Below are positions 1 to 64,000 of a stretch of 64,000 nucleotides of DNA, piece by piece. The position numbers and the translations under genes are program-made. The stretch's first letter is position 1. The number at the start of each line of letters is the position of its first letter. The notes under the pieces were generated by a model. The model saw only the letters and a list, made by a program, of their open reading frames with translations. It had not been told where the DNA came from and did not search any database. The stretch is from contig NZ_BLPG01000001.1 in NCBI RefSeq assembly GCF_011764445.1, positions 8,795,316 to 8,859,315 of the forward strand, given 5' to 3'. Source of the stretch: Phytohabitans rumicis (GTDB lineage Bacteria > Actinomycetota > Actinomycetes > Mycobacteriales > Micromonosporaceae).

Positions 1-1
1 G

Positions 2-55
2 GGTGATCGTGGTGACCAATTGCCCCTCGGAGGGCAATTGGTCACCACGATCACC
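2..55. repeat. Perfect 24-bp inverted repeat (hairpin)
   Basis: Bases 2-25 are exactly complementary to 32-55, with a 6-base loop. It belongs to a set of long perfect hairpins in the gene-free stretches of this window (also 119-179, 12495-12560, 22315-22364, 47108-47167, 47177-47242). Stems differ in sequence but several share GTGATC or GATCATG. No U-tract follows, so it is not a classic terminator. Confidence 0.85.
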
Positions 56-118
56 GGCGTCCGGGTTCCTGCGGGCGCATCGACCCGGTACCGGGTGGAC
101 CCAAAGCCCAACGGCTTG

Positions 119-179
119 GGTGATCATGAAGTTGTCCCCGGAAGGAAGCGCTCTCTCGCACGCTAACTTCATGATCACC
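119..179. repeat. 15-bp inverted repeat hairpin, GATCATGA type
   Basis: Bases 119-133 (GGTGATCATGAAGTT) pair perfectly with 165-179. The loop carries a run similar to the loop of the hairpin at 47177-47242, so the two are related copies. One stem pair differs between them and is compensated (A-T here, G-C there). Confidence 0.85.
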
Positions 180-195
180 ACCTTGGTCGTGAGTA

Positions 196-229
196 GGACA
201 CCCACCGCAGAGTGGGGCGGTGGGTGTCC
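196..229 (+). terminator. 13-bp GC-rich hairpin upstream of the DGPF gene
   Basis: GGACACCCACCGC (196-208) pairs perfectly with 217-229 around an 8-base loop. It lies about 55 bases before the start codon at 286. It could terminate transcription entering from outside the window or act in the leader. The sequence does not decide between these. Confidence 0.5.
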
Positions 230-285
230 GGTTCGGGGGTGGGGGTTCGTCATGCTGGTGACGATCCGACGAGGAGGAGCGCACG

Positions 286-621
286 ATGAAGTACCTGATG
301 TTCGTCTGCACCGACACCGCGCCCGACACCGATACCGCTCCCGAACCGGACATCGAGGTCTGGGTGGCGGACAACGACAGCAACGGCCGGCGGTTGAAGG
401 GCAACGCGCTGGCGCCGACCTCCGCGGCCACCACGGTCCGGGTGCGCGACGGCGAGCTGCTGGTCTCCGACGGGCCGTTCGCCGAGACCAAGGAGGTCAT
501 CGTGGGCTTCGACATCCTGGAGTGCGCCGACCTGGACGAGGCGATCGAGGTGGCCCGCACGCACCCGATGGCGCGCGGCGGGCGGCTGGAGCTGCGCCCG
601 TTCGCGGTCGATGAGTTCTAA
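286..621 (+). CDS. YCII-related DGPF-domain protein
   Basis: This 111-residue protein is a small alpha/beta-barrel of the YCII/DGPF family, recognised by the motif DGPFAETKE in its second half and by its length. Family members are probably small-molecule-binding or enzymatic proteins, but no reaction is established. The gene overlaps the start of the following ECF sigma factor by 11 bases, so the two are translationally coupled. DGPF genes are typical partners and targets of ECF42-type sigma factors. The start at 286 is preceded by a strong GAGGAGGAG Shine-Dalgarno. The middle carries an acidic stretch rich in Asp and Pro. Confidence 0.9.
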   Translation: MKYLMFVCTDTAPDTDTAPEPDIEVWVADNDSNGRRLKGNALAPTSAATTVRVRDGELLVSDGPFAETKEVIVGFDILECADLDEAIEVARTHPMARGGRLELRPFAVDEF

Positions 622-1861
622 AGCGACAGCGGAGGCCGTCGCGGCGGCGGCCGCCGACTCGTACGCCCGGATCGTGGCCACCCTGATCCGGGTCACCGGG
701 GACTGGACGCTGGCCGAGGACTGTGCCCAGGAGGCGCTCGCGCAGGCCATGGAGCGCTGGCCGCGCGACGGCGTGCCGGGCAACCCGGGCGGTTGGCTGA
801 TGACGGTGGCCCGCAACCGGGCGACCGACGTACTGCGTCGGGTCACCGTCGAACGCCGCAAGCTGCGCGACCTGGCCGTGCTGACGCTGTCCGACCCGGG
901 TCCGGAGGTGGCGCCGGGCGAGGTGGTGGACGACCGGCTGCGGCTCGTTTTCACGTGCTGCCACCCGGCGCTGTCGCTGGAGGCCCGGGTGGCGTTGACG
1001 CTGCGCACGATCTGCGGGGTGCCGACCGGCGACATCGCGCGCGCGTTCCTGGTCACCGAGTCGACCATGACCCGGCGGCTGACCCGGGCCAAGGCGAAGA
1101 TCTCCGACGCGCGCATCCCGTACCGGGTGCCGACCGGGCCGGCGCTCGCCGAGCGGCTGCCCGGCGTCCTCGCCGTGCTGTACCTGCTGTTCACCCGCGG
1201 GTACGACGCCGACGGCGAGCCGGCGTTCGCGGAGGAGGCCATCCGGCTGGCCCGCCTGCTCGACCGGCTCATGCCGGGCCAGCCCGACGTGGCGGGGTTG
1301 CTGGCGCTGTTCCTGCTCCAGCACTCCCGGCGCGACGCCCGCCGTGACGGCGCCGGCAACCTGCGCACGCTCGACAAGCAGGACCGGTCCCGGTGGGATC
1401 ACGCGGCCATCGACGAAGGGCTGCGCGTGCTGAAGACCGCGCCGGGCGCCGGCCCGTACACGCTGCAGGCCCGCATCGCCGCCTGCCACGCCACCGCGGC
1501 GACGGCCGAGGCGACCGACTGGCCGGCGATCGCGGCGTGGTACGACGAGTTGGCCGCGCGGCAGCCCTCGCCGGTCATCGAGCTGAACCGCGCGGTCGCG
1601 CACGGCTACGCGTACGGGCCGGCGGCCGGGCTGGACCTGCTGGCGGCGGCCCGGGCCGGGGGAGCGCTGGACAGGTATCCGCTGGCCGTGGCCGTGGAGG
1701 CGGACCTGGTCGCCCGGGCCGGCGAGCCGGAGCGCGCCGCCGGCCTCTTCCGCGAGGCGGCGGCCCGGTCCGACAACGGCCCGGAGCGCCGCGCCCTCCT
1801 CCACCGTGCCGAGGAGGTCAGCGCAGGCGTGCCAGGTGGAGCGCCACCGGGCCGGCCGTGA
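611..1861 (+). CDS. ECF sigma factor with C-terminal extension (ECF42 type)
   Basis: This 416-residue protein has sigma region 2 (DWTLAEDCAQEALAQAMERW, about residues 33-52, then GWLMTVARNRATD) and region 4 (around TGDIARAFLVTESTM). About 200 further residues follow, containing RGYDADGEPA and LNRAVAHGYAYGPAAGLDLL, which match the helical TPR-like extension of the ECF42 group. In that group the extension is needed for activity and no anti-sigma factor is present; I see none here. It overlaps the DGPF gene, the usual ECF42 partner. Its 3' end overlaps the convergent BTAD regulator by 44 bp. Confidence 0.93.
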   Translation: MSSKATAEAVAAAAADSYARIVATLIRVTGDWTLAEDCAQEALAQAMERWPRDGVPGNPGGWLMTVARNRATDVLRRVTVERRKLRDLAVLTLSDPGPEVAPGEVVDDRLRLVFTCCHPALSLEARVALTLRTICGVPTGDIARAFLVTESTMTRRLTRAKAKISDARIPYRVPTGPALAERLPGVLAVLYLLFTRGYDADGEPAFAEEAIRLARLLDRLMPGQPDVAGLLALFLLQHSRRDARRDGAGNLRTLDKQDRSRWDHAAIDEGLRVLKTAPGAGPYTLQARIAACHATAATAEATDWPAIAAWYDELAARQPSPVIELNRAVAHGYAYGPAAGLDLLAAARAGGALDRYPLAVAVEADLVARAGEPERAAGLFREAAARSDNGPERRALLHRAEEVSAGVPGGAPPGRP

Positions 1862-3736
1862 GCAGGCCGCTCGCGGCGGCGAGCTCGCCGGCCGCCGGGG
1901 TCAGCTCCGCCGTGGCGCGGTCCACCAGCGGGCGGTCGCCGAGCAGGGTGGCGGCCCGGCCGGTCAGGCACCACAGGGCCTCGAAGAGCAGGTCGCGCGG
2001 CGGGTCCGGGATCCGGCGCAGCGCCGCCGCGGCCTCGGCCGGCCGGTCGCGGGCGATCAGCACCAGCGGGCGGGCCCACGGCGCGTACGGGCCCCAGTCG
2101 GTGGCGTCGTCGAACCCGGCCGGCCGGTCGTGCCAGACCCGCAGGCACAGCAGGGCCAGCGGCAGCAGGCCGCGCTCGACCCGGGCATTCCGGCGCCGTC
2201 GAGCCCGACCGCGGCCGCGCGGTAGGCGGCCTCCGCGTCCGCCGGCGCCGCCCCGGTCGCGGCCAGCCGCATGGCGCGGTACCAGCCGGTGAACACCCCG
2301 ACCAGCGGCCGCTCGTGCCGCGCGGCCAGGCGATCGGCCGCGGCGGCGTGCTCGTCCGCCCCGGCGAAGTCGGCGAGCGCGCCGCGGGCCTGCACGCGGA
2401 TCAGGTGACCGAGGATCTCGAAGGTGGACAGGCCGTGCCGCCCGGACAGCGTCACGAGTTCGGCGCCGACCTCGTCCCGCCGCCTGGCCAGGCCGGCGCG
2501 GTGGAAGCTCTGCATGAACACGCCGTTCAGCGCGAAGGCCAGCACCGCCGGGTCGCCGAGCCGGCGGGCGATCCGTTCGGCCTCCCGGGCCGCCTGCGGC
2601 CCGCGCGCGGCGCGCGTGCCGCGCGACTCCACCGCGATCGTCGCCAGCAGCCGGGCCCGGGCCGCGTCGTGCCCGTCCGGTTCGAGCGCGGCCAGGGCGC
2701 GCTCCGCCGCCGCCACGATCCGCGCGGACTGTTGCGGGTCGTCGGACCGGGTCCAGATCGCGGGTACGTCGTAGCCGCCGATCACCCGGGCGGTGAGTTC
2801 CGGGTCGCCGAGCCGCTCGGCCGCCGCGACCGCCGCGGCACGCTGCTCGCGGGCCGCCGCCAGCCCGCGCGCCCCGGTCACGGCCAGGCTCCGCAGCAGC
2901 CCGACCGTGGTTTCCAGCCGGGCCGGGCCGGTCACCGTCCGGTCGTACGCGGCGGTGGCCGCCGTCCAGACCCGCTCCGCGTCCCCGGTGTCGGCGTGCC
3001 GGAGGATGTCGCTCTCCAGCCGGCGCAGGCGCGGGCCCGGGTCGACGCCCAACTGCTCGCGCAGCAGGTCGCGGGCCCGGCGCAGGACGGCGAGGGCGTC
3101 GCCCTGCCGGTCCGCCCGGTACAGGGCCAGCGCCAGCAGCCGCCACGCCTCCTCGCGCCACGGATGCTCCGCCGCATGGACATCCAGGCCGGGTACGGCG
3201 TCCGCCGCCCGGCCGAGCGCGAGCGCCGCCTCGGCCCGCCGCTCCACCGCGGTCAGCCGCAGCTCGTCCAGCCGGGACCGCTCGGCGCGGATCCACGGCT
3301 CGCCCGCGAAGTCCGCGTACGCGGGACCGCGCCACCAGCCGAGGGCGGCGTCGAGGCGTTCGTGTGCCGGGGCGGGCGGTGCCGTGGCCGCGGCGGCGAC
3401 GGCGTCCTCGAACCGCCAGGCGTCGACCGCGTCCGGGGCGGCCCGCAGGGCGTACCCGGGTCCCTCGGTGACCAGCAGCCGTGCCGGCTGGCGCGGCGGG
3501 CGCCCCGGCTCCAGCGCGCGGCGCAGCGCCGCCACGAACGTGCGGACCGTGGCCACCGCGCCCGGCGCCGGCGCCTCCCACAGGTCGTCGACGAGGCGGT
3601 CGACCGGCACCACCCGGCCGCGCGCGACGATGAGCCGGGCCAGCACCGCGCGGTGCCGCGGACCCTTCACATCGACGGGTGTGCCGGCGCGGTCCCAGGC
3701 CACGACCGGTCCGAGCACCCCGAAGCCGACCTCCAC
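1818..3736 (-). CDS. BTAD-domain (SARP/AfsR-like) regulator, one-base frameshift
   Basis: The product is about 640 residues when the frame is repaired. The N-terminus has an OmpR-type winged helix (GPRHRAVLARLIVARGRVVP), then a BTAD domain (DAWRFEDAVAAA to QLGVDPGPRLRRLE), then a long TPR-rich region. No NTPase domain separates them. The frame breaks at the GGG run at 2183-2185 (plus strand): after GLDGAG the continuation RVERGLLPLALLCLRVWHD lies in another frame, and one extra base in the run restores it to the stop at 1818. I regard this as a likely sequence error. It is convergent with the sigma factor and divergent from the hydrolase at 3793, a possible target. Confidence 0.82.
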
Positions 3737-3792
3737 GGGCAGAAACCTACCGCGCTCATCGGTTGCTCATCGGTGATCGGCACGGTGGGGGC

Positions 3793-4698
3793 ATGACGCT
3801 TGCCATTCCCGGATTCGACTACCAGCGCGTCGCGGCCGCCGACGGCGTGACCCTGAACGTGGCGGTCGGCGGCGCGGGCCGCCCGATCGTGCTGCTGCAC
3901 GGCTTTCCGCAGACCCACCTGATGTGGCGGCACGTCGCCGCCGACCTGGCCGCCGACCACACCGTGATCTGCCCCGACCTGCGCGGCTACGGCGCCAGCG
4001 ACAAGCCGGCCGAGGCGGGCCCCGCGACGTACGCCAAGCGGACCATGGCCGCGGACGTCGTGGCCGTCGCGGCGGCGCTCGGCCACGACCGCTTCGCCCT
4101 CGCCGGCCACGACCGCGGTGCGCTGGTGGCGGTCCGCGCCGGCCTCGACCACCCGGGCGTGGTCACCCACCTCGCCGCGCTCGACGTCCTGCCGACCCTG
4201 GACATGTGGGACGTGCTGCGCGGGGCCGGCGCCGCCGTCGCGTTCCACCTGTACCTGATGGCCCAGCCGCCCGGCCTGCCCGAGCGGATGATCGGCGCCA
4301 GCGCGGACGCGTTCTTCGGCCACTTCCTGGACGCCTGGACCGGCGACCCGGGGGCCATCCCGGCGCAGGTGCGCGCCGAGTACCTGCGGGCGTCGCGGGA
4401 GGCGGTGCCCTCGATCGTCGCCGACTACCGGGCGTCGGCCGGGATCGACGCCGACCACGACCGCGCCGACCGGGCCGCCGGACGGCGACTGGGTATGCCG
4501 GTCACCGTCGTACAGCAGGACTGGGGTGCGGTCCTCGGCTACGACGCCGCCGCGCTGTGGCGCGCGTGGGCCCCGGACCTGGAGCACCACACCACGTCGG
4601 CGGGTCACTTCCTGGCCGAGGAGGCCCCCGCCGAGGTGGTGAAGGCCCTGCGCGGGTTGCTCGCGCGGCCTTGCCTTGACACCGGCGGCAAGGTCTAG
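3793..4698 (+). CDS. Alpha/beta hydrolase, haloacetate dehalogenase-like
   Basis: This 301-residue protein has the oxyanion-hole motif HGFPQ (36-40), a nucleophile elbow GHDRG with Asp107 in place of Ser, and a late His in SAGHFLAEE. An Asp nucleophile in GHDRGA is typical of the fluoroacetate dehalogenase and epoxide hydrolase branch, so hydrolysis of a C-halogen or epoxide bond is likely. The substrate is unknown. The start at 3793 is chosen because upstream candidates run into the divergent regulator. It lies 57 bp from the BTAD gene and 12 bp before the next gene, so it is probably co-transcribed with the LLM oxidoreductase. Confidence 0.87.
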   Translation: MTLAIPGFDYQRVAAADGVTLNVAVGGAGRPIVLLHGFPQTHLMWRHVAADLAADHTVICPDLRGYGASDKPAEAGPATYAKRTMAADVVAVAAALGHDRFALAGHDRGALVAVRAGLDHPGVVTHLAALDVLPTLDMWDVLRGAGAAVAFHLYLMAQPPGLPERMIGASADAFFGHFLDAWTGDPGAIPAQVRAEYLRASREAVPSIVADYRASAGIDADHDRADRAAGRRLGMPVTVVQQDWGAVLGYDAAALWRAWAPDLEHHTTSAGHFLAEEAPAEVVKALRGLLARPCLDTGGKV

Positions 4699-4709
4699 CA
4701 TCCGGCGGT

Positions 4710-5576
4710 GTGAAGTTCGCGATCAACTACAGCACGCCGTTCTACGGCGTCGACCCGGACCGGCTCGCCGGGTACGCGCGGCACGCCGAGGAGTGTGGCT
4801 TCGAGGCCCTGTACATCCCCGAGCACATCGTGCTGTACCCGGGCGCGATGGTCGGCCCGATGCCGCTGCCGCCGGCCCTGCCGTTCGCCGACCCGCTCGA
4901 CTGCCTGAGCTTCGTCGCCGCCGCCACCAGCCGGATCCTGCTCGGCACGGCGGTGCTGCTGCTGCCGTACCACCATCCGGTGGTGCTCGCCAAGCGCCTG
5001 GCCACCATCGACGTGCTGTCCCGGGGCCGGATGCGCCGGCTGACCGTGGGGCTGGGCACGCTGCCCGGCGAGGCGGCGGCGGTGGGCGTGGACTTCGGCA
5101 GCCGGGGCCGCCGCGCCGACGAGGCGATCGACGTGCTCCGGCTGCTCTGGGCCGGCGGCGAGGAGGGGGTGAGCTTCCACGGCGAGTTCTTCGCCTTCGA
5201 CAACGCGTGCAGCTTTCCCAAGCCGTACGGCGGCGGCACCCTGCCCGTCCACATTGGTGGGTCGAGCCGGGCGGCCGCGCGCCGGGCCGGGCGGCGGGGC
5301 GACGGCTACTTTCCCGGCGGCGCGCTCACTCCCGACGAGCGGGCCCGGCAGCTGGACCTGGCCCGGTCGGCCGCCGCCGGGGCCGGCCGCGACCCGGACG
5401 CGCTGGAGTACACCCGCTGGGGGTCGATCGACATGCCCCCGGAACGCGTCGAGGCGTTCGCCGCGCAGGGCGTGACCCGGATCGTCGTGGCGGCCACCGC
5501 CGACGATCCGGCCGAGCAGCACGACCAGATGTCCGTGTTCGCCGAGCGGTTCGGGCTCACGATGACGCCACGATGA
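4710..5576 (+). CDS. LLM-class (luciferase-like) F420-dependent oxidoreductase
   Basis: This 288-residue protein is a TIM-barrel flavin/F420 oxidoreductase of the bacterial luciferase superfamily. Evidence is the N-terminal MKFAINYSTP strand, EECGFEALYIPEH, the central LLLPYHHPVVLAKRLATID with LSRGR, the strand LTVGLGTLPGE and HIGGSSRAAARRAGRRGDGY. Actinobacterial members of this type commonly use F420H2 and reduce or oxidise small organic substrates. The exact reaction is unknown. The start is GTG at 4710. It follows the hydrolase closely and is likely its operon partner. Confidence 0.9.
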   Translation: MKFAINYSTPFYGVDPDRLAGYARHAEECGFEALYIPEHIVLYPGAMVGPMPLPPALPFADPLDCLSFVAAATSRILLGTAVLLLPYHHPVVLAKRLATIDVLSRGRMRRLTVGLGTLPGEAAAVGVDFGSRGRRADEAIDVLRLLWAGGEEGVSFHGEFFAFDNACSFPKPYGGGTLPVHIGGSSRAAARRAGRRGDGYFPGGALTPDERARQLDLARSAAAGAGRDPDALEYTRWGSIDMPPERVEAFAAQGVTRIVVAATADDPAEQHDQMSVFAERFGLTMTPR

Positions 5577-5642
5577 CGTCCCGGTGGGACCGTGTCCGCG
5601 GTCGCCGTCGGGCGGCCCACGGGCGCGACGGAGGGGGACACC

Positions 5643-6137
5643 ATGCGGGTACGGGCGAGGGTGGGACTGTGGTCGGCCGCCACGCTGGCGGCGGTGGGGC
5701 TGGCGGTGCCGGGTGGCGGGCCGGCGCACGCCATCGACGACTGTGACGGGCACATCGGCGCCTACATCGAGGGCACGTCCGGCGACGACGTGCTGGAGGG
5801 GACCTCCGGACCGGACATCATCCGCGGGCACGGCGGCGACGACCTCATCCTCGGGTACGGCGGGCGGGACACCATCAACGGCGGTGACGGCGACGACCTC
5901 ATGATCGGCGGCGACTGCGCCGACGTCATGCACGGCAACCAGGGCAACGACGACATCGCCGGACTCGCCGGCGACGACGTGGTCAACGGCAACGTCGGCG
6001 ACGACCTCCTCATCGGCGGGCCGGGAGCGGACACTGTGGACGGTGGGTCGGGCGCCGACGAGTGCTCCGACGAGCCCACCTCGGACGAGCAGTACATCGT
6101 CTACATCATCGACTGGGTCAGCACCTATGCCTGCTGA
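5643..6137 (+). CDS. Secreted RTX (hemolysin-type calcium-binding) repeat mini-protein
   Basis: This 164-residue protein begins with a Sec signal peptide (basic MRVRARVG, hydrophobic segment, cleavage near GPAHA-ID). The mature part is mostly nonapeptide RTX repeats of the form GGxGxDxLx, from about residue 40 to 140, such as GGDGDDLMIGG and GGPGADTVDGG, which would fold as a Ca2+-binding parallel beta-roll. No enzymatic domain is attached. The end, DEQYIVYIIDWVSTYAC, carries a terminal Cys; another Cys pair lies earlier. It converges on the large regulator with a 13-bp overlap. The role is unknown; a cell-surface or extracellular Ca2+-dependent protein is my inference. Confidence 0.85.
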   Translation: MRVRARVGLWSAATLAAVGLAVPGGGPAHAIDDCDGHIGAYIEGTSGDDVLEGTSGPDIIRGHGGDDLILGYGGRDTINGGDGDDLMIGGDCADVMHGNQGNDDIAGLAGDDVVNGNVGDDLLIGGPGADTVDGGSGADECSDEPTSDEQYIVYIIDWVSTYAC

Positions 6138-9100
6138 GCGGCGGCCCGCACGCGCAGCACGGCACGGCTCGGCACCGGGGCGTCGATCGACCGCATCGCC
6201 CCGGCCCACCGGTCGTACGCCCGCTGGGCCTCGCCGTGGCGCCCGGCGGCCAGCAGCACCTCGACCAGCGACCGGTGGGCCGGCTCGTCGAACGGGTCGG
6301 CCACCAGCAGCCGTACCAGGATCGTCGCGGCCTGGTCGAGGTCGGCGCAGCGGCGGCACAGCTGGGCCAGCTCGCGCAGGCCGCGCAGCCACACGGCGCG
6401 GGCCTCCTCGCGCAGGCCGTCCGCCCAGTCCTCGTACGGGTCCTCCGCGAACGGGTCGCCGTGGTACGCCGCGTCCATCTCGGTGAGGATCTCCCGCGCC
6501 CGGTCCGGTTCGCCCTCGCGGGCCAGGCGCAGCCCGTGCGCCGCGTCCCGCAGCAGCCCGTCCACGTCGAGCGCCACCCGGTCGAGGTCGAACGACACCC
6601 CGGCCAGATCCGCGCGCAGGTAGTGGTCCGCGGGCCGCAGCCGGGTCGGGTCCAGCACGGTCCGGACCACCGACAGGAGTACGGACAGCCGGTGCCCGGT
6701 GCGCCGCGGCTCGTCGTCCGGCCACAGCAGCTCGCACAGCTCCGCGCGCGGCACCGGGCGCCCGCGCCGGGCAATCAAGATCTTGAGCAGGGTACGCGCC
6801 TGCCGGGAGCGCCAGGCCGGCAGCGGCACCGGTTGCCCGCCGACGTACACCTCGAACCGGCCGAGCACGCGCACCCGCACGGGGGCGGCGTCGGCCGGCA
6901 CCAGCCCGGCGCCGTCGACGGCCGGGACGCCGAGCGCGACGAGCCGCCGCGCCGCCGTCTTGGCCGCCCAGCGCTGCGGGCCGTCGGCGCCAGGGAGTCG
7001 GCCGAGCAGCACCCGGATCCGGTCGGCGGCGGGCGGGGCGCCGGCGCGTTCCCAGATCGTCTCCGCCTCGCGCAGCGCGGCCCGGGCCGCCTCGACGTCG
7101 GCGCCGGCGACCGCGGACAGCTCCAGCGCCTCGGCCAGCGCGTCGGCGTGCCGGCTGGCCCGGGCGGCGCACACGGCGTCGGCGGCCCGCCCGCGCGCCT
7201 GGTCGGCGTCGCCACCGGCCAGCGCCACCCAGCCCGCCGCCACCAGCGCCACGGCGGCCAGCCCGGGCGGCGCCGCCTGCTCGGCCTCCGCCGCGGCCGC
7301 CAGCGCCGCGGGCACATCGCCGCCGTCCGCGAGCAGCCGCGCGAGGCCGGCCAGCGCCGGCACGAGGACCTGCGGCTCGCGGTGGCCGCGGGCCAGCTCG
7401 ATCGCCTCCTCGAACGCCACCCGGCTCTGCTCCGGCCGGCCGAGCTGCCGGTTGATCTCGCCCAGGCCGTAGAGGCCGGGCGCGGTGCGGCGCAGCCCGG
7501 CGCGGTGCGAGATCTGGATGGAACGTTCACAGTGGAGCGTCGCTTCCTCGTACCGGCCGAGGCGGGTGAGCGCCTCGCCCGCGTTGTGCAGGGCGGTCAC
7601 CAGCACGCCCGGTGGCGCGCCCGCCTCCGCGGTCCGTACGGCGCGGGCGGACGCCCGCAGGGCCTGCGGGTAGCGGGCCGCGCGCAGCAGGCAGTCCGCC
7701 TGGTTGGCCAGCACCCGCGCCTGCTGGACGACGTCGCCGGCCCGCTCCGCGGCGGCCAGCGCCTCCGCGAGGTGCTCCTCCCGACGTACCCCGATCGCGA
7801 TCATCGCGGCGGCGATGTGCGCGAACGCCCGGGCCCGGTCGTCGCCGGCGGTCCCGGCGGCGGACAGCGCCCGGGCGGCGGTGGCCGCGGCGGCGTCGCT
7901 CTCGCCCAGCAGGTGCAGCGTGGTGGCGCGGCAGGCCAGCACCGAGGCGTCGTCGGCGGTCGGCACGGCGGGGGGTTCCGGTGCCCGGTCGAGCAGGTCG
8001 AGGGCGGCCCGGAAGTCGCCGCGCATGTACGGCAGCATGGCCGCCCGCCAGACCAGGCCCGCCGTCCAGTGGCCGGTCTCCGCCGCGTCCACGAGGAGCG
8101 GCGTGAACGCCTGTACGGACTCCAGGGCCCGCCCGGCCATGCGCAGCGCGTCGGCCCGGATCAGCCGCACCCGCGGCGTGCGGGCGGTGGCCGGCAGCTC
8201 GTCGATCAACCGGACGACCTCGGCCGCGCCGCCGGCCGCGAGCATGCCGTCGCCGCCGGACTCGACCAGCGCGGCGCACGCGCCCGCGTCGCCGGCACCC
8301 TGGAACGCGCGGGCGGCCGCCACGGCGTACCCGTGCCGCTGATACCAGGCGGCGGCCGTGCGCAGCCGGCCGGGCAGGCCCTCGGCGGCCGTCCGGAGGT
8401 GCCGGTCGCGGAGCAGAACCGCCCGCAGCACCGGAACGAGCCGCGGTGCACCGAGGCCGTTGGCGACGAGCAGGCCGGTGCGGGCGAGCGGGCGCAGTTC
8501 GCCCGGTGTCCACTCCGGACCGTCCGATGTGGCCGCCATGACGGCGGCGCAGAGCGGCTCGGTGATGGGATCGAGGTCCGCCACGAGGTCGAGCAGCCAC
8601 GCGGGCAGGCCGGCGAGCACCTCCTCGCGTACCCAGGTCGTGGCGGCCTCGACCAGCGCGGGCAGCAGGTCGTGGCGGCCGGCGCCGCGGCGCAGCACGT
8701 CGCCGGCCAGGTGGGTCAGGGCCGGCCACCCGGCGGTCAGGTGGTGTACGTGGTACGCGAGGTCGGCGTCGGCGAGGCCGTGCTCCTCCCGCAGCACCCG
8801 GAACAGGGCGTCCGGGGTGAGCGCGAGGTCGGCCGGGCCACGCTCGGTGACCGGGCCGGGCAGCTCGGCGACGGCCGCCGGGTCCAGCGGGTGGCGGGAG
8901 GCGACCGAGACCCGTACGTGGCCGGGGAATGCCGCGAGCAACCGGGCCAGCCGGACCTGCCTGGGCGGGTCCAGCCGGCAGGCATCGTCGACGGCGACGT
9001 GCCCGACCGTCCCGCCGACGGCGGCGCCGCCGAGCAGGTCGGACGCGGTGACGTACGCCGTCTGGCCGTCCGCGCACGCGGCCTCCAACGCCGTGGTCTT

Positions 9101-9145
9101 GCCGTAGCCCGCCGCGGCAACGACGAGCAGGCTGCCGGATGCCAT
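6125..9145 (-). CDS. Large ATPase/TPR regulator with C-terminal BTAD domain
   Basis: The protein is about 1006 residues. An N-terminal P-loop (AAAGYGKTT, residues 10-18) and a Walker B-like VAVDDACRL begin an NTPase of the MalT/STAND kind. A long helical TPR region follows. The last 250 residues contain an OmpR-type winged helix (RSRQARTLLKILIARRGRPV) and a BTAD domain. DNA binding is therefore at the C-terminus, the reverse of AfsR. The start at 9145 is chosen for the GGGAGGTGGG just before it; the frame runs open further upstream. It is divergent from the secreted repeat protein at 9264 and is a natural candidate to control it. Confidence 0.87.
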   Translation of the reverse strand: MASGSLLVVAAAGYGKTTALEAACADGQTAYVTASDLLGGAAVGGTVGHVAVDDACRLDPPRQVRLARLLAAFPGHVRVSVASRHPLDPAAVAELPGPVTERGPADLALTPDALFRVLREEHGLADADLAYHVHHLTAGWPALTHLAGDVLRRGAGRHDLLPALVEAATTWVREEVLAGLPAWLLDLVADLDPITEPLCAAVMAATSDGPEWTPGELRPLARTGLLVANGLGAPRLVPVLRAVLLRDRHLRTAAEGLPGRLRTAAAWYQRHGYAVAAARAFQGAGDAGACAALVESGGDGMLAAGGAAEVVRLIDELPATARTPRVRLIRADALRMAGRALESVQAFTPLLVDAAETGHWTAGLVWRAAMLPYMRGDFRAALDLLDRAPEPPAVPTADDASVLACRATTLHLLGESDAAAATAARALSAAGTAGDDRARAFAHIAAAMIAIGVRREEHLAEALAAAERAGDVVQQARVLANQADCLLRAARYPQALRASARAVRTAEAGAPPGVLVTALHNAGEALTRLGRYEEATLHCERSIQISHRAGLRRTAPGLYGLGEINRQLGRPEQSRVAFEEAIELARGHREPQVLVPALAGLARLLADGGDVPAALAAAAEAEQAAPPGLAAVALVAAGWVALAGGDADQARGRAADAVCAARASRHADALAEALELSAVAGADVEAARAALREAETIWERAGAPPAADRIRVLLGRLPGADGPQRWAAKTAARRLVALGVPAVDGAGLVPADAAPVRVRVLGRFEVYVGGQPVPLPAWRSRQARTLLKILIARRGRPVPRAELCELLWPDDEPRRTGHRLSVLLSVVRTVLDPTRLRPADHYLRADLAGVSFDLDRVALDVDGLLRDAAHGLRLAREGEPDRAREILTEMDAAYHGDPFAEDPYEDWADGLREEARAVWLRGLRELAQLCRRCADLDQAATILVRLLVADPFDEPAHRSLVEVLLAAGRHGEAQRAYDRWAGAMRSIDAPVPSRAVLRVRAAAQQA

Positions 9146-9263
9146 CCCACCTCCCGCTGGTTGGTGAAGTAGAGCACCCCGCGGCCGCTTACGGCGGGTC
9201 GGTAAGCCGACACCGGGCATCACCGGCCGTAGTCGCCGGCTCTGGATACGGAAGGAGGCAACG

Positions 9264-10127
9264 ATGCGGGCCAAGGGAAGGCGAGCGTTGGCGGCCGCCG
9301 CGGTCGCCGTGGCGCTGAGCGCCGCCGCCGTCGTGGTCGGGCCGGGCAGCGCCGGCTACGCCGTGTCCGGCCGGGTCAACGTGTACGGCGGAACGCCGAT
9401 GAACTCGGACCCGAAGGACGCCGTCGCGACGTGTCCGGGCGACACGAAGGTGCTGGGCGGTGCGGGCTACATCTCGAACGGGTTCGGCGACGTGGTGCTC
9501 GACCGGATCGTGCCGAACGCCGACCTGACCAGCGTGAGCGTGCGGGGGCTCGAACACGGCGGCGTCGCCGGCGCCTGGTCCGCCACGGCGGTGGCGATGT
9601 GCGGCGACCCCGTGCTCAACCTGCGACGCGTCAGCTACGAGCTGCCGCGCAGCTGGACGTCGCCGAAGAACGCCGTCGCGTACTGCCCCGGCAACCTGTC
9701 CGTGTACGGCCTCGGCGCGCAGATCGTCGACGGCCGGGGCGACGTGGTCCTCGACGACCTGGAGATCAGCGACGACCTCAGCTTCGTCAACGTCGGCGCG
9801 TACCAGGTCGGCGACCCCAACCACGCCTGGGGCCTTGTCGCGTACGCCATCTGCGGCAACCGGGCGACCACAATGGAGCGTGTTGTCGCCAGCCCGGCCA
9901 GCGGCTCCGACAACGCCTCGCCGAAATCGGTGCACTCGGCGTCCTGCCCGGCGGGCACCACGCAGACCGGCGTCGGCGGCGAGGTCAGCGGCGGCCGGGG
10001 CGCGGTCACGCTGGACGAGCTGACCGTGAGCGCGGTGGCCGGCGGCGTCGCCCAGGTGCGGGCGCACGACAACGGGACCGGCGCCGGGCCGTGGAACGTC
10101 CTGTCGTACTCGGTCTGCGCCGCGTAG
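9264..10127 (+). CDS. Secreted protein with three cysteine-pair repeats, family not recognised
   Basis: This 287-residue protein has a signal peptide (MRAKGRRALAAAAVAVALSA, cleavage near SAGYA). The rest is three tandem repeats of about 75-80 residues, starting near residues 47, 128 and 212. Each has the pattern SPK/DPK-A-V-CP-G, then G-G-I-GG-GDVVLD, an acidic middle, and ends in AW-V-AYA-CG. Each repeat has exactly two Cys, so one disulfide per repeat is likely. I do not recognise the family. An extracellular all-beta protein is my inference. It is followed within 5 bases by a family A palindromic element. Confidence 0.82.
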   Translation: MRAKGRRALAAAAVAVALSAAAVVVGPGSAGYAVSGRVNVYGGTPMNSDPKDAVATCPGDTKVLGGAGYISNGFGDVVLDRIVPNADLTSVSVRGLEHGGVAGAWSATAVAMCGDPVLNLRRVSYELPRSWTSPKNAVAYCPGNLSVYGLGAQIVDGRGDVVLDDLEISDDLSFVNVGAYQVGDPNHAWGLVAYAICGNRATTMERVVASPASGSDNASPKSVHSASCPAGTTQTGVGGEVSGGRGAVTLDELTVSAVAGGVAQVRAHDNGTGAGPWNVLSYSVCAA

Positions 10128-10131
10128 CCCT

Positions 10132-10297
10132 GGGGCCTGTATCAAAGTGGGGGCCGGAGCGAGGCGAGGCCCAGGCGGCGATCCGGCAAGGCGGGCGGAA
10201 GGTCGCATACCGGTGTTGTATGCGGCCTTTCGACCGGCGCCGCCGGTCGTCGTCTGGGTCCGCCGCAGCCCGGTCATCCACGTTGATACAGGCCCCA
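10132..10297. repeat. Palindromic element family A, copy 1 (166 bp)
   Basis: The ends are 19-bp inverted repeats, GGGGCCTGTATCAAAGTGG at 10132-10150 and its near-complement at 10279-10297 (one mismatch). Inside is the smaller hairpin GCATAC-CGGTGTT-GTATGC. A second copy at 23433-23595 is the same element in the opposite orientation and is very similar over its whole length. Both copies begin 0-4 bases after a TAG stop codon, in the same orientation relative to that gene. The end repeats differ between copies but stay complementary within each copy. Confidence 0.92.
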
Positions 10298-11319
10298 GGC
10301 AGCGGTCTGGCGGTCGAGGACGAACTGCTGCACGTCCAGGTGGCCGGTGGCGAACCGGTGCGGGAGGCGCGCAGCCGTTCGTGCGGCACGGTGATCGCCT
10401 GCAGCCCGACCCGGCCGCCGGGCGCGAGGAGCCGGTCCAGGGTCGCGAAGTAGGTGGGCCAGTAGCGTTCCCCGACGGCCTCGATCATCTCGACGCTGAG
10501 GACGGCGTCGAACGGCTCCGCCTCGACGTGCCGGTAGTCGCGCAGGTCGACGGTCACCCGGTCGGCGACGCCGGCCGCGGCGGCCCGGCGTACCGCCAGG
10601 TCGCGCTGCGCGGCGGAGATGGTGACGGTGTGCACCAGGGCGCCGCGCCGGGCGGCGCGGATGGCCAGCTCGCCCCAGCCGGTGCCGACTTCGAGTACGC
10701 GGGTGCCGGCGCCGACCTCGGTCCGGTCCAGCAGGCGGTCGATCTTCCGGCGCTGGGCGTCGCCGAGATCGGCCGCCGTCGCCCCGCGCGGGTCCGGGTC
10801 GAACAGCGCAGACGAGTACGTCATCGTCTCGTCGAGGAAGAGGGCGAAGAGGTCGTTGGACAGGTCATAGTGATGCTGGATGTTGCGCCGCGCACCGTCC
10901 ACTGTGTCCTCCTCGGCAGGCGGGATGCGCGCGCCGTACAAGGGACGCAGCGCGGCGACGTGCCGTAGCCGGCCGAGCTGGCGCAGCGGGCCGAGGCGGC
11001 CGTCGAGCAGCCCGCCGGCGAACGCGGTCAGCAGCCCGGCCAGGTCGTCGGTGTCCCAGTCGCCGGCCTGGTACGCCTCGCCGAAGCCGATCAGCCCGCG
11101 GGCGCCCAGCCGCCGGTGGAACGCCTCGGGGCGGTGCAGCCGCAGCACGGGCACCCCGGGACGGTCCGGACCCTGCGTGCCGCCGCCGTCGGTGACAACC
11201 CGCAGCGGAAGGCGGCGGGCCACCCACCGCACCAGCCCGGCGACGGCGGCCGCCCGCAGCGGCGCCCGGGGGACGGTAGCCACGTCCGGCCAGCGCTCGC
11301 GGTCGGGGCTCGTACGCAT
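10275..11319 (-). pseudogene. Cyclopropane-fatty-acyl-phospholipid synthase, internal deletion
   Basis: The first 317 or so residues are a canonical CFA synthase: NIQHHYDLSNDLFALFLDE, the S-adenosylmethionine site VLEVGTGWGELA and SVEMIEAVGERYWP. After ITVPHERLRASR, near 10370, the expected next hundred residues (normally starting around IxKYIFPGG) are missing. The very end of the family, FATGHLDVQQFVLDR, then appears in a shifted frame and stops at 10275, inside the family A element. This is an internal deletion, not a simple one-base slip. The enzyme would methylenate unsaturated membrane lipids; this copy is probably inactive. The start is at 11319; the uncorrected frame runs on to 10006. 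Confidence 0.82.
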
Positions 11320-11363
11320 GCCCCAATGGTCCCCCAGCCGGCCGCCCGAGCGCGCAGGGCAGG

Positions 11364-11941
11364 ATGGCGGTCATGAGCCGCATCGACCCGAGCCGGCGTC
11401 CGCCCGGCCGCCGCTGGTACGCGGTGGCCGGTGGGGCGGCACTGCTCGGCGTCGCCGCATCGGGCGCCCTGCTCGTCACCGGGATCCTGTCCTGGATCGA
11501 GGACTTCCCGGCGCTGGGCGACCGCTTCCGCGGCGGCGAGTCGGTGCGGGTGGACCTGCGAGCTGGGCAGCCGGCGGTGCTGTACGTCAGTCCGGACACC
11601 GCCTCGTACGACTGGCGGTGCACCGGGACGATGGCCGGTGCGCCGGTCGCCGTCACCGAGGCGCCCTACACGTTCACCTTCTTCAGCGGGGGTCGGACCT
11701 GGGCGGCGCGGTACGAGCTGCGGGCCGACCGCGACGGCAGCGTGGACCTCACCTGTGCCCCGGCGGCGCAGACCCGCAGCGCCCTGCTCGCGGTGGGGAG
11801 GAGCCCGACAACGGGCGGCTGCTGCGCAAGCTGGCGACCACGGTGGCGGCGAGCGGGGCTGCCGCCGTGCTTGGCCTCGCCGTGGGCGGCGTGCTCACCG
11901 TGGTCGTGTGGCGCAGGCGGCGGGCTTACCGGCCCGGCTGA
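11364..11941 (+). CDS. Membrane protein with two TM helices, one-base frameshift
   Basis: The product is about 192 residues when repaired. An N-terminal helix (WYAVAGGAALLGVAASGALLV) is followed by an extracytoplasmic beta-rich domain with two Cys (YDWRCTG and VDLTCAP), then a second helix (AAAVLGLAVGGVLTVVVW) and a basic tail RRRRAYRPG. The frame breaks at the GGGG run at 11795-11798; one extra G joins SALLAVG to EEPDNGRLLRK and the stop at 11941. A start nine bases later (11373) is also possible. It is divergent from the CFA synthase gene. The function is unknown. Confidence 0.75.
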
Positions 11942-11942
11942 C

Positions 11943-12449
11943 CTACGCGCCGACGGTCCCGTCGACTCCCTCGCGCAGGAAGTCGGCGTGCCCGTTGTGC
12001 CGCGCGTACTCGTGAATCAGGTGCAGCATCACGAAGCGTAGCGACACGTCCTCGCCCCACCGGGCCTGATACCCGGTCACGTCCAGCGACTGCGCAGACC
12101 GTTCGATCCGGCGGGACCGCTCGACCTCCGCCTGCCAGGCGTCGAACGCCTCCGACCGGGTGGCCGTGCCCGCCTCGTACGCCATCTGGAAGTCGCCCTC
12201 GGCCGACCACACCAGCGGCACGTCCTCCCCGTCGATGACCCGCCGGAACCAGGTGCGCTCCACCTCGGCCATGTGCCGCACCAGGCCGAGCAGGGACAGC
12301 GTCGACGGCGGCATCGACCGGCGGCGCAGCTGCTCGTCGGACAGCCCGTCGCACTTCCAGGCGAGTGTCGCGCGGTGGTAGTCCAGGAAGGCGCGCAGCA
12401 TCTCGCGCTCCCCACCAACGCGCGGCGGATCAGGTCGTTCGTCAGCCAT
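11943..12449 (-). CDS. DinB-like (DUF664) protein
   Basis: This 168-residue four-helix protein belongs to the DinB/mycothiol-transferase-like superfamily. The conserved His positions are in VRHMAEVERTWF and in HLIHEYARHNGHADFLRE near the C-terminus, which supply the three metal-binding His of the family. Members of the DUF664 branch are thought to transfer low-molecular-weight thiols such as mycothiol; activity here is inferred only. The start at 12449 gives MADERPDPP, and a longer reading would run into the hairpin region. It converges with the membrane-protein gene, one base apart. Confidence 0.87.
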   Translation of the reverse strand: MADERPDPPRVGGEREMLRAFLDYHRATLAWKCDGLSDEQLRRRSMPPSTLSLLGLVRHMAEVERTWFRRVIDGEDVPLVWSAEGDFQMAYEAGTATRSEAFDAWQAEVERSRRIERSAQSLDVTGYQARWGEDVSLRFVMLHLIHEYARHNGHADFLREGVDGTVGA

Positions 12450-12494
12450 CCTGAGATCATGACGCCCTCGGGCCCCCGCTGCTGCGGCGGCTAC

Positions 12495-12560
12495 GGCGGC
12501 GATCATGGGTCTAGCGGCAGGAAGGGCCCTTCCTCCGCGGCTAAGCCCATGATCACCGCC
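12495..12560. repeat. Long imperfect hairpin, GATCATGGG type
   Basis: GGCGGCGATCATGGG (12495-12509) pairs with 12546-12560 with one mismatch. The centre is the perfect palindrome GGAAGGGCCCTTCC. The whole 12450-12792 gap has no gene: besides this hairpin it holds a GC-rich stretch sharing CTTGGTGGGGCAGGGCGG with the islet near 47.1 kb, a family C palindrome, and short GC tandem repeats. Confidence 0.82.
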
Positions 12561-12649
12561 AGCACCGGGCAGCTCGGCGGGGCCGGTCGCTTGCCGGCAG
12601 TGGACTTGGTGGGGCAGGGCGGGATCTTGCGCCCGGTTATGTCCCCACC

Positions 12650-12749
12650 GATCAAGGAGAACCCCGTCGATCAAGGGCAAACGGTCGTGGATTGGAGATC
12701 AAAGCACGACCATATGCCCTTGATCGACGCGTAAGCCCTTGATCGACGC
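12650..12749. repeat. Family C nested palindrome, copy 1
   Basis: Four GATCAAGG half-sites are arranged as two inverted pairs around a core: GTCGATCAAGGGC before, GCCCTTGATCGAC after, and CGGTCGTG/CACGACC pairing inside. It lies downstream of the siderophore-binding-protein stop at 12793. Between them are three units of a 12-bp GGGGCGCGGGGA-like repeat (about 12756-12792). Confidence 0.9.
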
Positions 12750-12792
12750 GCGAGAGGGGCGCGGGGAGGGGCGCGGGGAGGGGCGCGCGGGG

Positions 12793-13818
12793 TTAGGCGG
12801 GGGTGACGGGGGTGGCGGGGTTGCCGTCTGCGGCGGCGGCTAGTTGGGGGACGAGGCGTTCCAGGACGTACGGGAGGCTGAGCGCCGACACGAACGAGAT
12901 GGCGTTGCCGTAGTCGCCGGTCTCGTCGATGTAGACCTCGCGGCCCTGCTTGACCACGTTGAGTCCGTTGTAGACGGAGTCGCCGTGCAGCTTCTTGGCG
13001 TCGTCGGCGACGTTCGGGACGATCCACACCAGGGCGTCGCGGTCGAGCAGGTCGGTGCGTTCCCGGCTGATGTTGGCGCCGACCTTGTCGCCGAGCACCT
13101 TGTCCAGGTCGGCCGGGAGGGAGAAGCCGAGCGAGGTGAGCATGCGCGAGCGGGGGTCCTCGCTGCCGTACACGAAGATGCCGTCGTACGGCGTGGCCAT
13201 GAGCGCGGTCTTGCCGGCGAACGCCGGGTTGGCCTGCTTGGCCGCCGTGAACGCGGCCTCGGCGTCCTGGACGAGCTGCTTGGCCTGCTCGGGCTTGCCG
13301 ACCGCCTGGCCGACCTTCTCGGTGAGCTCCTGCCACGGGATGCCGTAGTCGCCGTACGCGGCGGGCTGGGCCACGGTCGGGGCGATCTGGGAGAGCGTGC
13401 CGTACGCCTCCTTGGTCAGTCCGGAGTAGAGGCCCAGGATGAGGTCGGGCTTGAGCGCGGCGATCTTCTCGAACTGTGGCCCGTCGCCGGCGTCCTTGAG
13501 CACCTCGGGCGGGGCGGCACCGCCCAGCTTGGGCTGCGCCCAGGGGCCGATCGCGCCGGGGTAGCCGCCGAGCCATTCGGTGGTCGCGACCGGCACCACG
13601 CCGAGGGCGACCAGCGGGTCCTGCTCGGTGAGACCGACGGTGACGATCCGCTTCGGCTCGGCCGTGATGGTGGTGCTGCCGTACTTGTGCGCGATCGTGA
13701 CGGGGAAGGCGCCGCCGCCGGAGGACGCCGCCGCCGGCTCATCCCCCGAGGAAGAGGAGCCGCAGGCGAGGGTGGTAGTCAGGACGAGGACCAAGGGGGT
13801 GACGCGGAGAAAACGCAT
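12793..13818 (-). CDS. Ferric-siderophore substrate-binding lipoprotein
   Basis: This 341-residue FecB/FhuD-type periplasmic-binding homologue has a lipoprotein signal with lipobox TLAC (Cys19). The mature part carries the helical-backbone features ITAEPKRIVTVGLTEQDPLVALGV, KPDLILGLYSGLT and the late LDRDALVWIVPNV. It would capture a ferric siderophore outside the membrane and deliver it to the two permeases encoded just upstream in the operon. It is the last gene of the leftward operon 16710-12793 and lies 11 bp after the preceding permease. The substrate cannot be read from sequence. Confidence 0.93.
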   Translation of the reverse strand: MRFLRVTPLVLVLTTTLACGSSSSGDEPAAASSGGGAFPVTIAHKYGSTTITAEPKRIVTVGLTEQDPLVALGVVPVATTEWLGGYPGAIGPWAQPKLGGAAPPEVLKDAGDGPQFEKIAALKPDLILGLYSGLTKEAYGTLSQIAPTVAQPAAYGDYGIPWQELTEKVGQAVGKPEQAKQLVQDAEAAFTAAKQANPAFAGKTALMATPYDGIFVYGSEDPRSRMLTSLGFSLPADLDKVLGDKVGANISRERTDLLDRDALVWIVPNVADDAKKLHGDSVYNGLNVVKQGREVYIDETGDYGNAISFVSALSLPYVLERLVPQLAAAADGNPATPVTPA

Positions 13819-13829
13819 GGAGTGCTCCT

Positions 13830-14858
13830 TTATCCGTGGTTGCTCCGGTACTCGCGCACGATCAGCCAGCCGAGGTAGATCCCGCCGAGGCAGACCGTCA
13901 CCACGCCGACCGGCAGCGGCGTGGACGTGAACAGACGTTGGGCCAGCAGGTCGCCGGCCAGCAGCAGGAGCGCCCCGGTCGCGGCGGCCGGCAGCACGCC
14001 GGCGCCGGCGGTGCCGACCAGCCGGCGCGCGATCTGTGGCGCGGCCAGCCCCACGAACGCGATCGGGCCGGCGGCGGCCACCGCCACCGCGGTCAGCCCG
14101 GTGGCGAGGAGGATCAGCCACAGGCGGCTGGCCTCGACCCGGATGCCGAGCGCCTTGGCCGCGTCGTCGCCCATCTCCAGCATCCGCATCCGCCGGCCCA
14201 GGGCGGCCAGCGCGGGCAGCAGCACCAGCACGGCCACCGCGAGCGGGCGGACCTGGTCCCAGGTGCGGCCGTTCAGGCTGCCGGTCAGCCAGACATACGC
14301 CTGCTGCGCCTCCTCGATGTTGGCCCGCAGCAGCAGGTACGAGTTGATCGAGGTGAGCACCGACCCGATGCCGATGCCCACCAGGACCAGCCGGAAGCCC
14401 TGCACCCCCTTCCGGTACGCCAGCAGGTAGACCAGCGCGACCGTGGCCAGGCAGCCGACGAGCGCGCCGAGGGCCACCTCGACCTGCGTGCCGTGCCACA
14501 CCACGATCACGAGTACCGCCCCGGTGGCGGCGCCGGTCGTGAACCCGATGATGTCCGGGCTGCCGAGCGGGTTGCGGGACAGGCTCTGGAACGCGGCACC
14601 GCTGGCGCCCAGCGCGACGCCCACGAGGGCCGCCGCGACGGCCCGCGGCAGCCGCAGGGTCACCACGATGAAGTGGTCGGCGGCCGTCCCGTACCCGAAG
14701 ATGGTCTTGATCACGTGGGTGGGCGCGATGGGCAGGTCGCCGGTGCCGACCTCGAGCACCAGTATCACCGCGGCGGCGGCCAGCAGGACGGTGGTGACCG
14801 CGACCGAGCGCGGGTGGTAGCGCAGCCGCACGGCGCCGCCCAGGCGCAGCGTGTTCAC
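13830..14858 (-). CDS. Iron-siderophore ABC transporter permease (FecCD family, second)
   Basis: This 342-residue integral membrane protein has the usual ten or so helices of the FecCD/BtuC family. Signatures are LRLPRAVAAALVGVALGASGAAFQ, SRNPLGSPDIIGF, GDDAAKALGI and GPIAFVGLAAPQIARRL. It forms the channel with the permease encoded upstream. The GTG start at 14858 overlaps the stop of that gene in a GTGA arrangement, which fixes the start and shows translational coupling. Confidence 0.93.
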   Translation of the reverse strand: MNTLRLGGAVRLRYHPRSVAVTTVLLAAAAVILVLEVGTGDLPIAPTHVIKTIFGYGTAADHFIVVTLRLPRAVAAALVGVALGASGAAFQSLSRNPLGSPDIIGFTTGAATGAVLVIVVWHGTQVEVALGALVGCLATVALVYLLAYRKGVQGFRLVLVGIGIGSVLTSINSYLLLRANIEEAQQAYVWLTGSLNGRTWDQVRPLAVAVLVLLPALAALGRRMRMLEMGDDAAKALGIRVEASRLWLILLATGLTAVAVAAAGPIAFVGLAAPQIARRLVGTAGAGVLPAAATGALLLLAGDLLAQRLFTSTPLPVGVVTVCLGGIYLGWLIVREYRSNHG

Positions 14859-15886
14859 GACTGCGCCAGCCGGCGGCGGCGCACCAGCGCGACGAAGACC
14901 GGGGCGCCGATCACCGTGGTCACCAGCCCCACCTGTAGCTCGCCCGGCGGCGCCACGACCCGGCCGACCACGTCGGAGCCCAGCAGCAGGGTCGCGGACA
15001 GCACCATCGAGTACGGCAGCAGCCAGCGGTGGTCCGGCCCGGTGATCGCGCGGGCGATGTGCGGCACGGTGAGGCCCAGGAAGCTGACCGGCCCGATCGC
15101 CGCGGTGGCCGCACCGCACAGCAGGGTCACCGCCACGACGCCGATGACCCGGGTACGGACGATGTGCGCGCCCAGGGCGCGGGCCAGGTCCTCGCCGAAC
15201 GCGATCGCGTTGAGCGGGCCCGCCAGCGCCAGCGCCGCCACGATGCCGACCAGCAGGAACGGCAGCACCTGGCGGACCGTCCCCGCGTCCCGGCCGGCCA
15301 GGGACCCCACGCTCCAGGCCCGGAAGCCGTTGAACGCGGTCTGGTTGAACAGCACCACCGCCGACGTGAAGCCGGTCAGGACGGCCCCGATGGCGGTGCC
15401 GGCCAAGGCCAGCCGCACGGGCGTGGCCGCGCTGCGCCCCACCGACCCGAGCGTGTACGCCAGCACGGTGGCGATCAGCGCACCGGCCAGCGCGAACCAG
15501 ACGTACCCGGTCAGCGTGCTCACGCCGAAGAACGCGATCGCGCAGACCACCGCGAGCGCCGAGCCCGCGTTGACGCCCAGGATGCCGGGGTCGGCGAGCG
15601 GGTTGCGGGTCAGCGCCTGCATGAGCGCGCCGGCCAGGCCCAGCGCGGCGCCGACGGCCAGCCCGAGCACGGTGCGCGGCACCCGCAGGTCGCGGACCAC
15701 CAGCTGGTCCGGCGACCCGTCAAAGTGGACGATCGCGTCCCACACCGTGCCGAGCGGGATCGACCGGGTGCCGACCGAGACGCTCAGGAAGAGCACCAGC
15801 GCCAGCACAGCCAGGCCCGCGACCAGGCCCACGGCCCGCCGGGACAGCGCGGGCCGCACCACCGGGCCGGCCGCTTCGGTCAGCAC
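14855..15886 (-). CDS. Iron-siderophore ABC transporter permease (FecCD family, first)
   Basis: This 343-residue permease carries VRDLRVPRTVLGLAVGAALG, LTRNPLADPGILGVNAG, FGEDLARALG and IGPVSFLGLTVPHIAR, the standard FecCD set. The GTG start at 15886 overlaps the 3' end of the ATPase gene by 7 bp. Together the two permeases and the ATPase make a complete importer with the lipoprotein at 12793. Confidence 0.93.
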   Translation of the reverse strand: MLTEAAGPVVRPALSRRAVGLVAGLAVLALVLFLSVSVGTRSIPLGTVWDAIVHFDGSPDQLVVRDLRVPRTVLGLAVGAALGLAGALMQALTRNPLADPGILGVNAGSALAVVCAIAFFGVSTLTGYVWFALAGALIATVLAYTLGSVGRSAATPVRLALAGTAIGAVLTGFTSAVVLFNQTAFNGFRAWSVGSLAGRDAGTVRQVLPFLLVGIVAALALAGPLNAIAFGEDLARALGAHIVRTRVIGVVAVTLLCGAATAAIGPVSFLGLTVPHIARAITGPDHRWLLPYSMVLSATLLLGSDVVGRVVAPPGELQVGLVTTVIGAPVFVALVRRRRLAQS

Positions 15887-16710
15887 GGTGCGACCGCCGC
15901 CCGCTCGGCGCGCGGGGCCTGCTGCGCCGCGGGTACGACCAGAGGAGTGCCCGTCTCGGGGTCGTCGATGACCCGGCAGCGCACGTCGAAGACGCTCTCC
16001 ACGAGCGCCGCGGTGACCACCTCGGCGGGTGGGCCGGTCGCCACGATCTTCCCGTGCTTGAGCGCGATCAGGTGGGTGGCGTAGCGGGCCGCCTGGTTGA
16101 GGTCGTGCAGCACGGCGACCAGGGTGCGGCCGTGCTCGGCGTGCAGCCGGGCGCACAGCTCCAGCACCTCGATCTGGTGGGCGATGTCGAGGAACGTGGT
16201 CGGCTCGTCCAGCAGCAGCACGGGCGTCTCCTGGGCCAGCGCCATGGCCAGCCACACCCGCTGGCGCTGCCCGCCGGACAGCTCGTCGACGTACCGGCTT
16301 GCCAGGTCGGCGACCCCGGTGCAGTCCATCGCCCAGCCGACGACCCGTTCGTCGGCGTCCGACCACTGGCGGAAGAGGCGCTGGTGCGGGTAGCGGCCGC
16401 GGGCGACGAGGTCGGCCACGGTGATGCCGTCCGGCGCCACCGCGGTCTGCGGCAGCAGCCCGAGGCGGCGCGCGACCTCCTTGGTCGAGTACGACGAGAT
16501 GCGCGCGCCGTCGAGGAAGACCGCGCCGGCGGTCGGCTTGAGAACGCGGGCCAGCGCACGCAGCAGCGTCGACTTGCCGCACGCGTTCGGTCCGACGATG
16601 ACGGTGAGTGAATTGTCCGGGATCGCCACAGAAAGGCCGTCGACGACCCGCCGTTCGTCGTAGCAGAGCGCCAAGTCGGTGGCGTACAGGGGGGTCGCTT
16701 CGCCTGCCAT
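15880..16710 (-). CDS. Iron-siderophore ABC transporter ATP-binding protein (FecE/FepC type)
   Basis: This 276-residue ATPase has Walker A GPNACGKST, Q-loop LLPQ, signature LSGGQRQRVWLAMALAQ, Walker B LLLDEPTTFLDI and switch His VLHDLNQA. The C-terminal tail (VVPAAQQAPRAERAAVAPC) exceeds the usual family end a little. It is the first gene of the operon. Its 60-bp upstream region lies before the 3' end of the ChrB-like gene and is unusually AT-rich for this genome (around 16725-16765), suggesting a promoter. I see no clear iron-box (DtxR/IdeR) sequence there. Confidence 0.93.
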   Translation of the reverse strand: MAGEATPLYATDLALCYDERRVVDGLSVAIPDNSLTVIVGPNACGKSTLLRALARVLKPTAGAVFLDGARISSYSTKEVARRLGLLPQTAVAPDGITVADLVARGRYPHQRLFRQWSDADERVVGWAMDCTGVADLASRYVDELSGGQRQRVWLAMALAQETPVLLLDEPTTFLDIAHQIEVLELCARLHAEHGRTLVAVLHDLNQAARYATHLIALKHGKIVATGPPAEVVTAALVESVFDVRCRVIDDPETGTPLVVPAAQQAPRAERAAVAPC

Positions 16711-16770
16711 GAAGCGAATGAAACAGCCGTTACATACGAACAGTCAATACCACGAGTTGAAGTTTCTGTT

Positions 16771-17319
16771 TCACGGGCGGTCACCGACCCGTTCGTACAC
16801 GTCCGCCTCGAACTCCTCCAGGAGCCGCTCGCACTCGGCGATCTTCGCGACGGCGTCGGCCCGTCCGGGCGCCTCGAACCAGTCCCGCTCCTCGACCCGC
16901 TGCATCCAGCGGCGCAGCTTTTCCAGGTCCTGGCGGATCTCCTCGGTCTCCTCGAACGTGTAGTTCTCCCGGAACCGCTCGAACTCGATCTCCTTGAAGA
17001 ACTTGGTCTCGCACTCCTCGACGATCTCGGCGTACTCCTTGGCGGAGTTGGCCCGGAACCCGTCCAGGATGAACGCCTGCTCGTGCTCCTCGACGCCGTC
17101 CAGGACGAAGAACAGGCTCGATCCGTCCATCTCGTTGATCTTGGCGCGGACCTTCTCCAGGGCGGCGCGCACCGGCTCCCGGTCGGGCAGCACGCAGACG
17201 GCCTGTTGCAGGTAGAGCGCGCCGAGGCGCTTCAGCTCCCGCCACACCGCCACCCGGGCGCGGGAGGACTGGGTGGGCACCCGGTAGACGAGCAGCAGCC
17301 AAGACATGTCCCGTGACAT
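16771..17319 (-). CDS. ChrB N-terminal-domain protein
   Basis: This 182-residue protein matches the ChrB family seen in chromate-resistance operons: WLLLVYRVPTQSSRARVAVWRELKRLGALYLQQAV at the N-terminus, then a Lys/Glu-rich helical C-terminal half. ChrB proteins are linked to chromate sensing, but actinobacterial stand-alone copies without chrA are common and their role is unclear. No chromate transporter is seen here. The start may be 17319 or the internal ATG at 17307; neither has a strong Shine-Dalgarno. It is divergent from the membrane-protein operon at 17409. Confidence 0.83.
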   Translation of the reverse strand: MSRDMSWLLLVYRVPTQSSRARVAVWRELKRLGALYLQQAVCVLPDREPVRAALEKVRAKINEMDGSSLFFVLDGVEEHEQAFILDGFRANSAKEYAEIVEECETKFFKEIEFERFRENYTFEETEEIRQDLEKLRRWMQRVEERDWFEAPGRADAVAKIAECERLLEEFEADVYERVGDRP

Positions 17320-17408
17320 GAAGAGAGCCTAGCCATCGTTGACAATCCGAGCACACTGTAACTACCGTCGCGTCGTAACAGCTGATACATCTGATCAAGG
17401 GTGGGTGC

Positions 17409-18182
17409 ATGGACGCCACGACCTGGGGACTTCTGACCGCCACGTTCGCCGCCTCGTTCGTCGAGTTCGTCGAGGCGCTGACCATCGTGCTGGCCATGGG
17501 CTTCACCCGCGGCTGGCGTTCGGCCCTGGCCGGCACCGCCGCCGCGCTGGTCGCGCTGGTCGTCTTCACCGCCGCCGTCGGCTACGCGCTGTCCAGTTGG
17601 CTGCCCGAGGCGGCACTCCAACTGGTGGTCGGCACGCTGCTGCTGATCTTCGGGCTGCAGTGGCTGCGCAAGGCCACGCTGCGCTCCAGCGGGCTCAAGG
17701 CGCTGCACGACGAGACCAAGGAGTACGCGTCGCAGACCGCGGCGGCCCGCGAGGCGGGGGAGAAGCGCCGGTACGGGATCGACACCTTCGGCTTCGTCGT
17801 CTCCTTCAAGGGCGTCTTCCTGGAGGGCGTCGAGGTGGTCTTCGTCGTCATCACGTTCGGCCTGAACGCCGGCAACATGGGCGGCGCGATCGCCGGCGCG
17901 GCCGCGGCGGGCGTCATCGTGCTCGGGCTCGGCGCGGCGCTGCACCGCCCCCTCGCGGCGATCCCGGAGAACCTGCTCAAGTACGGGGTCGGCGTGCTGC
18001 TGGCCGCGTTCGGCAGCTACTGGATGTTCGAGGGCATCGGGTTCTTCCGGGACGGCCGGGAAAGCCTGCACTGGCCCGGCGGTGACTGGGCGATCCTCGT
18101 CCTGCTCGCCGGCTGGCTGGCCCTGTCCCGCCTGCTGGTCGCCGGCCTGCCCCGGCTCAAGTCCACTGTGGAGGTACCGTGA
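17409..18182 (+). CDS. Multi-pass membrane protein, COG4280-like
   Basis: This 257-residue protein has about seven hydrophobic segments in two related halves. Each half has a conserved acidic motif in a helix: FVEFVEALTIVLAMGF near the start, and SFKGVFLEGVEVVFVVITFG in the middle. Glu-rich paired repeats resemble cation/H+ exchangers of the GDT1/TMEM165 kind, and I place it with the uncharacterised COG4280 membrane proteins with moderate confidence. It begins the operon that leads to the VIT1-type transporter, so a metal-transport role is an inference from context. Its TGA stop is the first three bases of a family B element. Confidence 0.72.
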   Translation: MDATTWGLLTATFAASFVEFVEALTIVLAMGFTRGWRSALAGTAAALVALVVFTAAVGYALSSWLPEAALQLVVGTLLLIFGLQWLRKATLRSSGLKALHDETKEYASQTAAAREAGEKRRYGIDTFGFVVSFKGVFLEGVEVVFVVITFGLNAGNMGGAIAGAAAAGVIVLGLGAALHRPLAAIPENLLKYGVGVLLAAFGSYWMFEGIGFFRDGRESLHWPGGDWAILVLLAGWLALSRLLVAGLPRLKSTVEVP

Positions 18183-18294
18183 GTTCGCGCAGCGGCGCGG
18201 CGTCGTTTTCCCGGCGGCGTCGCGCACCTAAACCGCCCTCGTACACCGCCGCCGGCGGGAAGGCGTCGCCTTCCGGCGCCGCTGCGCGAACTCA
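18180..18294 (+). repeat. Family B intra-operon palindrome, copy 1 (115 bp)
   Basis: The element starts with the TGA stop of the preceding gene. The first 19 bases (TGAGTTCGCGCAGCGGCGC) pair perfectly with the last 19. It ends two bases before the Shine-Dalgarno AGGAGG (18297-18302) of the next gene. A homologous element of exactly the same length, 34704-34818, sits in the same position between two other genes. Confidence 0.92.
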
Positions 18295-18309
18295 CCAGGA
18301 GGTCTCGTC

Positions 18310-18528
18310 ATGAACGCGCTGCGGGCGTTCGGCCGCTTCTGGTACGACTTCATCGTCGGCGACGACTGGAAGATCGCGGTCGCCGTGGTCACCGCGCTGG
18401 CCCTCACCGGTGCGCTGTGGGCGGCCGGCCTGCTCAGCGTCTCCGCCGTCCCGGTGGCCGGAGCGGTTCTGCTGTTCGCCCTGTTCGCGCTGAGCATGGT
18501 CGTCGACGTACGCCGGAGCACGCGATGA
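18310..18528 (+). CDS. Small two-helix membrane protein
   Basis: This 72-residue protein has an amphipathic N-terminus (MNALRAFGRFWYDFIVGDDW) and two hydrophobic helices, ending in VVDVRRSTR. I do not recognise a named family. It is preceded by a strong AGGAGG placed directly after the family B palindrome, and its stop overlaps the ATG of the VIT1-type gene (ATGA). It is probably an accessory of the neighbouring transporters. Confidence 0.8.
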   Translation: MNALRAFGRFWYDFIVGDDWKIAVAVVTALALTGALWAAGLLSVSAVPVAGAVLLFALFALSMVVDVRRSTR

Positions 18529-19226
18529 CCTCTTCGGCGTACCCGATGGAGCTGCACCGGCACCACCGCGACGTGACCGGCGGATGGCTGCGCCCGGCGG
18601 TGTTCGGGGTGATGGACGGCCTGGTGTCGAACGCGGCGCTGATCGCCGGCGTTGTCGGCGGCGGCGGGCGCGGCAGCGTGGTCGTGCTCGCCGGGCTGTC
18701 CGGCCTGGCCGCCGGTGCCTGCTCGATGGCGGTCGGCGAGTACACGTCGGTGGCCTCGCAGTCCGACCTGGTCCGCGCCGAGCTGGACATCGAACGCCGC
18801 GAGCTGGCCCGGGACCCGGACGCCGAGCAGGAGGAGCTGACGCTGCTCTACCAGGCCCGCGGGCTGGACCGTGACCTGGCCGAGCTGGTGGCCCAGCAGC
18901 TGCACCGCGACCCGGAGACGGCCTGGCGGGTGCACGCCCGCGAGGAGCTCGGCGTCGACCCTGACGACCTGCCCTCGCCGTGGCTTGCGGCCGTATCGTC
19001 GTTCACCGCGTTCGCCCTCGGTGCGCTGGTGCCGCTGCTGCCGTTCCTGCTCGGGCTGGACTCGGTCGGCGGCGCGGTCGCGCTGACGCTGCTGGCGCTC
19101 TTCGCGACCGGCGCGGCCGTGGCCCGGCTGACCGGGCGCGCGCTCTGGCGCGGCGGTGGCCGGCAGCTCCTATTGGGCGTGTTGGCGGCGGCCGTGACGT
19201 TCACGATCGGCAGTCTCGCCGGCTAG
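18525..19226 (+). CDS. VIT1/CCC1-family Fe2+/Mn2+ transporter
   Basis: This 233-residue membrane protein has the family hallmarks: FGVMDGLVSNAALIAGVVGG in the first helix, GLAAGACSMAVGEYTSVASQSD, a cytoplasmic acidic helical insert (about residues 85-150), then SSFTAFALGALVPLLPFLL. Family members move Fe2+ or Mn2+ out of the cytoplasm, usually by proton exchange, to limit metal toxicity. It shares an ATGA overlap with the small protein before it. It is close to the siderophore importer operon, which suggests a local iron-handling cluster. Confidence 0.92.
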   Translation: MTSSAYPMELHRHHRDVTGGWLRPAVFGVMDGLVSNAALIAGVVGGGGRGSVVVLAGLSGLAAGACSMAVGEYTSVASQSDLVRAELDIERRELARDPDAEQEELTLLYQARGLDRDLAELVAQQLHRDPETAWRVHAREELGVDPDDLPSPWLAAVSSFTAFALGALVPLLPFLLGLDSVGGAVALTLLALFATGAAVARLTGRALWRGGGRQLLLGVLAAAVTFTIGSLAG

Positions 19227-19236
19227 GGTGTGACTG

Positions 19237-20682
19237 GTGGATCTTGTAGTGGTGGGCGCCCGGGTCGTCGATCCCGCTTCGGGCCTGGACGCCGTCCGCG
19301 CGGTCGGCATGCGCGGCGGCGCCATCGTCAGCGTGAGCGAGACGCCGCCGCCGGCCGCGACGGTGCTGGACGCGACCGGGCTGGTCCTGGCGCCCGGCTT
19401 CATCGACCTGCACAGCCACGCGCAGGACCGGGTCGGCATGCGGTTGCAGGCCCTCGACGGGGTGACGACCGCGCTGGAGCTGGAGGCCGGCGGGCTGCCG
19501 GTAGCCGCGCGGTACCGCCAGGCGGCGGACGAGGGCCGGCCGATCAACTTCGGCTACTCGGCGGGCTGGGAGGTCGGCCGGATGCACCTGTTCGACGGGG
19601 TGCCGCTGGACGGCGACGCGCTGGACGTCGGCCTGGCCAACGTGCACCTGCCCAACTGGAGCCGCCCCTGCTCGCCCGGTGACCTGGCACGCCTGCTCGA
19701 CCTGCTGTCCCAGGAGGTCGCGGACGGAGCGCTCGGGTTCGGCGTCCTGCTCGGGTACGCGCCGGACACCGACCGGTCGGAGTACCTGGCGCTCGCCGCC
19801 CGCGCCGCGTCGCTCGGGGTGCCGTGCTGGACGCACATGCGGTACGCCGGGATGGCCGGCGTCGCCGAGGTGCTCGCCGCCGCCGAGCAGACCGGCGCGC
19901 AGCTGCACATCTGCCACCTGAACAGCTCTTCCGAGAACGACGTGGAGGAGATCTGCGCGGCCATCACCGGCGCGCGCTCCCGCGGCGTGCGGGTCACCAC
20001 CGAGGCGTACCCGTACGGCGCGGCGTCGACGAACATCGGCGCGCCGTTCCTGTCGCCCGAGGCGCTGGCTTCGCAGGGCCGGCCGACGACCGTGCTGACG
20101 TACCTGGCGACGGGGGAGCGGGTCGCCGACGAGGCGCGGCTGCGCCAGTTGCGCGCCGACGACCCGGGCGGCCTGGTCATCATCGACTTCCGCGACGAGG
20201 CCGACCCGGTCGAGCGCGACCTGCTGCTGCGCACGCTGTTGCTGACCGACACCGTCGTCGCCACCGACACGATGCCCATTGTGGACGGTGGGCGGCGGCT
20301 GCCGGGCGACACGTGGCCGGTGCCGCCCACCGCCCGCGTGCACCCGCGCAGCGTCGGCGGGTACGCCCGCACGTTCCGCTGGCTGGTGCGCGAGCTGGGC
20401 GTACTGTCCATGATGGAGGCCGTACGGCGGTGCTCGCTGCTGCCGGCGCAGCTGCTGGAGGGCGTCGCCCCGGCCATGCGCAACAAGGGCCGCATCCAAC
20501 CTGGCGCGGACGCCGACCTGGTGCTCTTCGACCCGTCCACGATCGCGGACCGGGCCACCTACACGGCGATCCGGCCGTCCGCCGGGATCGCGCACGTCCT
20601 CGTGAACGGCGAATTCGTGGTTCGGGACCACGAGCTCGTGCTCGACGCCATGCCCGGCCGGCCGGTCCGCGGCTCATCCTGA
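19237..20682 (+). CDS. N-acyl-D-amino-acid deacylase-like amidohydrolase
   Basis: This 481-residue metal-dependent hydrolase of the M38/D-aminoacylase type has the metal motif GFIDLHSHAQD, His in WTHMRYAG and ICHLNSSS, late Asp in VATDTMPIV, and the C-terminal beta-domain (NKGRIQPGADADLVLFDP). It would remove an acyl or carbamoyl group from an amino-acid-like substrate; the precise substrate is unknown. The GTG start at 19237 lies 10 bp after the transporter stop. It is followed 9 bp later by the aminotransferase, so deacylation then transamination is a plausible sequence. Confidence 0.88.
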   Translation: MDLVVVGARVVDPASGLDAVRAVGMRGGAIVSVSETPPPAATVLDATGLVLAPGFIDLHSHAQDRVGMRLQALDGVTTALELEAGGLPVAARYRQAADEGRPINFGYSAGWEVGRMHLFDGVPLDGDALDVGLANVHLPNWSRPCSPGDLARLLDLLSQEVADGALGFGVLLGYAPDTDRSEYLALAARAASLGVPCWTHMRYAGMAGVAEVLAAAEQTGAQLHICHLNSSSENDVEEICAAITGARSRGVRVTTEAYPYGAASTNIGAPFLSPEALASQGRPTTVLTYLATGERVADEARLRQLRADDPGGLVIIDFRDEADPVERDLLLRTLLLTDTVVATDTMPIVDGGRRLPGDTWPVPPTARVHPRSVGGYARTFRWLVRELGVLSMMEAVRRCSLLPAQLLEGVAPAMRNKGRIQPGADADLVLFDPSTIADRATYTAIRPSAGIAHVLVNGEFVVRDHELVLDAMPGRPVRGSS

Positions 20683-20691
20683 AGGGGTTCG

Positions 20692-21999
20692 TTGCCCGCG
20701 CTGTACGAACGCGACCTCGCCGCCGTGGCGAGCGTGCTGCACCTGCGCTTCTACCCGCTCGCCACGACGAGCGGGTCCGGCCCGTGGCTGGTGGAGGAGG
20801 GCGGCCGGCGGCTGCTGGACCTCACGGCCGCGTTCGGCGCCGCCGGCCTCGGGTACGCCCACCCGGCCGTCGCCGCCGCCGTGACGAAGGCGGCCGGCGA
20901 GATGGCCGGCGTGTCCGCGCTCATGGGAGCCACGCCCGAGACGGTCGGGTTCGCCGAGGAGCTGCTCGCCCTGCTGCCCGGCGGCACCGACCGCCGCGTC
21001 TACATCGGACACGCCGGCACCGACGCCAACACCGCTGCCATCCGGGCCGCCCGGGCGGCGACCGGCCGGTCCCGGGTGCTCACGTTTGGCGGCTCGTACC
21101 ACGGCGGGCTGGGGGAGTCGCAAGGCGTCTCCGGCGTGTACGTCTCCGGCGGCCTGCGCCCCGAACCCGGCCTCGCGCAGGTGCCGTACCCGTACCCGTA
21201 CCGGCCGCACGCTTTTGTTGATTCGCTCCTGGCCGACGTGCTGGGCCGGGTCGACGCGGAACTGTCCACTGGGGACGTCGCCATGGTGATGGTCGAGCCG
21301 GTCACCAACGACGGCGGCGTGATCGTGCCGCCCGACGGGTTCCTGGCCGGCCTGCGCGAGCGGTGCGACCGGCACGGCACGCTGCTGTGCGCCGACGAGG
21401 TCAAGGTCGGGCTCGGGCGCACCGGCACGCTGCACGCGTTCGAGGCCGACGGTGTCGTCCCCGACGTACTGACGCTGGGCAAGACGCTCGGTGGCGGCCT
21501 GCCGCTGTCCGCAGCCGTGCTACCCGCCGAGGTCGACGCGGCCGCCGAGGGCCAGATCCTGCTGACCACCATCGGCAACGCGGTCTGCACCGCCGCCGGG
21601 CGCGCGGTGCTGAGCACCATCGTGACCGAGCAGCTGTGGACCCGGGCCGCCGTCCTCGGCGAGCGGTTCCTGGCCGGCCTGCGCGCGGTGGCCGAACGGC
21701 ACCCACTCGTCGGCGACGTACGCGGCCGCGGCCTGACCATCGGCGTCGAGCTGGTCACCGACCGCGCCACGAAGGCGCCGGCGACGTTGGAGACGGCGCT
21801 GACCGTGTTCCGCGCGTTCGAGCTGGGCGTGCTGGTCGACTACGTCGGGCCGGACAGCAACGTCATCGAGCTGACCCCGCCGCTGGTGCTGACCGAGGAG
21901 GAGGTCGACCTGGCGGTCCAGGTCCTGGACGCCGCCCTCGGCGACGTCGAGTCCGGCCAGGTCCCCGAGGACGCGATCGCCCGCTACCGCGGCTGGTGA
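20692..21999 (+). CDS. Class III pyridoxal-phosphate aminotransferase
   Basis: This 435-residue protein has the fold-type I class III motifs: SGSGPWLVEEGGRRLLDLTAAFG, HAGTDANTAAIRAARAATG, GSYHG, the cofactor Asp in LLCADEVKVGLGRTG and the Schiff-base Lys in TLGKTLGGGLP. It probably transfers the amino group of a terminal-amino or D-amino substrate to a keto acid. The start is TTG at 20692, the only start in phase soon after the amidohydrolase. Its 3' end is followed by a family C repeat block. Confidence 0.9.
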   Translation: MPALYERDLAAVASVLHLRFYPLATTSGSGPWLVEEGGRRLLDLTAAFGAAGLGYAHPAVAAAVTKAAGEMAGVSALMGATPETVGFAEELLALLPGGTDRRVYIGHAGTDANTAAIRAARAATGRSRVLTFGGSYHGGLGESQGVSGVYVSGGLRPEPGLAQVPYPYPYRPHAFVDSLLADVLGRVDAELSTGDVAMVMVEPVTNDGGVIVPPDGFLAGLRERCDRHGTLLCADEVKVGLGRTGTLHAFEADGVVPDVLTLGKTLGGGLPLSAAVLPAEVDAAAEGQILLTTIGNAVCTAAGRAVLSTIVTEQLWTRAAVLGERFLAGLRAVAERHPLVGDVRGRGLTIGVELVTDRATKAPATLETALTVFRAFELGVLVDYVGPDSNVIELTPPLVLTEEEVDLAVQVLDAALGDVESGQVPEDAIARYRGW

Positions 22000-22019
22000 G
22001 GCGCCCCCTTCTTGCCCTC

Positions 22020-22185
22020 TCCCCTCGTCGATCAGGGGCCTCCGCGTCGATCAGGGCCTCCGCGTAGATCAAGGGTTTCCGCGTCGATCAGGTTTTTCCG
22101 CGTCGATCAAGGGCATATGGTCGTGCTTTGATCTCCAATCCACGACCATTCGCCCTTGATCGACGCGGAATTCCTTGATCGACGA
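22020..22185. repeat. Family C palindrome copy 2, preceded by a half-site tandem array
   Basis: About five units of a 19-20 bp repeat containing CGTCGATCAGGG or CGTCGATCAAGG run from about 22026 to 22110. The last unit starts a nested palindrome with the core CGTGCTTTGATCTCCAATC, which is the inverse orientation of copy 1's core. It lies just after the aminotransferase stop at 21999. Confidence 0.9.
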
Positions 22186-22227
22186 ACGCGGGGGTGGGGT
22201 GGGCGGCCTGCGCGGGGCGGGGCTCGC

Positions 22228-22580
22228 CCACAGTAGGGGTCCCCTGTGGGGAGTTCGCGCGTTAGTGGGGCGCCCCAAGGCCGGGTAGTTAGGGGAACCC
22301 GGTGCGGGTCTTGACGACTGTGGCGAGTAGTTGCCGTCCACGGGGCAACTACTCGCCACGGTCGTGGATGGCCTGGGGTCTCGCGGTCGGGTATGCCGGA
22401 TACGTCCGAGCGGCCGGCCCGATCGCCCCGGCCACGTCGAACAGCGCCGACACCGCTTGACAAGGGCCCACTTTCCTTAACTACCCGGCCTTGGGGCGCC
22501 CCTGTACCCGCGCAGAGCTGTACAGGGGCGCCCCGCTCACGGCCGGTCGCCCAAGAGGGGACCCCTACTGGCGGGTCACC
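22228..22580. repeat. Repeat islet with nested inverted repeats, includes perfect hairpin 22315-22364
   Basis: The 22000-22802 gap has no credible gene. Outer arms GGGGCGCCCCAAGGCCGGG (22267 onward) and their complement near 22483-22505 enclose a hairpin with 21-bp arms at 22315-22335 and 22344-22364 (one G-T pair). GGGGTCCCC-type palindromes flank both sides. The same outer arm sequences recur around 47.0-47.4 kb with different hairpins between them. Confidence 0.8.
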
Positions 22581-22643
22581 CCCGACCCGGACGGCGTGCC
22601 GCTCGTGGTTGGGCTGGGAGCGGCCCGTCCCGCCGTCAACGCT

Positions 22644-22727
22644 CGTCGATCAAGGACTTAAGCGCCGATCAAGGGCAAACGGTCGTAGAAAAGAGATCCA
22701 ATCACGACCATATGTCCTTGATCGACG
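22644..22727. repeat. Family C nested palindrome, copy 3
   Basis: It has the same GTCGATCAAGG pairs and CGGTCGT/ACGACC core as the other copies. It lies downstream of the small kinase gene, whose stop is at 22803. Between them are four units of a 20-bp repeat (CGACGAGGAAGGCCCACGGG type) at 22724-22802. Confidence 0.9.
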
Positions 22728-22802
22728 AGGAAGGCCCACGGGCGACGAGGAAGGCCCACGGGCGACGAGGAAGGCCCAACGGCGACGAGGAAAGCGCAAG
22801 GG

Positions 22803-23402
22803 TTAGGTGGTGCGGCTGGGGCCGCCGGAGCCGAGGCCGCGTAGGGCGTTGTCGACGCGGTCGAGCAGGTCGGTCCAGGGCCGGGCGGGCACCACGGCGA
22901 TCCCGCATCGCACGGCGCGTCCGGCCAACTGGGCGCCGATCATGGCGCTCACCCGGGCACGGTTGCGCTGCTCGCCGTAGCCCGGTTCGCGGGCGCGGTA
23001 GTTGGCGACGATCTGGTCCTCGTCGGGCTCGTCGATGACGACGGCGCGCACGGCACCGCCCGCGTACCCGGTGGCGAGCTCGGGCAGCAGGTAGTCGCCT
23101 TCGAGGACGACCCGCGCCCCGGCCGAGACGTGGTCGGCGATCACCGCCGACAGGCCGGGCTCCACGGCGTCGGCGACCGACAGGTGCAGCTCGGCGACCT
23201 TCTCCGGCGGCCACGCCTTGACCTGGGGGTGGGTGTCCCAGTAGTGCAGCAGCGGCTGCTGCTCGGCGGTGGTCATGGCCCGCAGCGCGGTGACGACGTC
23301 GTCCACCTCACCCAGGGGCGTGCCGTACCGGCGGGCCAGCGCGGCGGCGACGCTCGACTTTCCCACTCCGGCCGCGCCGCAGATGAGGGTGACTGTCCAC
23401 AC
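22803..23402 (-). CDS. P-loop small-molecule kinase-like protein
   Basis: The 199-residue protein starts with a P-loop (CGAAGVGKSS) and has the layout of a nucleoside or shikimate kinase-like NTPase: GEVDDVVTALRAM, VVLEGDYLLPEL and YRAREPGYGEQRNR. The substrate is unknown. The open frame extends to an ATG at 23438, but that codon lies inside the end of a family A repeat, so I prefer the GTG at 23402. No Shine-Dalgarno is seen before either, so the message may be leaderless. Confidence 0.78.
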   Translation of the reverse strand: MWTVTLICGAAGVGKSSVAAALARRYGTPLGEVDDVVTALRAMTTAEQQPLLHYWDTHPQVKAWPPEKVAELHLSVADAVEPGLSAVIADHVSAGARVVLEGDYLLPELATGYAGGAVRAVVIDEPDEDQIVANYRAREPGYGEQRNRARVSAMIGAQLAGRAVRCGIAVVPARPWTDLLDRVDNALRGLGSGGPSRTT

Positions 23403-23432
23403 GCGCGCGAGCTTAGCGGGTACCGTCCTATA

Positions 23433-23595
23433 GGGCATTTACCAAAGTGGATGACCGGGCTGCGGCGGGCCCAGACGACGACCGGCGGCGCCGGGCGGAA
23501 GGCCGCATACAACACCGGTATGCGACCTTCCGCCCGCCTTGCCGGATCGCCGCCTGGGCCTCGCCTCGCTCCGGCCCCCACGTTGGTAAAGGCCC
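23433..23595. repeat. Palindromic element family A, copy 2 (163 bp)
   Basis: This is the inverted-orientation partner of 10132-10297. The ends are GGGCATTTACCAAAGTGG (23433-23450) and its near-complement at 23578-23595. The stop codon TAG of the minus-strand gene beginning at 24227 shares its last base with the element, so the element begins at that stop exactly as copy 1 follows its gene. Confidence 0.92.
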
Positions 23596-24227
23596 TACAG
23601 CTTGCGTCCCTCGTGGGCGGCCCGCGCGCGTTGATCTTCGCCGATGTCCCCGCCGAACGGGGAAAGGCCGGGCAGCCCGTCGATGCTGTGCTCGTTGTTG
23701 ACGTCGCAGTAGTCGCGGATCGCGCTGGGCCCGCGCTGCTCCAGCCACGCCTCGGCGGTGCGGTAGAGCTGCCGGCGCTCCTCCTGGTACGCCATCACCG
23801 GCACGACGAACCCGCACGAGTCGGATATCCGGGCGGCGTCGATCCGGACGATCCCGCGCACCGAGCTGCGCGCCTCCTCGGCCAGGTCGAAGCGGGCCAG
23901 CAGGTCGGGAAAGCGCGGGTCGGCCATCTCCACCGGCTCGCCCCGGCCGTGCACCCGGATGATCATCGGTGGGCCCTCGAAGGAGCAGAACATCATCGTG
24001 ATCCGCCCGTTCTGCTTCAGGTGGGCGACCGTCTCGATGCCGCTGCCGAAGAGGTCGACGTAGGCCAACTCCTGCTGGCCGAGCACGGCCAGCGTGCCCT
24101 TGCCGCCCTTGGGCGAGAGGTTGACGTGGCCGCCGTCGCCGCTCGGCGCGGTCGCCACGAAGAACATGGGCTGGCGCAGCAGCCACCCACGCAGCCGGTC
24201 GTCGATCTCGGGGAGGACGGAGCCCAT
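23595..24227 (-). CDS. Pyridoxamine 5'-phosphate oxidase-family flavin protein
   Basis: This 210-residue protein has the split-barrel FMN/F420-binding fold: MFFVATAPSGDGGHVNLSPKGG, LKQNGRITMMFCSFEG and MIIRVHGRGEPVE. The C-terminal region with DSCGFVVPVMAYQEERRQL matches a branch of general oxidoreductases of unknown substrate. It is 3 bp downstream of the PaiB-like gene and forms a flavin-protein pair with it. A family A element begins at its stop codon. Confidence 0.88.
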   Translation of the reverse strand: MGSVLPEIDDRLRGWLLRQPMFFVATAPSGDGGHVNLSPKGGKGTLAVLGQQELAYVDLFGSGIETVAHLKQNGRITMMFCSFEGPPMIIRVHGRGEPVEMADPRFPDLLARFDLAEEARSSVRGIVRIDAARISDSCGFVVPVMAYQEERRQLYRTAEAWLEQRGPSAIRDYCDVNNEHSIDGLPGLSPFGGDIGEDQRARAAHEGRKL

Positions 24228-24230
24228 CAG

Positions 24231-24857
24231 CTATCCCTTCAAGCTAGCCAGGCGCTGGCGCATGGCCTGCGCCAGGGCGGGGTTGGCGTGGGTGGGGTCG
24301 CGGTCCAGGGCCGCCATGACGCTGTCCACGTCGGCGGCGGGCTTGTCCTGGCTGAGCTTCGCCTTGCCCACGATCCGGTCGGGGCGGAGCCGGAACGCGG
24401 TGGTGCCGCCGGAAATCCGGTGGGCGTACTCGGCGACGCTGGCCAGCCGCCACGGCACCGGCCGGTCGCGCTCGAAGTGGTCGACGGTTCGTTCGAGCAC
24501 CTCGTAGGTGTCGGCGGGGCCGAGCACGTCCGGCCGCCCGTGCAGGTGGGCGACCACGAAGTTCCAGGTGGGCACGTACGGGCCGGACACGTAGAAGCTG
24601 GGCGAGACGTACCCGTGCGGGCCCTGCACCACCAGCGCCACCTCGTGCTGGCCGAGTCCGTGCAGTTCGGCGTCGGCACGGGCCAAGTGTCCCAGCACCG
24701 CCAGGTCATCGCCGCCGTCCGGGTCGAGCAGGACCGGCAGGTGGGACACGACGGGGCCGGCCGCCGTGCCGGTGACCAGCGTGGCCCAGCCGTGGTCGCG
24801 CACGAGCGCGCGCACCTCGGCGACGTCCGTCATCGCGTACCCGCGCTGCTCCAGCAT
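24231..24857 (-). CDS. PaiB-family FMN-binding protein
   Basis: This 208-residue protein matches the PaiB family (FMN-binding split barrel): HLPVLLDPDGGDDLAVLGHLARA, YVSPSFYVSGPYVPTWNFV and the C-terminal IVGKAKLSQDKP, which is highly characteristic. In Bacillus PaiB is called a negative regulator of sporulation and protease genes, but a flavin-dependent function is more likely than DNA binding. It lies between the serine hydrolase (3 bp upstream) and the flavin protein, all in one leftward run. Confidence 0.92.
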   Translation of the reverse strand: MLEQRGYAMTDVAEVRALVRDHGWATLVTGTAAGPVVSHLPVLLDPDGGDDLAVLGHLARADAELHGLGQHEVALVVQGPHGYVSPSFYVSGPYVPTWNFVVAHLHGRPDVLGPADTYEVLERTVDHFERDRPVPWRLASVAEYAHRISGGTTAFRLRPDRIVGKAKLSQDKPAADVDSVMAALDRDPTHANPALAQAMRQRLASLKG

Positions 24858-24860
24858 CGC

Positions 24861-26099
24861 TCACCGGATCCGGTCGAAGCGGAGGTTTCGGGCACCGTCG
24901 GTGCTGTACAGCAGGTGATCCGCGCCGAGCACCAGGGTGACCCGCTCGTCGCCGGCCACGTCGACCTCGAACGTCTCGGGCCCCACCGGCCGCAGCGGCG
25001 TCGCCGCCAGCGTCGGCCGGGCCAGACACAGGGCGCCGTCGTGGTCGACCAGCCGCACGTGCGCATCCGCCTCGTCGCAATAAAAGATTCCGGGGTACGC
25101 CGCTGGCGCCACCCGATCGGCGGTGCCGACACTCGCGGTCGGGGCGGGCTTGGGCGCCGGCTCGGGGATGCCGACGGCCGCGGCGCACAGCCGTTCCGTG
25201 TCGACGCCGGCGTGGTTGGCCAGCACGATCCCGGCGACCCCGGCGTCCGGCAGCACCAGGAAGTGGCTGCGGAAGCCGGCGTCGGCGCCCGCGTGCCACA
25301 CCCCCGTGGTGTCCACGTGGACGCCCAGCCCGTACCCCGCACCCGTCTCGCGCAGCGCCCGCATCGGCGGGGTCATCGTGTGCGCCGCCCACCGAGCCAG
25401 GTCGCCCACGGTGGTGTTGAGGCTGGTGGCACCGGCGGTGGCGTACGACAGCGCGATCCGCCGGTAGCCGCCCGCGGGGCGGGTGGCGTACGAGTCGGCA
25501 CGGTCCTCGACCACCTCCTGGTGGTCGTCGACGAAGCGGGTGCGGGTCATCCGCAGCGGCTCGAAGACGCGTTCCGCGCAGAACTCGCGCAGCGGCTGCC
25601 CGGACACCGCCTCGACGACCAGGCCGAGCAGTGTGTACCCCGTGTTGCAGTACGCGTAGCGGTCGCCGGGGGAGAAGTTGAGGGTGCGCTGCGCGGCGAC
25701 CATCCGGACGACGTCGGCGGTGGTGATGACGTCTTCCATCCGGCGGCCGGCCGCCTCGACCATCTCCCACTGGTCGCGCAGCCCGCTGGTGTGCCGGACG
25801 AGGTGGTCGAGCGTGATGTCCGGGAACGGAAACCACGGCAGGTGGGCGGCCACCGGGTCGTCCATGCCGAGCTTGCCGTCCTGGGCCAGCGCCGCCACGG
25901 CGTACGCGGTGAACTGCTTGGACACCGAGGCGACGTGAAACACCGTGTCGTCGGTGATCGGCACCCGGTGCTCGAGGTTGGCCAGCCCGCGCCGCGCGGT
26001 CACCAGCGGCTCGCCGGGCCGGACGAGCCCGACGACGCACCCCGGCCCGCCCGGGTCGGCGACGGCGCCGGCGACGAGCCGTTCCAATACGTCGTTCAC
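24861..26099 (-). CDS. Serine beta-lactamase-family hydrolase (class C / D-aminopeptidase type)
   Basis: This 412-residue penicillin-binding-fold hydrolase has nucleophile motif Ser58-Val-Ser-Lys61, Tyr in YAYCNTGY, and the KTG-equivalent HAG in WHAGADAG, followed by a C-terminal beta-barrel domain. It has no signal peptide and is likely cytoplasmic. Such enzymes are esterases, D-amino-acid amidases or peptidases; the substrate is unknown. The GTG start at 26099 overlaps the stop of the YtcJ-like gene (GTGA), fixing the start. Confidence 0.9.
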   Translation of the reverse strand: MNDVLERLVAGAVADPGGPGCVVGLVRPGEPLVTARRGLANLEHRVPITDDTVFHVASVSKQFTAYAVAALAQDGKLGMDDPVAAHLPWFPFPDITLDHLVRHTSGLRDQWEMVEAAGRRMEDVITTADVVRMVAAQRTLNFSPGDRYAYCNTGYTLLGLVVEAVSGQPLREFCAERVFEPLRMTRTRFVDDHQEVVEDRADSYATRPAGGYRRIALSYATAGATSLNTTVGDLARWAAHTMTPPMRALRETGAGYGLGVHVDTTGVWHAGADAGFRSHFLVLPDAGVAGIVLANHAGVDTERLCAAAVGIPEPAPKPAPTASVGTADRVAPAAYPGIFYCDEADAHVRLVDHDGALCLARPTLAATPLRPVGPETFEVDVAGDERVTLVLGADHLLYSTDGARNLRFDRIR

Positions 26100-27703
26100 G
26101 CCAGGTCGCCGTACACGATGCTGCCGCCGACGATCGTCGCGACCACGTCGAGCTTGGCGATCCGGCTGGGGTCGACCCGGCGTGGGTCGTCGGACAGCAC
26201 GGTGAAGTCGGCGTGCTTGCGGGCGCTGACCGTGCCGAAGTCGCGCTCGCGGTGCGCCGCGTAAGCGGCGCCGCTGGTGTACGCGGCGATGGCCTGCTCG
26301 ACGGAGAGCCCTTCGTCCGGGCCGGTGACCGTGCCGCGCAGCGAGGTCCGCTCGACCATGAACTGGATGCCCACGAGCGGGGAGCCGGCGCCGAGCGGGC
26401 GGTCCGAGCCGCCCGCGATGCCGATCCCGCGGTCCACAAAGGACTTCCCGCGGTACTGCCAGTGCATCCGCGCAGGGCCCAGCACGGCCGCGTAGTCCTC
26501 GGCGTTGTCGACGAGGAAGCACGGTTGGATGGACGCGATGACGCCGAGCGCCGCGATCCGGTCGAGCTGGTCGTCGCGGGTGATGCCGCAGTGCTCGATC
26601 CGGTGCCGCGGATCCGGCCGCGGGTACGCCCGCTGGGCCGCCTCGATCGCGTCCAGGGCCAGGTCGATCGCCCGGTCGCCGATGGCGTGGATGCCGACCT
26701 GCCAGCCGGCGGCGTGCGCGTCCAGGACGACCGCGCGGATCTCCTCGGCGGGCTGGGCCAGCACGCCGACGTTGTCGGTGCCCTCGAACGGCGCGGTCAG
26801 CGCGGCGGTCCGCACCATCACGCCGCCGTCGGTGAAGATCTTCACGGCGCCGAGGCCGAGGTGGTCGTCCCCGAATCCGGAGCGCAGCCCGAGGTCGATG
26901 CCCTGCCGGATGGGGTCGTCGCGGTGCGCGGCCAGCGGGTGCAGGGCGTCGGCGGAGACCATGAGCTGTACCCGGATCGGCAGCCGGCCGGCGGCGCGGG
27001 CGGTCTGGTACGCGGCGACCTCGGCCGGGCTGAAGCCGATCCCGAGCGCGCCGACGCCGGCCTCCACCGCGCCGGTGAGACCCTGGGACACGCAGGTCTG
27101 GGCTGCGTGCCCCAGGGCGTCCACCAGTTCCCCGGTGGACAGGGGTAACCGGAGTCCGCGGGCGAGCCCGGTGGCCCGCTCGTACAGCACTCCGGTCGGC
27201 TCGCCAGCGTCGCCCCGAGCGACGCCGTCGAGGTCGGGGTGGGTGGCGGGGAAGCCCGCCAGGACGGCCGAGCTGACCACGGCCGCGTGCCCGGATATGT
27301 GGTCGACGATCACCCGGCGCCCGCCGCCGGCGCGGTCCAACTCGGCGCGGGTCAGGTGGCGGCCGATCCGGCGCTGGTCGTACCCGACGACGTCGATCCA
27401 GGCGCCGGCGTCCGCAGCCGCGGCGGCCGCGGCGATCGTGTCCAGGACGGCCTCGACGGTGGTGCCGGCCGAGACGTCGACGGCTCCCTGGGCGAAGCCC
27501 TCGGCGATCAGGTGGGTGTGCGAGTCGACGAGGCCGGGCAGTAGAGTCGCGCCGCCCAGGTCGATGGTCCGCCGGGCCGGGAGGCCGGCGATCTGGTCGT
27601 CGAGGCCGATGATCCGCCCGGCCCAGACCCCCACCGCCGTGGCGGTGGGCCGGGCCGGATCCATGGTGAGGACGTTCGCGTTCTGTAGCCGGAGGTCGAG
27701 CAC
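26096..27703 (-). CDS. YtcJ-like amidohydrolase
   Basis: This 535-residue metallo-amidohydrolase of the YtcJ/exoenzyme regulatory protein type has the metal motif GLVDSHTHLIAEG, the late HRIEHCGITRDDQL and IAGGSDRPLGAGSPL. The family is predicted to deacylate or deaminate N-substituted compounds, but physiological substrates are mostly unknown. It is the first gene of a five- or six-gene leftward run down to the kinase. The GTG start is at 27703. It is divergent from the dipeptide importer with a 65-bp shared control region. Confidence 0.88.
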   Translation of the reverse strand: MLDLRLQNANVLTMDPARPTATAVGVWAGRIIGLDDQIAGLPARRTIDLGGATLLPGLVDSHTHLIAEGFAQGAVDVSAGTTVEAVLDTIAAAAAAADAGAWIDVVGYDQRRIGRHLTRAELDRAGGGRRVIVDHISGHAAVVSSAVLAGFPATHPDLDGVARGDAGEPTGVLYERATGLARGLRLPLSTGELVDALGHAAQTCVSQGLTGAVEAGVGALGIGFSPAEVAAYQTARAAGRLPIRVQLMVSADALHPLAAHRDDPIRQGIDLGLRSGFGDDHLGLGAVKIFTDGGVMVRTAALTAPFEGTDNVGVLAQPAEEIRAVVLDAHAAGWQVGIHAIGDRAIDLALDAIEAAQRAYPRPDPRHRIEHCGITRDDQLDRIAALGVIASIQPCFLVDNAEDYAAVLGPARMHWQYRGKSFVDRGIGIAGGSDRPLGAGSPLVGIQFMVERTSLRGTVTGPDEGLSVEQAIAAYTSGAAYAAHRERDFGTVSARKHADFTVLSDDPRRVDPSRIAKLDVVATIVGGSIVYGDLA

Positions 27704-27732
27704 GGGAAGAACTATACGTTACAGAATCAGCG

Positions 27733-27761
27733 TTGACACCATGATCTGTATGTGACATTAC
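27733..27761 (+). promoter_or_regulatory. Candidate promoter of the dipeptide importer operon
   Basis: TTGACA at 27733-27738 is followed after 17 bases by CATTAC, a poor -10. The sequence TTGACAC reappears at 28688 before the binding-protein gene. The 65-bp region is shared with the divergent amidohydrolase gene. Only the -35-like box is convincing. Confidence 0.35.
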
Positions 27762-27768
27762 TTGGGAA

Positions 27769-28680
27769 GTGACGGCATCCCCCTCCTGGCGGCGCCTGCG
27801 CCGCGACCGGACCGCGCTGGCGAGCGCCATCGTCCTCGCCGTCGTCACGCTGCTCTCGATCGGGGCGCCGGCGGTCTGCGGGCTGCTCGGCATCGACACC
27901 GAACGCCACATCGAGCTGCTCAGCATCGACAACGTCGGGTTCCCGGAGGGCGCCTTCGGCGGCATCAGCGCCGACCATCCGCTCGGCGTCGAGCCCAAGA
28001 CCGGCCGGGACGTGCTCGCCCTGCTGCTGTACGGCTCGCGCACCTCGCTGCTCATCGCGCTGGGTGCGACCGCGCTGTCGATGCTGCTCGGCGTCGGGTT
28101 CGGGCTGGTCGCCGGCTACTTCCCCGGCGCGGTCGACAGCCTGCTCTCGCGCATCATGGACGTGCTGCTCGCGTTCCCGGTCCTGCTCTTCTCGATCGCT
28201 CTGCTGGTCGTGCTCGGCGGCGTCGACAGCCTGTTCTTCCTGTCCGGCAACGGCCTGCGCGTCGCGGTGCTGATCCTGGTCATCGGGTTCTTCGGATTCC
28301 CGTACGTGGGCCGGCTGATCCGCGGGCAGGTCATCTCGCTGCGGCAGCGCGAGTTCGTCGAGGCGGCCCGCGCGCTGGGCGCCTCCAACCGGCGCATCCT
28401 GTTCGCCGAGATCCTGCCGAACCTGCTCTCGCCGATCCTGGTGGTGTCCGCGCTGACCATCCCGACGCGCATCCTCGCCGAGGCGGCGCTCTCGTTCCTC
28501 GGCGTCGGTGTCCAGCCGCCGGAGACCTCGTGGGGCCAACTGCTCGGCTCGGCCTCGCACGTGTTCACGGTCGACCCGGCCTACATGCTCTTTCCCGGCC
28601 TCGTCGTGGTCCTCACGGTGCTGGCGTTCAACCTGCTCGGCGACGGGCTTCGCGACGCGTTCGACCCGCGGTCACATTAA
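27769..28680 (+). CDS. Dipeptide/oligopeptide ABC transporter permease (DppC type)
   Basis: This 303-residue permease has an N-terminal helix, then a binding-protein-dependent transport domain with the cytoplasmic EAA loop (FVEAARALGASNRRILFAEILPN). HPLGVEPKTGRDVLALLLYG is typical of DppC/OppC. It is unusual in being first: most operons put the binding protein first. The GTG start at 27769 has no obvious Shine-Dalgarno. Genes 27769-33.5 kb form one operon encoding two permeases, two ATPases and a binding protein. Confidence 0.93.
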   Translation: MTASPSWRRLRRDRTALASAIVLAVVTLLSIGAPAVCGLLGIDTERHIELLSIDNVGFPEGAFGGISADHPLGVEPKTGRDVLALLLYGSRTSLLIALGATALSMLLGVGFGLVAGYFPGAVDSLLSRIMDVLLAFPVLLFSIALLVVLGGVDSLFFLSGNGLRVAVLILVIGFFGFPYVGRLIRGQVISLRQREFVEAARALGASNRRILFAEILPNLLSPILVVSALTIPTRILAEAALSFLGVGVQPPETSWGQLLGSASHVFTVDPAYMLFPGLVVVLTVLAFNLLGDGLRDAFDPRSH

Positions 28681-28714
28681 CCCTAATTTGACACTGATTC
28701 TGATTGAGGCGCAG

Positions 28715-30478
28715 ATGAGACGTTCGATATCGGCCGGCGTGCTGGCCACCGTCATGCTGGCCGGCTGTTCCGGAACCGCGGAGAAGAAGGAGGGCGGCGA
28801 CGGCTCGGGCGGCTTCGACGCGGCCCGTACCGGCGTGGTCAACGCCTCCGACAAGACCGGCGGCACGCTGCGGCTCGGCGGCACGGCGGACTGCGACTCC
28901 TGGGATCCGGCCGCCACCTACAACGGGTACTGCTGGAACCTGCAGCGGCTGATGACCCGCACGCTGGTCGCCTCGCCCGGGTACGGCGACCAGGCCCGCA
29001 CCATGAAATCCGGCGAGCTGGTGCCCGACCTGGCCACCGCGCTGGGCCAGTCGAACGCCGACAAGACCGTGTGGACGTACAAGCTGCGCTCGGGGCTGAA
29101 GTTCTCCACCGGGGCGGCGATCACCAGCGCCGACATCAAGTACGGCTTCGAGCGGATGTGGGCCACCGACGTCATCTCCGGCGGGCCGGCCGGCTACTTC
29201 CTGTGCCTGCTGGACACCTGCGACGACGAGGGGACGCCGGAGTACGAGGGGCCGTACAAGGACAAGAAGGGTGGGCTGGAGCGGATCGAGACGCCGGACG
29301 CGCAGACGATCGTGTTCCGCCTGACCGGTTCGTTCGCGGACTTCGACTACCTGATGGCGCTCCCGGCGACCGCCCCGGTGCCGCGCGCGCAGGACAAGGG
29401 CGCGTCGTACACGAAATCGGTGGTCGCCTCCGGGCCGTTCGTCTTCGAGTCGTACACGCCGGGGCAGAGCGTGGCCTGGAAACGCAATCCACATTGGAGC
29501 CAGGACACCGACGAGGTGCGCCACCCCAAGGTGGACAAGGTCACCCTGACCCTGCTCAGCAACCCCGACGACCTGGACGCCCGGCTGAAGAACGGCTCGC
29601 TGGACCTGGCCGCCGGGGGTGGCGTGCAGCCGACGTTCCAGTCCGAGATCCTGGGCAGCCCGGCGCTGAAGGCCAACGCCGACAACCCGGTCAGCGGCTT
29701 CGTCGGGCTCTTCGCGATCTTCCCGACGGCGCCGTCGCTGGACAACGTGCACTGCCGGCGGGCCATCGCGTACGCCCTGGACAAGCGCGACCTGCTCGTG
29801 CAGTCGGGCGGGACGTACGGCGGCAGCTACGCGGCGACGCTGCTGCCGCCCGCGGTGCCGGGGCACGACGCGAACGCCAACGCGTACCCGTCGGGCGCGG
29901 ACTGGACCGGTGACGTGGACAAGGCCAAGCAGGAGCTGGCCGAGTGCGGCAAGCCGGACGGGTTCAGCACGGTCATGGCGTACACCAACTCGGGCCAGGA
30001 CCCGCAGATCTTCGCCAGCGTCCAGGCGGCGCTCAAGCGGGTCGGCATCACGGTGACCGGCAAGCAGCAGGACGAGAGCGTGTACTACGGCAACTACATC
30101 GGCGCGCCCGCCACCGTCAAGGAGCAGCAGCTCGGCATCGCGTCGATCGGTTGGGCGCCGGACTACCCCAGCGGCAACGGCTTCCTGAGCCTGCTGGTCG
30201 ACGGGGCCCGGATCCAGGCGGAGGGCACCACCAACTACGTCAGCGTCAACGACGAGGTCCTCAATGGACTCATCAAGCGCTCGGCCACCGCACCGCTGGC
30301 CGAGCAGGCGCAGATCTTCAAGGAGCTGGACAAGCAGACCATGGAGCGCGCGCTCTACCTGCCGTACTTCTACCAGAAGGCCCTGCTCTACCGGAACCCG
30401 CGGGTGACCAATGTGGACCTACGCGCCGACGCCGGCGGGTACGACCTGGTCAACCTCGGGGTCAGCGACGGAAAGTGA
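28715..30478 (+). CDS. Extracellular solute-binding lipoprotein, family 5 (peptide type)
   Basis: This 587-residue protein has a lipobox (LAGC, Cys18) and the family-5 motifs: GGTLRLGGTADCDSWDP, LVPDLATAL, WTYKLRSGLKFSTGAAITSADIKYGFERM, VASGPFVFESY and the C-terminal ALYLPYFYQKALLYRNPRVTNV. It binds peptides or similar compounds outside the cell for the importer. Three extra Cys (CLLDTC, CWN) suggest disulfides. The start follows TGAGG at a good distance and lies 34 bp after the preceding permease. Confidence 0.93.
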   Translation: MRRSISAGVLATVMLAGCSGTAEKKEGGDGSGGFDAARTGVVNASDKTGGTLRLGGTADCDSWDPAATYNGYCWNLQRLMTRTLVASPGYGDQARTMKSGELVPDLATALGQSNADKTVWTYKLRSGLKFSTGAAITSADIKYGFERMWATDVISGGPAGYFLCLLDTCDDEGTPEYEGPYKDKKGGLERIETPDAQTIVFRLTGSFADFDYLMALPATAPVPRAQDKGASYTKSVVASGPFVFESYTPGQSVAWKRNPHWSQDTDEVRHPKVDKVTLTLLSNPDDLDARLKNGSLDLAAGGGVQPTFQSEILGSPALKANADNPVSGFVGLFAIFPTAPSLDNVHCRRAIAYALDKRDLLVQSGGTYGGSYAATLLPPAVPGHDANANAYPSGADWTGDVDKAKQELAECGKPDGFSTVMAYTNSGQDPQIFASVQAALKRVGITVTGKQQDESVYYGNYIGAPATVKEQQLGIASIGWAPDYPSGNGFLSLLVDGARIQAEGTTNYVSVNDEVLNGLIKRSATAPLAEQAQIFKELDKQTMERALYLPYFYQKALLYRNPRVTNVDLRADAGGYDLVNLGVSDGK

Positions 30479-30480
30479 CG

Positions 30481-31496
30481 ATGGTCCGGTACTTGCTCGG
30501 GCGGCTTGCCGGCGCGCTGATGGTGGTGTTCGTGATCAGCGTGGTCACGTTCGCCATCTTCCAGCTCGCGCCCCGGCTCACGGGGGCCAACCTCGCGTTC
30601 TTCTACACCGGTAAGAACACCAGCGAGGCGCAGGCGGCGGCGGTCGCGCAGAAGTTCGGCTTCGACCGCCCGCTGCCCGAGCAGTACTGGACGTTCATGT
30701 CCGGCATCGTCGCCGGGCGCGACCTCAGCGACGGCGCCACCGAGGTGCACTGCGCCGCGCCCTGCCTCGGCTACTCCTTCCGGCAGAACCGGCCGGTGCT
30801 GGAGATGATTGGCGAGGCGTTCCCGGTGACGCTGGGGCTCACCGTCGGCGCGGCCGTGCTGTGGCTGCTGTTCGGCGTCGCATCCGGCGTGCTGTCGGCC
30901 GTACGCCGCGGCTCGGTCTTCGACCGGCTCGCCACCACGGTCGCGCTCGTCGGCGTCTCGGTGCCGGAGTTCTTCACCGGCATGCTGCTGATCTACCTGC
31001 TCACCTCGGGGCCGGCCTGGCTGCGGTGGTACCCGGACGGGATCAACTACGTCGCGTTCACCGACGACCCGGTGGGCTGGTTCGTCAACATGATCCCTCC
31101 GTGGATCTGCCTGGCACTGCTCTTCGCCGCCCTGTACGCCCGGCTGACCCGCGCCACCATGCTGGAGACCATGGGCGAGGACTACGTGCGGACCGCCTGG
31201 GCCAAGGGCCTGGCCCCGCGCGTGGTGATCGGCCGGCACGGGCTGCGCGCCGCCCTGCCCCGCTGGTCACCCTCGTGGGGCTGGACATCGGCGCGCTGCT
31301 CGGCGGCGCGGTGCTCATCGAGACGCTGTTCAGCTTCCCCGGCATGGGCCGGCTGGCCTACGCCGCCATCACCAAACAGGACCTACCGGTGATCATGGGG
31401 GTCACGATCGTGTCCGCGTTGTTGATCGTGCTCGCCAACGTCATCGTGGATCTGCTGTACGGGATCCTGGATCCACGGGTGCGCCATGCCCGATGA
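30481..31496 (+). CDS. Dipeptide/oligopeptide ABC transporter permease (DppB type), one-base frameshift
   Basis: The product is about 338 residues when repaired. The N-terminal MVRYLLGRLAGALMVVFVIS and the extended extracytoplasmic loop with GATEVHCAAPCLGYS are typical of the actinobacterial DppB family. The frame breaks at the CCCC run at 31258-31261, inside the transport domain: GRHGLRAAL continues as PLVTLVGLDIGALLGGAV in another frame. One more C restores it to the stop at 31496. It starts two bases after the binding-protein stop and overlaps the next ATPase ATG by 11 bp. I treat it as functional with a likely sequence error. Confidence 0.87.
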
Positions 31497-32565
31497 GCCG
31501 CTGCTGCGCGTACGCGACCTGCGCGTGCACTTCCCGACCGACGACGGCCTGGTCCGCGCCGTCGACGGGCTGTCCTTCGACGTCGCGCCCGGCGAGATCG
31601 TCGGCATCGTCGGCGAGTCCGGCTCCGGCAAGTCGGTGACCAGCCAGGCGATCCTCGGGCTGGTCCGCACCGGTCCGGCCCGCGGCCGGCTGCGTCCGTT
31701 TCGAGGAGCGCAGCGACGAGGACGGACGCAGCCGGCCGTCGGGGCCGAAGCGAGCCAGCCAGCAGGGCCGAGGGTCTCCGGCGAGATCTGGTACGGCGGC
31801 CGGGACCTGGTCGCCGCGCCCGAGCCGCAGCTGCGCCGGCTGCGCGGTGCCGAGCTGGCGATGGTCTTCCAGGACCCGCTCTCCGCGCTGCACCCGTACT
31901 ACACGGTCGGACGGCAGATCAGCGAGGCGTACCGGGCGCACAACCGGGTCGGCCGCCGGGCCGCGCGGGCGCGCGCCGTGGAACTGCTCGACCGGGTCGG
32001 CATCCCGGAGCCCGACCGCCGCTACGACGCGTTCCCGCACCAGTTCTCCGGCGGGATGCGGCAGCGCGTGATGATCGCGATGGCGCTGGTGAACACGCCG
32101 AAGCTGCTCATCGCCGACGAGCCGACCACCGCCCTCGACGTCACCGTGCAGGCGCAGATCCTCGAACTGGTCAAGGACCTGCGCCGGGATTTCGGATCCA
32201 CGATCCTGCTGGTCACCCATGACCTGGGCGTGGTCGCCGAAACCTGCGACTCGGTGGTCGTCATGTACGCCGGCCAGTGCGTCGAACAAGGGTCGGTGAC
32301 GGACGTGTTCAGCCGGCCGCGGGCGCCGTACACGTGGGGGTTGTTGGAGTCCATGCCACGCATCGACCGGGACCGGCGGGAGCGGCTGGTGCCCATCGGC
32401 GGCCAGCCGCCCTCGCTGCTCGCGCTGCCGGACGGCTGCGCCTTCGCGCCCCGCTGCACGCACCGTGGCGAGGTCCCCGACGGCCGCTGCGACACCGAGC
32501 GGCCGGAACTGGTGCCGGTCGGGGACGGGCACACGGCGCGCTGCCACCTGGCGGTGACCTCATGA
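31486..32565 (+). CDS. Peptide ABC transporter ATP-binding protein (DppD type) with inserted palindrome
   Basis: This 359-residue ATPase has Walker A GESGSGKS, signature [16 protein letters not shown], Walker [13 protein letters not shown] and the C-terminal Cys-rich FeS-type region [18 protein letters not shown]. About 30 extra residues (about 66-95, very Arg/Gln/Pro rich, [14 protein letters not shown]) interrupt the region between [10 protein letters not shown] and VSGEIWYGG. The DNA there is a palindromic element (31684-31737 plus a tail), in frame. Homologues go straight from the helix to the SGEI strand. The insert lies on a surface loop before the second beta strand, so the enzyme may still work. 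Confidence 0.9.
31684..31770 (+). repeat. Palindromic element inside the DppD-type ATPase gene
   Basis: GGCCGGCTGCGTCCGT (31684-31699) pairs with 31722-31737 as a perfect 16-bp stem. The loop carries GAGCGCAGCGACGAGG. The trailing GGGGCCGAAGCGAGCCAGCC (31741-31760) resembles the tail of the element at 44181-44280. It adds about 30 in-frame codons to the host gene. Confidence 0.82.
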
Positions 32566-33731
32566 CCGACCTGCTCACGGTCACCGACGTGCGCAAGCAC
32601 TTCGGCCCCGTACGCGCCGTCGACGGCGTCTCCTTCTCCGTCCGCGCCGGCGAGACGCTCGGACTGGTCGGCGAGTCGGGGTGCGGCAAGTCCACCACCG
32701 CGCGACTCGTCACCCGGCTCATGGATCCAACATCCGGGAGCGTTCATTTCGACGGCCACGAGATCGGCCGATGGCCGGAGCGCAAGCTGCGGCCGCTGCG
32801 CCGCGACCTACAGATGATCTTCCAGGACCCGTACGCCTCGCTGAACCCGCGGCACACCGCCGGCGCCATCCTCGCGGCACCGTTCCGCATCCAGAAAGTA
32901 CGCCCGGCGCACGGCGTCCGGGCCGAGGTGCGCGACCTGATGGCGCGGGTCGGCCTGAACCCCGAGCACGAGAACCGCTACCCGCACGAGTTCTCCGGCG
33001 GCCAGCGGCAGCGCCTCGGGATCGCCCGCGCGATCGCGTTACGCCCGAAGCTGGTCGTGTGCGACGAGCCGGTGTCCGCATTGGACGCCTCGGTCCAGGC
33101 GCAGGTCGTCAACCTCCTCGACGACCTGCAGGACGAGTACGGCCTGGCCTACGTCTTCGTGGCCCACGACATGGCGGTGGTGCGGCACATCTGCGACCGG
33201 GTCGCGGTGATGTACCTGGGCCGGATCGTCGAGGTCGCCGACTGCGACACCCTGTACGCCTCGCCGCAGCACCCGTACACGCAGGCCCTGCTGTCCGCCG
33301 TACCGGTGCCGGACCCCACCCGGCGCGACCGCCCCGACCGCATCCTGCTGCGCGGCGACCCGCCGAAGGCCGGCGAGGCGGCGGTGGGCTGCTCCTTCCG
33401 CGGCCGCTGCCCCCGCTACCGGGACGCGCTGGACGACACCCAACGCGCCCGCTGCGCCACCGACACCCCGCACCTGACCGACGGCGTAGCCTGCCACTTC
33501 CCAACCCCCACCCCCACCCCGATCCCACCCCCGCCTAACCCCTCGCCCCCGCCCCCGCCCGCCCCCGGCCCCCCGCGCCCCGCCCGCGCGTCGCCCGCGC
33601 CCGCCTGCCCCGCGCGTCGCCCGCCGCTGGGCCGCGTCGATCAAGGACTTCCCCGTCGATCAAGGGCAAACGGTCGTGCTTCGATCTCAGATCCACGACC
33701 ATATGCCCTTGATCGACGCGCAAGTCCTTGA
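32562..33731 (+). CDS. Peptide ABC transporter ATP-binding protein (DppF type), runs on into repeat DNA
   Basis: The ATPase domain is complete: [49 protein letters not shown], and the C-terminal oligopeptide-binding Cys region [15 protein letters not shown] normal protein would end near TDGVACHFP (about 33498). Here the frame continues through a Pro-rich tail ([20 protein letters not shown]) and a family C repeat to 33731. If one base is missing in the C runs at 33500-33535, the frame ends at a TAA at 33536-33538 instead. The start overlaps the stop of the preceding gene (ATGA). I trust the domain up to about 33500. Confidence 0.83.
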
Positions 33732-33746
33732 TCGACGCGGCCCAGT
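33627..33746. repeat. Family C nested palindrome, copy 4
   Basis: This copy has the longest arms: 24 bases from 33627 (starting CTGGGCCGCGTCGATCAAGG) pair perfectly with 33723-33746. It sits between the convergent importer operon and the hydrolase at 33813, at the 3' end of both. Confidence 0.92.
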
Positions 33747-33812
33747 GGCCCGGCTCACGCGGCCAAGCGCGGTGGGCGGCGTAGGTCGTGCGGCCGAGGT
33801 CAGGCGTGGTGG

Positions 33813-34688
33813 TCAGGCGTCGTGGGCGCGGAGGAAGGCGCCTACCACCGCCAGGAACGCGTCCGGCTCCTCAAGATGCGGCAGGTGGCTGGAGTTCGGG
33901 AAGACGTGCGAGCGTACGTCCGGGATGCGTTCGACGAACGGGGCCCATACCTCCGGCGCCGCCTCGTCGTACGCGCCGGCCACCACCAGTGTCGGTGCCG
34001 TGATGCCGGGCAGCCGGTCCACGATCGTCCAGTCGCGGAACGTGCCGGTGGCGGAGAACTCGTGCGGGCCGTTCGTGGTGTGGTAGACGGTCGGGTCGGC
34101 GGCCATCTGGGCGTACGTCGCCGCGAGCGGAGCCGGCATGGGATCGAGCCGGCACACGTGGCGCTGCTCGTAGACGCGCACCGCGGCCTGGTATTCCTCG
34201 GCGTCGAGGGTGCCGGCGGCCTCGTGGCGCTCCAGCGCGGAGAGCACGTCGGGAGGGAGGGCGGCGCGCAGCCGGTGGGCGGCCGCGCGCCACAGCTCGT
34301 TGGCGGCGGGACTGTCGCAGATGGACACCGACAGCAGGCCGTCCGGGTGCGCCAGCGCGTACTCCGCGGCGAGCATCCCGCCCCACGACTGGCCGAGCAG
34401 GTGGAAGCGGTCCGCGATGCCGAGCGTACGCACCAGGTTGGCGAGTTCCTCGACCCACAGCTCGACGGTCCAGAAGCCGGGGTCGGCGTCCGGCAGGTGG
34501 GTGCTGTTGCCGCAGCCGAGCTGGTCGTAGAGCACGACCGCGCGGCCGTCGCCGGCGAGTGCGCCCATCGGTACGCAGTAGTCGTGGCCGGCGCCCGGCC
34601 CGCCGTGCAGGATGACGACGGGCGCCCGTGGGCCGTCCCCGATGACCCGGTACCAGGTCTCGTGGCCCCGATAGGCGACGGTGGTCAT
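33813..34688 (-). CDS. Proline iminopeptidase-like alpha/beta hydrolase (S33)
   Basis: This 291-residue hydrolase has HGGPGAGHDYC at the oxyanion hole, nucleophile elbow GQSWGG (Ser101) and a late Asp and His (GAYDEAAPE and SSHLPHLEEP). HGGPG plus GQSWGG marks the proline iminopeptidase/tricorn-interacting-factor branch, which removes N-terminal residues from peptides. It is the last gene of the seven-gene leftward operon. AAGGAGG (34695-34701) precedes its start and directly follows the family B element. Confidence 0.9.
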   Translation of the reverse strand: MTTVAYRGHETWYRVIGDGPRAPVVILHGGPGAGHDYCVPMGALAGDGRAVVLYDQLGCGNSTHLPDADPGFWTVELWVEELANLVRTLGIADRFHLLGQSWGGMLAAEYALAHPDGLLSVSICDSPAANELWRAAAHRLRAALPPDVLSALERHEAAGTLDAEEYQAAVRVYEQRHVCRLDPMPAPLAATYAQMAADPTVYHTTNGPHEFSATGTFRDWTIVDRLPGITAPTLVVAGAYDEAAPEVWAPFVERIPDVRSHVFPNSSHLPHLEEPDAFLAVVGAFLRAHDA

Positions 34689-34703
34689 GCTCTGCCTCCT
34701 TGG

Positions 34704-34818
34704 TGAGCTCGCCCGGCGGCGCCCGAAGGCGATGACTTACCAGCGGCGACGAGGTCCGGGGGTGGCGCGGGTCCGTGACGCCGCCGGTAAGACATCGCCG
34801 CGCCGCCGGGCGAGCTCA
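34704..34818 (-). repeat. Family B intra-operon palindrome, copy 2 (115 bp)
   Basis: Read on the minus strand it starts with the TGA stop of the aminopeptidase gene. The first 19 bases (TGAGCTCGCCCGGCGGCGC) pair perfectly with the last 19. It ends two bases before the AAGGAGG of the next gene. It is homologous to 18180-18294, including GGCGGCGTC in the middle, and has exactly the same length. Three pairs of the outer stem differ and all are compensated. Confidence 0.93.
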
Positions 34819-37311
34819 CCTGGCGTCGGCGGAGCGGTTGCGCAGCGCCCGAGCGATCTCGTCGCGCTTCTCCAGCACCAGCCGGCCCTGGGCCGGGGGA
34901 GTGTCGTCCCGGGCCAGCCACACGTCGGCGGCCTCCAGGGTGGACGGTGCGACCACGGCGGGGAAGAGACCGGAGGTCAGCTCCTTGGCGACCAGCCCCG
35001 CGTCGTGCCGGCGCCAGATGCTGTCCAGCGCGGCGAAATAGCGCGGCACGTACGCCGTCAGCGACGAGGCGCGGTGCCAGAAGCCCTCGGCGTACGCCGC
35101 CCGGGACTGGCCGCTGAGCGGGCTGCCGCCGGTCAGCAGGGTCCAGGTGCGTTCCTTCGCGTCGGCCTGCGGGCGCAGCGCGCGGGTGGTGGCGGCGTGC
35201 AGCTCGGCGGAGGAGTTCGGGTCCCGTGCCAGCTCGGCGGCGATGTCCTCGTCGCCGGCCGCGCCGTACGGGACGAGGCCCTGCAGGATCCGCCAGCGCG
35301 CGTCCAGGTCCAGTGCCAGCCCTTCCACCTTGACGTCGCCGTCGTAGAGGGCGCGCAGCTGGCCGGCGTGGTCGGTGCCGCCGGCGGACCGGGTGAACGC
35401 GCCGAGCCAGGCGAGTTGCCGGTCGCTGGCGGGCTCGGCGGTCTCCAGCGCGGACCATGCCTTGGCGGCCAGCGCGGTCCAGCCGGGGTCCGGGTCCGCC
35501 ACGTACTGGCGCAGGGCGGTGTCCACATTCGACAGCAGGGCGTGGAAGACGGTGAACTCGGTCTCCGCGTCGATGCCGGCGAGCACCAGGTCGACGTACT
35601 CGCGGGCGGGCAGCTGGCCGTCGCGGGTCATGTCCCACGCCGCGGCCCAGCACAGCGCGCGCGGCAGTGTGTCGGCGAGGTCCGGGATGCGGCCGCGCAG
35701 CACCTCCAGGGACGCGGGGTCGAAGCGCACCTTGGCGTACGTCAGGTCGTCGTCGTTGACCAGCACGAGGTCGGGCTGGGCGACGCCGACCAGCGCGGGC
35801 ACCTCGGTCCGGGCCCCGGTGACGTCCACCTCGACGCGATGCACGCGGCGCAGGGGAGTCCCGCTGTACAGGCCGATGGCGAGGCGGTGCGGGCGAAGGG
35901 TGGGGTGCCCGGGCGGAGCATCCTGCGAAACCGCGAACGCGGTGAACGCGCCGGAGGAGTCCACTGTGAACGCCGGACGGACCGTGTTGACCTGGGACGT
36001 CTCCAGCCACTGGGCGGACCAGGCGCGCAGGTCCCGGCCGCTGGCCTCCTCCAGGGCCGCCAGCAGGTCGGCAAGCGACGTGTTGCCGTACTCGTGGCGG
36101 CGGAAGTAGGCGCGCAGAGCGGTCAGGAAGGCGTCCCGGCCGACGTACGCGACGAGCTGCCGGAGCACGGACGCGCCCTTGTTGTACGTGATGCCGTCGA
36201 AGTTGAGCAGGGCGGCCTGCTGGTCCGGGACGTCCGCCGAGATGGGGTGGGTGGTGGGCAGTTGGTCCTGCTCGTACGCGTACGCCTTGGTCTGCTGGGC
36301 GAACACGGTCCACGACTCGGTGAAGCTGGTGGCCTCGGCCAGCGACAGGTGGGCGGCGAACGTGGCGAACGCCTCGTTGAGCCACGTGTCGTCCCACCAG
36401 CGGGTGGTGACCAGGTTGCCGAACCACATGTGCGACAGCTCGTGCACGAGCGTCTCGGCCCGCTCGAAGCGTTCGCTGCCGGTGACCCGGGAGCGGTACA
36501 CGAACTCGTCCCGGTAGACCACCACGCCGGCGTTCTCCATCCCGCCGGCGTAGAACTCGGGCGCGAAGACCTGGTCGTACTTGCCGAACGGGTACGGGTA
36601 GTCGAACGCGGAGTGGAAGAAGTCGAATCCGGCCTTGGTGACCGCGAAGAGGTCGTCCGCGTCGAGGTACTGGGCCAGCGAGGCTCGGCAGTACAGGCCC
36701 AGCTCGATCGGCCCGTCCGGACCGGCGACGGTGTCGGTGACCCGGTGGTACGGCCCGGCGACCACCGCGGTGACGTACGTCGGGATCGGCTTGGTCGGTG
36801 CGAAGTGGACGGTGTCGCCGTCCCGTGACGCGACCGGGCCGTTGGACACGACCACCCAGTCCGCCGGGGCGGTGACGTGGAACGTGAACGGCGCCTTGAG
36901 GTCGGGCTGGTCGAAGCAGGCGAACATCCGCTTGGCCTCGGCCAGGAACGTCATCGAGTACAGGTAGACGGCGCCGTCCACCGGGTCCACGAAGCGGTGC
37001 AGCCCTTCGCCGGACGTGCTGTACGCGAAGTCGCCCTCGACGACGAGCTCGTTGTGCGCGGCGAGGTCGGGCAGTTCGAGCCGGGTGCCGGTCAACGAGA
37101 GCGGCCGCCCGTTCAGCGTCGCCACCCGCGGCGCCGACGGGGCAACGTCCACAAAGGAGTGCGCGCCGGTAGTCGTACACGCGAAGGTGATGGTGGTGCG
37201 GGAGCGGAAGGTGTCCGCGGCGCTGTCCACGACGAGCGCGATGTCATAGGAAATGTCGCGCAGCAGCGCGGCGCGCTGCTGGGCCTCGGTGCGGGTCAGC
37301 CAGGTCGTCAC
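34816..37311 (-). CDS. pepN: Aminopeptidase N (M1 family)
   Basis: This 831-residue M1 zinc aminopeptidase has the substrate motif GGMEN (256-260), zinc site HELSH (290-294) with Glu313, and the NEAFA segment. The C-terminal half is the helical ERAP1-like domain typical of actinobacterial PepN. It removes N-terminal residues from peptides in the cytoplasm. The GTG start at 37311 overlaps the stop of the upstream oxidase gene (GTGA). Its TGA stop forms the end of the family B element. Confidence 0.95.
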   Translation of the reverse strand: MTTWLTRTEAQQRAALLRDISYDIALVVDSAADTFRSRTTITFACTTTGAHSFVDVAPSAPRVATLNGRPLSLTGTRLELPDLAAHNELVVEGDFAYSTSGEGLHRFVDPVDGAVYLYSMTFLAEAKRMFACFDQPDLKAPFTFHVTAPADWVVVSNGPVASRDGDTVHFAPTKPIPTYVTAVVAGPYHRVTDTVAGPDGPIELGLYCRASLAQYLDADDLFAVTKAGFDFFHSAFDYPYPFGKYDQVFAPEFYAGGMENAGVVVYRDEFVYRSRVTGSERFERAETLVHELSHMWFGNLVTTRWWDDTWLNEAFATFAAHLSLAEATSFTESWTVFAQQTKAYAYEQDQLPTTHPISADVPDQQAALLNFDGITYNKGASVLRQLVAYVGRDAFLTALRAYFRRHEYGNTSLADLLAALEEASGRDLRAWSAQWLETSQVNTVRPAFTVDSSGAFTAFAVSQDAPPGHPTLRPHRLAIGLYSGTPLRRVHRVEVDVTGARTEVPALVGVAQPDLVLVNDDDLTYAKVRFDPASLEVLRGRIPDLADTLPRALCWAAAWDMTRDGQLPAREYVDLVLAGIDAETEFTVFHALLSNVDTALRQYVADPDPGWTALAAKAWSALETAEPASDRQLAWLGAFTRSAGGTDHAGQLRALYDGDVKVEGLALDLDARWRILQGLVPYGAAGDEDIAAELARDPNSSAELHAATTRALRPQADAKERTWTLLTGGSPLSGQSRAAYAEGFWHRASSLTAYVPRYFAALDSIWRRHDAGLVAKELTSGLFPAVVAPSTLEAADVWLARDDTPPAQGRLVLEKRDEIARALRNRSADAR

Positions 37312-38384
37312 GCGTGGGCCGCCAGCGAGAAGCGGGCCGGGGCGGGCGCCGCACCGGTCACGAGGTCCGCGACGATCCGCCCGATCGCCGGTACGAACTT
37401 GAAGCCGTGCCCGGAGAACCCGGTGGTCACGGTGACCGGCCCGACGCGGTCGAGGACGAAGTCGGAGCTGGCCGTGTTGTCGTACAGGCAGCTGATCGGT
37501 GTGGCGGTGTCCGGGTCGAGCCCGGGCAGCCACCGGCGGACGTAGTCGCGCAGCATGCGGCTGCCCTCCTCGGTCGGGGTGTAGTCGCGGCGGTCCGGGT
37601 CGACGACCGGCCCGGTGCCGTGGAAGCCCACCTTCACGCCCTCGCCGGGCGTGAGCAGCCCGTACGCGTCGTGGTCGGGGCGCCAATGGATGAAGCTCGG
37701 CCAGGTGGCGTCGCCGTCGAGGGCCTGGAAGTGCGCCGGCTCCTCCTGCGTCACGCGCAGCGGCGGCAGGTCGGCGATGCCGCGCAGCAGCCCGGGTGCC
37801 CACCCGCCGGCGGCCACCACCACGTGCCGCGCGCGCAGCATGCCTTCGGCTGTGCGCACCTCGACGTCGTCGTCGCCACGGACGGCGATGCCGGTGACCT
37901 GGCGGCCGTGCTCGATCAGCGCGCCCGTGGAGGTCGCCAGCCGCTGGAGGACCTGGATGGCCGCGTCGGCCAGCAGGCGCCCGCCGTCCGGCTGGTGCAG
38001 GACGGGGGAGTCGAAGGCCATCCCGGGCCACCGCCGGCTGGCCGAGGCGGCGTCGAGGACCGTGAACGGCACGCCGTGCGCGGTCAGGACGTCGGCCACA
38101 CCGAGTGCCGCCGGGCCGTGGTCGATCCCGCCGGTGGTGGTCAGCAGCGGGGTGCCGGACTCCTCCTCCAGGTCGCGCCAGAGGCGCAGGGCGCGCTGGG
38201 CGAGCGTCACATAGTCGGGCTCGGCGTAGACCAGCCGGAAGATCCGGGTGGCGCCGTGCGAGCCGCCGCGGTCGTGCCCAGGCTCGAAGCGTTCGAGCAG
38301 GTGCACGTCGCGGCCGGCCGTGGCGAGGGCCCAGGCGGTCGCCGAGCCCATGGCGCCGCCGCCGACCACGATCACGTCCTGCAT
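37308..38384 (-). CDS. Monomeric sarcosine oxidase-like FAD enzyme (MSOX/MTOX family)
   Basis: This 358-residue flavoprotein has the FAD dinucleotide motif VVGGGAMGSATAWALA, GGSHGATRIFRLVYAE and the C-terminal TGFSGHGFKFVPAIGRI. The Cys in TPISCLYDNT lies where family members attach FAD covalently. Such enzymes oxidise N-methyl amino acids (sarcosine, N-methyltryptophan) to the amine, formaldehyde and H2O2. The substrate here is unknown. It lies 32 bp after the RpiR regulator in the operon. Confidence 0.9.
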   Translation of the reverse strand: MQDVIVVGGGAMGSATAWALATAGRDVHLLERFEPGHDRGGSHGATRIFRLVYAEPDYVTLAQRALRLWRDLEEESGTPLLTTTGGIDHGPAALGVADVLTAHGVPFTVLDAASASRRWPGMAFDSPVLHQPDGGRLLADAAIQVLQRLATSTGALIEHGRQVTGIAVRGDDDVEVRTAEGMLRARHVVVAAGGWAPGLLRGIADLPPLRVTQEEPAHFQALDGDATWPSFIHWRPDHDAYGLLTPGEGVKVGFHGTGPVVDPDRRDYTPTEEGSRMLRDYVRRWLPGLDPDTATPISCLYDNTASSDFVLDRVGPVTVTTGFSGHGFKFVPAIGRIVADLVTGAAPAPARFSLAAHA

Positions 38385-38416
38385 GTATCAAACGCTACAG
38401 ACAGCACATCAAGACC

Positions 38417-39340
38417 TCAAGGTGAAATGATTGACTCGTCGGCTTCCGGGGTCCAGCCTGCGTCCATCCGTAGCTCCTCCAGCCGCCGCACCCGCTTGCG
38501 TGTCTCCTCGCCGCGCTTCTCGCTGACGCCCGCGACCAGGCTCTCCACCAGCGCCATCGCGGGCACCAGGCTGTCGAACGGGCTCGGCGCGTCGACCCGG
38601 GCCGGCAGCACCGCCTCGGCGATGTCGGCGATGGGGGACAGGAACTGGTCGGTCAGCAGCACCACCGAGGCTCCGGCCGTGGCGGCGGCGGTGGCCAGTT
38701 CGATGGTGGTGCGCTGGTAGCGGCGGAAGTCGAAGATCACGAACACGTCCCGTCGGGACGCGTCGAGCAGCGCGCCGGCCCGCGCCATGTCGCCCCCGGT
38801 CAGGCACACCACGTCGTTGCGCATGATGTGCAGGTGCGCGGCGAGGTACTCGGCGAGCACGTGGCTGAACCGCCCGCCGAGCAGCCTGATCTGGCGCCGG
38901 CTGTCGGCCAGCAGCTCGACCGCGCGCAGGAAGTCGTGCCGCGGCACGTTGTCGAACGTCTCCTTGACCGTGGTCACGAACGTCGACGAGACGTACGGCA
39001 GGAACTGCTGCCCGCCGCGGCGCGCCTCCTGCTCGTCGTACTGGGCCAGCGGCGAGCCCATCCGCTCGTGCACCTCGCGGATCAGCACGCGCTGGAAGTC
39101 GGGGTAGCCCTGGTAGCCCAGCCGGGTCACGAAGCGCAGCACCGTCGGGGTGCTGACCTTCGAGCGTTTGGCCAGGTCCGCCGCGGACTCCAGGCCCGCG
39201 GCGGGATAGGTGGCCAGGAGGGTACGCGCGACCTTGCGCTCGCCCGCGCTCAGCTCGTCCATCCGGTCCTGCACGCGCCGCTGCACGGTCACCCCCACCG
39301 TCGGGCGGGTGCCGTGCGACGCCTTGCCTGCCTCGGCCAT
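38417..39340 (-). CDS. MurR/RpiR-family transcriptional regulator
   Basis: This 307-residue regulator has an N-terminal HTH (LSAGERKVARTLLATYP, then SAADLAKRSKVSTPTVLRFVTRLGYQGYPDFQ) and a C-terminal SIS sugar-phosphate-like domain (IRLLGGRFSHVLAEYLAAHL and DVFVIFDFRRYQRTTIE). In this family the SIS domain senses a phosphorylated sugar or related metabolite. Its position inside the operon suggests autoregulation of the peptide/amine genes. It starts 16 bp after the M20 gene. Confidence 0.93.
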   Translation of the reverse strand: MAEAGKASHGTRPTVGVTVQRRVQDRMDELSAGERKVARTLLATYPAAGLESAADLAKRSKVSTPTVLRFVTRLGYQGYPDFQRVLIREVHERMGSPLAQYDEQEARRGGQQFLPYVSSTFVTTVKETFDNVPRHDFLRAVELLADSRRQIRLLGGRFSHVLAEYLAAHLHIMRNDVVCLTGGDMARAGALLDASRRDVFVIFDFRRYQRTTIELATAAATAGASVVLLTDQFLSPIADIAEAVLPARVDAPSPFDSLVPAMALVESLVAGVSEKRGEETRKRVRRLEELRMDAGWTPEADESIISP

Positions 39341-39356
39341 GGGCGGAACCTTACCT

Positions 39357-40532
39357 TCAGTAAACTCCGATGCGGGTAGCGGCGAGGTATCCGGCCAGCA
39401 TCACCTCGGCCACCCGGTCGACGGCGCCGTCGTCGGGCAGGAACGCAGGGTGATGTAGGGCCGGGCCCCGGCCGTCGCCCAGGCCGACGAAGAGCATGAG
39501 CGACGGGTACCGGGCGGCGTAGTACGCGAAGTCGTCGGCGCCGCACGAACGCAGCGAGTCAACCACCTCGTAGCCGGCCGCGGCGAGCAGGACGGACGTG
39601 GCCGCCGCGAGCCCCGGGTCGTTGTGCAGCACCGGTTCGCCGCTGATGATCTCCACGGTCGCGGTGCAGTCGTGGACCTGGGCCACCCCGGCCACCACCG
39701 TGTGCAGCCGCTCGTGCAGCGTGCGGCGGTGTGCCTCCGACATGGACCGGATGATGCCGCGCGCGGTGGCCACGCCCGGGGTCGCGTTGGCCGCCTCGCC
39801 GCCGGCGATCGCACCGACCGTGAGCACCGCCGGCACCATCGGGTCGGTGTCCCGGCTGATCAGCTGCTGCAGGCTCACCACGCACTGCGCGAGCGCCAGC
39901 ACCGCGTCGCGGTTCAGATGGGGGTACGCGGCATGGCCCGCCCGCCCGTGCATGCTCACCACGAACTCGTCCGCGGCCGCGTTCACCGCCCCCGGCGTAC
40001 AGGCGATCTGGCCGCCGGCCAGCACCGGCTGCACGTGCGCGCCGACCACCGCGGCGACGCCCTCCCGGTCGAGCGCGTCGGACTCGACGATGTCCCGGGC
40101 CCCGGACGGGTACGTCTCCTCCCGCGGCTGGAACACCGCGACGAGCGGGACCGCGCCGTCGACCTGGGCCACCGCCCGGGTGAGGGCGACGAGCGCGGCC
40201 AGGTGTACGTCGTGGCCGCAGGCGTGCATCGCGCCGTTGACCGAGGCCCACGCGACCCCGGTCTCCTCGACCAGCGGCAGGGCGTCGAGTTCGGCGCGTA
40301 CCGCGACGGCGGGGCCCGGCCGGCCCATGCGCACCAGCGCGCCGGTCTGCGCCACCGGCTGGGCCGGGCCGGGCAGCTGCCCCAGCACCAGGTCCAGAGT
40401 GGACTGTTCGTCCGCGGCGAGGCGGGGGTCGGCGTGGATCCGGCGGCGCAGCCGGCGCGCGGCGGGCAGCTCCGCGCGGAGGGCGGCATGCAAGGCGGCG
40501 AACTCGATGTCGGGCCGCGCGTCGACACTCAC
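39357..40532 (-). CDS. M20-family amidohydrolase/peptidase
   Basis: This 391-residue enzyme of the amidohydrolase branch of M20 has MHACGHDVHLAALVALT, FQPREETYPSGARDIV and the dimerisation-domain segment SMHGRAGHAAYPHLNRDAV, the usual metal ligands being in CGHD, the EE pair and the late HHPAF. It would remove an N-acyl group or cleave a peptide or amide bond. The GTG start at 40532 immediately follows the TAG of the amidohydrolase gene (TAGGTG). Confidence 0.92.
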   Translation of the reverse strand: MSVDARPDIEFAALHAALRAELPAARRLRRRIHADPRLAADEQSTLDLVLGQLPGPAQPVAQTGALVRMGRPGPAVAVRAELDALPLVEETGVAWASVNGAMHACGHDVHLAALVALTRAVAQVDGAVPLVAVFQPREETYPSGARDIVESDALDREGVAAVVGAHVQPVLAGGQIACTPGAVNAAADEFVVSMHGRAGHAAYPHLNRDAVLALAQCVVSLQQLISRDTDPMVPAVLTVGAIAGGEAANATPGVATARGIIRSMSEAHRRTLHERLHTVVAGVAQVHDCTATVEIISGEPVLHNDPGLAAATSVLLAAAGYEVVDSLRSCGADDFAYYAARYPSLMLFVGLGDGRGPALHHPAFLPDDGAVDRVAEVMLAGYLAATRIGVY

Positions 40533-41636
40533 CTAGGACTCCCGGAGGCGGTAGACGCGGCGGGCGTTGCCGGACCCCATCATTTCCGCCACCCTGGCCG
40601 CCTCGCCGGCCGGCCACGCCCAGGCCCGCGCCACGGCCGACATCGCCCGGCGCCACAGCAGCGCGCCGAGGTAGTGCAGCTCGGCCGGGCCCCAGGCGTC
40701 GGAGGAGTAGAGCACCTTGGCGTACGGGGCCAGCTCCAGCGCCTCGGCGAGCACGGTCGAGGCGGCCGCGCCCACGTAGTTCAGCGCCAGGCCCACGTCG
40801 AAGTGGACGTGCGGGTACGCGTGCGCCAGGTACGCCGCCTGCCGGTGGTAGGGGTAGCAGTGCAGCAGCAACACCGGCACTCCGGTCGGCTCGACCTGCT
40901 CCAGGAAGCCGGTCAGCAACAGGGGATCGGCCCGGTGCAGGCGCAGGTCCGGGTCGCCGAAACCGGTGTGCACCTGCAGCGGCAGTCTACTGTCGACGCC
41001 GGCCCAGATGACGTGCCGCAGCAGCACCGGGTCGGTCAGCCGGCCGCCGCCCGCGCGCAGCCAGTCCCCGGCCGCCGCGGTGACCTCGCGGGCGCTCGGC
41101 CGGGCCGGGTCGAAGTCCAGCCCGTGCCGGTACGCGACGACCGTCTTGAGTCCCACGGCCGTGCCGGCCCGTTCGGCGAGGCGCTCGGCGTACCGGGGGG
41201 CGAAGTCCGCGGCGGCGACGCCGGCCAGCTCCTCCGCCACCGTTTCCAGCCGGACCACCTCGTCGGCCTTTGCTCGTGCGGCGGCGGCCATCCCCGCCGG
41301 GTCGAGCAGCTCCTCGCCACGAAAGCCGGTCTCGACGAGGAAGCGCGCCACCCCGGCGCCACCGAGGAACCGCCGGTTCACCTCGGCGGCGCCCAACTCC
41401 CGGCGGCGTTCCACATAGGCCGAAGGGTCGGCGTACGGCGGCAGGTCCAGGACGGGGGCGCACCAGCGGCGTACCGCGAAGCCGAGCGAGGAGTCGAATG
41501 TGGATATCCACGCCGGCACCGGCCGGTCGGACTCGGTGATCGACGACTCGAACTCGGCGCGCGTCAGGTCCCGCCGCAGCGCCCCGTGCACGTGGTGGTC
41601 GACCAGCGGCACGGGTGGCAGGTCCTCAGTAGACAT
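40533..41636 (-). CDS. FluG N-terminal-like amidohydrolase
   Basis: This 367-residue TIM-barrel amidohydrolase has the N-terminal metal motif VPLVDHHVHGAL, HTGFGDPDLRL, LLHCYPYHRQAAYLA and YSSDAWGPAELH. This is the arrangement of the N-terminal half of fungal FluG, whose C-terminal half is glutamine-synthetase-like. Here the two halves are adjacent genes, overlapping by 11 bp. It may hydrolyse a gamma-glutamyl or other amide bond; the substrate is unknown. Confidence 0.87.
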   Translation of the reverse strand: MSTEDLPPVPLVDHHVHGALRRDLTRAEFESSITESDRPVPAWISTFDSSLGFAVRRWCAPVLDLPPYADPSAYVERRRELGAAEVNRRFLGGAGVARFLVETGFRGEELLDPAGMAAAARAKADEVVRLETVAEELAGVAAADFAPRYAERLAERAGTAVGLKTVVAYRHGLDFDPARPSAREVTAAAGDWLRAGGGRLTDPVLLRHVIWAGVDSRLPLQVHTGFGDPDLRLHRADPLLLTGFLEQVEPTGVPVLLLHCYPYHRQAAYLAHAYPHVHFDVGLALNYVGAAASTVLAEALELAPYAKVLYSSDAWGPAELHYLGALLWRRAMSAVARAWAWPAGEAARVAEMMGSGNARRVYRLRES

Positions 41637-42891
41637 CGGCGAGTCGCTGGCAGCGGTCGGCGTCCTTGAGCCCGTCCAGCGCGGCGATCTCAGCCCGCTT
41701 GACGGACACGTACGTGGACAGCAGGGTCGGGTCGAACCAGCTCGCGGCCACCGGGTCGGCGGCGAGGGCGTCGAGCGCGTCCTCCAGACTGCCGGGCAAC
41801 GGGGGAACGTCCGTCGGCTCGCCGGTATGGACGTGCGCCTCGTCGTACCCGTCGAGGATGCCCTGCAGCCCGGCGGCGACCACCGCGCCGAGGGTCAGCC
41901 ACGGGTTCGCGGTGGCGTCCGCCGCGCGGTACTCCACATTGAACTGTGCCGCCGGGTCGGCGCCGGCCATCTGCACCGTCGGGCTGATCCGCAGCAGCGC
42001 CTCGCGGTTGCGCTCGCCAAGGAACGCGCCGCCGGCGCTCCACCGGTGTGGCCGCAGCCGCAGGAACGAGACCGGGCTCGCCGCGGTCACCGCCGCGACC
42101 GCCGACGCGTGCCGCAGCACCCCGGCGCAGAACCGGGCGCCCAGCGTCGACAGCCGGCCCGGCCGCGCCGGGTCGTACAGCGCCGCCCGGCCGTCCGCGT
42201 CGCGCAGCGACAGGTGCACGTGTACGCCGTTGCCGACCGCGTCCGGATCGGTCAGCGGAGCGAAGGTCGCGCTCGACCCGTGCCGGCGGGCCAGGTCGCG
42301 CACCAGTTCCCGCAGCAGCACGGCCCGGTCCGCGGCGACCAGCCCGTCCGCGGGCCGCAGGGTGATCTCGTACTGGTCGTCGCCGTACTCGGGGAGCCAG
42401 TTCTCCGGCTCCAGCCCGGCGCCTTCGAGCAGGTCCACCAGCGCGGTGCCGAACCCGCCGGCGGCGCGCAGCCGGCCGAACGTCATCGCGCTCGTGGGCG
42501 CCGCCCCGCGCAGCGTGAACTCGTGCTCGAAGGAGGCCACCACGCGCAGGCCCGTCTCCCGCTGGAGCCGTTCCAGCGTCCGGACCAGCATCGCACGCGG
42601 GCAGGCGTGCCAGGGCTCACCGTCGGTAGTGGTCTGGTTGGCCAGGTAGAGCAGGACGCCGTCCATCTCCACGCCGGTGGCCGGGTCGGGCAGCAGCCGC
42701 AGGTCGCCCACCGAGCCGAATCCGTTGGGTTCGGCGATCGGGCCGAAGCAAGTCAGCGCCAGGTTGGCGGGCACCCAGCCGGTGCCGTGGTCGAGCACGG
42801 CCTGGTGCCGGGAGTACGGGACGGACCGCCCACGGTACTGGCCGGACAGATCGCAGGTGCCGACGAATACGGTCCGTGCGGCCTGAAGCAT
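41626..42891 (-). CDS. Glutamine synthetase-family ligase (FluG C-terminal/gamma-glutamyl-amine type)
   Basis: This protein of about 421 residues has GS motifs: FEHEFTL, LPEYGDDQYEITLRPADG, DAVGNGVHVHLSL, and RLRPHRWSAGG with NVEYRAADATANPW. The N-terminal beta-grasp is shortened compared with true GlnA. Such proteins ligate glutamate to amines rather than ammonia, or have unknown substrates. ATG 42891 has GGGAGA upstream at about 11 bases; a GTG at 42900 is also in frame. It begins the leftward operon through 33813. An inverted repeat at 42908-42928 lies just upstream. Confidence 0.88.
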   Translation of the reverse strand: MLQAARTVFVGTCDLSGQYRGRSVPYSRHQAVLDHGTGWVPANLALTCFGPIAEPNGFGSVGDLRLLPDPATGVEMDGVLLYLANQTTTDGEPWHACPRAMLVRTLERLQRETGLRVVASFEHEFTLRGAAPTSAMTFGRLRAAGGFGTALVDLLEGAGLEPENWLPEYGDDQYEITLRPADGLVAADRAVLLRELVRDLARRHGSSATFAPLTDPDAVGNGVHVHLSLRDADGRAALYDPARPGRLSTLGARFCAGVLRHASAVAAVTAASPVSFLRLRPHRWSAGGAFLGERNREALLRISPTVQMAGADPAAQFNVEYRAADATANPWLTLGAVVAAGLQGILDGYDEAHVHTGEPTDVPPLPGSLEDALDALAADPVAASWFDPTLLSTYVSVKRAEIAALDGLKDADRCQRLADVY

Positions 42892-42907
42892 TCTGCTCAC
42901 ATCTCCC

Positions 42908-42928
42908 GTTTCAAGTGGAACCTGAAAC
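42908..42928 (-). promoter_or_regulatory. Inverted repeat before the GS-like operon, candidate operator
   Basis: GTTTCA (42908-42913) and TGAAAC (42923-42928) form a perfect 6-bp inverted repeat with a 9-base spacer, 17-37 bases upstream of the ATG. MurR/RpiR regulators bind repeats of this general form, and such a regulator is encoded in the operon. The link is inferred. Confidence 0.4.
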
Positions 42929-42961
42929 TATCATTTCTTCCCTTGATCCGCACGAGGCGGC

Positions 42962-42990
42962 TTGACAGGCCACTAGTAACTCGGTTACTA
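42962..42990 (+). promoter_or_regulatory. Promoter with palindromic operator of the PadR-exporter operon
   Basis: TTGACA (42962-42967) is followed after 17 bases by TTACTA (42985-42990). The spacer and -10 are covered by the palindrome TAGTAAC-TCG-GTTACTA (42974-42990). A PadR-type regulator is encoded right downstream, so this is a strong candidate autoregulatory operator. The GTG start at 42999 is only 8 bases past the -10, implying a leaderless transcript. Confidence 0.72.
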
Positions 42991-42998
42991 CTTTGGGC

Positions 42999-43520
42999 GT
43001 GACAATCGCGGAGACTCTGCTCGGGCTGCTGGAGGCCGCCCCACGGCACGGCTACGACCTGCGCCGGGACTACGAGCACTCGTTCGGCGAGCGCCGGCCG
43101 ATCAAGCCGGCCCAGGTGTACGCCACGCTCGGCCGGCTGAGCCGGGACGGCGCCATCCACGTCGTCTCCGTCGAGCAGGTCGGCGGGCCGGAGCGCACGA
43201 CGTACGCGCTCACCCCGGACGGGGTGACCCGGCTGGAGCGGTGGTTCGCCGAGCCGGAGGGGCACACGCCGTACCTGCAGTCGGTGGTCTTCACCAAGCT
43301 GATCCTCGCGCTGCGCTCCGGCCGTCCGGCCGGCCGGGTGCTGCACGCCCAGCGGACCGCGCACGTGGCCAGCATGCGCGAGCTGATCCGGCGCAAGAGC
43401 GGCGCCGACCTGACCACCGTGCTGGCCTGCGACTTCACCATCTTCCACCTCGAAGCCGACCTGCGCTGGCTGGAGCACACCGCCGCCCGCCTCGACCGTC
43501 TCGCCTTGGAGTTAGCGTGA
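42999..43520 (+). CDS. PadR-family transcriptional regulator
   Basis: This 173-residue protein has an N-terminal PadR winged helix (ETLLGLLEAAPRHGYDLRRDYE, then KPAQVYATLGRLSRDGAI, then GPERTTYALTPDGVTRLERWF) and a helical C-terminal half (Vir_act_alpha_C type). It probably represses itself and the ABC exporter genes that follow, with which it shares a GTGA overlap. The start at GTG 42999 fits a leaderless message from the promoter just upstream; a TTG at 42993 is also in phase. Confidence 0.92.
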   Translation: MTIAETLLGLLEAAPRHGYDLRRDYEHSFGERRPIKPAQVYATLGRLSRDGAIHVVSVEQVGGPERTTYALTPDGVTRLERWFAEPEGHTPYLQSVVFTKLILALRSGRPAGRVLHAQRTAHVASMRELIRRKSGADLTTVLACDFTIFHLEADLRWLEHTAARLDRLALELA

Positions 43521-44295
43521 TCGAGCCCCTGTTGTACGCCGAGGACCTGCGGCTGGCGTTCGGCCCGACCCAGGCCCTGGCCGGCGTCGACATCACGATC
43601 CAAGCCGGCGAGGTGGTGGCGCTGCTGGGCCAGTCCGGCTCCGGCAAGTCCACGCTGCTGCACTGCCTGGCCGGCATCCTGCGTCCGGACGGCGGCCAGG
43701 TCCGCTACCGTGGCGCCCGCCTCGACGCCCAGTCCGAGGAGGCGCGCAGCCGGCTGCGCCGCGACGAGTTCGGGTTCGTGTTCCAGTTCGGCTCGCTCGT
43801 GCCGGAGCTGACCGCCGCGGAGAACGTCGCGCTGCCGCTGCGGCTGGCCGGCACCAAGAAGCGGCCGGCGGAGGCCCGCGCCCGGGAGTGGTTGGCGCGG
43901 CTCGGCGTCCCCGACGTGGCAGGCAAGCGCCCCGGCGAGATGTCCGGCGGCCAGGGGCAGCGGGTCGCCGTCGCCCGCGCGCTGGTCGGCGAGCCGCGCG
44001 TCGTGTTCGCCGACGAGCCGACCGGCGCGCTGGACAGCCTCAACGGCGAGCTGGTCATGGACGAGCTGATGCGGGCCGCCCGCGCCCAGGGGCCTCCGTC
44101 GTGCTGGTCACCCACGAGGCGCGCATCGCGGCGTACGCCGATCGCGAGGTCGTCCTGCACGACGGCCGCATCATGGCGCCGGGGCCGACAGATTCCGGAG
44201 CTTGGCGCGGAGCGACGAGCCCGGAATCTGCCGGCAACCGGCGCCAAAGCGAGCGGAGCGAGCCAGCCAGCTCGGCCCCGCCGGCCGCCCTGTGA
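43517..44295 (+). CDS. ABC exporter ATP-binding protein (LolD/MacB type), one-base frameshift
   Basis: The product is about 259 residues when repaired. Walker A is LGQSGSGKSTL, the signature MSGGQGQRVAVARALV and Walker B VVFADEPTGALDS; the D-loop and LNGELVMDEL follow. At the GGGG run 44089-44092 the frame breaks; one extra G joins RAAARAQG to ASVVLVTHEARIAAYADREV. The C-terminal tail (PTDSGAWRGATSPESAGNRR) is encoded by a palindromic element (44181-44280). It shares GTGA overlaps with PadR and with the permease. It probably powers export of a drug, lipid or peptide with the FtsX-like permease. Confidence 0.85.
44181..44280 (+). repeat. Palindromic element at the 3' end of the ABC exporter ATPase gene
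   Basis: GGGGCCGA (44181-44188) pairs with TCGGCCCC (44272-44279), enclosing CAGATTCCGG (44189-44198) pairing with 44221-44230, and GCCGG-CAA-CCGGC. It shares GCGAGCCAGCCAG and a GCGGAGCGACGAG loop with the element at 31684-31770. It encodes the last 35 or so residues of the ATPase. Confidence 0.75.
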
Positions 44296-46699
44296 TCGGG
44301 CTCGGGCTGCGGTTGACGTTCAGCGCCAACCGGGTGCGGCTGGTCATGATGGTCGGCGGGGTGGCCGTCGCGGTCGCGCTCCTGATGGGCATGACCGGCG
44401 CGCTGCCGGCCGCCGCGGAGCGCGTCGCCAAGACCGCCGGCCGGGGCGCCGACGTCGAGTCCCTGTCGGGGTCCGAGGGGGTGCGCACCCGCCTGTCGGT
44501 CGGGCTGTGGCGGGAGCGGCAGGTCCGCGTACTCCTGGTGGAGCTGGTGGGGCCGGACGTGCCGCCGCCGCCCGGCCTGCCGCGCACGCCGCGGGCCGGC
44601 GAGGTCTACGTCTCGCCCGCCCTGAGCCGGGCCCTGGCCGGCGAGCACGGCGACGAGCTGGCGCCCCGGCTGCCCGGCAGGGTGCTCGGCGAGGTGACGC
44701 GGGCCGGGCTGGTCGGCCCCGACGAGCTGTACGCGGTGGCCGGCGTCGCCGCGGGCGAGCTGGACGGGGTCGGCGCGCGGGAGGACTACGCGCCCGGGTT
44801 CGCCAAGCCGGCCAGGGGCCTGCTCGCGTCGCAGGGCGCGTTCGTCGACGGCACCGGCATGCGGAGCACCCGAAACCCGGTGGAGGCGCTGCCGATCATC
44901 CTGGGCCTGGCCGCGGTCGGCCTGATCACCCCGCTGCTGGTCCTGGTCGGCACCTCGACCCGACTCTCGGCCGCCAGCCGGGAGCGCCGTGCCAGCGCCA
45001 TGCGCCTGGTCGGTGCCACGCCCCGCCAGCTGCGCCGGCTCGGTGCCGTCGAGGGCGCCGCGGTCGGCGTGCTCGGCGCCTTGGCCGGGCTCGCGGTATT
45101 CCTCCTCCTGCGAGCGCCGGCGGCCGAGATCATGCCGATCCGGGACGGCCTCTACGCCGGCGACCTCGCGCCACCCCTGCCGGTCATGCTCGCCGTCCTG
45201 CTCGGGGTGCCCGTCCTGACCGGCGCGGCCGGCGTGCTCGCACTGCGCCGCGCGGTGTCCACGCCGCTGACCGCGCGCCGCCAGGCCGGCCGGCCCGCGG
45301 CCGGCCCACTGCGGCTGGCGCCGCTCGCCCTCGGGCTGCTGGCGCTGGCCGGCGCGTACGCCGACCGGGGCGCCCTGCCGACCGGTGCCTGGCACGCGAA
45401 GGCGCTGCTCTTCGCCGGGGCGCGGCGTGCCTGGTCGGCATCGCGATCGGCGCGGCACCGCTGTCCCGGCTGGCCGGGGCGCTGCTGGCCCGCTGGGGTC
45501 CCGGCCTGTCCAGCCAGTTCGCCGGGCGCCGGCTGCTGACCGACCCGGCCGGCGCGGCCCGCACGGTCACCGGCACGGCGCTGGTGGTGGTCGTGGTCGG
45601 GTGGGTGCTCGCGTTCCTGCCGATCCTGGCGCCGGGCGGCATGGGCGGCAACAGCCACCTGGCCGGCGTCCTGCCGGACCACACGGTCATCGTGACGCTC
45701 GCCGCCGACTCCGATGCGGACGGCGCGGCCACGGCCCTGCGCGCGCTGCCCGGAGTCGCCGCGACCGCCGCGATCCGCTCGGTCACGCTGCGCCCGCCCG
45801 GCGTCGCGGCCACGCCCGACAGCACCGGCGTCGACCGGGGCGTGACGGCGGTCGTGGCCGACTGCACCCAACTCGCCGCCGTGGTGGGCGCCCTGCCCGG
45901 CTGCCGTCCGGACACCGTCTACCGGCTACCGTCCAGCACCTTCGACGCCGAGACCCTCGCCGCCGCCGGCCGGCTGCAACCGGCCGCCGAGACCGAGGAA
46001 CGGTCCGACCCGGCGGCGCCGATCGTCCGCGTACCCAACACCGTGGACACCGTGGACCTGCCCGGCGGCCTGACGCAGGACGTCTCGTACGGCTTCACCA
46101 TCTGGGGCGACCTGCTCGTGCCGCCCGCGCTGCTGCCCGGGTACGACGCGCCGGGCCGCTGGTTCCCGACGCTGCTGGTCAGCACCGACGGCCGGCCCGG
46201 CACGGTCGAGGCCGTCCGCACCACCCTCGGCCCGGTCGCGATGGTCCTGCCGCCGACCACGCCGGCGGAGGCGGTGGACCTGGCCCGCTCCGAATCGGAC
46301 GGCTACCGGCAGGCGGCACTGATCGCCGCGCTCGCCGTCATCCTCACTGGTGGGCTGTCGCTCGCCGTCACCACCGCCGACGCGGTCCGCGAACGCCAGC
46401 GGGCGCACGCCGCGCTCACCGCCATGGGTACGCCGGCCCGACTGCTGCGCCGCAGCCTCCTGCTGCACACCGCGTTGCCGCTGCTGCTCAACGTCGGCCT
46501 CGCGCTCCTCGTCACGGCGGCCACCTCATGGCTGTACCTGCGGGTGACGACCGACCCGGCGGCCACCGGCATCCACCTGCCCTGGCCCGGCTACGCGGCC
46601 ATCGCCGGCACCGCCCTGACCGCCTGCCTGCTCGCCACCGTCGCCGCGCTGCCCTTCGTCCGCGCCGCCACCCGCCCCGACGCCCTCCGCACCGAGTAA
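44292..46699 (+). CDS. FtsX-like ABC exporter permease, one-base frameshift
   Basis: The product is about 802 residues when repaired. The N-terminus is a membrane anchor (LMMVGGVAVAVALLMGMTGA), followed by a long extracytoplasmic region, an FtsX domain (ALPIILGLAAVGLITPLLVLVGTSTRLSAASRERRASAMRLVGAT), and a second FtsX domain at the end (AALIAALAVILTGGLSLAVTTADAVRERQRAHAALTAMG). The frame breaks at the GGGG run 45417-45420 (LLFAG to GAACLVGIAIGAAPLSRL); one extra G cures it. It overlaps the ATPase stop by GTGA. The arrangement, PadR-ATPase-permease, is a common actinobacterial exporter module. The substrate is unknown. Confidence 0.87.
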
Positions 46700-46707
46700 C
46701 CCTCCAT

Positions 46708-46866
46708 CCCCGCGGCCTCCTCTCCCCGCGGCCTCCTCTCCCCGCGGCCTCCTCTCCCCGCGGCCTCCTCTCCCCGCGCGCGCCGCTCCCCGCGCGCGCC
46801 GCTCCCCGCGCGCGCCGCTCCCCGCGCCGCTCCCTCCCCGCGCCGCTCCCTCCTCGTGCCGGCCTC
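46708..46866. repeat. 16-bp GC tandem repeat array
   Basis: About nine to ten head-to-tail units of 16 bases follow the permease stop. The units drift: first CCCCGCGGCCTCCTCT (4-5 units), then CCCCGCGCGCGCCGCT (3), then CCCCGCGCCGCTCCCT (2). The array leads into a family C palindrome. The whole 46700-47631 interval has no credible gene. Confidence 0.85.
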
Positions 46867-46896
46867 CTGGTGCCGCTCTCGCCGTGCCGGCCTCCC

Positions 46897-46979
46897 CGTC
46901 GATCAAGGGCGAATGGTCGTGCTTTGATCTCCGATCCACGGCCGTTCGTCCTTGATCGACGCGAAAGTCCTTGATCGGT
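46897..46979. repeat. Family C nested palindrome, copy 5
   Basis: It has the GTCGATCAAGGGC and GTCCTTGATCGAC pairs and the core GGTCGTGCTTTGATCTCCG, in the same orientation as copies 2 and 4. It follows the tandem array downstream of the permease gene. Confidence 0.9.
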
Positions 46980-47020
46980 GAGGTGCGGGGTCGCGGGGGA
47001 GGTGGGGCGGCGCCCGTTGC

Positions 47021-47430
47021 GTGAGTGGGGCGCCCTCATGGCCGGGTAGTTAAGGGTTCTTGGCCGCCCAAGATTCCGCCCTGCCCCACCAAGTCGAGCG
47101 ATCGAATCGATCTAGGAAGCATCGTGGGTATAAATCGGACTCGATACCCACGATTCTTCCTAGATCGACACCAGCCTGCGGTGATCATGAGGTTGGCGTC
47201 GGGGAGAGCGTTTGCTCTGACGCTAACCTCATGATCACCGCAGCTATCGGGCTACCGTCCGAGTGGTCAGGGAACGGCGCGGCCACCGGCGAGGCATCTT
47301 GCGCTGTGCCGGGTTCCCCAACCATCCGGCCTTGCGGGCGCCCTGGTTGGGTGTTGTGGCGTGAGGAGGGGCGCCCTGTTCACGCCGGGGCGGGTATAGG
47401 GGCGCCCTCCTCACGTCCGGGCCGCCAACA
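47021..47430. repeat. Repeat islet with two near-perfect hairpins (47108-47167 and 47177-47242)
   Basis: Outer arms GGGGCGCCCTCATGGCCGGG (47027-47046) and their complement near 47328-47342 enclose two hairpins. The first has 24-bp arms, 47108-47131 with 47144-47167, with a single mismatch. The second has perfect 18-bp arms, 47177-47194 with 47225-47242, and resembles 119-179. GGGGACCCC and GGGCGCCC palindromes follow. The layout matches the 22.2-22.6 kb islet, with different hairpins inside. Confidence 0.8.
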
Positions 47431-47494
47431 GGGGACCCCTTTTGGGGGCTCCCGTCGCGCGTGTCGTGCCCAGCAGCCCCGCCACAGCCCGCCC

Positions 47495-47598
47495 GCGTCG
47501 ATCAAGGACTTTCGCGTCGATCAAGGGCAAACGGCCGTGGATCGGAGATCAAAGCACGACCATTCGCCCTTGATCGACGGGAAAGCCCTTGATCGGCG
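47495..47598. repeat. Family C nested palindrome, copy 6
   Basis: It has GTCGATCAAGGA and GTCGATCAAGGGC on the left, complements on the right, and the core GGCCGTGGATCGGAGATC in the copy 1 orientation. It lies about 35 bp downstream of the lipoprotein gene stop at 47632. Confidence 0.9.
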
Positions 47599-47631
47599 GG
47601 GAAGCCGGCGGTCGGCGGGGGAGGGTGGGAG

Positions 47632-48762
47632 CTAGGCGGTTACCTTCACCGCGGTCCATGTGCGGCGGGCGCCGGTGCCGGTGCTCAGGTACGTCATGCC
47701 GGGCTGGTTGTCGCGGCCGTAGAGGGTGCCGTCCGGGAGCTGGCCCACCCAGTCGAGCCGTGGCATGCCCGGGGAGGGGATGTAGGCGCCGCCGTCGAGG
47801 TATCCGGACACGTCGGGCCCGGTGATCGCGAGCAGGCCACCGCCGGCCGGCGCCACCGCGTACGGCATGCGCCGCTCCTGGGTGATGCCGGTGATCGGGC
47901 GCGGCACCCAGGAGCCGCCCTGGAGCTGCCAGATCAGCGGGAGGCCGGTGCCCTTGCGGGCGGCTGCGTGGCGTACGGCGAGCCGACCACCACCCTGGCC
48001 GCCGGACGACGCCTGCTCCTGGTCGGCGACCAGCCAGACGTCGCGGCCGTCCGCGGAGGTCGCGACCCGGGCGTTCCAGATCGTGCCGCCGGGCTGCTCG
48101 GGCACGGCGAGCGGGGTGAAGTGGCCGGCGGACTTGCCGTACGCGGTGACGGCCCGCCCGCCGTCCACGCCGGCCAGCCAGAGGCGCCCGTCCCGGCCGT
48201 TGGTGAGCGACCGGGCGCTGTCCAGATCGGCGGGTACGTCCTGGTGCCAGTCCGGCGCGGTCCAGTCCCGGAAGGCGCAGCCGCCCTTCTCCGGGCAGTC
48301 CAGGTAGAACTGTCCATCCGCGGAGTGATAGTCGGCCGGCGGCACGCCCGAGGCGTCGTACGGGCGGGATTGCCAGGTCGCGGCGCCGGTGCGGGAGACG
48401 TACCAGGCGTGCGGCTCGGCGAGCAGCACCACCACCGGTCCGCCGCCCACGTAGATCTGGTGGTTCTTCGCCTGCGGCCGGGGGTGGGTGCGTGCCCGCC
48501 AGCTCCGGCCGCCGTCCTCGGTGCCGAACAGCCGCGCCTCGCACCGCTCGCCGCCGCAGCGGACGAACAGCGCGTACCCGCGCCGGGCGTCGGCGAACTC
48601 GACGGACAGCGGCGCGTACCCGGCCGGCACGTCGAGGCGGGCGGTCAGGTGCGCCGTTTCCGCGGGGACTGGGAGCGAGGGCTCGGGCCGCTGCGCGGTG
48701 CAGGCGGCCGTGGCCAGCACCAGCACGGTGACGGCCAGTACCCGCCGCGATCGTCTCGTCAT
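47632..48762 (-). CDS. Secreted or lipid-anchored beta-propeller protein with Asp-box
   Basis: This 376-residue protein has a hydrophobic signal (VLAVTVLVLATAAC) whose Cys21 could be lipidated, although -3 is Thr, so the lipobox is weak. The mature protein has repeats like a BNR/sialidase-type propeller: FADARRGYALFV, FGTEDGGRSWRART (Asp-box), TGAATWQSRPYD, and the final YLSTGTGARRTWTAVKV. CDECPEKGGC-type Cys suggest disulfides. It probably sits on the cell surface; no enzymatic residues are assigned. A GTG about 12 bases upstream is an alternative start. Confidence 0.78.
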   Translation of the reverse strand: MTRRSRRVLAVTVLVLATAACTAQRPEPSLPVPAETAHLTARLDVPAGYAPLSVEFADARRGYALFVRCGGERCEARLFGTEDGGRSWRARTHPRPQAKNHQIYVGGGPVVVLLAEPHAWYVSRTGAATWQSRPYDASGVPPADYHSADGQFYLDCPEKGGCAFRDWTAPDWHQDVPADLDSARSLTNGRDGRLWLAGVDGGRAVTAYGKSAGHFTPLAVPEQPGGTIWNARVATSADGRDVWLVADQEQASSGGQGGGRLAVRHAAARKGTGLPLIWQLQGGSWVPRPITGITQERRMPYAVAPAGGGLLAITGPDVSGYLDGGAYIPSPGMPRLDWVGQLPDGTLYGRDNQPGMTYLSTGTGARRTWTAVKVTA

Positions 48763-48787
48763 GCCGTGAGGAGTCACCAAGGAACGC

Positions 48788-48823
48788 GAAGGATCCGAGT
48801 CGCCATGACGACCCGGATCCTTC
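48788..48823 (-). terminator. Hairpin terminator after the M28 peptidase gene
   Basis: GAAGGATCCGAGTCG (48788-48802) pairs with 48809-48823 with one mismatch around a 6-base loop. It lies 11 bases downstream of the M28 stop and before the start of the lipoprotein gene on the same strand. There is no clear T-run. Confidence 0.6.
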
Positions 48824-48833
48824 ACGATCAGAG

Positions 48834-50435
48834 TTACTCCAGCCAGAGGCCGTGAGCGGTGGTCGCCGCGGGGGCTGACCGGGCCGCTGTCGTTGCCACG
48901 ACGCGTGGCGGGATGGTGGATGTGTCGTTCGCGAAGGTGGCGACGGCCGTCGCTACGGCGTCGGCGTTCGTGTCGATCGCGAACGTGTTGACGTTGCCGA
49001 ACAGCCGGTACTCCCGCCGGAGCTGCCGGTAGAGGGCGGCGTCGGCGCCGTCCCGTTCGGGCGTCAGGCTGTCGCACTTCTGGTGGTAGCACGGGTCGTA
49101 CTGCGCGCCCGCGACACCGCCCCACAGCGCGACGTCCGCCGCGGTCTTGTGCACCTCGGCGCCGGTGAACAGGCCGCCGGCCGGGATGCCGGTCGCGATG
49201 AACGGGCCGTAGTCGGAGCGTCCGGTGAAGTCGGACGCGGCGGTGGCTTCACCGCGCCTGGCGAAGAACGCCTGGAAGACGGCCTCGATCTGGGCCGAGC
49301 CGGCCGGCCCGGGACCCGCGCCTTCGGCGGCCGAGTCGTCGCCGTCGTACACGCCGAACGTGTAGTTGGGCGACCCGATCATGTCGAAGTTGAGGTAGAG
49401 AGCGATCTTGGCGTGCTCCTCCGCCGGCAGGTTGTTGATGTAGAACGTCGAGCCGACCAGGTTGGCCTCCTCGGCGCCCCACCAGGCGAAGCGGAGCTTG
49501 TTCTTGGTCTTGACGTTGCGCAGTTGGAGCGCGACCTCGAGGATGCCGGCGCTGCCGGATCCGTTGTCGTTGATGCCCGCGCCGGCCGGCACGGAGTCGA
49601 GGTGGGCACCGGACATCACGACCTCGTTCGGGTCGCCGTACCGGGACTCGGCGATCACGTTCTCCGTGTTGCGGACCTCGGCGATCGTCTCGGTCGTGAT
49701 CGTCACGTTGAGGTTCGCGGTGCCGGCGAACGCGACACCCATCGGGTACGACACCGAGATGGCCGGGATGCCGACCGGGTTGCCCAGGGTGCCGAAGAAC
49801 AGGTCCTGGCGGTCCGGGCCGGTCGTATTGCCTTGGTTCATGATGATAACGCCGGTCGCGCCAGCCGCCTCGGCGTTCGCGGCCTTCTGCCCGAACGGGC
49901 AGGTGCCGCGCTGCACCAGCGCGATGTTGCCGTTGACCGCGGGTGTGAAGTCGGTCGCCTCGCAGCCCGACGAGCTGGCGTTCGGCGTGGTGAGCACGAG
50001 GTCGACGGGGACCACCAGCCCGGCGGCCGTGCCGTCGCCGGAGCAGTCCAGCACGTCGTAGTCGACCTGGTCGACGTACGTCGTCGGGGTGGGCGAGTTC
50101 TGCGCGAACGACGAGCCGGTGTCCTCGCAGAAGTTGAACTGGAACGGTTGGCGGGTGACGCGGTAGCCGGCGAGCCGCATCAGGGTCGCCACGTAGTCGG
50201 CGCTCCGGTCGAAGCCGGGGCTGCCCGACGCGCGGGTGCCGCCGTTGAGCGAGGCGAACGCCTGAAGCGCCACGAGGTGCCGCAGGACGCCCGCGAGCGT
50301 GACGGATTTGGCTAGTTTGTCAGGGTTGACCTTGCTGGAGGTCGCCTGCGCGGGTGACGCGACGGCGAACGTCCCCAGCAACATCGCCACGGCAGCGGTC
50401 GCGCCGAGGCGTCGTCGTAACGAGCGAGTCACCAC
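48834..50435 (-). CDS. Secreted M28-family aminopeptidase with PA domain
   Basis: This 533-residue protein has a signal peptide (RLGATAAVAMLLGTFAVASPAQA), a PA domain inserted around GNIALVQRGTCPFGQKAANA, and an M28 zinc peptidase domain with metal ligands in SGAHLDSVPAGAGINDNGSG, WWGAEEANLVGS, LNFDMIGSP and YHQKCDSL. It resembles secreted leucine or lysyl aminopeptidases of Streptomyces. It would cleave N-terminal residues from peptides outside the cell. The start is GTG 50435. A 22-bp tandem duplication lies 12 bases upstream. Confidence 0.93.
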   Translation of the reverse strand: MVTRSLRRRLGATAAVAMLLGTFAVASPAQATSSKVNPDKLAKSVTLAGVLRHLVALQAFASLNGGTRASGSPGFDRSADYVATLMRLAGYRVTRQPFQFNFCEDTGSSFAQNSPTPTTYVDQVDYDVLDCSGDGTAAGLVVPVDLVLTTPNASSSGCEATDFTPAVNGNIALVQRGTCPFGQKAANAEAAGATGVIIMNQGNTTGPDRQDLFFGTLGNPVGIPAISVSYPMGVAFAGTANLNVTITTETIAEVRNTENVIAESRYGDPNEVVMSGAHLDSVPAGAGINDNGSGSAGILEVALQLRNVKTKNKLRFAWWGAEEANLVGSTFYINNLPAEEHAKIALYLNFDMIGSPNYTFGVYDGDDSAAEGAGPGPAGSAQIEAVFQAFFARRGEATAASDFTGRSDYGPFIATGIPAGGLFTGAEVHKTAADVALWGGVAGAQYDPCYHQKCDSLTPERDGADAALYRQLRREYRLFGNVNTFAIDTNADAVATAVATFANDTSTIPPRVVATTAARSAPAATTAHGLWLE

Positions 50436-50446
50436 GGTGTGTCCTC

Positions 50447-50490
50447 TCTCTCGGGGAATGTGGAACGATCTCTCGGGGAATGTGCAACGA
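50447..50490 (-). repeat. 22-bp tandem duplication upstream of the M28 peptidase
   Basis: Two adjacent 22-base units (TCTCTCGGGGAATGTGNAACGA) differ by one base. They occupy the leader just before the M28 start, whose Shine-Dalgarno GAGAGAGG derives from the end of the nearer unit. Duplicated ribosome-binding or operator sites are both possible. Confidence 0.75.
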
Positions 50491-50603
50491 CATCTCAGAA
50501 TCTAGGCGCGAGCGACCAAGATCATCACGTTCTGTCCCTAGCTCGTCACAGGAAATCTCGCTTGGCGCCGATGAGTCCCGTGGGGCTGGTAAGTCTTAGG
50601 GGC

Positions 50604-51215
50604 ATGAGACTGACATTGACCGAATTTGTCACCCTCGACGGCGTCTGCCAGGGGCCGGGCGGCCCGACCGAGGACCCGCGCGACGGCTTCACCCAGGGCG
50701 GCTGGCTGGTCCCGTTCTTCGACGAGGAGCTGGGCCAGTTCATGAGCGGCGTGTTCGACGAGGTCGACGCGTTCGTGCTCGGCCGCCGCACGTACGAGAT
50801 CTTCGCCGGGAGCTGGCCGAACTTTCCCGACCCGGACGACCCGATCGCCAGCCGCCTCAACACCCTGCCCAAGTACGTCGCCTCCCGCACCCTGACGCGG
50901 GCGGACTGGAACAACAGCACCGTCCTCGGCGGCGACGTGGTGGCGGAGGTCGCCAAGCTCAAGGAGCAGCCCGGTCGCGAGCTGCAGATCCACGGCAGCG
51001 GCGCGCTGGCGCAGACGCTGTTCGACGCGGGGCTCATCGACACGATCCGGCTCATCGTCTTCCCGGTGGTGCTCGGCACGGGCCTGCGCCTGTTCGCCGA
51101 GGGACGTACCCCGGCGAAGTTCCGCCTGTCCGCGGTGCGCAGCACCCCGGCCGGCGTCACGGTGCAGACCCTCGACCTGGCCGGCGCCCCGGAGTACGGC
51201 ACGGTGGACTTCTGA
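50604..51215 (+). CDS. RibD C-terminal/dihydrofolate reductase-fold protein
   Basis: This 203-residue protein has the NADPH-binding reductase fold of RibD C-terminal/DHFR-like proteins: LTEFVTLDGVCQGPGG, AFVLGRRTYEIFAGSWP, KYVASRTL, LQIHGSGALAQTL and FPVVLGTGLRLFA. The substrate is unknown; stand-alone copies are common in actinomycetes. It is divergent from the M28 gene and is 9 bp before the S66 peptidase gene, so they may be co-transcribed. Confidence 0.92.
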   Translation: MRLTLTEFVTLDGVCQGPGGPTEDPRDGFTQGGWLVPFFDEELGQFMSGVFDEVDAFVLGRRTYEIFAGSWPNFPDPDDPIASRLNTLPKYVASRTLTRADWNNSTVLGGDVVAEVAKLKEQPGRELQIHGSGALAQTLFDAGLIDTIRLIVFPVVLGTGLRLFAEGRTPAKFRLSAVRSTPAGVTVQTLDLAGAPEYGTVDF

Positions 51216-51224
51216 CCGTGTTAG

Positions 51225-52280
51225 ATGGGCGGCGTGCGCCCTGACCTCACCGTGCCACGAAAGCTGTCCGCCGGCGATCGCGTCGCCGTCGTGTCGCCCT
51301 CGTTCGCCGCGCCGGGCATGTTCCCGGCCATCCACGAACGGGCGATGCGACGGCTGCGGGACGACTTCGGCCTGGAGCCGGTGGAGTACCCGACCACCCG
51401 CCGCCTGGGCGCCGCACCCGAGGATCGGGCGGCCGACCTGATGGCCGCGTTCGCCGACCCGGGCGTGCGTGCGGTCCTGGCGAGCATCGGCGGCGACGAC
51501 CAGCTGACCGTCCTGCCGTTCCTGGACCCGGCGGTGGTGACCGGCGACCCGAAGCCCTTCTGCGGCTTCAGCGACAACACCAACCTGCTCAACTGGCTGT
51601 GGAACCAGGGCGTGGTCAGCTATCACGGCGGATCGACCATGATGCACCTCGGCCGGGTCGGCGGGCCGCACCCGGTGTCGGCGGCGTCGCTGCGGGCGGC
51701 CCTGTTCGGGCGGGAAGACCTGGCGCTGCACGAGGTCGACGTGTTCAGCGAGGAGGAGCTGGACTGGAACGAGCCGGCGTCGCTGGACACCCCGTCGCCG
51801 ACAGCGGCGGCGCCCGGCTGGAGCTGGCACCAGCCGGACCGGGTGGTGACCGCGCCGACCTGGGGCGGCAACCTGGAGATCCTGCACTGGAACCTCGCCG
51901 CCAACCGGTGGATCCGCCCCGCCGGCGACTACGCCGGCTGCGTGTTGCTACTGGAGACCTCCGAGGAGATGCCGCCGGCCGCCGAGGTGTACCGGATGCT
52001 GCGCAACGCCGGCGAGCGCGGCCTGCTGGAGCAGTTTCCGGCGATCGTGGTCGGCACGGCCAAGGCCAGCAGCCTGGAACGCCGGACCGAGCCGGCCGAG
52101 CGGGAGCGGTACCGGGCCGACCAGCGCGCCGCGATCCTGCGCGCCCTGGACCGCTACAACGCGTCCGCGATGGTGGTGTTCGATGTGGACCTCGGCCACA
52201 CCGATCCCCAGTGGATCCTGCCGTACGGAGGGCTGGTCACCGTCGACGGCCCGGCCCGCCGGATCACCGCCCACTTCTGA
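51225..52280 (+). CDS. S66-family peptidase (LD-carboxypeptidase/MccF type)
   Basis: This 351-residue protein has the nucleophile Ser in CGFSDNTNLL, Glu in WGGNLEILHW and His in LGHTDPQW, the Ser-Glu-His triad of the S66 family. SIGGDDQLTVLPFLD and an insertion around FSEEELDWNEPASLD fit the MccF branch, which cleaves microcin C-like aminoacyl-nucleotide antibiotics, better than murein LD-carboxypeptidase. Which role applies here is not decidable from sequence. No signal peptide is seen, so it is cytoplasmic. Confidence 0.9.
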   Translation: MGGVRPDLTVPRKLSAGDRVAVVSPSFAAPGMFPAIHERAMRRLRDDFGLEPVEYPTTRRLGAAPEDRAADLMAAFADPGVRAVLASIGGDDQLTVLPFLDPAVVTGDPKPFCGFSDNTNLLNWLWNQGVVSYHGGSTMMHLGRVGGPHPVSAASLRAALFGREDLALHEVDVFSEEELDWNEPASLDTPSPTAAAPGWSWHQPDRVVTAPTWGGNLEILHWNLAANRWIRPAGDYAGCVLLLETSEEMPPAAEVYRMLRNAGERGLLEQFPAIVVGTAKASSLERRTEPAERERYRADQRAAILRALDRYNASAMVVFDVDLGHTDPQWILPYGGLVTVDGPARRITAHF

Positions 52281-52312
52281 CGGGGCACACGTTTGCCTGA
52301 TCTTGCGGCAAG

Positions 52313-52723
52313 ATGTCCGGCGTGATTCGTCTCTACGGCCTGCTGTTCCTCATCGACCTGATCCTGGTCGTTGTCGCGCTGATCGACTGCCTGTCCACCG
52401 AGGAGTTCGCGGTACGGAACCTGCCGAAGGTGGCGTGGGTATTCATCATCCTGCTCTTCCCGCCCATCGGCCCGATCGTGTGGTTCGTCGCCGGGCGCCC
52501 GCAGCACCAGCGGGCCGGCCGGGCCGGCGCGTGGAAGCCCGGCAGCGGATTCCCCGAGTACGAGCGGCCGCGCCCGGTCGCCCCGGACGACGACCCCGAG
52601 TTCCTGCGCGGCAAGTCCCGCGAGCGGCGTGACGACGACGAACTCTTCCGCAAGTGGGAGGCCGACCTGCGCCGGCGCGAGGAAGACCTGCGCCGTCAGG
52701 ACGGCGAGAGCGAACCGTCCTGA
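52313..52723 (+). CDS. PLDc_N domain membrane protein
   Basis: This 136-residue protein has a first transmembrane helix (LYGLLFLIDLILVVVALIDC) and a second (WVFIILLFPPIGPIVWFVAG) with the spacing of the PLDc_N domain, found alone in many actinomycetes. The tail is hydrophilic and charged (RRDDDELFRKWEADLRRREE), predicted coiled coil. The function is unknown. The start may also be GTG at 52322. Confidence 0.87.
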   Translation: MSGVIRLYGLLFLIDLILVVVALIDCLSTEEFAVRNLPKVAWVFIILLFPPIGPIVWFVAGRPQHQRAGRAGAWKPGSGFPEYERPRPVAPDDDPEFLRGKSRERRDDDELFRKWEADLRRREEDLRRQDGESEPS

Positions 52724-52786
52724 CCGGACGTCGGGTACCTTTCCAGGCGTTGTGCGACAGCGTCGCCGGGCCGCGAAGGGAACTTG

Positions 52787-54025
52787 ATGTCGAGGGTGCT
52801 GTTCACGATGGCCTTTGCGCTGGCCATTCTCGTCTCGGTGAGCCTGCACGAGGCCGGGCACCTGATCACGGCGAAGCGTTTCGGGATGCGTGTCACGCAG
52901 TACTTCGTCGGTTACGGGCCGACGATCTTCTCGTGGCGCCGGGGCGGGACCGAGTACGGCTTGAAGGCGATCCCGCTCGGGGGCTTCTGCAAGATCGTCG
53001 GGATGACGCCGGCGGACGACGACGTGGCCCCGGCGGACCAGCACCGGGTGATGTGGCGGTTTCCGGTGTGGAAGCGGACCGTCGTGATGGCCTCGGGTGT
53101 GACGATGCAGTTCCTGCTGGCGATCGTCGGCCTCTGGTTCGCGGCCGCGTTCGTCGGCGTGCCCAACCTCGACTATCCGCAGACCCAGGCCGAGCTCGCC
53201 GCCCAACCGGCCGCGATCGTGGTCGGCGACTGTGTCACGGCGGACGCGGTCCGGGCGTGCGCCCCCACCGACCCGGTGTCGCCGGCCAAGTCTGCCGGGC
53301 TGCGTGACGGCGACGTGCTCACCGCCGTCAACGGGGTGCCGATCGCGACGTACGCCGACATGCTCCGGGTGATCCGGCAGACCACGCCGGGGCCGGCGTC
53401 GGTGGCCTACACGCGTGACGGGCAGCCCGGCACGGTGCGGGTGGACCTGAGCGCGGTGCGGCGGGCGCCGCTGGACAACCCGACCGGTCCGGTCGGCACC
53501 GTGGCCGCCCTGGGCGTGGGCCTGCACGTCTCCGCTCCGCGGGAGGTCACCTTCGGGCCGATCGGTGCCTTCGGGGCGACCGTGGAGTACTCGGGCTGGA
53601 TGGCCGGGCAGACCTACGAGGCGGCCAAGCGGATCCCGTCGAAGGTGCCGGCGCTGTGGCGCTCCATCACCGGCGCCGAGCGCGACCCGGACACCCCGGT
53701 CAGCGTGGTGGGTGTCAGCCTGCTCGGCGGCGAGGCGGCGTCGCTGGGCCTCTGGTCCACGGTGTTGATGATCTTCATTGGGCTGAACGTGTTCATGGGC
53801 TTCTTCAACCTGCTGCCGCTGCTGCCGCTCGACGGTGGTCACATCGCCATCGCCTGGTTCGAGCGGGCACGTTCCTGGGTCGCGGCCCGGCTGGGCAGGC
53901 CGGATCCGGGCCGGGTGGACTACCTGAAGATGATGCCGCTGACGTACGCGGTCATCCTGATCGGCGGAGCCTTCACGCTCCTGACGGTGACCGCCGACGT
54001 CGTCAACCCCATCACCATCAGGTGA
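52787..54025 (+). CDS. Site-2-type zinc metalloprotease (M50, RseP/Rip1 family)
   Basis: This 412-residue membrane protease has HEAGH (residues 21-25) in the first helix, a PDZ domain (about 150-215, with SAGLRDGDVLTAVNGVPIATYADML) and the second zinc motif NLLPLLPLDGGH in the C-terminal region. Family members cut anti-sigma factors or other single-pass proteins inside the membrane. The start at 52787 follows GAAGGGA; TTG at 52784 is also possible. It is convergent with the aryl ligase gene, overlapping by 8 bp. The gene order of the common dxr-rseP-ispG cluster is not present. Confidence 0.92.
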   Translation: MSRVLFTMAFALAILVSVSLHEAGHLITAKRFGMRVTQYFVGYGPTIFSWRRGGTEYGLKAIPLGGFCKIVGMTPADDDVAPADQHRVMWRFPVWKRTVVMASGVTMQFLLAIVGLWFAAAFVGVPNLDYPQTQAELAAQPAAIVVGDCVTADAVRACAPTDPVSPAKSAGLRDGDVLTAVNGVPIATYADMLRVIRQTTPGPASVAYTRDGQPGTVRVDLSAVRRAPLDNPTGPVGTVAALGVGLHVSAPREVTFGPIGAFGATVEYSGWMAGQTYEAAKRIPSKVPALWRSITGAERDPDTPVSVVGVSLLGGEAASLGLWSTVLMIFIGLNVFMGFFNLLPLLPLDGGHIAIAWFERARSWVAARLGRPDPGRVDYLKMMPLTYAVILIGGAFTLLTVTADVVNPITIR

Positions 54026-55661
54026 CGAGCCGGGCCGCGATGTCGGCACGCAGCGCCTTCTTGTCCACCTTGCCGACCTTGGTGGTGGCCAGCTCGTCGA
54101 CGAGCACGAGGCGCTCGGGCAGCTTGAACCGCGCGATCCCCATCGCCTCCATGCCGAGCCGGATCGCGTCGAGCCGCGGCGTGTGCCCCGGCTGCGGTAC
54201 GACGTAGACGCAGACCCGCTCGCCCAGCTCCCGGTCGGGCATGGCGACGGCGGCGACCTGGCTGATCCCGGGCAGCTGGTAGATGAGGTTCTCCACCTCC
54301 TCGGCGGAGATCTTCTCGCCGCCCCGGTTGATCATGTCCTTGTCGCGCCCTTCGACCACGAGATTGCCCTCCGGGGTACGCCGGCAGATGTCGCCGCTGC
54401 GGTACCAGCCGTCGGCGGTGAACGCGCGGGCGTTCTGCTCGGCGGCGCGGTAGTAGCCGCGCGGCGTGTACGGCCCCCGGGTCAGCAGCGAGCCGGGCGC
54501 GCCCTCGGGCACGTCCCGGTCGGCCTCGTCGACCAGGCGTACCTCGTCGTCGGGGCACATCGGGCGGCCCTGGGTGGTGCAGATGACGTCCTCGGGGTCG
54601 TCCAGCCGGGTGTAGTTGAGCAGGCCCTCGGCCATCCCGAAGACCTGCTGCAGGCGCGCGCCGAGGACCGGCCGGACCCGGCGGGCCAGCTCGTCGGCGA
54701 GGCGTGCCCCGCCCACCTGCAGCACCCGCAGCGACGCCAGCTCGGCGGCGCCGTGCGTCTCGGCGTGCTCCAGCCAGCGGCCGGCGACGGCGGGCACCAC
54801 CGCGGTGTGCGTGACACCCCGCGCGGCGATCGTGGCGAACGCCCGGGCCGGCTCGGGGGAGGGGAGCATGACGACGGTGCCGCCGGCCAACAGGGTGCCC
54901 AGGATCCCCGGGCAGGCCAGTGGGAAGTTGTGCCCGGCCGGCAGGCTCACCAGGTATACGGTGCCGGCGTCGACCCCGCTGACCGCGGCGCTGGCCCGCG
55001 CGTTGTACGCGTAGTCGTCGTGCGTACGGGCGATCAGCTTGGGCAGTCCGGTGGTGCCGCCGGAGAGCAGGAAGACGGCGACGTCGCGGCTGTGCGGAGG
55101 CGGAAGGGCCGGTGTCGGCGAGGCGCCCGGGGTGCACAGCGCGCGCAGGTCCACGCTGCCCGGCGCGACGAAGTCACCGGCCACCAGCACATGCCAGGGG
55201 CCCGTCACCTCGCCGGCCAGCTCGTGCGCGAGCGCCTGGTGGTCGAAGTCCCGCAGCCGGTCCGGTACGGCGATCGCGGCGGCCTCGGCGTGCCGGGCCA
55301 GGTAGGCGAGCTCGGTGCGGCGGTGCCCGGGCAGTGCCATCACCGGCACGATGCCGGACCGCAGGCAGGCGCCGGTGAGCACGACGAACTCCCACCCGTT
55401 CGCCAGCTGGACCAGGATGCGGTCGCCGGCGACAAGGCCCAGGTCGAGCAGGCGGCCGGCGGCGGCGTCGATCCGGTCGAGCAGCTCGGCGTAGCTCAGG
55501 CTCACGTCGCCGTCGACCAGGGCCAGGGCCCGGGGCGTACGGTCCGCGGCGGCGCGTAGCAGGTCGCCCAGCGGCGCACCGGTCCAGTAGCCGGCCGCGA
55601 CGTATCGGGCGGCGTCCGCGTCCGGCCAGGGGACGGTGCCGTCAGCAATCGGTGTGGCCAT
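54018..55661 (-). CDS. Aryl-acid AMP ligase (salicylate or dihydroxybenzoate type)
   Basis: This 547-residue adenylate-forming enzyme belongs to the DhbE/EntE group: FLLSGGTTGLPKLIARTH, SLPAGHNFPLACPG (the aryl-acid pocket segment), QVFGMAEGLLNYTRLDD, YRSGDICRRTPEGNLVVEGR and the final KVGKVDKKAL. It would make aryl-AMP from salicylate or 2,3-dihydroxybenzoate. Its neighbours are catabolic, and no isochorismate genes or peptide synthetases are present, so salicylate activation for degradation fits better than siderophore synthesis. The start ATG 55661 is 20 bases inside the previous gene, with GGAG upstream. Confidence 0.9.
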   Translation of the reverse strand: MATPIADGTVPWPDADAARYVAAGYWTGAPLGDLLRAAADRTPRALALVDGDVSLSYAELLDRIDAAAGRLLDLGLVAGDRILVQLANGWEFVVLTGACLRSGIVPVMALPGHRRTELAYLARHAEAAAIAVPDRLRDFDHQALAHELAGEVTGPWHVLVAGDFVAPGSVDLRALCTPGASPTPALPPPHSRDVAVFLLSGGTTGLPKLIARTHDDYAYNARASAAVSGVDAGTVYLVSLPAGHNFPLACPGILGTLLAGGTVVMLPSPEPARAFATIAARGVTHTAVVPAVAGRWLEHAETHGAAELASLRVLQVGGARLADELARRVRPVLGARLQQVFGMAEGLLNYTRLDDPEDVICTTQGRPMCPDDEVRLVDEADRDVPEGAPGSLLTRGPYTPRGYYRAAEQNARAFTADGWYRSGDICRRTPEGNLVVEGRDKDMINRGGEKISAEEVENLIYQLPGISQVAAVAMPDRELGERVCVYVVPQPGHTPRLDAIRLGMEAMGIARFKLPERLVLVDELATTKVGKVDKKALRADIAARLVT

Positions 55662-57705
55662 CGGGTGTCTCCAGCTCTTGGGCAAGCGCGGTGTCCGCCA
55701 CGACCACGGCGTCCAGGGCGATGAGGCCCTGCGCGGTCAGCCGGAGCGGGTTGATCTCGATGTCGGTGAGCGTGGGATGGGCGTGCAGCAGGTCGCCGAG
55801 GGCCACCAGCACCGTGGCCAGGGCGTCCCGGTCCAGGGCCGGCCCGCCGCGCCAGCCGTCCAGCAGCGCCCGGCCGGCCAGCTCGTTCGGCATGGCGGCG
55901 GCCTGCGCCCGGCTCAGCGGGGCCAGCCGCAGCGCCACGTCGGCGAGGGCCTCGGCGATGGTGCCGCCGAGGCCGCAGAGCACCAGCGGGCCGAAGTCCG
56001 GGTCGCGGCGCGCGCCGACCACCAGGTCGACGCCGTCCGGTGCCATCGCCTCGACGAGGAACCGCCGGGCGCCGGCCGCCTCCAGCGCGTCGAGGGCGGC
56101 GTCGAGCTGGTCCGGGGTGGCGACGCCGAGGCGTACCCCGCCGATGTCGGTCTTGTGCAGGACGGCCGCGTCCAGCAGCTTCACCGCGACCGGGCCGGGC
56201 AGGTCGGCTAGGGCCCGGTGGGCGGCGGCGCGGTCGGCGCAGGCGCGGCGCGGCATCGTGGCCACGCCGAGGCGTTCCAGCAGGGCCTTGGCCCGGTCCT
56301 CGTCGAAGGGTCCGGAGCCGACCTCCACGATGTGGCCGGCGGGTGCCGGGGTCTCCGGATCGCGGCGGGCTCGGGCGTCGGTGATCAGGGCACCCACCAT
56401 GGCCGCCACCCCGGTCGGGTCCACGGCCGCGGGCACGCCGCGCGCCACCAGCTCGCGGCGGATGCGCTGGACGTCCGGTCCGGCGCCGCCGACGCCGAAG
56501 ACCAGCGGTGCGTCGCCCGCCGCCGCCACGGCCGCCACCAGGTCGAACGCGTCGGGCTCGGCGAGGGCGTACCCGGCGACCAGGTCCACACCGGGGTCCG
56601 CGGCGACGGTGGTGAGCACCCGCGCGAAACCGGGCCCCGGCCGGCCGGTATCCACCGGGTTGCGCTGGTAGGTCAGCGGCGGCAGCACGGTCGCCAACTC
56701 GTCGCGGGTCGCGGCGGTCAGCTCCGGCACCCGCGCGCCGCGCCCGCGCAGGTCGTCCAGGAGCAGCAGGCCCGGCCCGGCCTGGGCGGTCACCACGCCG
56801 ACGCCGGGGGCGGCCGCCGGTTGCAGCCGGGTCAGGGCCAGGGCGGAGACGGCGTCGACCAGCTCCCGCTCGTCGTCCACCAGCACGGCGCCGGCCTGGG
56901 CGAGCGCGGCCCGGGCGGTACGCCACGAGGTGGCCAGCGCCCCGGTGTGCGACGCCGCGAACGCGCCGATCTCGTGCCGGCCGACGACGAGCGCCACGAC
57001 CGGCCGGGTGGCGGCCAGCCGCGCGACGGATTCGACCAGCCGCCGCCCGTCGGGGACCGACTCCACGTGCAGCGCGACCGTGGCGGTGTCCGGCGTGCCG
57101 GCCAGGTGGTCGAGGACGTCGGCGGCGGCGACGTCGGCGCCGTTGCCGAGCCCGACCGCGAGGCTCACCCCGTGCCCGGCCTCGGCGAGCAGGAACGCCA
57201 GCGCGTGGTTGACCCCGCCGCTGGCGGCCACGACCGCGATCCGGCCGGCGGGCACCGCGGCCGCCCCGGGCACGAAGCTCGCGGTCAGGCCGTGCCCGGG
57301 GGCGAGGAAACCGGACGTGTTGGGCCCGAGCAGGCGTACCCCGGTGTCGGTGGCCACGGCCGACAGCTCGCGCTGGTGCGTGGCGCCGTCCGGGCCCGCC
57401 TCGGCGAACCCGCCGCCGTAGACGATCGCCGCCCGGGCGCCCGCCGCGGCGGCCTCGGCCAGCGCGGGGGCGCAGGCGGGCGCCGGCAGGCAGATCATCG
57501 CCAGGTCCAGCGGGCCCTGCGCGGCGGCGTCGCGGACCGTGGCGTACACGCCGTCGGCCGGTCGCGGCTCGCGGGCGTTGACCAGGCCGACGTACCCGGG
57601 AAAGGGGCGCAGCGAGCGGGCCAGTGCGGCACCGAGCTTGGCCGGGTCGCGCGACGCGCCGACCACCGCGACGCCGCGCGGCGCGAACAGCGGCACAAGG
57701 CTCAC
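55642..57705 (-). CDS. NDP-forming acyl-CoA synthetase family protein
   Basis: This 687-residue protein has a CoA-binding domain at the N-terminus (LFAPRGVAVVGASRDPAKLG), a succinyl-CoA-ligase-like domain (IAVVAASGGVNHALAFLLAEAGHG and VTAQAGPGLLLLDDLRGRG) and an ATP-grasp domain at the C-terminus (FDEDRAKALLERLGVA, AVKLLDAAVLHKTDIGGVRLGV). It resembles the acetate-CoA ligase (ADP-forming) fusion. In salicylate pathways such a protein transfers the aryl group to CoA. The GTG start at 57705 overlaps the stop of the monooxygenase gene (GTGA). Confidence 0.88.
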   Translation of the reverse strand: MSLVPLFAPRGVAVVGASRDPAKLGAALARSLRPFPGYVGLVNAREPRPADGVYATVRDAAAQGPLDLAMICLPAPACAPALAEAAAAGARAAIVYGGGFAEAGPDGATHQRELSAVATDTGVRLLGPNTSGFLAPGHGLTASFVPGAAAVPAGRIAVVAASGGVNHALAFLLAEAGHGVSLAVGLGNGADVAAADVLDHLAGTPDTATVALHVESVPDGRRLVESVARLAATRPVVALVVGRHEIGAFAASHTGALATSWRTARAALAQAGAVLVDDERELVDAVSALALTRLQPAAAPGVGVVTAQAGPGLLLLDDLRGRGARVPELTAATRDELATVLPPLTYQRNPVDTGRPGPGFARVLTTVAADPGVDLVAGYALAEPDAFDLVAAVAAAGDAPLVFGVGGAGPDVQRIRRELVARGVPAAVDPTGVAAMVGALITDARARRDPETPAPAGHIVEVGSGPFDEDRAKALLERLGVATMPRRACADRAAAHRALADLPGPVAVKLLDAAVLHKTDIGGVRLGVATPDQLDAALDALEAAGARRFLVEAMAPDGVDLVVGARRDPDFGPLVLCGLGGTIAEALADVALRLAPLSRAQAAAMPNELAGRALLDGWRGGPALDRDALATVLVALGDLLHAHPTLTDIEINPLRLTAQGLIALDAVVVADTALAQELETPDGHTDC

Positions 57706-59288
57706 GGTCCCGCCCAGGAGGCCACGGTGTCGGCGGCGGCGCCGACGAGGTCGGCCCGGCCGGACAGCAGCGCGGTCACCGCGCGATCGCGGTCCAGGCC
57801 GTCGTCGACCAGCAGCGCGGGAACGCGATGCCGCAGCCGGACCTGCTCGGTGAGCCGGGCCCGGGTGTACGCGGTGCCGCCGTGCACCGCCACCAGCACC
57901 GGCCCGGATGCCACCACAGTGGACAGTCTCGCCTCGGCGGCGGGCAGCCCGGCTTCGTCGTCCGGCGCGGCGAACCAGGCGCCCCACGCCGGCCCGGCCG
58001 GGTCGCCGCCGTCGAGCAGCGGCAGGTCGGCGCCGGGCAGCCGGGCGGTTTGCCGGGTCACCACGAGCGCGCGGCCGGGCAGCGTCTGGCCGGCGAGCCG
58101 GAGCGGGCTGGCCAGCGGCTCGGCGCCGTGGTTGGCGCGCCACCGGTCGTGGCTGGCGCGGACGAAGTCCGGGGCCCGGCGGGCCAGCCGCGCGTCGGTG
58201 ATGCTGCGGGACAGGAAGTGGTAGGCGAACTGCCACGGCTCGAAGGCGTCGTGGTACTCGCCGAAGCGCTCCCACCAGCCCAGGCTCGGGCGCGCCGAGT
58301 CCTGGATCGCGCGCACCGACGGGTGGGCCGCGGCCTCGTACGCGGGCAGCGCCGCCGCCAGGTCGTAGCCGTGCGCCACGAGGGCGGCGCTGAGCGCGAT
58401 CGCGTCCTCCATGGCCATCTTCGTGCCGGAGCCGACCGAGAAGTGCGCGGTGTGTACGGCGTCGCCGAGCAGCGCGACCGGCCGCGGGTGCAGCACGTGC
58501 CAGCGCCGGGTGCGGCGGGTGCGGAAGCTGGCCCAGCGGGAGTTGTTGACCAGCAGCCGGTGCCCGTCGATCTGCTCGGCGAAGAGCTTCTCCAGGTATT
58601 CCTTGCTGTCCAGGTCGCTTTGGCCGGGCGGCTGGGTGGCGTCGAACCCGTCCAGGCCCGCCGCCCGCCACGCCGGCTCGTCGCACTCCACGATGAACGT
58701 GCTCACCCGTTCGCTGATGGGGTAGCCGTGCACCGCGAAGACCCCGTGCGGGCCGCGCTCGTGGACGAAGGTGAGGCCGTCGAAGAGGTAGTCGGTGCCG
58801 AACCAGATGAACCTGGCCGTGGCGGTCTCCACAGTGGACTCCAGCCCGGCCAGGCTCTCCCGGGTGCGGGAGCCGGCGCCGTCGGCGGCCACGACCAGGT
58901 CGTACCCGGTGAGGTTGGTGGGGTCGACCTCGGTGCGGAAGCGCAGTTGGGCGCCGACCTCGACGGCGCGGGCCTGCATCAGCGCCAGGAGGGTGCGCCG
59001 CTCGATCGCGGCCATGCCGTTGCCGCCGCAGCGGATCCGCTCGCCCTTGACGCGCACCTCGATGTCGTCCCAGTGCCGGCCGTGCGCGTCCAGCGCCTCG
59101 CGCAGCACCGGGTCGGCCTCGTGGATGCCGGCGAGGGTCCGGTCGGAGAAGACCACGCCGAACCCGAACGCGTCGTCGGCGCGGTTGCGCTCGAAGACCG
59201 TCACCTCGACCGACGGGTCGGCCTGCCGGATCAGCGTGGCGAAGAATAGGCCGCCGGGGCCGCCGCCGATCACCGCGATGCTGGTCAC
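57702..59288 (-). CDS. FAD monooxygenase, salicylyl-CoA 5-hydroxylase-like
   Basis: This 528-residue flavoprotein has the FAD dinucleotide motif AVIGGGPGGLFFATLI, DLVVAADGAGSRTR (DG motif) and RPVALLGDAVHTAHFSVGSGTKMAMEDA (the second FAD motif with the distinctive HFSVGSGTKMA). This last feature matches the FAD part of salicylyl-CoA and aminobenzoyl-CoA monooxygenases. It would hydroxylate an aryl-CoA ring using NAD(P)H and O2. The C-terminal end lacks the extra OYE-type domain of aminobenzoyl-CoA monooxygenase. The start is GTG 59288, 23 bp after the PaaX-like gene. Confidence 0.87.
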   Translation of the reverse strand: MTSIAVIGGGPGGLFFATLIRQADPSVEVTVFERNRADDAFGFGVVFSDRTLAGIHEADPVLREALDAHGRHWDDIEVRVKGERIRCGGNGMAAIERRTLLALMQARAVEVGAQLRFRTEVDPTNLTGYDLVVAADGAGSRTRESLAGLESTVETATARFIWFGTDYLFDGLTFVHERGPHGVFAVHGYPISERVSTFIVECDEPAWRAAGLDGFDATQPPGQSDLDSKEYLEKLFAEQIDGHRLLVNNSRWASFRTRRTRRWHVLHPRPVALLGDAVHTAHFSVGSGTKMAMEDAIALSAALVAHGYDLAAALPAYEAAAHPSVRAIQDSARPSLGWWERFGEYHDAFEPWQFAYHFLSRSITDARLARRAPDFVRASHDRWRANHGAEPLASPLRLAGQTLPGRALVVTRQTARLPGADLPLLDGGDPAGPAWGAWFAAPDDEAGLPAAEARLSTVVASGPVLVAVHGGTAYTRARLTEQVRLRHRVPALLVDDGLDRDRAVTALLSGRADLVGAAADTVASWAGP

Positions 59289-59311
59289 CGACCCAACATA
59301 TAACGTCCGAG

Positions 59312-60121
59312 CTACGGCCGTCCAGATTCCGAAACAAGTTCGTCGACGTATGCCTCGGCGGGCCCGCGCAGCAGCCCGTGCGCCTCCAGGAAGACCTCGT
59401 GCGCGGCGCGGCCGGACCAGCCCGCCGGCAGCAGTTCGGGCGGCAGATCCGGGTCGCGGAACGGGAAGAGCCGGTAGTCGTGGATCAACCGGGTGCGCTC
59501 GACCAGCGCCGCCCGGCCGTGCCGCTCGCCGGCCCGGTACTCGAGCACCTGCGGCCGGTAGCGCGCCAGCAGGTCCACATAGTCCTGGTTGAGCCTGTTC
59601 AGGTCCCACGCGCGGGCGGCCATGTCCTGGTCGGCGGCGAGCCCCTCGGACTTCGCCCGGAACGCGTCGATCCGGACCACCGGGTGCTCGGCGAAGCTGG
59701 CCCGGACCTGGCCCACGCGGTCGTGCGGGCTCAGCCAGACGCCGGATGCGAGCGAGCCGAAGCCGAGCCAGGCCAGGCGCTTGCGCAGCTGCTCGCGCAA
59801 GGCCCGCTCGGACTCGGGCACCGAGTAGATGACCATGTGCCAGTGCCCGTCCCATGGGCCCTTCGCTCGGGCGAAGATGCGGTCCCGGCCCTCGTCGAGC
59901 AGCTCCCAGGCGGTGTCCGTCAGCGCGTACACGGTCTCCCGGCCGTCCCGGGTGGAGGCCAGCCAGCCCTCGCTGCGCAGCCGGGTGACCACGACCCGGA
60001 CGGTCGGCTCCGGGACGTCGAAGCAGTCCATGAGCGCGATCAGCGTGCGCAGCCGGGCCGATCCGCCGCGGTAGCGCAGGTAGTCCCCGAACAGGTCGAA
60101 CACCAGCGACCGTGCCTTCAT
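59312..60121 (-). CDS. PaaX-family transcriptional regulator
   Basis: This 269-residue protein has the PaaX layout: an N-terminal winged helix (VFDLFGDYLRYRGGSARLRTLIALMDCFDV, VRVVVTRLRSEGWLASTRDGRETVYALT), a central domain (WDGHWHMVIYSVPESERALREQLRKRLAWLGFGSL) and a C-terminal domain (DLNRLNQDYVDLLARYRPQVLEYR). PaaX represses phenylacetate genes and is released by phenylacetyl-CoA. Here it heads an operon whose products would make and use an aryl-CoA, so an aryl-CoA such as salicylyl-CoA is a natural inducer. It is divergent from the hydrolase at 60196. Confidence 0.93.
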   Translation of the reverse strand: MKARSLVFDLFGDYLRYRGGSARLRTLIALMDCFDVPEPTVRVVVTRLRSEGWLASTRDGRETVYALTDTAWELLDEGRDRIFARAKGPWDGHWHMVIYSVPESERALREQLRKRLAWLGFGSLASGVWLSPHDRVGQVRASFAEHPVVRIDAFRAKSEGLAADQDMAARAWDLNRLNQDYVDLLARYRPQVLEYRAGERHGRAALVERTRLIHDYRLFPFRDPDLPPELLPAGWSGRAAHEVFLEAHGLLRGPAEAYVDELVSESGRP

Positions 60122-60195
60122 GTTTCATCCTCTTGACGATCGTCCCACAGACGTTTCACTATAAACCCCTGATAGGCCCTTTCAAGGAGAACATC
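60122..60195. promoter_or_regulatory. Divergent control region between paaX-like gene and hydrolase
   Basis: This 74-bp region is much more AT-rich than its surroundings. On the + strand TTGACG (60133-60138) is followed after 21 bases by TATAAA (60160-60165), an imperfect spacing. GTTTCA occurs twice, at 60122 and 60153, a possible operator half-site. AAGGAGA precedes the + strand ATG at 60196. Confidence 0.4.
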
Positions 60196-60917
60196 ATGGC
60201 GGAGACCTTCGTCCTCATCACCGGTGCCGGCCACGGGGCTGGAGCTGGCGCCCGGTCGCCGAGCACCTGCGCGCGGCCGGCCACCGGGTACTCACCCCGA
60301 CCCTGCCGGGTCTCGCCGACGGCGACGACCCCCGCGAGCACAGCCTGGCCGACGTGGCCGACTTCGTGGTCGACCTCGTCGAGGGCGAGGACCTGCGCGA
60401 CGTGACCCTGGTCGGGCACAGCTGGGGCGGCTACCCGCTGACCGGCGCCGCGCCCCGGCTCGCCTCGCGACTGCGCAAGCTCGTCTACTGGAGCGCGTTC
60501 GTGCCCGCCGAGGGGGTGCCGCTGATCGAGGAGGTGCCGCCGCACTACGCCGAGATGTTCCGGCAGGTCGCGGCCGCGTCCGGCAACGACGGCGTGATCT
60601 TCCCGTACGAGGTGTTCGTGTCGGCGTTCATGCAGGACGCGGGGGAGGAGCTCCAGCGGGTGGTGCACGGGCTGCTCACGCCGCAGCCGTTGCGGTACTT
60701 CACCGAGACGGTCGCACCGATCGACCCGGCCGCGCTGGGCGTACCGGCCAGCTACGTGATCAGCGTCGACGACCTGGCGCTGCCGCCGGGCGAGTGGGGC
60801 TGGACGCCGCGCTTCCCGGAGCGGCTCGGCGACGTGCCCGTGATCGAGACGCCCGGCAGCCACGAGGCCCAGTTCACCCGCCCCGCCGAGCTCGCCGCCG
60901 CCCTCCTCAAAGCCTGA
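60196..60917 (+). CDS. Alpha/beta hydrolase, one-base frameshift near the N-terminus
   Basis: The product is about 240 residues when repaired. MAETFVLITGAGHGA continues as WSWRPVAEHLRAAGHRVL only if one base is added at the GGGG run 60235-60238 (or next to it). The core has nucleophile elbow VGHSWGG, SAFVPAEGVPLIEEVPPHYAE and a late His in TPGSHEAQFT. It belongs to the salicylate-esterase-like/EstE hydrolase group (methylesterase-type), of unknown substrate. It is divergent from the PaaX operon and could be part of it, for example as an ester hydrolase. Confidence 0.83.
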
Positions 60918-61061
60918 CCGGTCTGGGCAGGAAGGGGCGAGCTCCACCCAGCGGTGGCCGCAGGCGCATCGGCGGTATCGGACCAGCCCCTGGGACGTGT
61001 GGTGCGCCGACTCCGTCTCGGCGAGCGCCGTCGGGTGCCCGCAGCTGTCGCAGAACTCCAT
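60907..61061 (-). CDS. Small zinc-ribbon protein, one-base frameshift
   Basis: The product is about 51 residues when repaired. CDSC (residues 4-7) and CAC (residues 33-35), four Cys in all, form a zinc-ribbon pattern in MEFCDSCGHPTALAETESAH and VRYRRCACGHRWVELAP. At the GGGG run 60934-60937 (plus strand) one extra base yields the end FLPRPVRL and a stop at 60907. Without repair the frame runs on antisense through the hydrolase. The function is unknown. It overlaps the end of the hydrolase gene and is divergent from the CGNR gene. Confidence 0.62.
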
Positions 61062-61087
61062 GCGTTCCAGCGTGCTGTAATGGTCTT

Positions 61088-61654
61088 GTGCAGTTCAACC
61101 ATTACGGTGGCACCGGCGCGTTCCTGGCCGCCGCGCTCGCCAACGCCGACGACGTCAGCCCGCCGGCGCTGGAGCGGATGCTGACCGAGCACGAGATGAC
61201 CAGCCGCAAGCTCGACGCGACCCAGGCCCGCGCGCTCGATGCCTGGGTCGACCGGGTCCGGCCGGTGTTCGGCGAGCGCGACCGGGCGCGGCAGACCCGC
61301 CTGGTCAACGAGCTGCTGGCCGAGGCCACCACCTCGGTACGCGTCTCGGCGCACGACGGGCACCCGCCGCACCTGCACTACATCACCGGCACCGAGGACC
61401 CGGTCGCGCGGATCAAGGCCGCCGTCGCGGGCGGGCTGGCGGTGGCGCTGTGCGGAGCGGGCGGGCAGCGCCTGGGGCGCTGCGACAGGTCCGGCTGCGC
61501 CATGGTGTACGTCGACACGTCCCGCAACGGCCGCCGGCGCTTCTGCTCCCTCGCCTGCGCCAACCGCGTGAACGTCGCCGCGCATCGCTCAAGATCGACG
61601 GTTGGACACGGCGACGGCGACGGTGTTCGCGGCGACGACCATCGCGATGCCTAG
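61088..61654 (+). CDS. CGNR zinc-finger protein (ABATE-type domain)
   Basis: This 188-residue protein has the stress-induced ABATE-like N-terminal part (FNHYGGTGAFLAAALANADD) and the C-terminal CGNR zinc finger, LGRCDRSGCAMVYVDTSRNG, RRRFCSLACANRVNVAAHR. Such proteins are actinobacterial DNA-binding regulators of unknown targets. The last 20 or so residues (RSRSTVGHGDGDGVRGDD) lie over the 3' end of the EamA gene and may be extra. The GTG start at 61088 is close to an upstream GCTGTAATGG, so a leaderless message is possible. Confidence 0.86.
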   Translation: MQFNHYGGTGAFLAAALANADDVSPPALERMLTEHEMTSRKLDATQARALDAWVDRVRPVFGERDRARQTRLVNELLAEATTSVRVSAHDGHPPHLHYITGTEDPVARIKAAVAGGLAVALCGAGGQRLGRCDRSGCAMVYVDTSRNGRRRFCSLACANRVNVAAHRSRSTVGHGDGDGVRGDDHRDA

Positions 61655-62479
61655 CCACTCGTGCCCGGCTAGGGACTGGGCCAGGATGGCCCAGCCGGCC
61701 AGGGCGGCCAGTACGGGGTGGATGCTCATCACCAGGCCGAAGAAGCGCGGTGGGACGCGGCGCAGGGCGACCAGGTCGGCGGCGTACGGGATGACCGAGC
61801 TGAAGACGCCGGCGGCCACGGCGTACAGGATGCCGGTGGCGTCCACGCGGCCCTGAGCGATCAGGAACACCGCGACCGGCAGGTAGAGGGTGGCCGACAC
61901 GGCGGTCGCGGCGGCGGGCGCCTGCAGGCCGGGCAGCCGCGCGCCGAGCAGCCGGTTGAGCAGGATGTAGGCCGCCCAGCAGGCGGCGGCCAGCAGGCCC
62001 AGGCCGACGCCGAGGTAGTCGCTGCTGCCGCCGGGCAGGACCAGGACGTACACGCCGGCGGCGGCGCCGACCGCGCAGAGCAAATCCATCCGGGTACGCG
62101 AGCCGGCCAGCGCGACGGCCAGCGGGCCGAGGAACTCCAGCGTCACCGCGAGGCCGAGACCGATGCGGTCGACGGCGGTGTAGAGGCTCAGGTTCATGGT
62201 GGCGAAGACCAGCCCGAGCAGCAGCGTCGGCCACCACTGGCCCCAGGTGAAGCGACGCACGTCCGGCCGGGCCACGGGCAGCAGCACGGCGGCGGCCACG
62301 AACTGCCGTACCGCGACCACGCCGGCGGGCCCGATCGAACCGAACGCGCGGGCGCCGATCGCGGCACCGATCTGGTTGCTGCCGCCGCTGGCGATCATGG
62401 TGGCCACCCCACCGAGCACGTTCATGGCGCCCAGTGTTCGGGGGGCCGGCGCGGATGAGAAATGCGCCAGCCGCTGCAC
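61589..62479 (-). CDS. EamA-family transporter (RhtA-like exporter)
   Basis: This 296-residue protein has ten predicted helices in two EamA halves: GSNQIGAAIGARAFGSIGPAGVVAVRQFVAAAVLLP and GLLAAACWAAYILLNRLLG. The motif FATMNLSLYTAVDRIGLGLAVTLEFLGPL is typical of RhtA/threonine-homoserine exporters, so amino-acid export is likely. The start is uncertain: GTG 62479 keeps the first helix complete, ATG 62425 would shorten it. It is divergent from the LysR gene by only 15 bp. Confidence 0.88.
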   Translation of the reverse strand: MQRLAHFSSAPAPRTLGAMNVLGGVATMIASGGSNQIGAAIGARAFGSIGPAGVVAVRQFVAAAVLLPVARPDVRRFTWGQWWPTLLLGLVFATMNLSLYTAVDRIGLGLAVTLEFLGPLAVALAGSRTRMDLLCAVGAAAGVYVLVLPGGSSDYLGVGLGLLAAACWAAYILLNRLLGARLPGLQAPAAATAVSATLYLPVAVFLIAQGRVDATGILYAVAAGVFSSVIPYAADLVALRRVPPRFFGLVMSIHPVLAALAGWAILAQSLAGHEWLGIAMVVAANTVAVAVSNRRS

Positions 62480-62494
62480 CTATACGCTCGACGC

Positions 62495-63344
62495 ATGGAT
62501 TTGCAGCTGCATCAGCTGCGCGCGTTCGTCGCGGTGGTCGACGCGGGGACGTTCACCGACGCCGCCGCGCGCCTGGGCGTCTCGCAGGCGGCGGTCTCCC
62601 GCGCGGTGGCCGCGCTGGAGGCCGCGCTCGGCGCCCGCCTGCTGCAGCGCACCACCCGCCACATCGCCCTCACCCCACGGGTACGCGGGTGCTCGCCGGC
62701 GCGCGGCGGGTGCTGGACGAGGTGGCGCACCTGCACCGGGTCACCGAGCAGGCCCGCACCGAGTTGCGGGTCGGATACGCCTGGGCGGCGCTGGGCAAGC
62801 ACACCCGGCGCCTGCAGAAGACCTGGACCACGCTGCATCCCGGGGTGCCACTGGTGTTCGTGCACGCCAACAGCCCGACCGGCGGCCTCGCCGAGGGGTC
62901 GCCGAGGTCGCGGTCGTCCGCCGCGCCCTGGACGACGCCCGGTTCGCGACCGCGCTGCTGGGGCAGGAGCGCCGCTTCGCCGCGGTGGCCACCGACAACA
63001 CGCTGGCCCGCCGCCGGTCCGTGCGGCTGCGCGACCTGGCCCGGTACACGGTGGCGATCGACGCCCGCACCGGCACCACCACGCTCGACCTGTGGCCGCC
63101 GGACGCCACGCCCGCGGTACGCCACACGCACGGCGTCGACGAGTGGCTCACGCTGATCGCGGCCGGGCAGGCCGTCGGCGTCACCTCCGAGGCGACCGCG
63201 AACCAGAACCCGCGGCCCGGTGTGGCGTACCGGGTGCTGCGCGACGCCCCGCCGATCCCGGTATGGCTCGCCTGGTGGACGGACGACCCGCCGGCCCACC
63301 TCGACGACCTGGTCGCGCTGAGCCGCGACGCGTACGGGCGGTAG
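62495..63344 (+). CDS. LysR-family transcriptional regulator, two one-base frameshifts
   Basis: The product is about 283 residues when repaired. The N-terminal HTH is LHQLRAFVAVVDAGTFTDAAARLGVSQAAVSRAVAALE. Frame breaks lie at the CCCC run 62673-62676 (LTP to TGTRVLAGARRVLDEV) and the GGGG run 62895-62898 (GGLAEG to VAEVAVVRRALDD). One extra base at each gives the full effector-binding domain ending SRDAYGR at 63344. TATACG just before the ATG suggests a -10 and a nearly leaderless message. It probably controls the divergent EamA exporter. Confidence 0.85.
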
Positions 63345-63410
63345 ATCTCGACAGCCGTCACTGCCTCGGCAACAATGAGAAAGTCTCACGTTCCTAAAGG
63401 AGGATCCCCC

Positions 63411-63989
63411 GTGCGCAGAGGACTTCTCCGGGTGGCGGTGGCCGCGGTCGCCGCCACTCTTGCCCTGCTCAGCCCTGCGGCTACGGCGCCGGCCGCCGCC
63501 GCGCTCCCGTCGTACGCGACGTGGGTCGCCGACGTGACCGCGGTCGCCGACACCGCCCGGCAGTACCTCGGCACCCGCCTGCCGGACCCGTCCGTACGGG
63601 CCGCCATCGTGCTGGACATCGACAACACGGCGCTGGAAGAGGCGTACGCGTCGGGCCTGGTCTACCCGGCGACGGCGCCGATCCTGCGGACCGCCCAGCA
63701 GGCCCGGGCGGCGGGCGCCACGGTGTTCTTCGTGACCGCCCGGCCGGAGATCATCACCGGTTGGACGCGCTACAACCTGGAGACCGTCGGGTACGTGATC
63801 GGCGGGCTGTACCTGCGCGGCACGTTCGACTTCTCGTCCAACCAGACCATGAAGACCAACGCCCGGATCGCCATCGAGCGGCTCGGCTACACGATCGTGG
63901 CGAACATCGGCAACAACGACAGCGACCTGGCCGGTGGGCACGCCGAGCGGACGTTCAAGCTGCCCGACTACGGTGGTCAGCTGTCCTAG
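63411..63989 (+). CDS. Secreted HAD-family acid phosphatase
   Basis: This 192-residue protein has a signal peptide (RVAVAAVAATLALLSPAATA) and HAD motifs: VLDIDNTALE (Asp69 and Asp71), FFVTARPE and NIGNNDSDLAGG. It belongs to the HAD IIIB acid phosphatase group, which hydrolyses phosphate esters outside the cell. The GTG start is chosen because AAAGGAGG ends 6-7 bases before it. An in-phase ATG at 63375 precedes the Shine-Dalgarno and is unlikely. Confidence 0.92.
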   Translation: MRRGLLRVAVAAVAATLALLSPAATAPAAAALPSYATWVADVTAVADTARQYLGTRLPDPSVRAAIVLDIDNTALEEAYASGLVYPATAPILRTAQQARAAGATVFFVTARPEIITGWTRYNLETVGYVIGGLYLRGTFDFSSNQTMKTNARIAIERLGYTIVANIGNNDSDLAGGHAERTFKLPDYGGQLS

Positions 63990-64000
63990 CCGGCGGTAGC

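Follow-up and report, generated by a model that had tools for sequence, protein, structure and literature searches.

The window, a stretch of 64,000 nucleotides from Phytohabitans rumicis, contains two copies of a palindromic element, one on each strand, each lying directly between two genes read in the same direction (Table 1).

Table 1. Element copies in the window, with their parts and neighbouring genes (positions of the window).
Feature	Position	Strand	Remarks
Inserted element, copy 1	18179..18309	+	131 bp, 3n+2; adjoins target ATGA at 18310
Small ORF of copy 1	18179..18313	+	44 codons; GTG start within GTGA, TGA stop within ATGA
Upstream gene of copy 1	17409-18182	+	OFeT_1 / GDT1-like transporter
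TGA stop of OFeT_1 / GDT1-like gene	18180..18182	+	comes from the element's GTGA
Outer stem left arm, copy 1	18179..18198	+	
Outer stem right arm, copy 1	18276..18295	+	
Shine-Dalgarno AGGAGG borne by copy 1	18297..18302	+	
Gene downstream of copy 1	18310..18528	+	72 aa, no Pfam match
VIT1-family gene	18525-19226	+	further -4 overlap with the 72-aa gene before it
Inserted element, copy 2	34689..34819	-	131 bp, 3n+2; in genome G001 the orthologous junction is empty and reads ATGA
Small ORF of copy 2	34685..34819	-	44 codons, GTGA to ATGA
TGA stop of the peptidase M1 (pepN-like) gene upstream	34816..34818	-	supplied by the element
Outer stem left arm, copy 2	34800..34819	-	
Outer stem right arm, copy 2	34703..34722	-	
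Shine-Dalgarno AGGAGG borne by copy 2	34695..34700	-	
Alpha/beta hydrolase gene downstream of copy 2	33813..34688	-	ATG start at 34688

A preliminary description had recognised the two palindromes as homologous, which is borne out by their end-to-end alignment and by an independent search (inverted, 119 nt, 76% complementary), and had correctly reported that the outer stem is perfect in both copies (arms of 20 bp, with the three differing pairs compensated) and that each copy begins with the TGA of the upstream gene. An AGGAGG two bases past the palindrome is found in copy 1 (edge at 18294); the spacing in copy 2 is three bases (edge at 34704). The proposed 115-bp edges, however, were too narrow: by the empty-site rule, the G of the left GTGA is the first base of the unit and the base preceding the downstream ATGA its last, which gives 131 bp in both copies (the boundaries of copy 1, for which no empty orthologue was found in the genus, were set by the rule from other copies). 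Because these edges lie beyond AGGAGG, the Shine-Dalgarno sequence (SD) is part of the element, so that the stop codon and SD between which the element had been placed are both supplied by the element itself. Both window ORFs overlap each neighbouring gene by 4 nt, and neither matches Pfam.

At least 26 strong copies occur in the P. rumicis genome, and five further genomes of the genus contain relatives; the copy numbers are minimum values, as the model searches scored limited candidates per genome. Tandem arrays of element units are present, and a similar design is found in another genus of the same family (genome G029). Among the three weak R1 matches outside the genus, L067 is a true relative and L066 has the common core with other ends; L068, within a long ORF, was taken as a chance match, and the Streptomyces match L091, which has no element body, was rejected as a member. 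Sister types with a common core were found in 6 of 300 family genomes; a sister type of the P. rumicis genome is located within genes and is in frame in L225 and L214. Many copies have an SD-like sequence at the right end, a good SD being missing in several copies of genome G000 (e.g., L034, L043 and L051).

Comparison with orthologous operons lacking the element, which the preliminary description had suggested, places the insertion point directly 5' of DTGA, usually where a stop and a start codon overlap by 4 nt. Nineteen sites were queried, and at 13 of these at least one orthologue was judged empty (no empty orthologue was present among those examined for L031, L047, L048, L049, L064 and L081; orthologues bearing the element or another insertion, L120, L289-L296 and L299, were excluded from the count). 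DTGA stands exactly at the junction in 41 of the 42 empty orthologous sequences, the sole exception being L111, with GTAATG instead. In the window, a crude gene call assigns 7 DTGA to overlaps vs. 154 to intergenic positions, both strands included; no extended motif around the empty sites was seen by eye, and some targets are probably leaderless start codons. Target-site duplication of GTGA was rejected: copies with a right-hand ATGA carry a left-hand GTGA (L031, L033 and L036), and therefore the element brings the left GTGA with it. We further scored 129 sites from six genomes, drawn from among the matches listed (one site per tandem array, L079 and L208 being the same; G001 L074, at a contig end, and G001:C235 were left out). 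Coding on the same strand flanks the element on both sides at 91 of these sites. The upstream gene terminates exactly in the element at 79 sites, a recognised gene junction is missing at 21, the left-end DTGA is missing at 7, and 14 match no gene junction, as judged by a classifier that applies a GC-by-codon-position rule, not annotation, and labels the clear cases L033 and L064 'no upstream gene'. The less diverged copies, in G002-G005, touch a gene start or stop at 62 of 71 sites. We consider it unlikely that insertion is itself guided by translation or mRNA, beyond a selection filter, so that start codons in use, whether coupled or leaderless, would be recognised as targets, for example by way of an RNA intermediate or of single strands exposed by ribosomes; what speaks for it is the frequency of gene junctions among the sites, given the many more intergenic DTGA.

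The element starts with GTGA, which restores the upstream stop and opens a small ORF, and its usual length is 3n+2, which lets the ORF terminate within the DTGA of the target and so forms a chain of -4 overlaps. Of the 129 listed sites of the six genomes, 103 could be scored for the upstream coding frame, which ends in the TGA of the element itself at 86; 101 could be scored downstream, where the element ORF and the coding frame that follows stand in -4 phase at 66, are fused in frame at 20 and are otherwise related at 15 (the junction classifier reads 18 of the 129 as fusions). The -4 phase holds over many length variants and is lost in some short copies, namely L260 (25 nt by our own count) and a short unit at L299 (early TGA). 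In-frame stops were found in 0 of 13 indel-free copies, compared to 3.9 expected when the same substitutions were placed at random (22 of 2000 simulations as low; 11 of the 24 copies, with indels, excluded), and in 1 of 49 indel-free copies of a larger set, compared to 9.7 expected (0 of 2000 simulations as low; 18 of 67 excluded). The element frame is kept open; the filled site L072, which has empty orthologues, contains an in-frame TAG four codons ahead of the junction stop. The pN/pS of the element ORF is 0.92-0.97 and that of the shifted frames 0.59-1.05, the ORF frame being no more conserved; judged by these ratios, the encoded peptide is not conserved, and a peptide function was rejected given pN/pS near 1 and the lack of Pfam matches to the two window ORFs.

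The window copies have folding energies of -84.2 and -98.4 kcal/mol (z-scores of -6.49 and -8.75, respectively), which 0 of 200 shuffles equalled. In a structure-free MAFFT alignment of 17 copies found by BLAST, 94% of cells are paired and double changes occur at 21 of 40 pairs (reached by 0 of 500 shuffles, with far lower values in every slide), from which we conclude that pairing is conserved. The earlier proposal of a structured, covarying element inserting between translated genes agrees with both this covariation and the preference for gaps between stop codon and ribosome-binding site. G-U exceeds A-C by 59 to 6 and 191 to 9 in two alignments fitted to models (A4 and A5, respectively; 37 to 9 in A5 minus the three G-U-richest columns), as expected if the sense strand pairs; the excess fits pairing of RNA as well as of single-stranded DNA of the same strand and cannot separate the two. 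Visual inspection of one filled orthologous site (L077 in G004, L135 in G003 and L149 in G002) reveals a compensated C/G swap together with G-U pairs in the inner stem. In 7 of the 7 G000 copies that were folded, the GTG of the element has a pairing probability of at least 0.99. Hairpin-free versions of 29 nt (L261, L264 and L088) occur at such sites, and therefore an element can reside there without the palindrome.

A possible, although in our view doubtful, reading is that the palindrome is a mobility signal only, that is, a hairpin in single-stranded DNA that some enzyme recognises, with the open frame reflecting a survival filter on insertions. The element is palindromic, repeated and arrayed in tandem, its core is common to the sister types, and DNA tolerates G-T pairs too; however, no Y1 (RAYT / REP-associated) transposase was detected in any of the six genomes, whereas controls were positive in 5 of 14 genomes, and a longer autonomous copy was rejected, the paired ends in the end-motif lists lying, by eye, no more than about 200 bp apart. 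Because neither a transposase nor an autonomous copy was found, mobility rests on presence and absence among orthologues. Orthologous copies also retain pairing in place, for which gene conversion is another possible cause.

It is very unlikely that the element is an untranslated structured RNA of intercistronic gaps (an attenuator, RNase III site or stabilising hairpin), much as the preliminary description had held in regarding the gap as untranslated and the element as separating expression. Such an RNA would account for a very stable, covarying sense-strand hairpin located in operons between stop and SD, but not for an ORF with a maintained frame and -4 overlaps with both neighbours over many length variants, nor for hairpin-free copies at the same type of site. 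At the gathering score, Rfam gave 0 matches in the 64-kb window, and relaxed thresholds at five loci gave only two sub-threshold mir-H3 matches, elsewhere in L136. At copy 1, the palindrome is followed by CAGGAGG, without the T-run of an intrinsic terminator, and the only terminator-like site is weak and within the left arm. Effects of the element on RNA processing or stability are possible. We give equally little credence to arm-to-arm templated repair of the inverted repeat, not selection, as the source of the compensated stems: near-perfect palindromes with many pair types could arise in this way, but strand-symmetric repair should not give the strong G-U over A-C asymmetry. A promoter island driving separate transcription of the downstream gene, like the MIRUs (mycobacterial interspersed repetitive units) between senX3 and regX3, for which the available text reports promoter activity of the MIRU-bearing region (PMC4213456), is improbable, with no sigma-70-like site at 17900-18700, around copy 1, in a scan that covers actinobacterial promoters poorly.

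Comparison among copies and orthologues establishes insertion, position, open frame with its phase, and pairing, and we consider it probable that the element is a mobile, translated palindrome cassette that inserts 5' of DTGA starts and hands ribosomes on to the next gene. The cassette inserts directly 5' of a DTGA start, mostly at the stop overlap of an upstream gene and sometimes at a probable leaderless start; in a typical element, GTGA re-creates the upstream stop and offers a start codon, and an open frame, in most cases 35-44 codons long, crosses the long palindrome and closes on the target's DTGA, an SD-like sequence often being borne at the element's end. Ribosomes that once began at the target codon, through coupling or leaderless initiation, would now enter at the GTG of the element, melt the hairpin as they translate it, and start again at the original codon via -4 coupling. 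The untranslated hairpin would hide the element's GTG in its base, and the SD, outside the stem, may permit independent initiation of the downstream gene. We infer that insertion costs little expression and would therefore be tolerated.

We recognised no earlier description of this element family in the literature, in a search that was thin on subscription journals. By analogy, the closest kind of known system appears to be the MIRUs, described, in the text available, as short repeats, apparently mobile, whose insertion points are start codons, with an ORF coupled downstream at -4 spacing (PMC12548453, citing Supply et al. 1997). Insertion at start codons or DTGA overlaps and a downstream phase of -4, with further sites fused, are likewise found here, and the 77- and 53-bp tandem MIRU units given in the accessible text of PMC4213456 are 3n+2, as are most elements here. 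Unlike these mycobacterial repeats, the present elements reside in another host family; set beside the MIRU descriptions only, they show a long covarying palindrome, a carried SD, probable leaderless targets, in-frame fusions and hairpin-free minimal forms, and what they would add to MIRUs as described is the covarying hairpin, the carried SD and the probable leaderless targets. RU-1 is also known as ERIC. The RU-1, RU-2 and RU-3 repeats of enterobacteria (103-168 bp, intergenic, MITE-like, with ORFs possible) are described, in the available part of the source, without start/stop-overlap targeting or a 3n+2 rule (PMC2759123). Rickettsia palindromic elements are, as far as the accessible account goes, also palindromic, translated in frame and mobile-looking (PMC10969869), and resemble in this the sister type within P. 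rumicis genes, but are described inside ORFs and with a conserved peptide, whereas the element studied here occupies start/stop junctions with pN/pS near 1. REP/BIME, short palindromic repeats mobilised by RAYT transposases (PMC3733652), differ, according to the text available, in having 20-40 bp REPs with GTAG/CGTC tags, and no Y1 transposase was found in the six genomes that carry the present element.

On this evidence, mobile repeats that exploit stop/start overlaps would now be known from a second actinobacterial family, and the anatomy of the element, which brings along a stop, a start, a 3n+2 open frame and an SD, makes the strategy explicit. The survival of small repeats inside operons becomes a testable model. 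If annotation treats these stretches as spacers that are not translated, it overlooks an element that may act as a natural translational relay and as a route to N-terminal extensions.

The two palindromes that the preliminary description placed between adjacent genes of the window are present as it stated (sequence check, folding and a repeat search of the window), and both belong to a larger family. BLAST searches with window copy 1 found more copies in its own 10.7-Mb genome (G000), where a covariance model (R1) built on 17 BLAST-found copies aligned with MAFFT identified 26 strong copies, every one scoring at least 75.9 bits; the hits beneath these were the palindromes echoed on the reverse strand, and a sister type of shorter length. 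Among the 61 genomes searched, R1 matched all 6 of the genus and, weakly, 3 of the 55 others. With a second model (R2) and E values up to 0.001, there were 36 matches in G000, and 30, 32, 34, 14 and 19 in the other genomes of the genus (G001 to G005, respectively).

To locate the insertion point, the joined flanks of 19 element sites were queried against the six genus genomes, and 13 sites, including window copy 2, had orthologues judged empty from the alignments (42 in total). DTGA (GTGA, ATGA or TTGA) stood precisely at the junction in 41 of the 42, the sole exception being L111, with GTAATG. Read by eye, this DTGA appeared to combine the upstream stop with the start of the next gene at ten sites; it was a start only, a few bases past a TAGGGT or TAGGCT hexamer, at L083 (whose target gene we take, going by sequence, to be acpS) and L061, and a stop only at L040. 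The G001 junction matching window copy 2 reads ...CCGATGACG.... The flank search of the six genomes found no orthologue of window copy 1 within the genus; 12 homologues of its downstream gene were found in other genera, and at least 4 of the 8 that were read start with GTGA or ATGA. Because the right-hand DTGA retains the first letter of the target in several copies and the left-hand one is mostly GTGA, the left GTGA is the one that the element brings. Short units without the long palindrome (L120 in G002 and L299 in G000) occupy sites where L065 (G005) and L061 (G001) hold full elements, which implies either hits on one start codon in several species or shrinkage of the unit.

Both window copies are open from the left GTG through the right-hand DTGA, with 44 codons each. 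We surveyed 129 element sites, counting each tandem array as one site, and recognised a left DTGA in 122. At 49 of the 129 sites, upstream gene, element ORF and downstream gene form a chain of 4-nt stop/start overlaps (−4/−4), some via more than one unit, and at 12 the ORF is in phase with the upstream gene and fused to the downstream one; the other classes were upstream only (18), downstream only (23), fusion only (6), neither (14) and no DTGA (7). Scoring that located the flanking coding frames independently of the element ORF agrees with this survey: the upstream frame matched the left TGA in 86 of 103 cases, and the ORF was at −4 to the downstream gene in 66 of 101, fused in 20 and otherwise placed in 15. 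The commonest first-ORF lengths (104 sites) were 42 codons (41 sites), 44 (8), and 35 and 39 (5 each), and element length variants mostly preserve phase. At L037, L046, L051 and L063, in-frame fusion gives the downstream protein an N-terminal extension of ~40 residues; from the sequence, we take the proteins at L037 and L051 to be response-regulator-like and murC-like, respectively.

When the substitutions of each indel-free copy were placed randomly on the consensus, in-frame stops were expected in 3.9 of 13 copies of the G000 type (observed 0) and in 9.7 of 49 copies of the G002–G005 type (observed 1), a comparison that excludes copies with indels (11/24 and 18/67, respectively), some of which have lost the frame. 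The pN/pS ratio in the ORF frame was 0.92–0.97. Judged from these substitution patterns, the open frame is under selection and the encoded peptide is not: the frame matters, but the peptide does not. In a structure-free alignment, 94% of cells in the hairpin were paired, and 21 of 40 pairs showed double changes, which exceeded 500 of 500 shuffles and every slide; relatedness alone can beat shuffles without structure, but the slides share that relatedness. By this covariation, the hairpin is also maintained. G-U outnumbered A-C combinations by 59:6 and 191:9 in two alignments fitted to the models (A4 and A5), the latter falling to 37:9 once the three G-U-richest columns were removed, and this excess points to the sense strand as the one that pairs. 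Where three species carry a copy at a shared site (L077, L135 and L149), inspection of the inner stem by eye reveals a compensated swap and in-place G-U pairs.

Some copies have decayed or do not keep the phase; the filled site L072 has an early stop, and the short units L260 and L299 have lost phase or never had it. Three 29-nt copies (L261, L264 and L088) lie at the same kind of site without the palindrome, which is therefore not required for residence there. A Y1 transposase search of the six genus genomes and lists of end motifs identified no mobilising enzyme.

Across 300 genomes (44 genera) of the host family, the shorter sister type's core motif was present in 6 genomes and 4 genera. 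Six of the nine matches in G029, from another genus of the family, were read by eye: all start with ATGAGCGCG or GTGAGCGCG, one unit directly follows TAG, and four ORFs close on ATGA, GTGA or TAGTG while two continue in frame. Outer ends differ in G071 and G014; in G071, from another genus, L233, L240 and L223 have a related core with other outer arms, and the first two start at TGA within CTGAGGGAGCGAGCG. Sister palindromes, whose core encodes SGLRSEATRED in one frame, also lie inside coding genes (L225, L214, L220, L234 and L241 in G000, L226 in G001, L217 in G083). L225, L214 (with a weak upstream score) and L217 are in frame with both flanks, and the rest are out of frame or ambiguous; the L225 host gene presumably encodes an NRPS condensation domain, which its sequence resembles. 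Another, longer type in G005 (L255, L256 and L257), starting GTGAGCGAGCGAACCA...CACAGCG, shares the ends of the family in their first part only.

The window also holds other repeats. The copies of its six-copy family carry CGTCGATCAAGG motifs and inverted halves, with 65–80% identity to the first copy.

Repeats in the window
Feature	Positions	Remarks
Element, copy 1	18179-18309 (+)	131 bp
Element, copy 2	34689-34819 (-)	131 bp
Different repeat family, ~130 nt	12649-12778, 22085-22214, 22647-22776, 33638-33767, 46881-47010, 47499-47628	six copies
170-nt inverted repeat pair	10126-10295 and 23433-23602	92% complementary, 13 kb apart
Short tandem arrays	22723-22802 and 46747-46866	20-nt unit (CGACGAGGAAGGCCCACGGG) and GC-rich 12/16-nt unit

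MIRUs, according to a 2025 review (PMC12548453), are mobile repeats with start codons as insertion sites and an internal ORF coupled to the gene at −4. Their units of 77 and 53 bp (PMC4213456) follow 3n+2, as do most of the elements here. Set against that description, the likeness is one of construction. Added here are the covarying palindrome, the carried Shine-Dalgarno sequence (SD), probable targeting of leaderless starts, a protected frame that encodes a neutral peptide, and a comparison with empty sites, all in another family.

In many copies the right end is SD-like, and from this, the insertion point, the open frame, its phase and the pairing, we infer that the element swaps a start codon for a relay. 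A ribosome bound for the target codon would instead begin at the element's GTG, translate the element, melting the palindrome on the way, and re-initiate at the original start through the −4 overlap, aided by the SD that the element supplies. When seven G000 copies were each folded alone, the GTG was paired with a probability of at least 0.99, and the SD, outside the stem, ranged from accessible to paired; an untranslated element would therefore mask its GTG, and the start downstream might stay usable. A TANNNT hexamer lies 3–10 nt 5' of the left GTG at 6 of the 37 sites classed as 'downstream only' or 'neither' vs. 1 of the 49 full-chain sites. These counts, and the orthologues that lack the element at L083 and L061, suggest that leaderless starts are targets too, and that the same relay logic would apply there.
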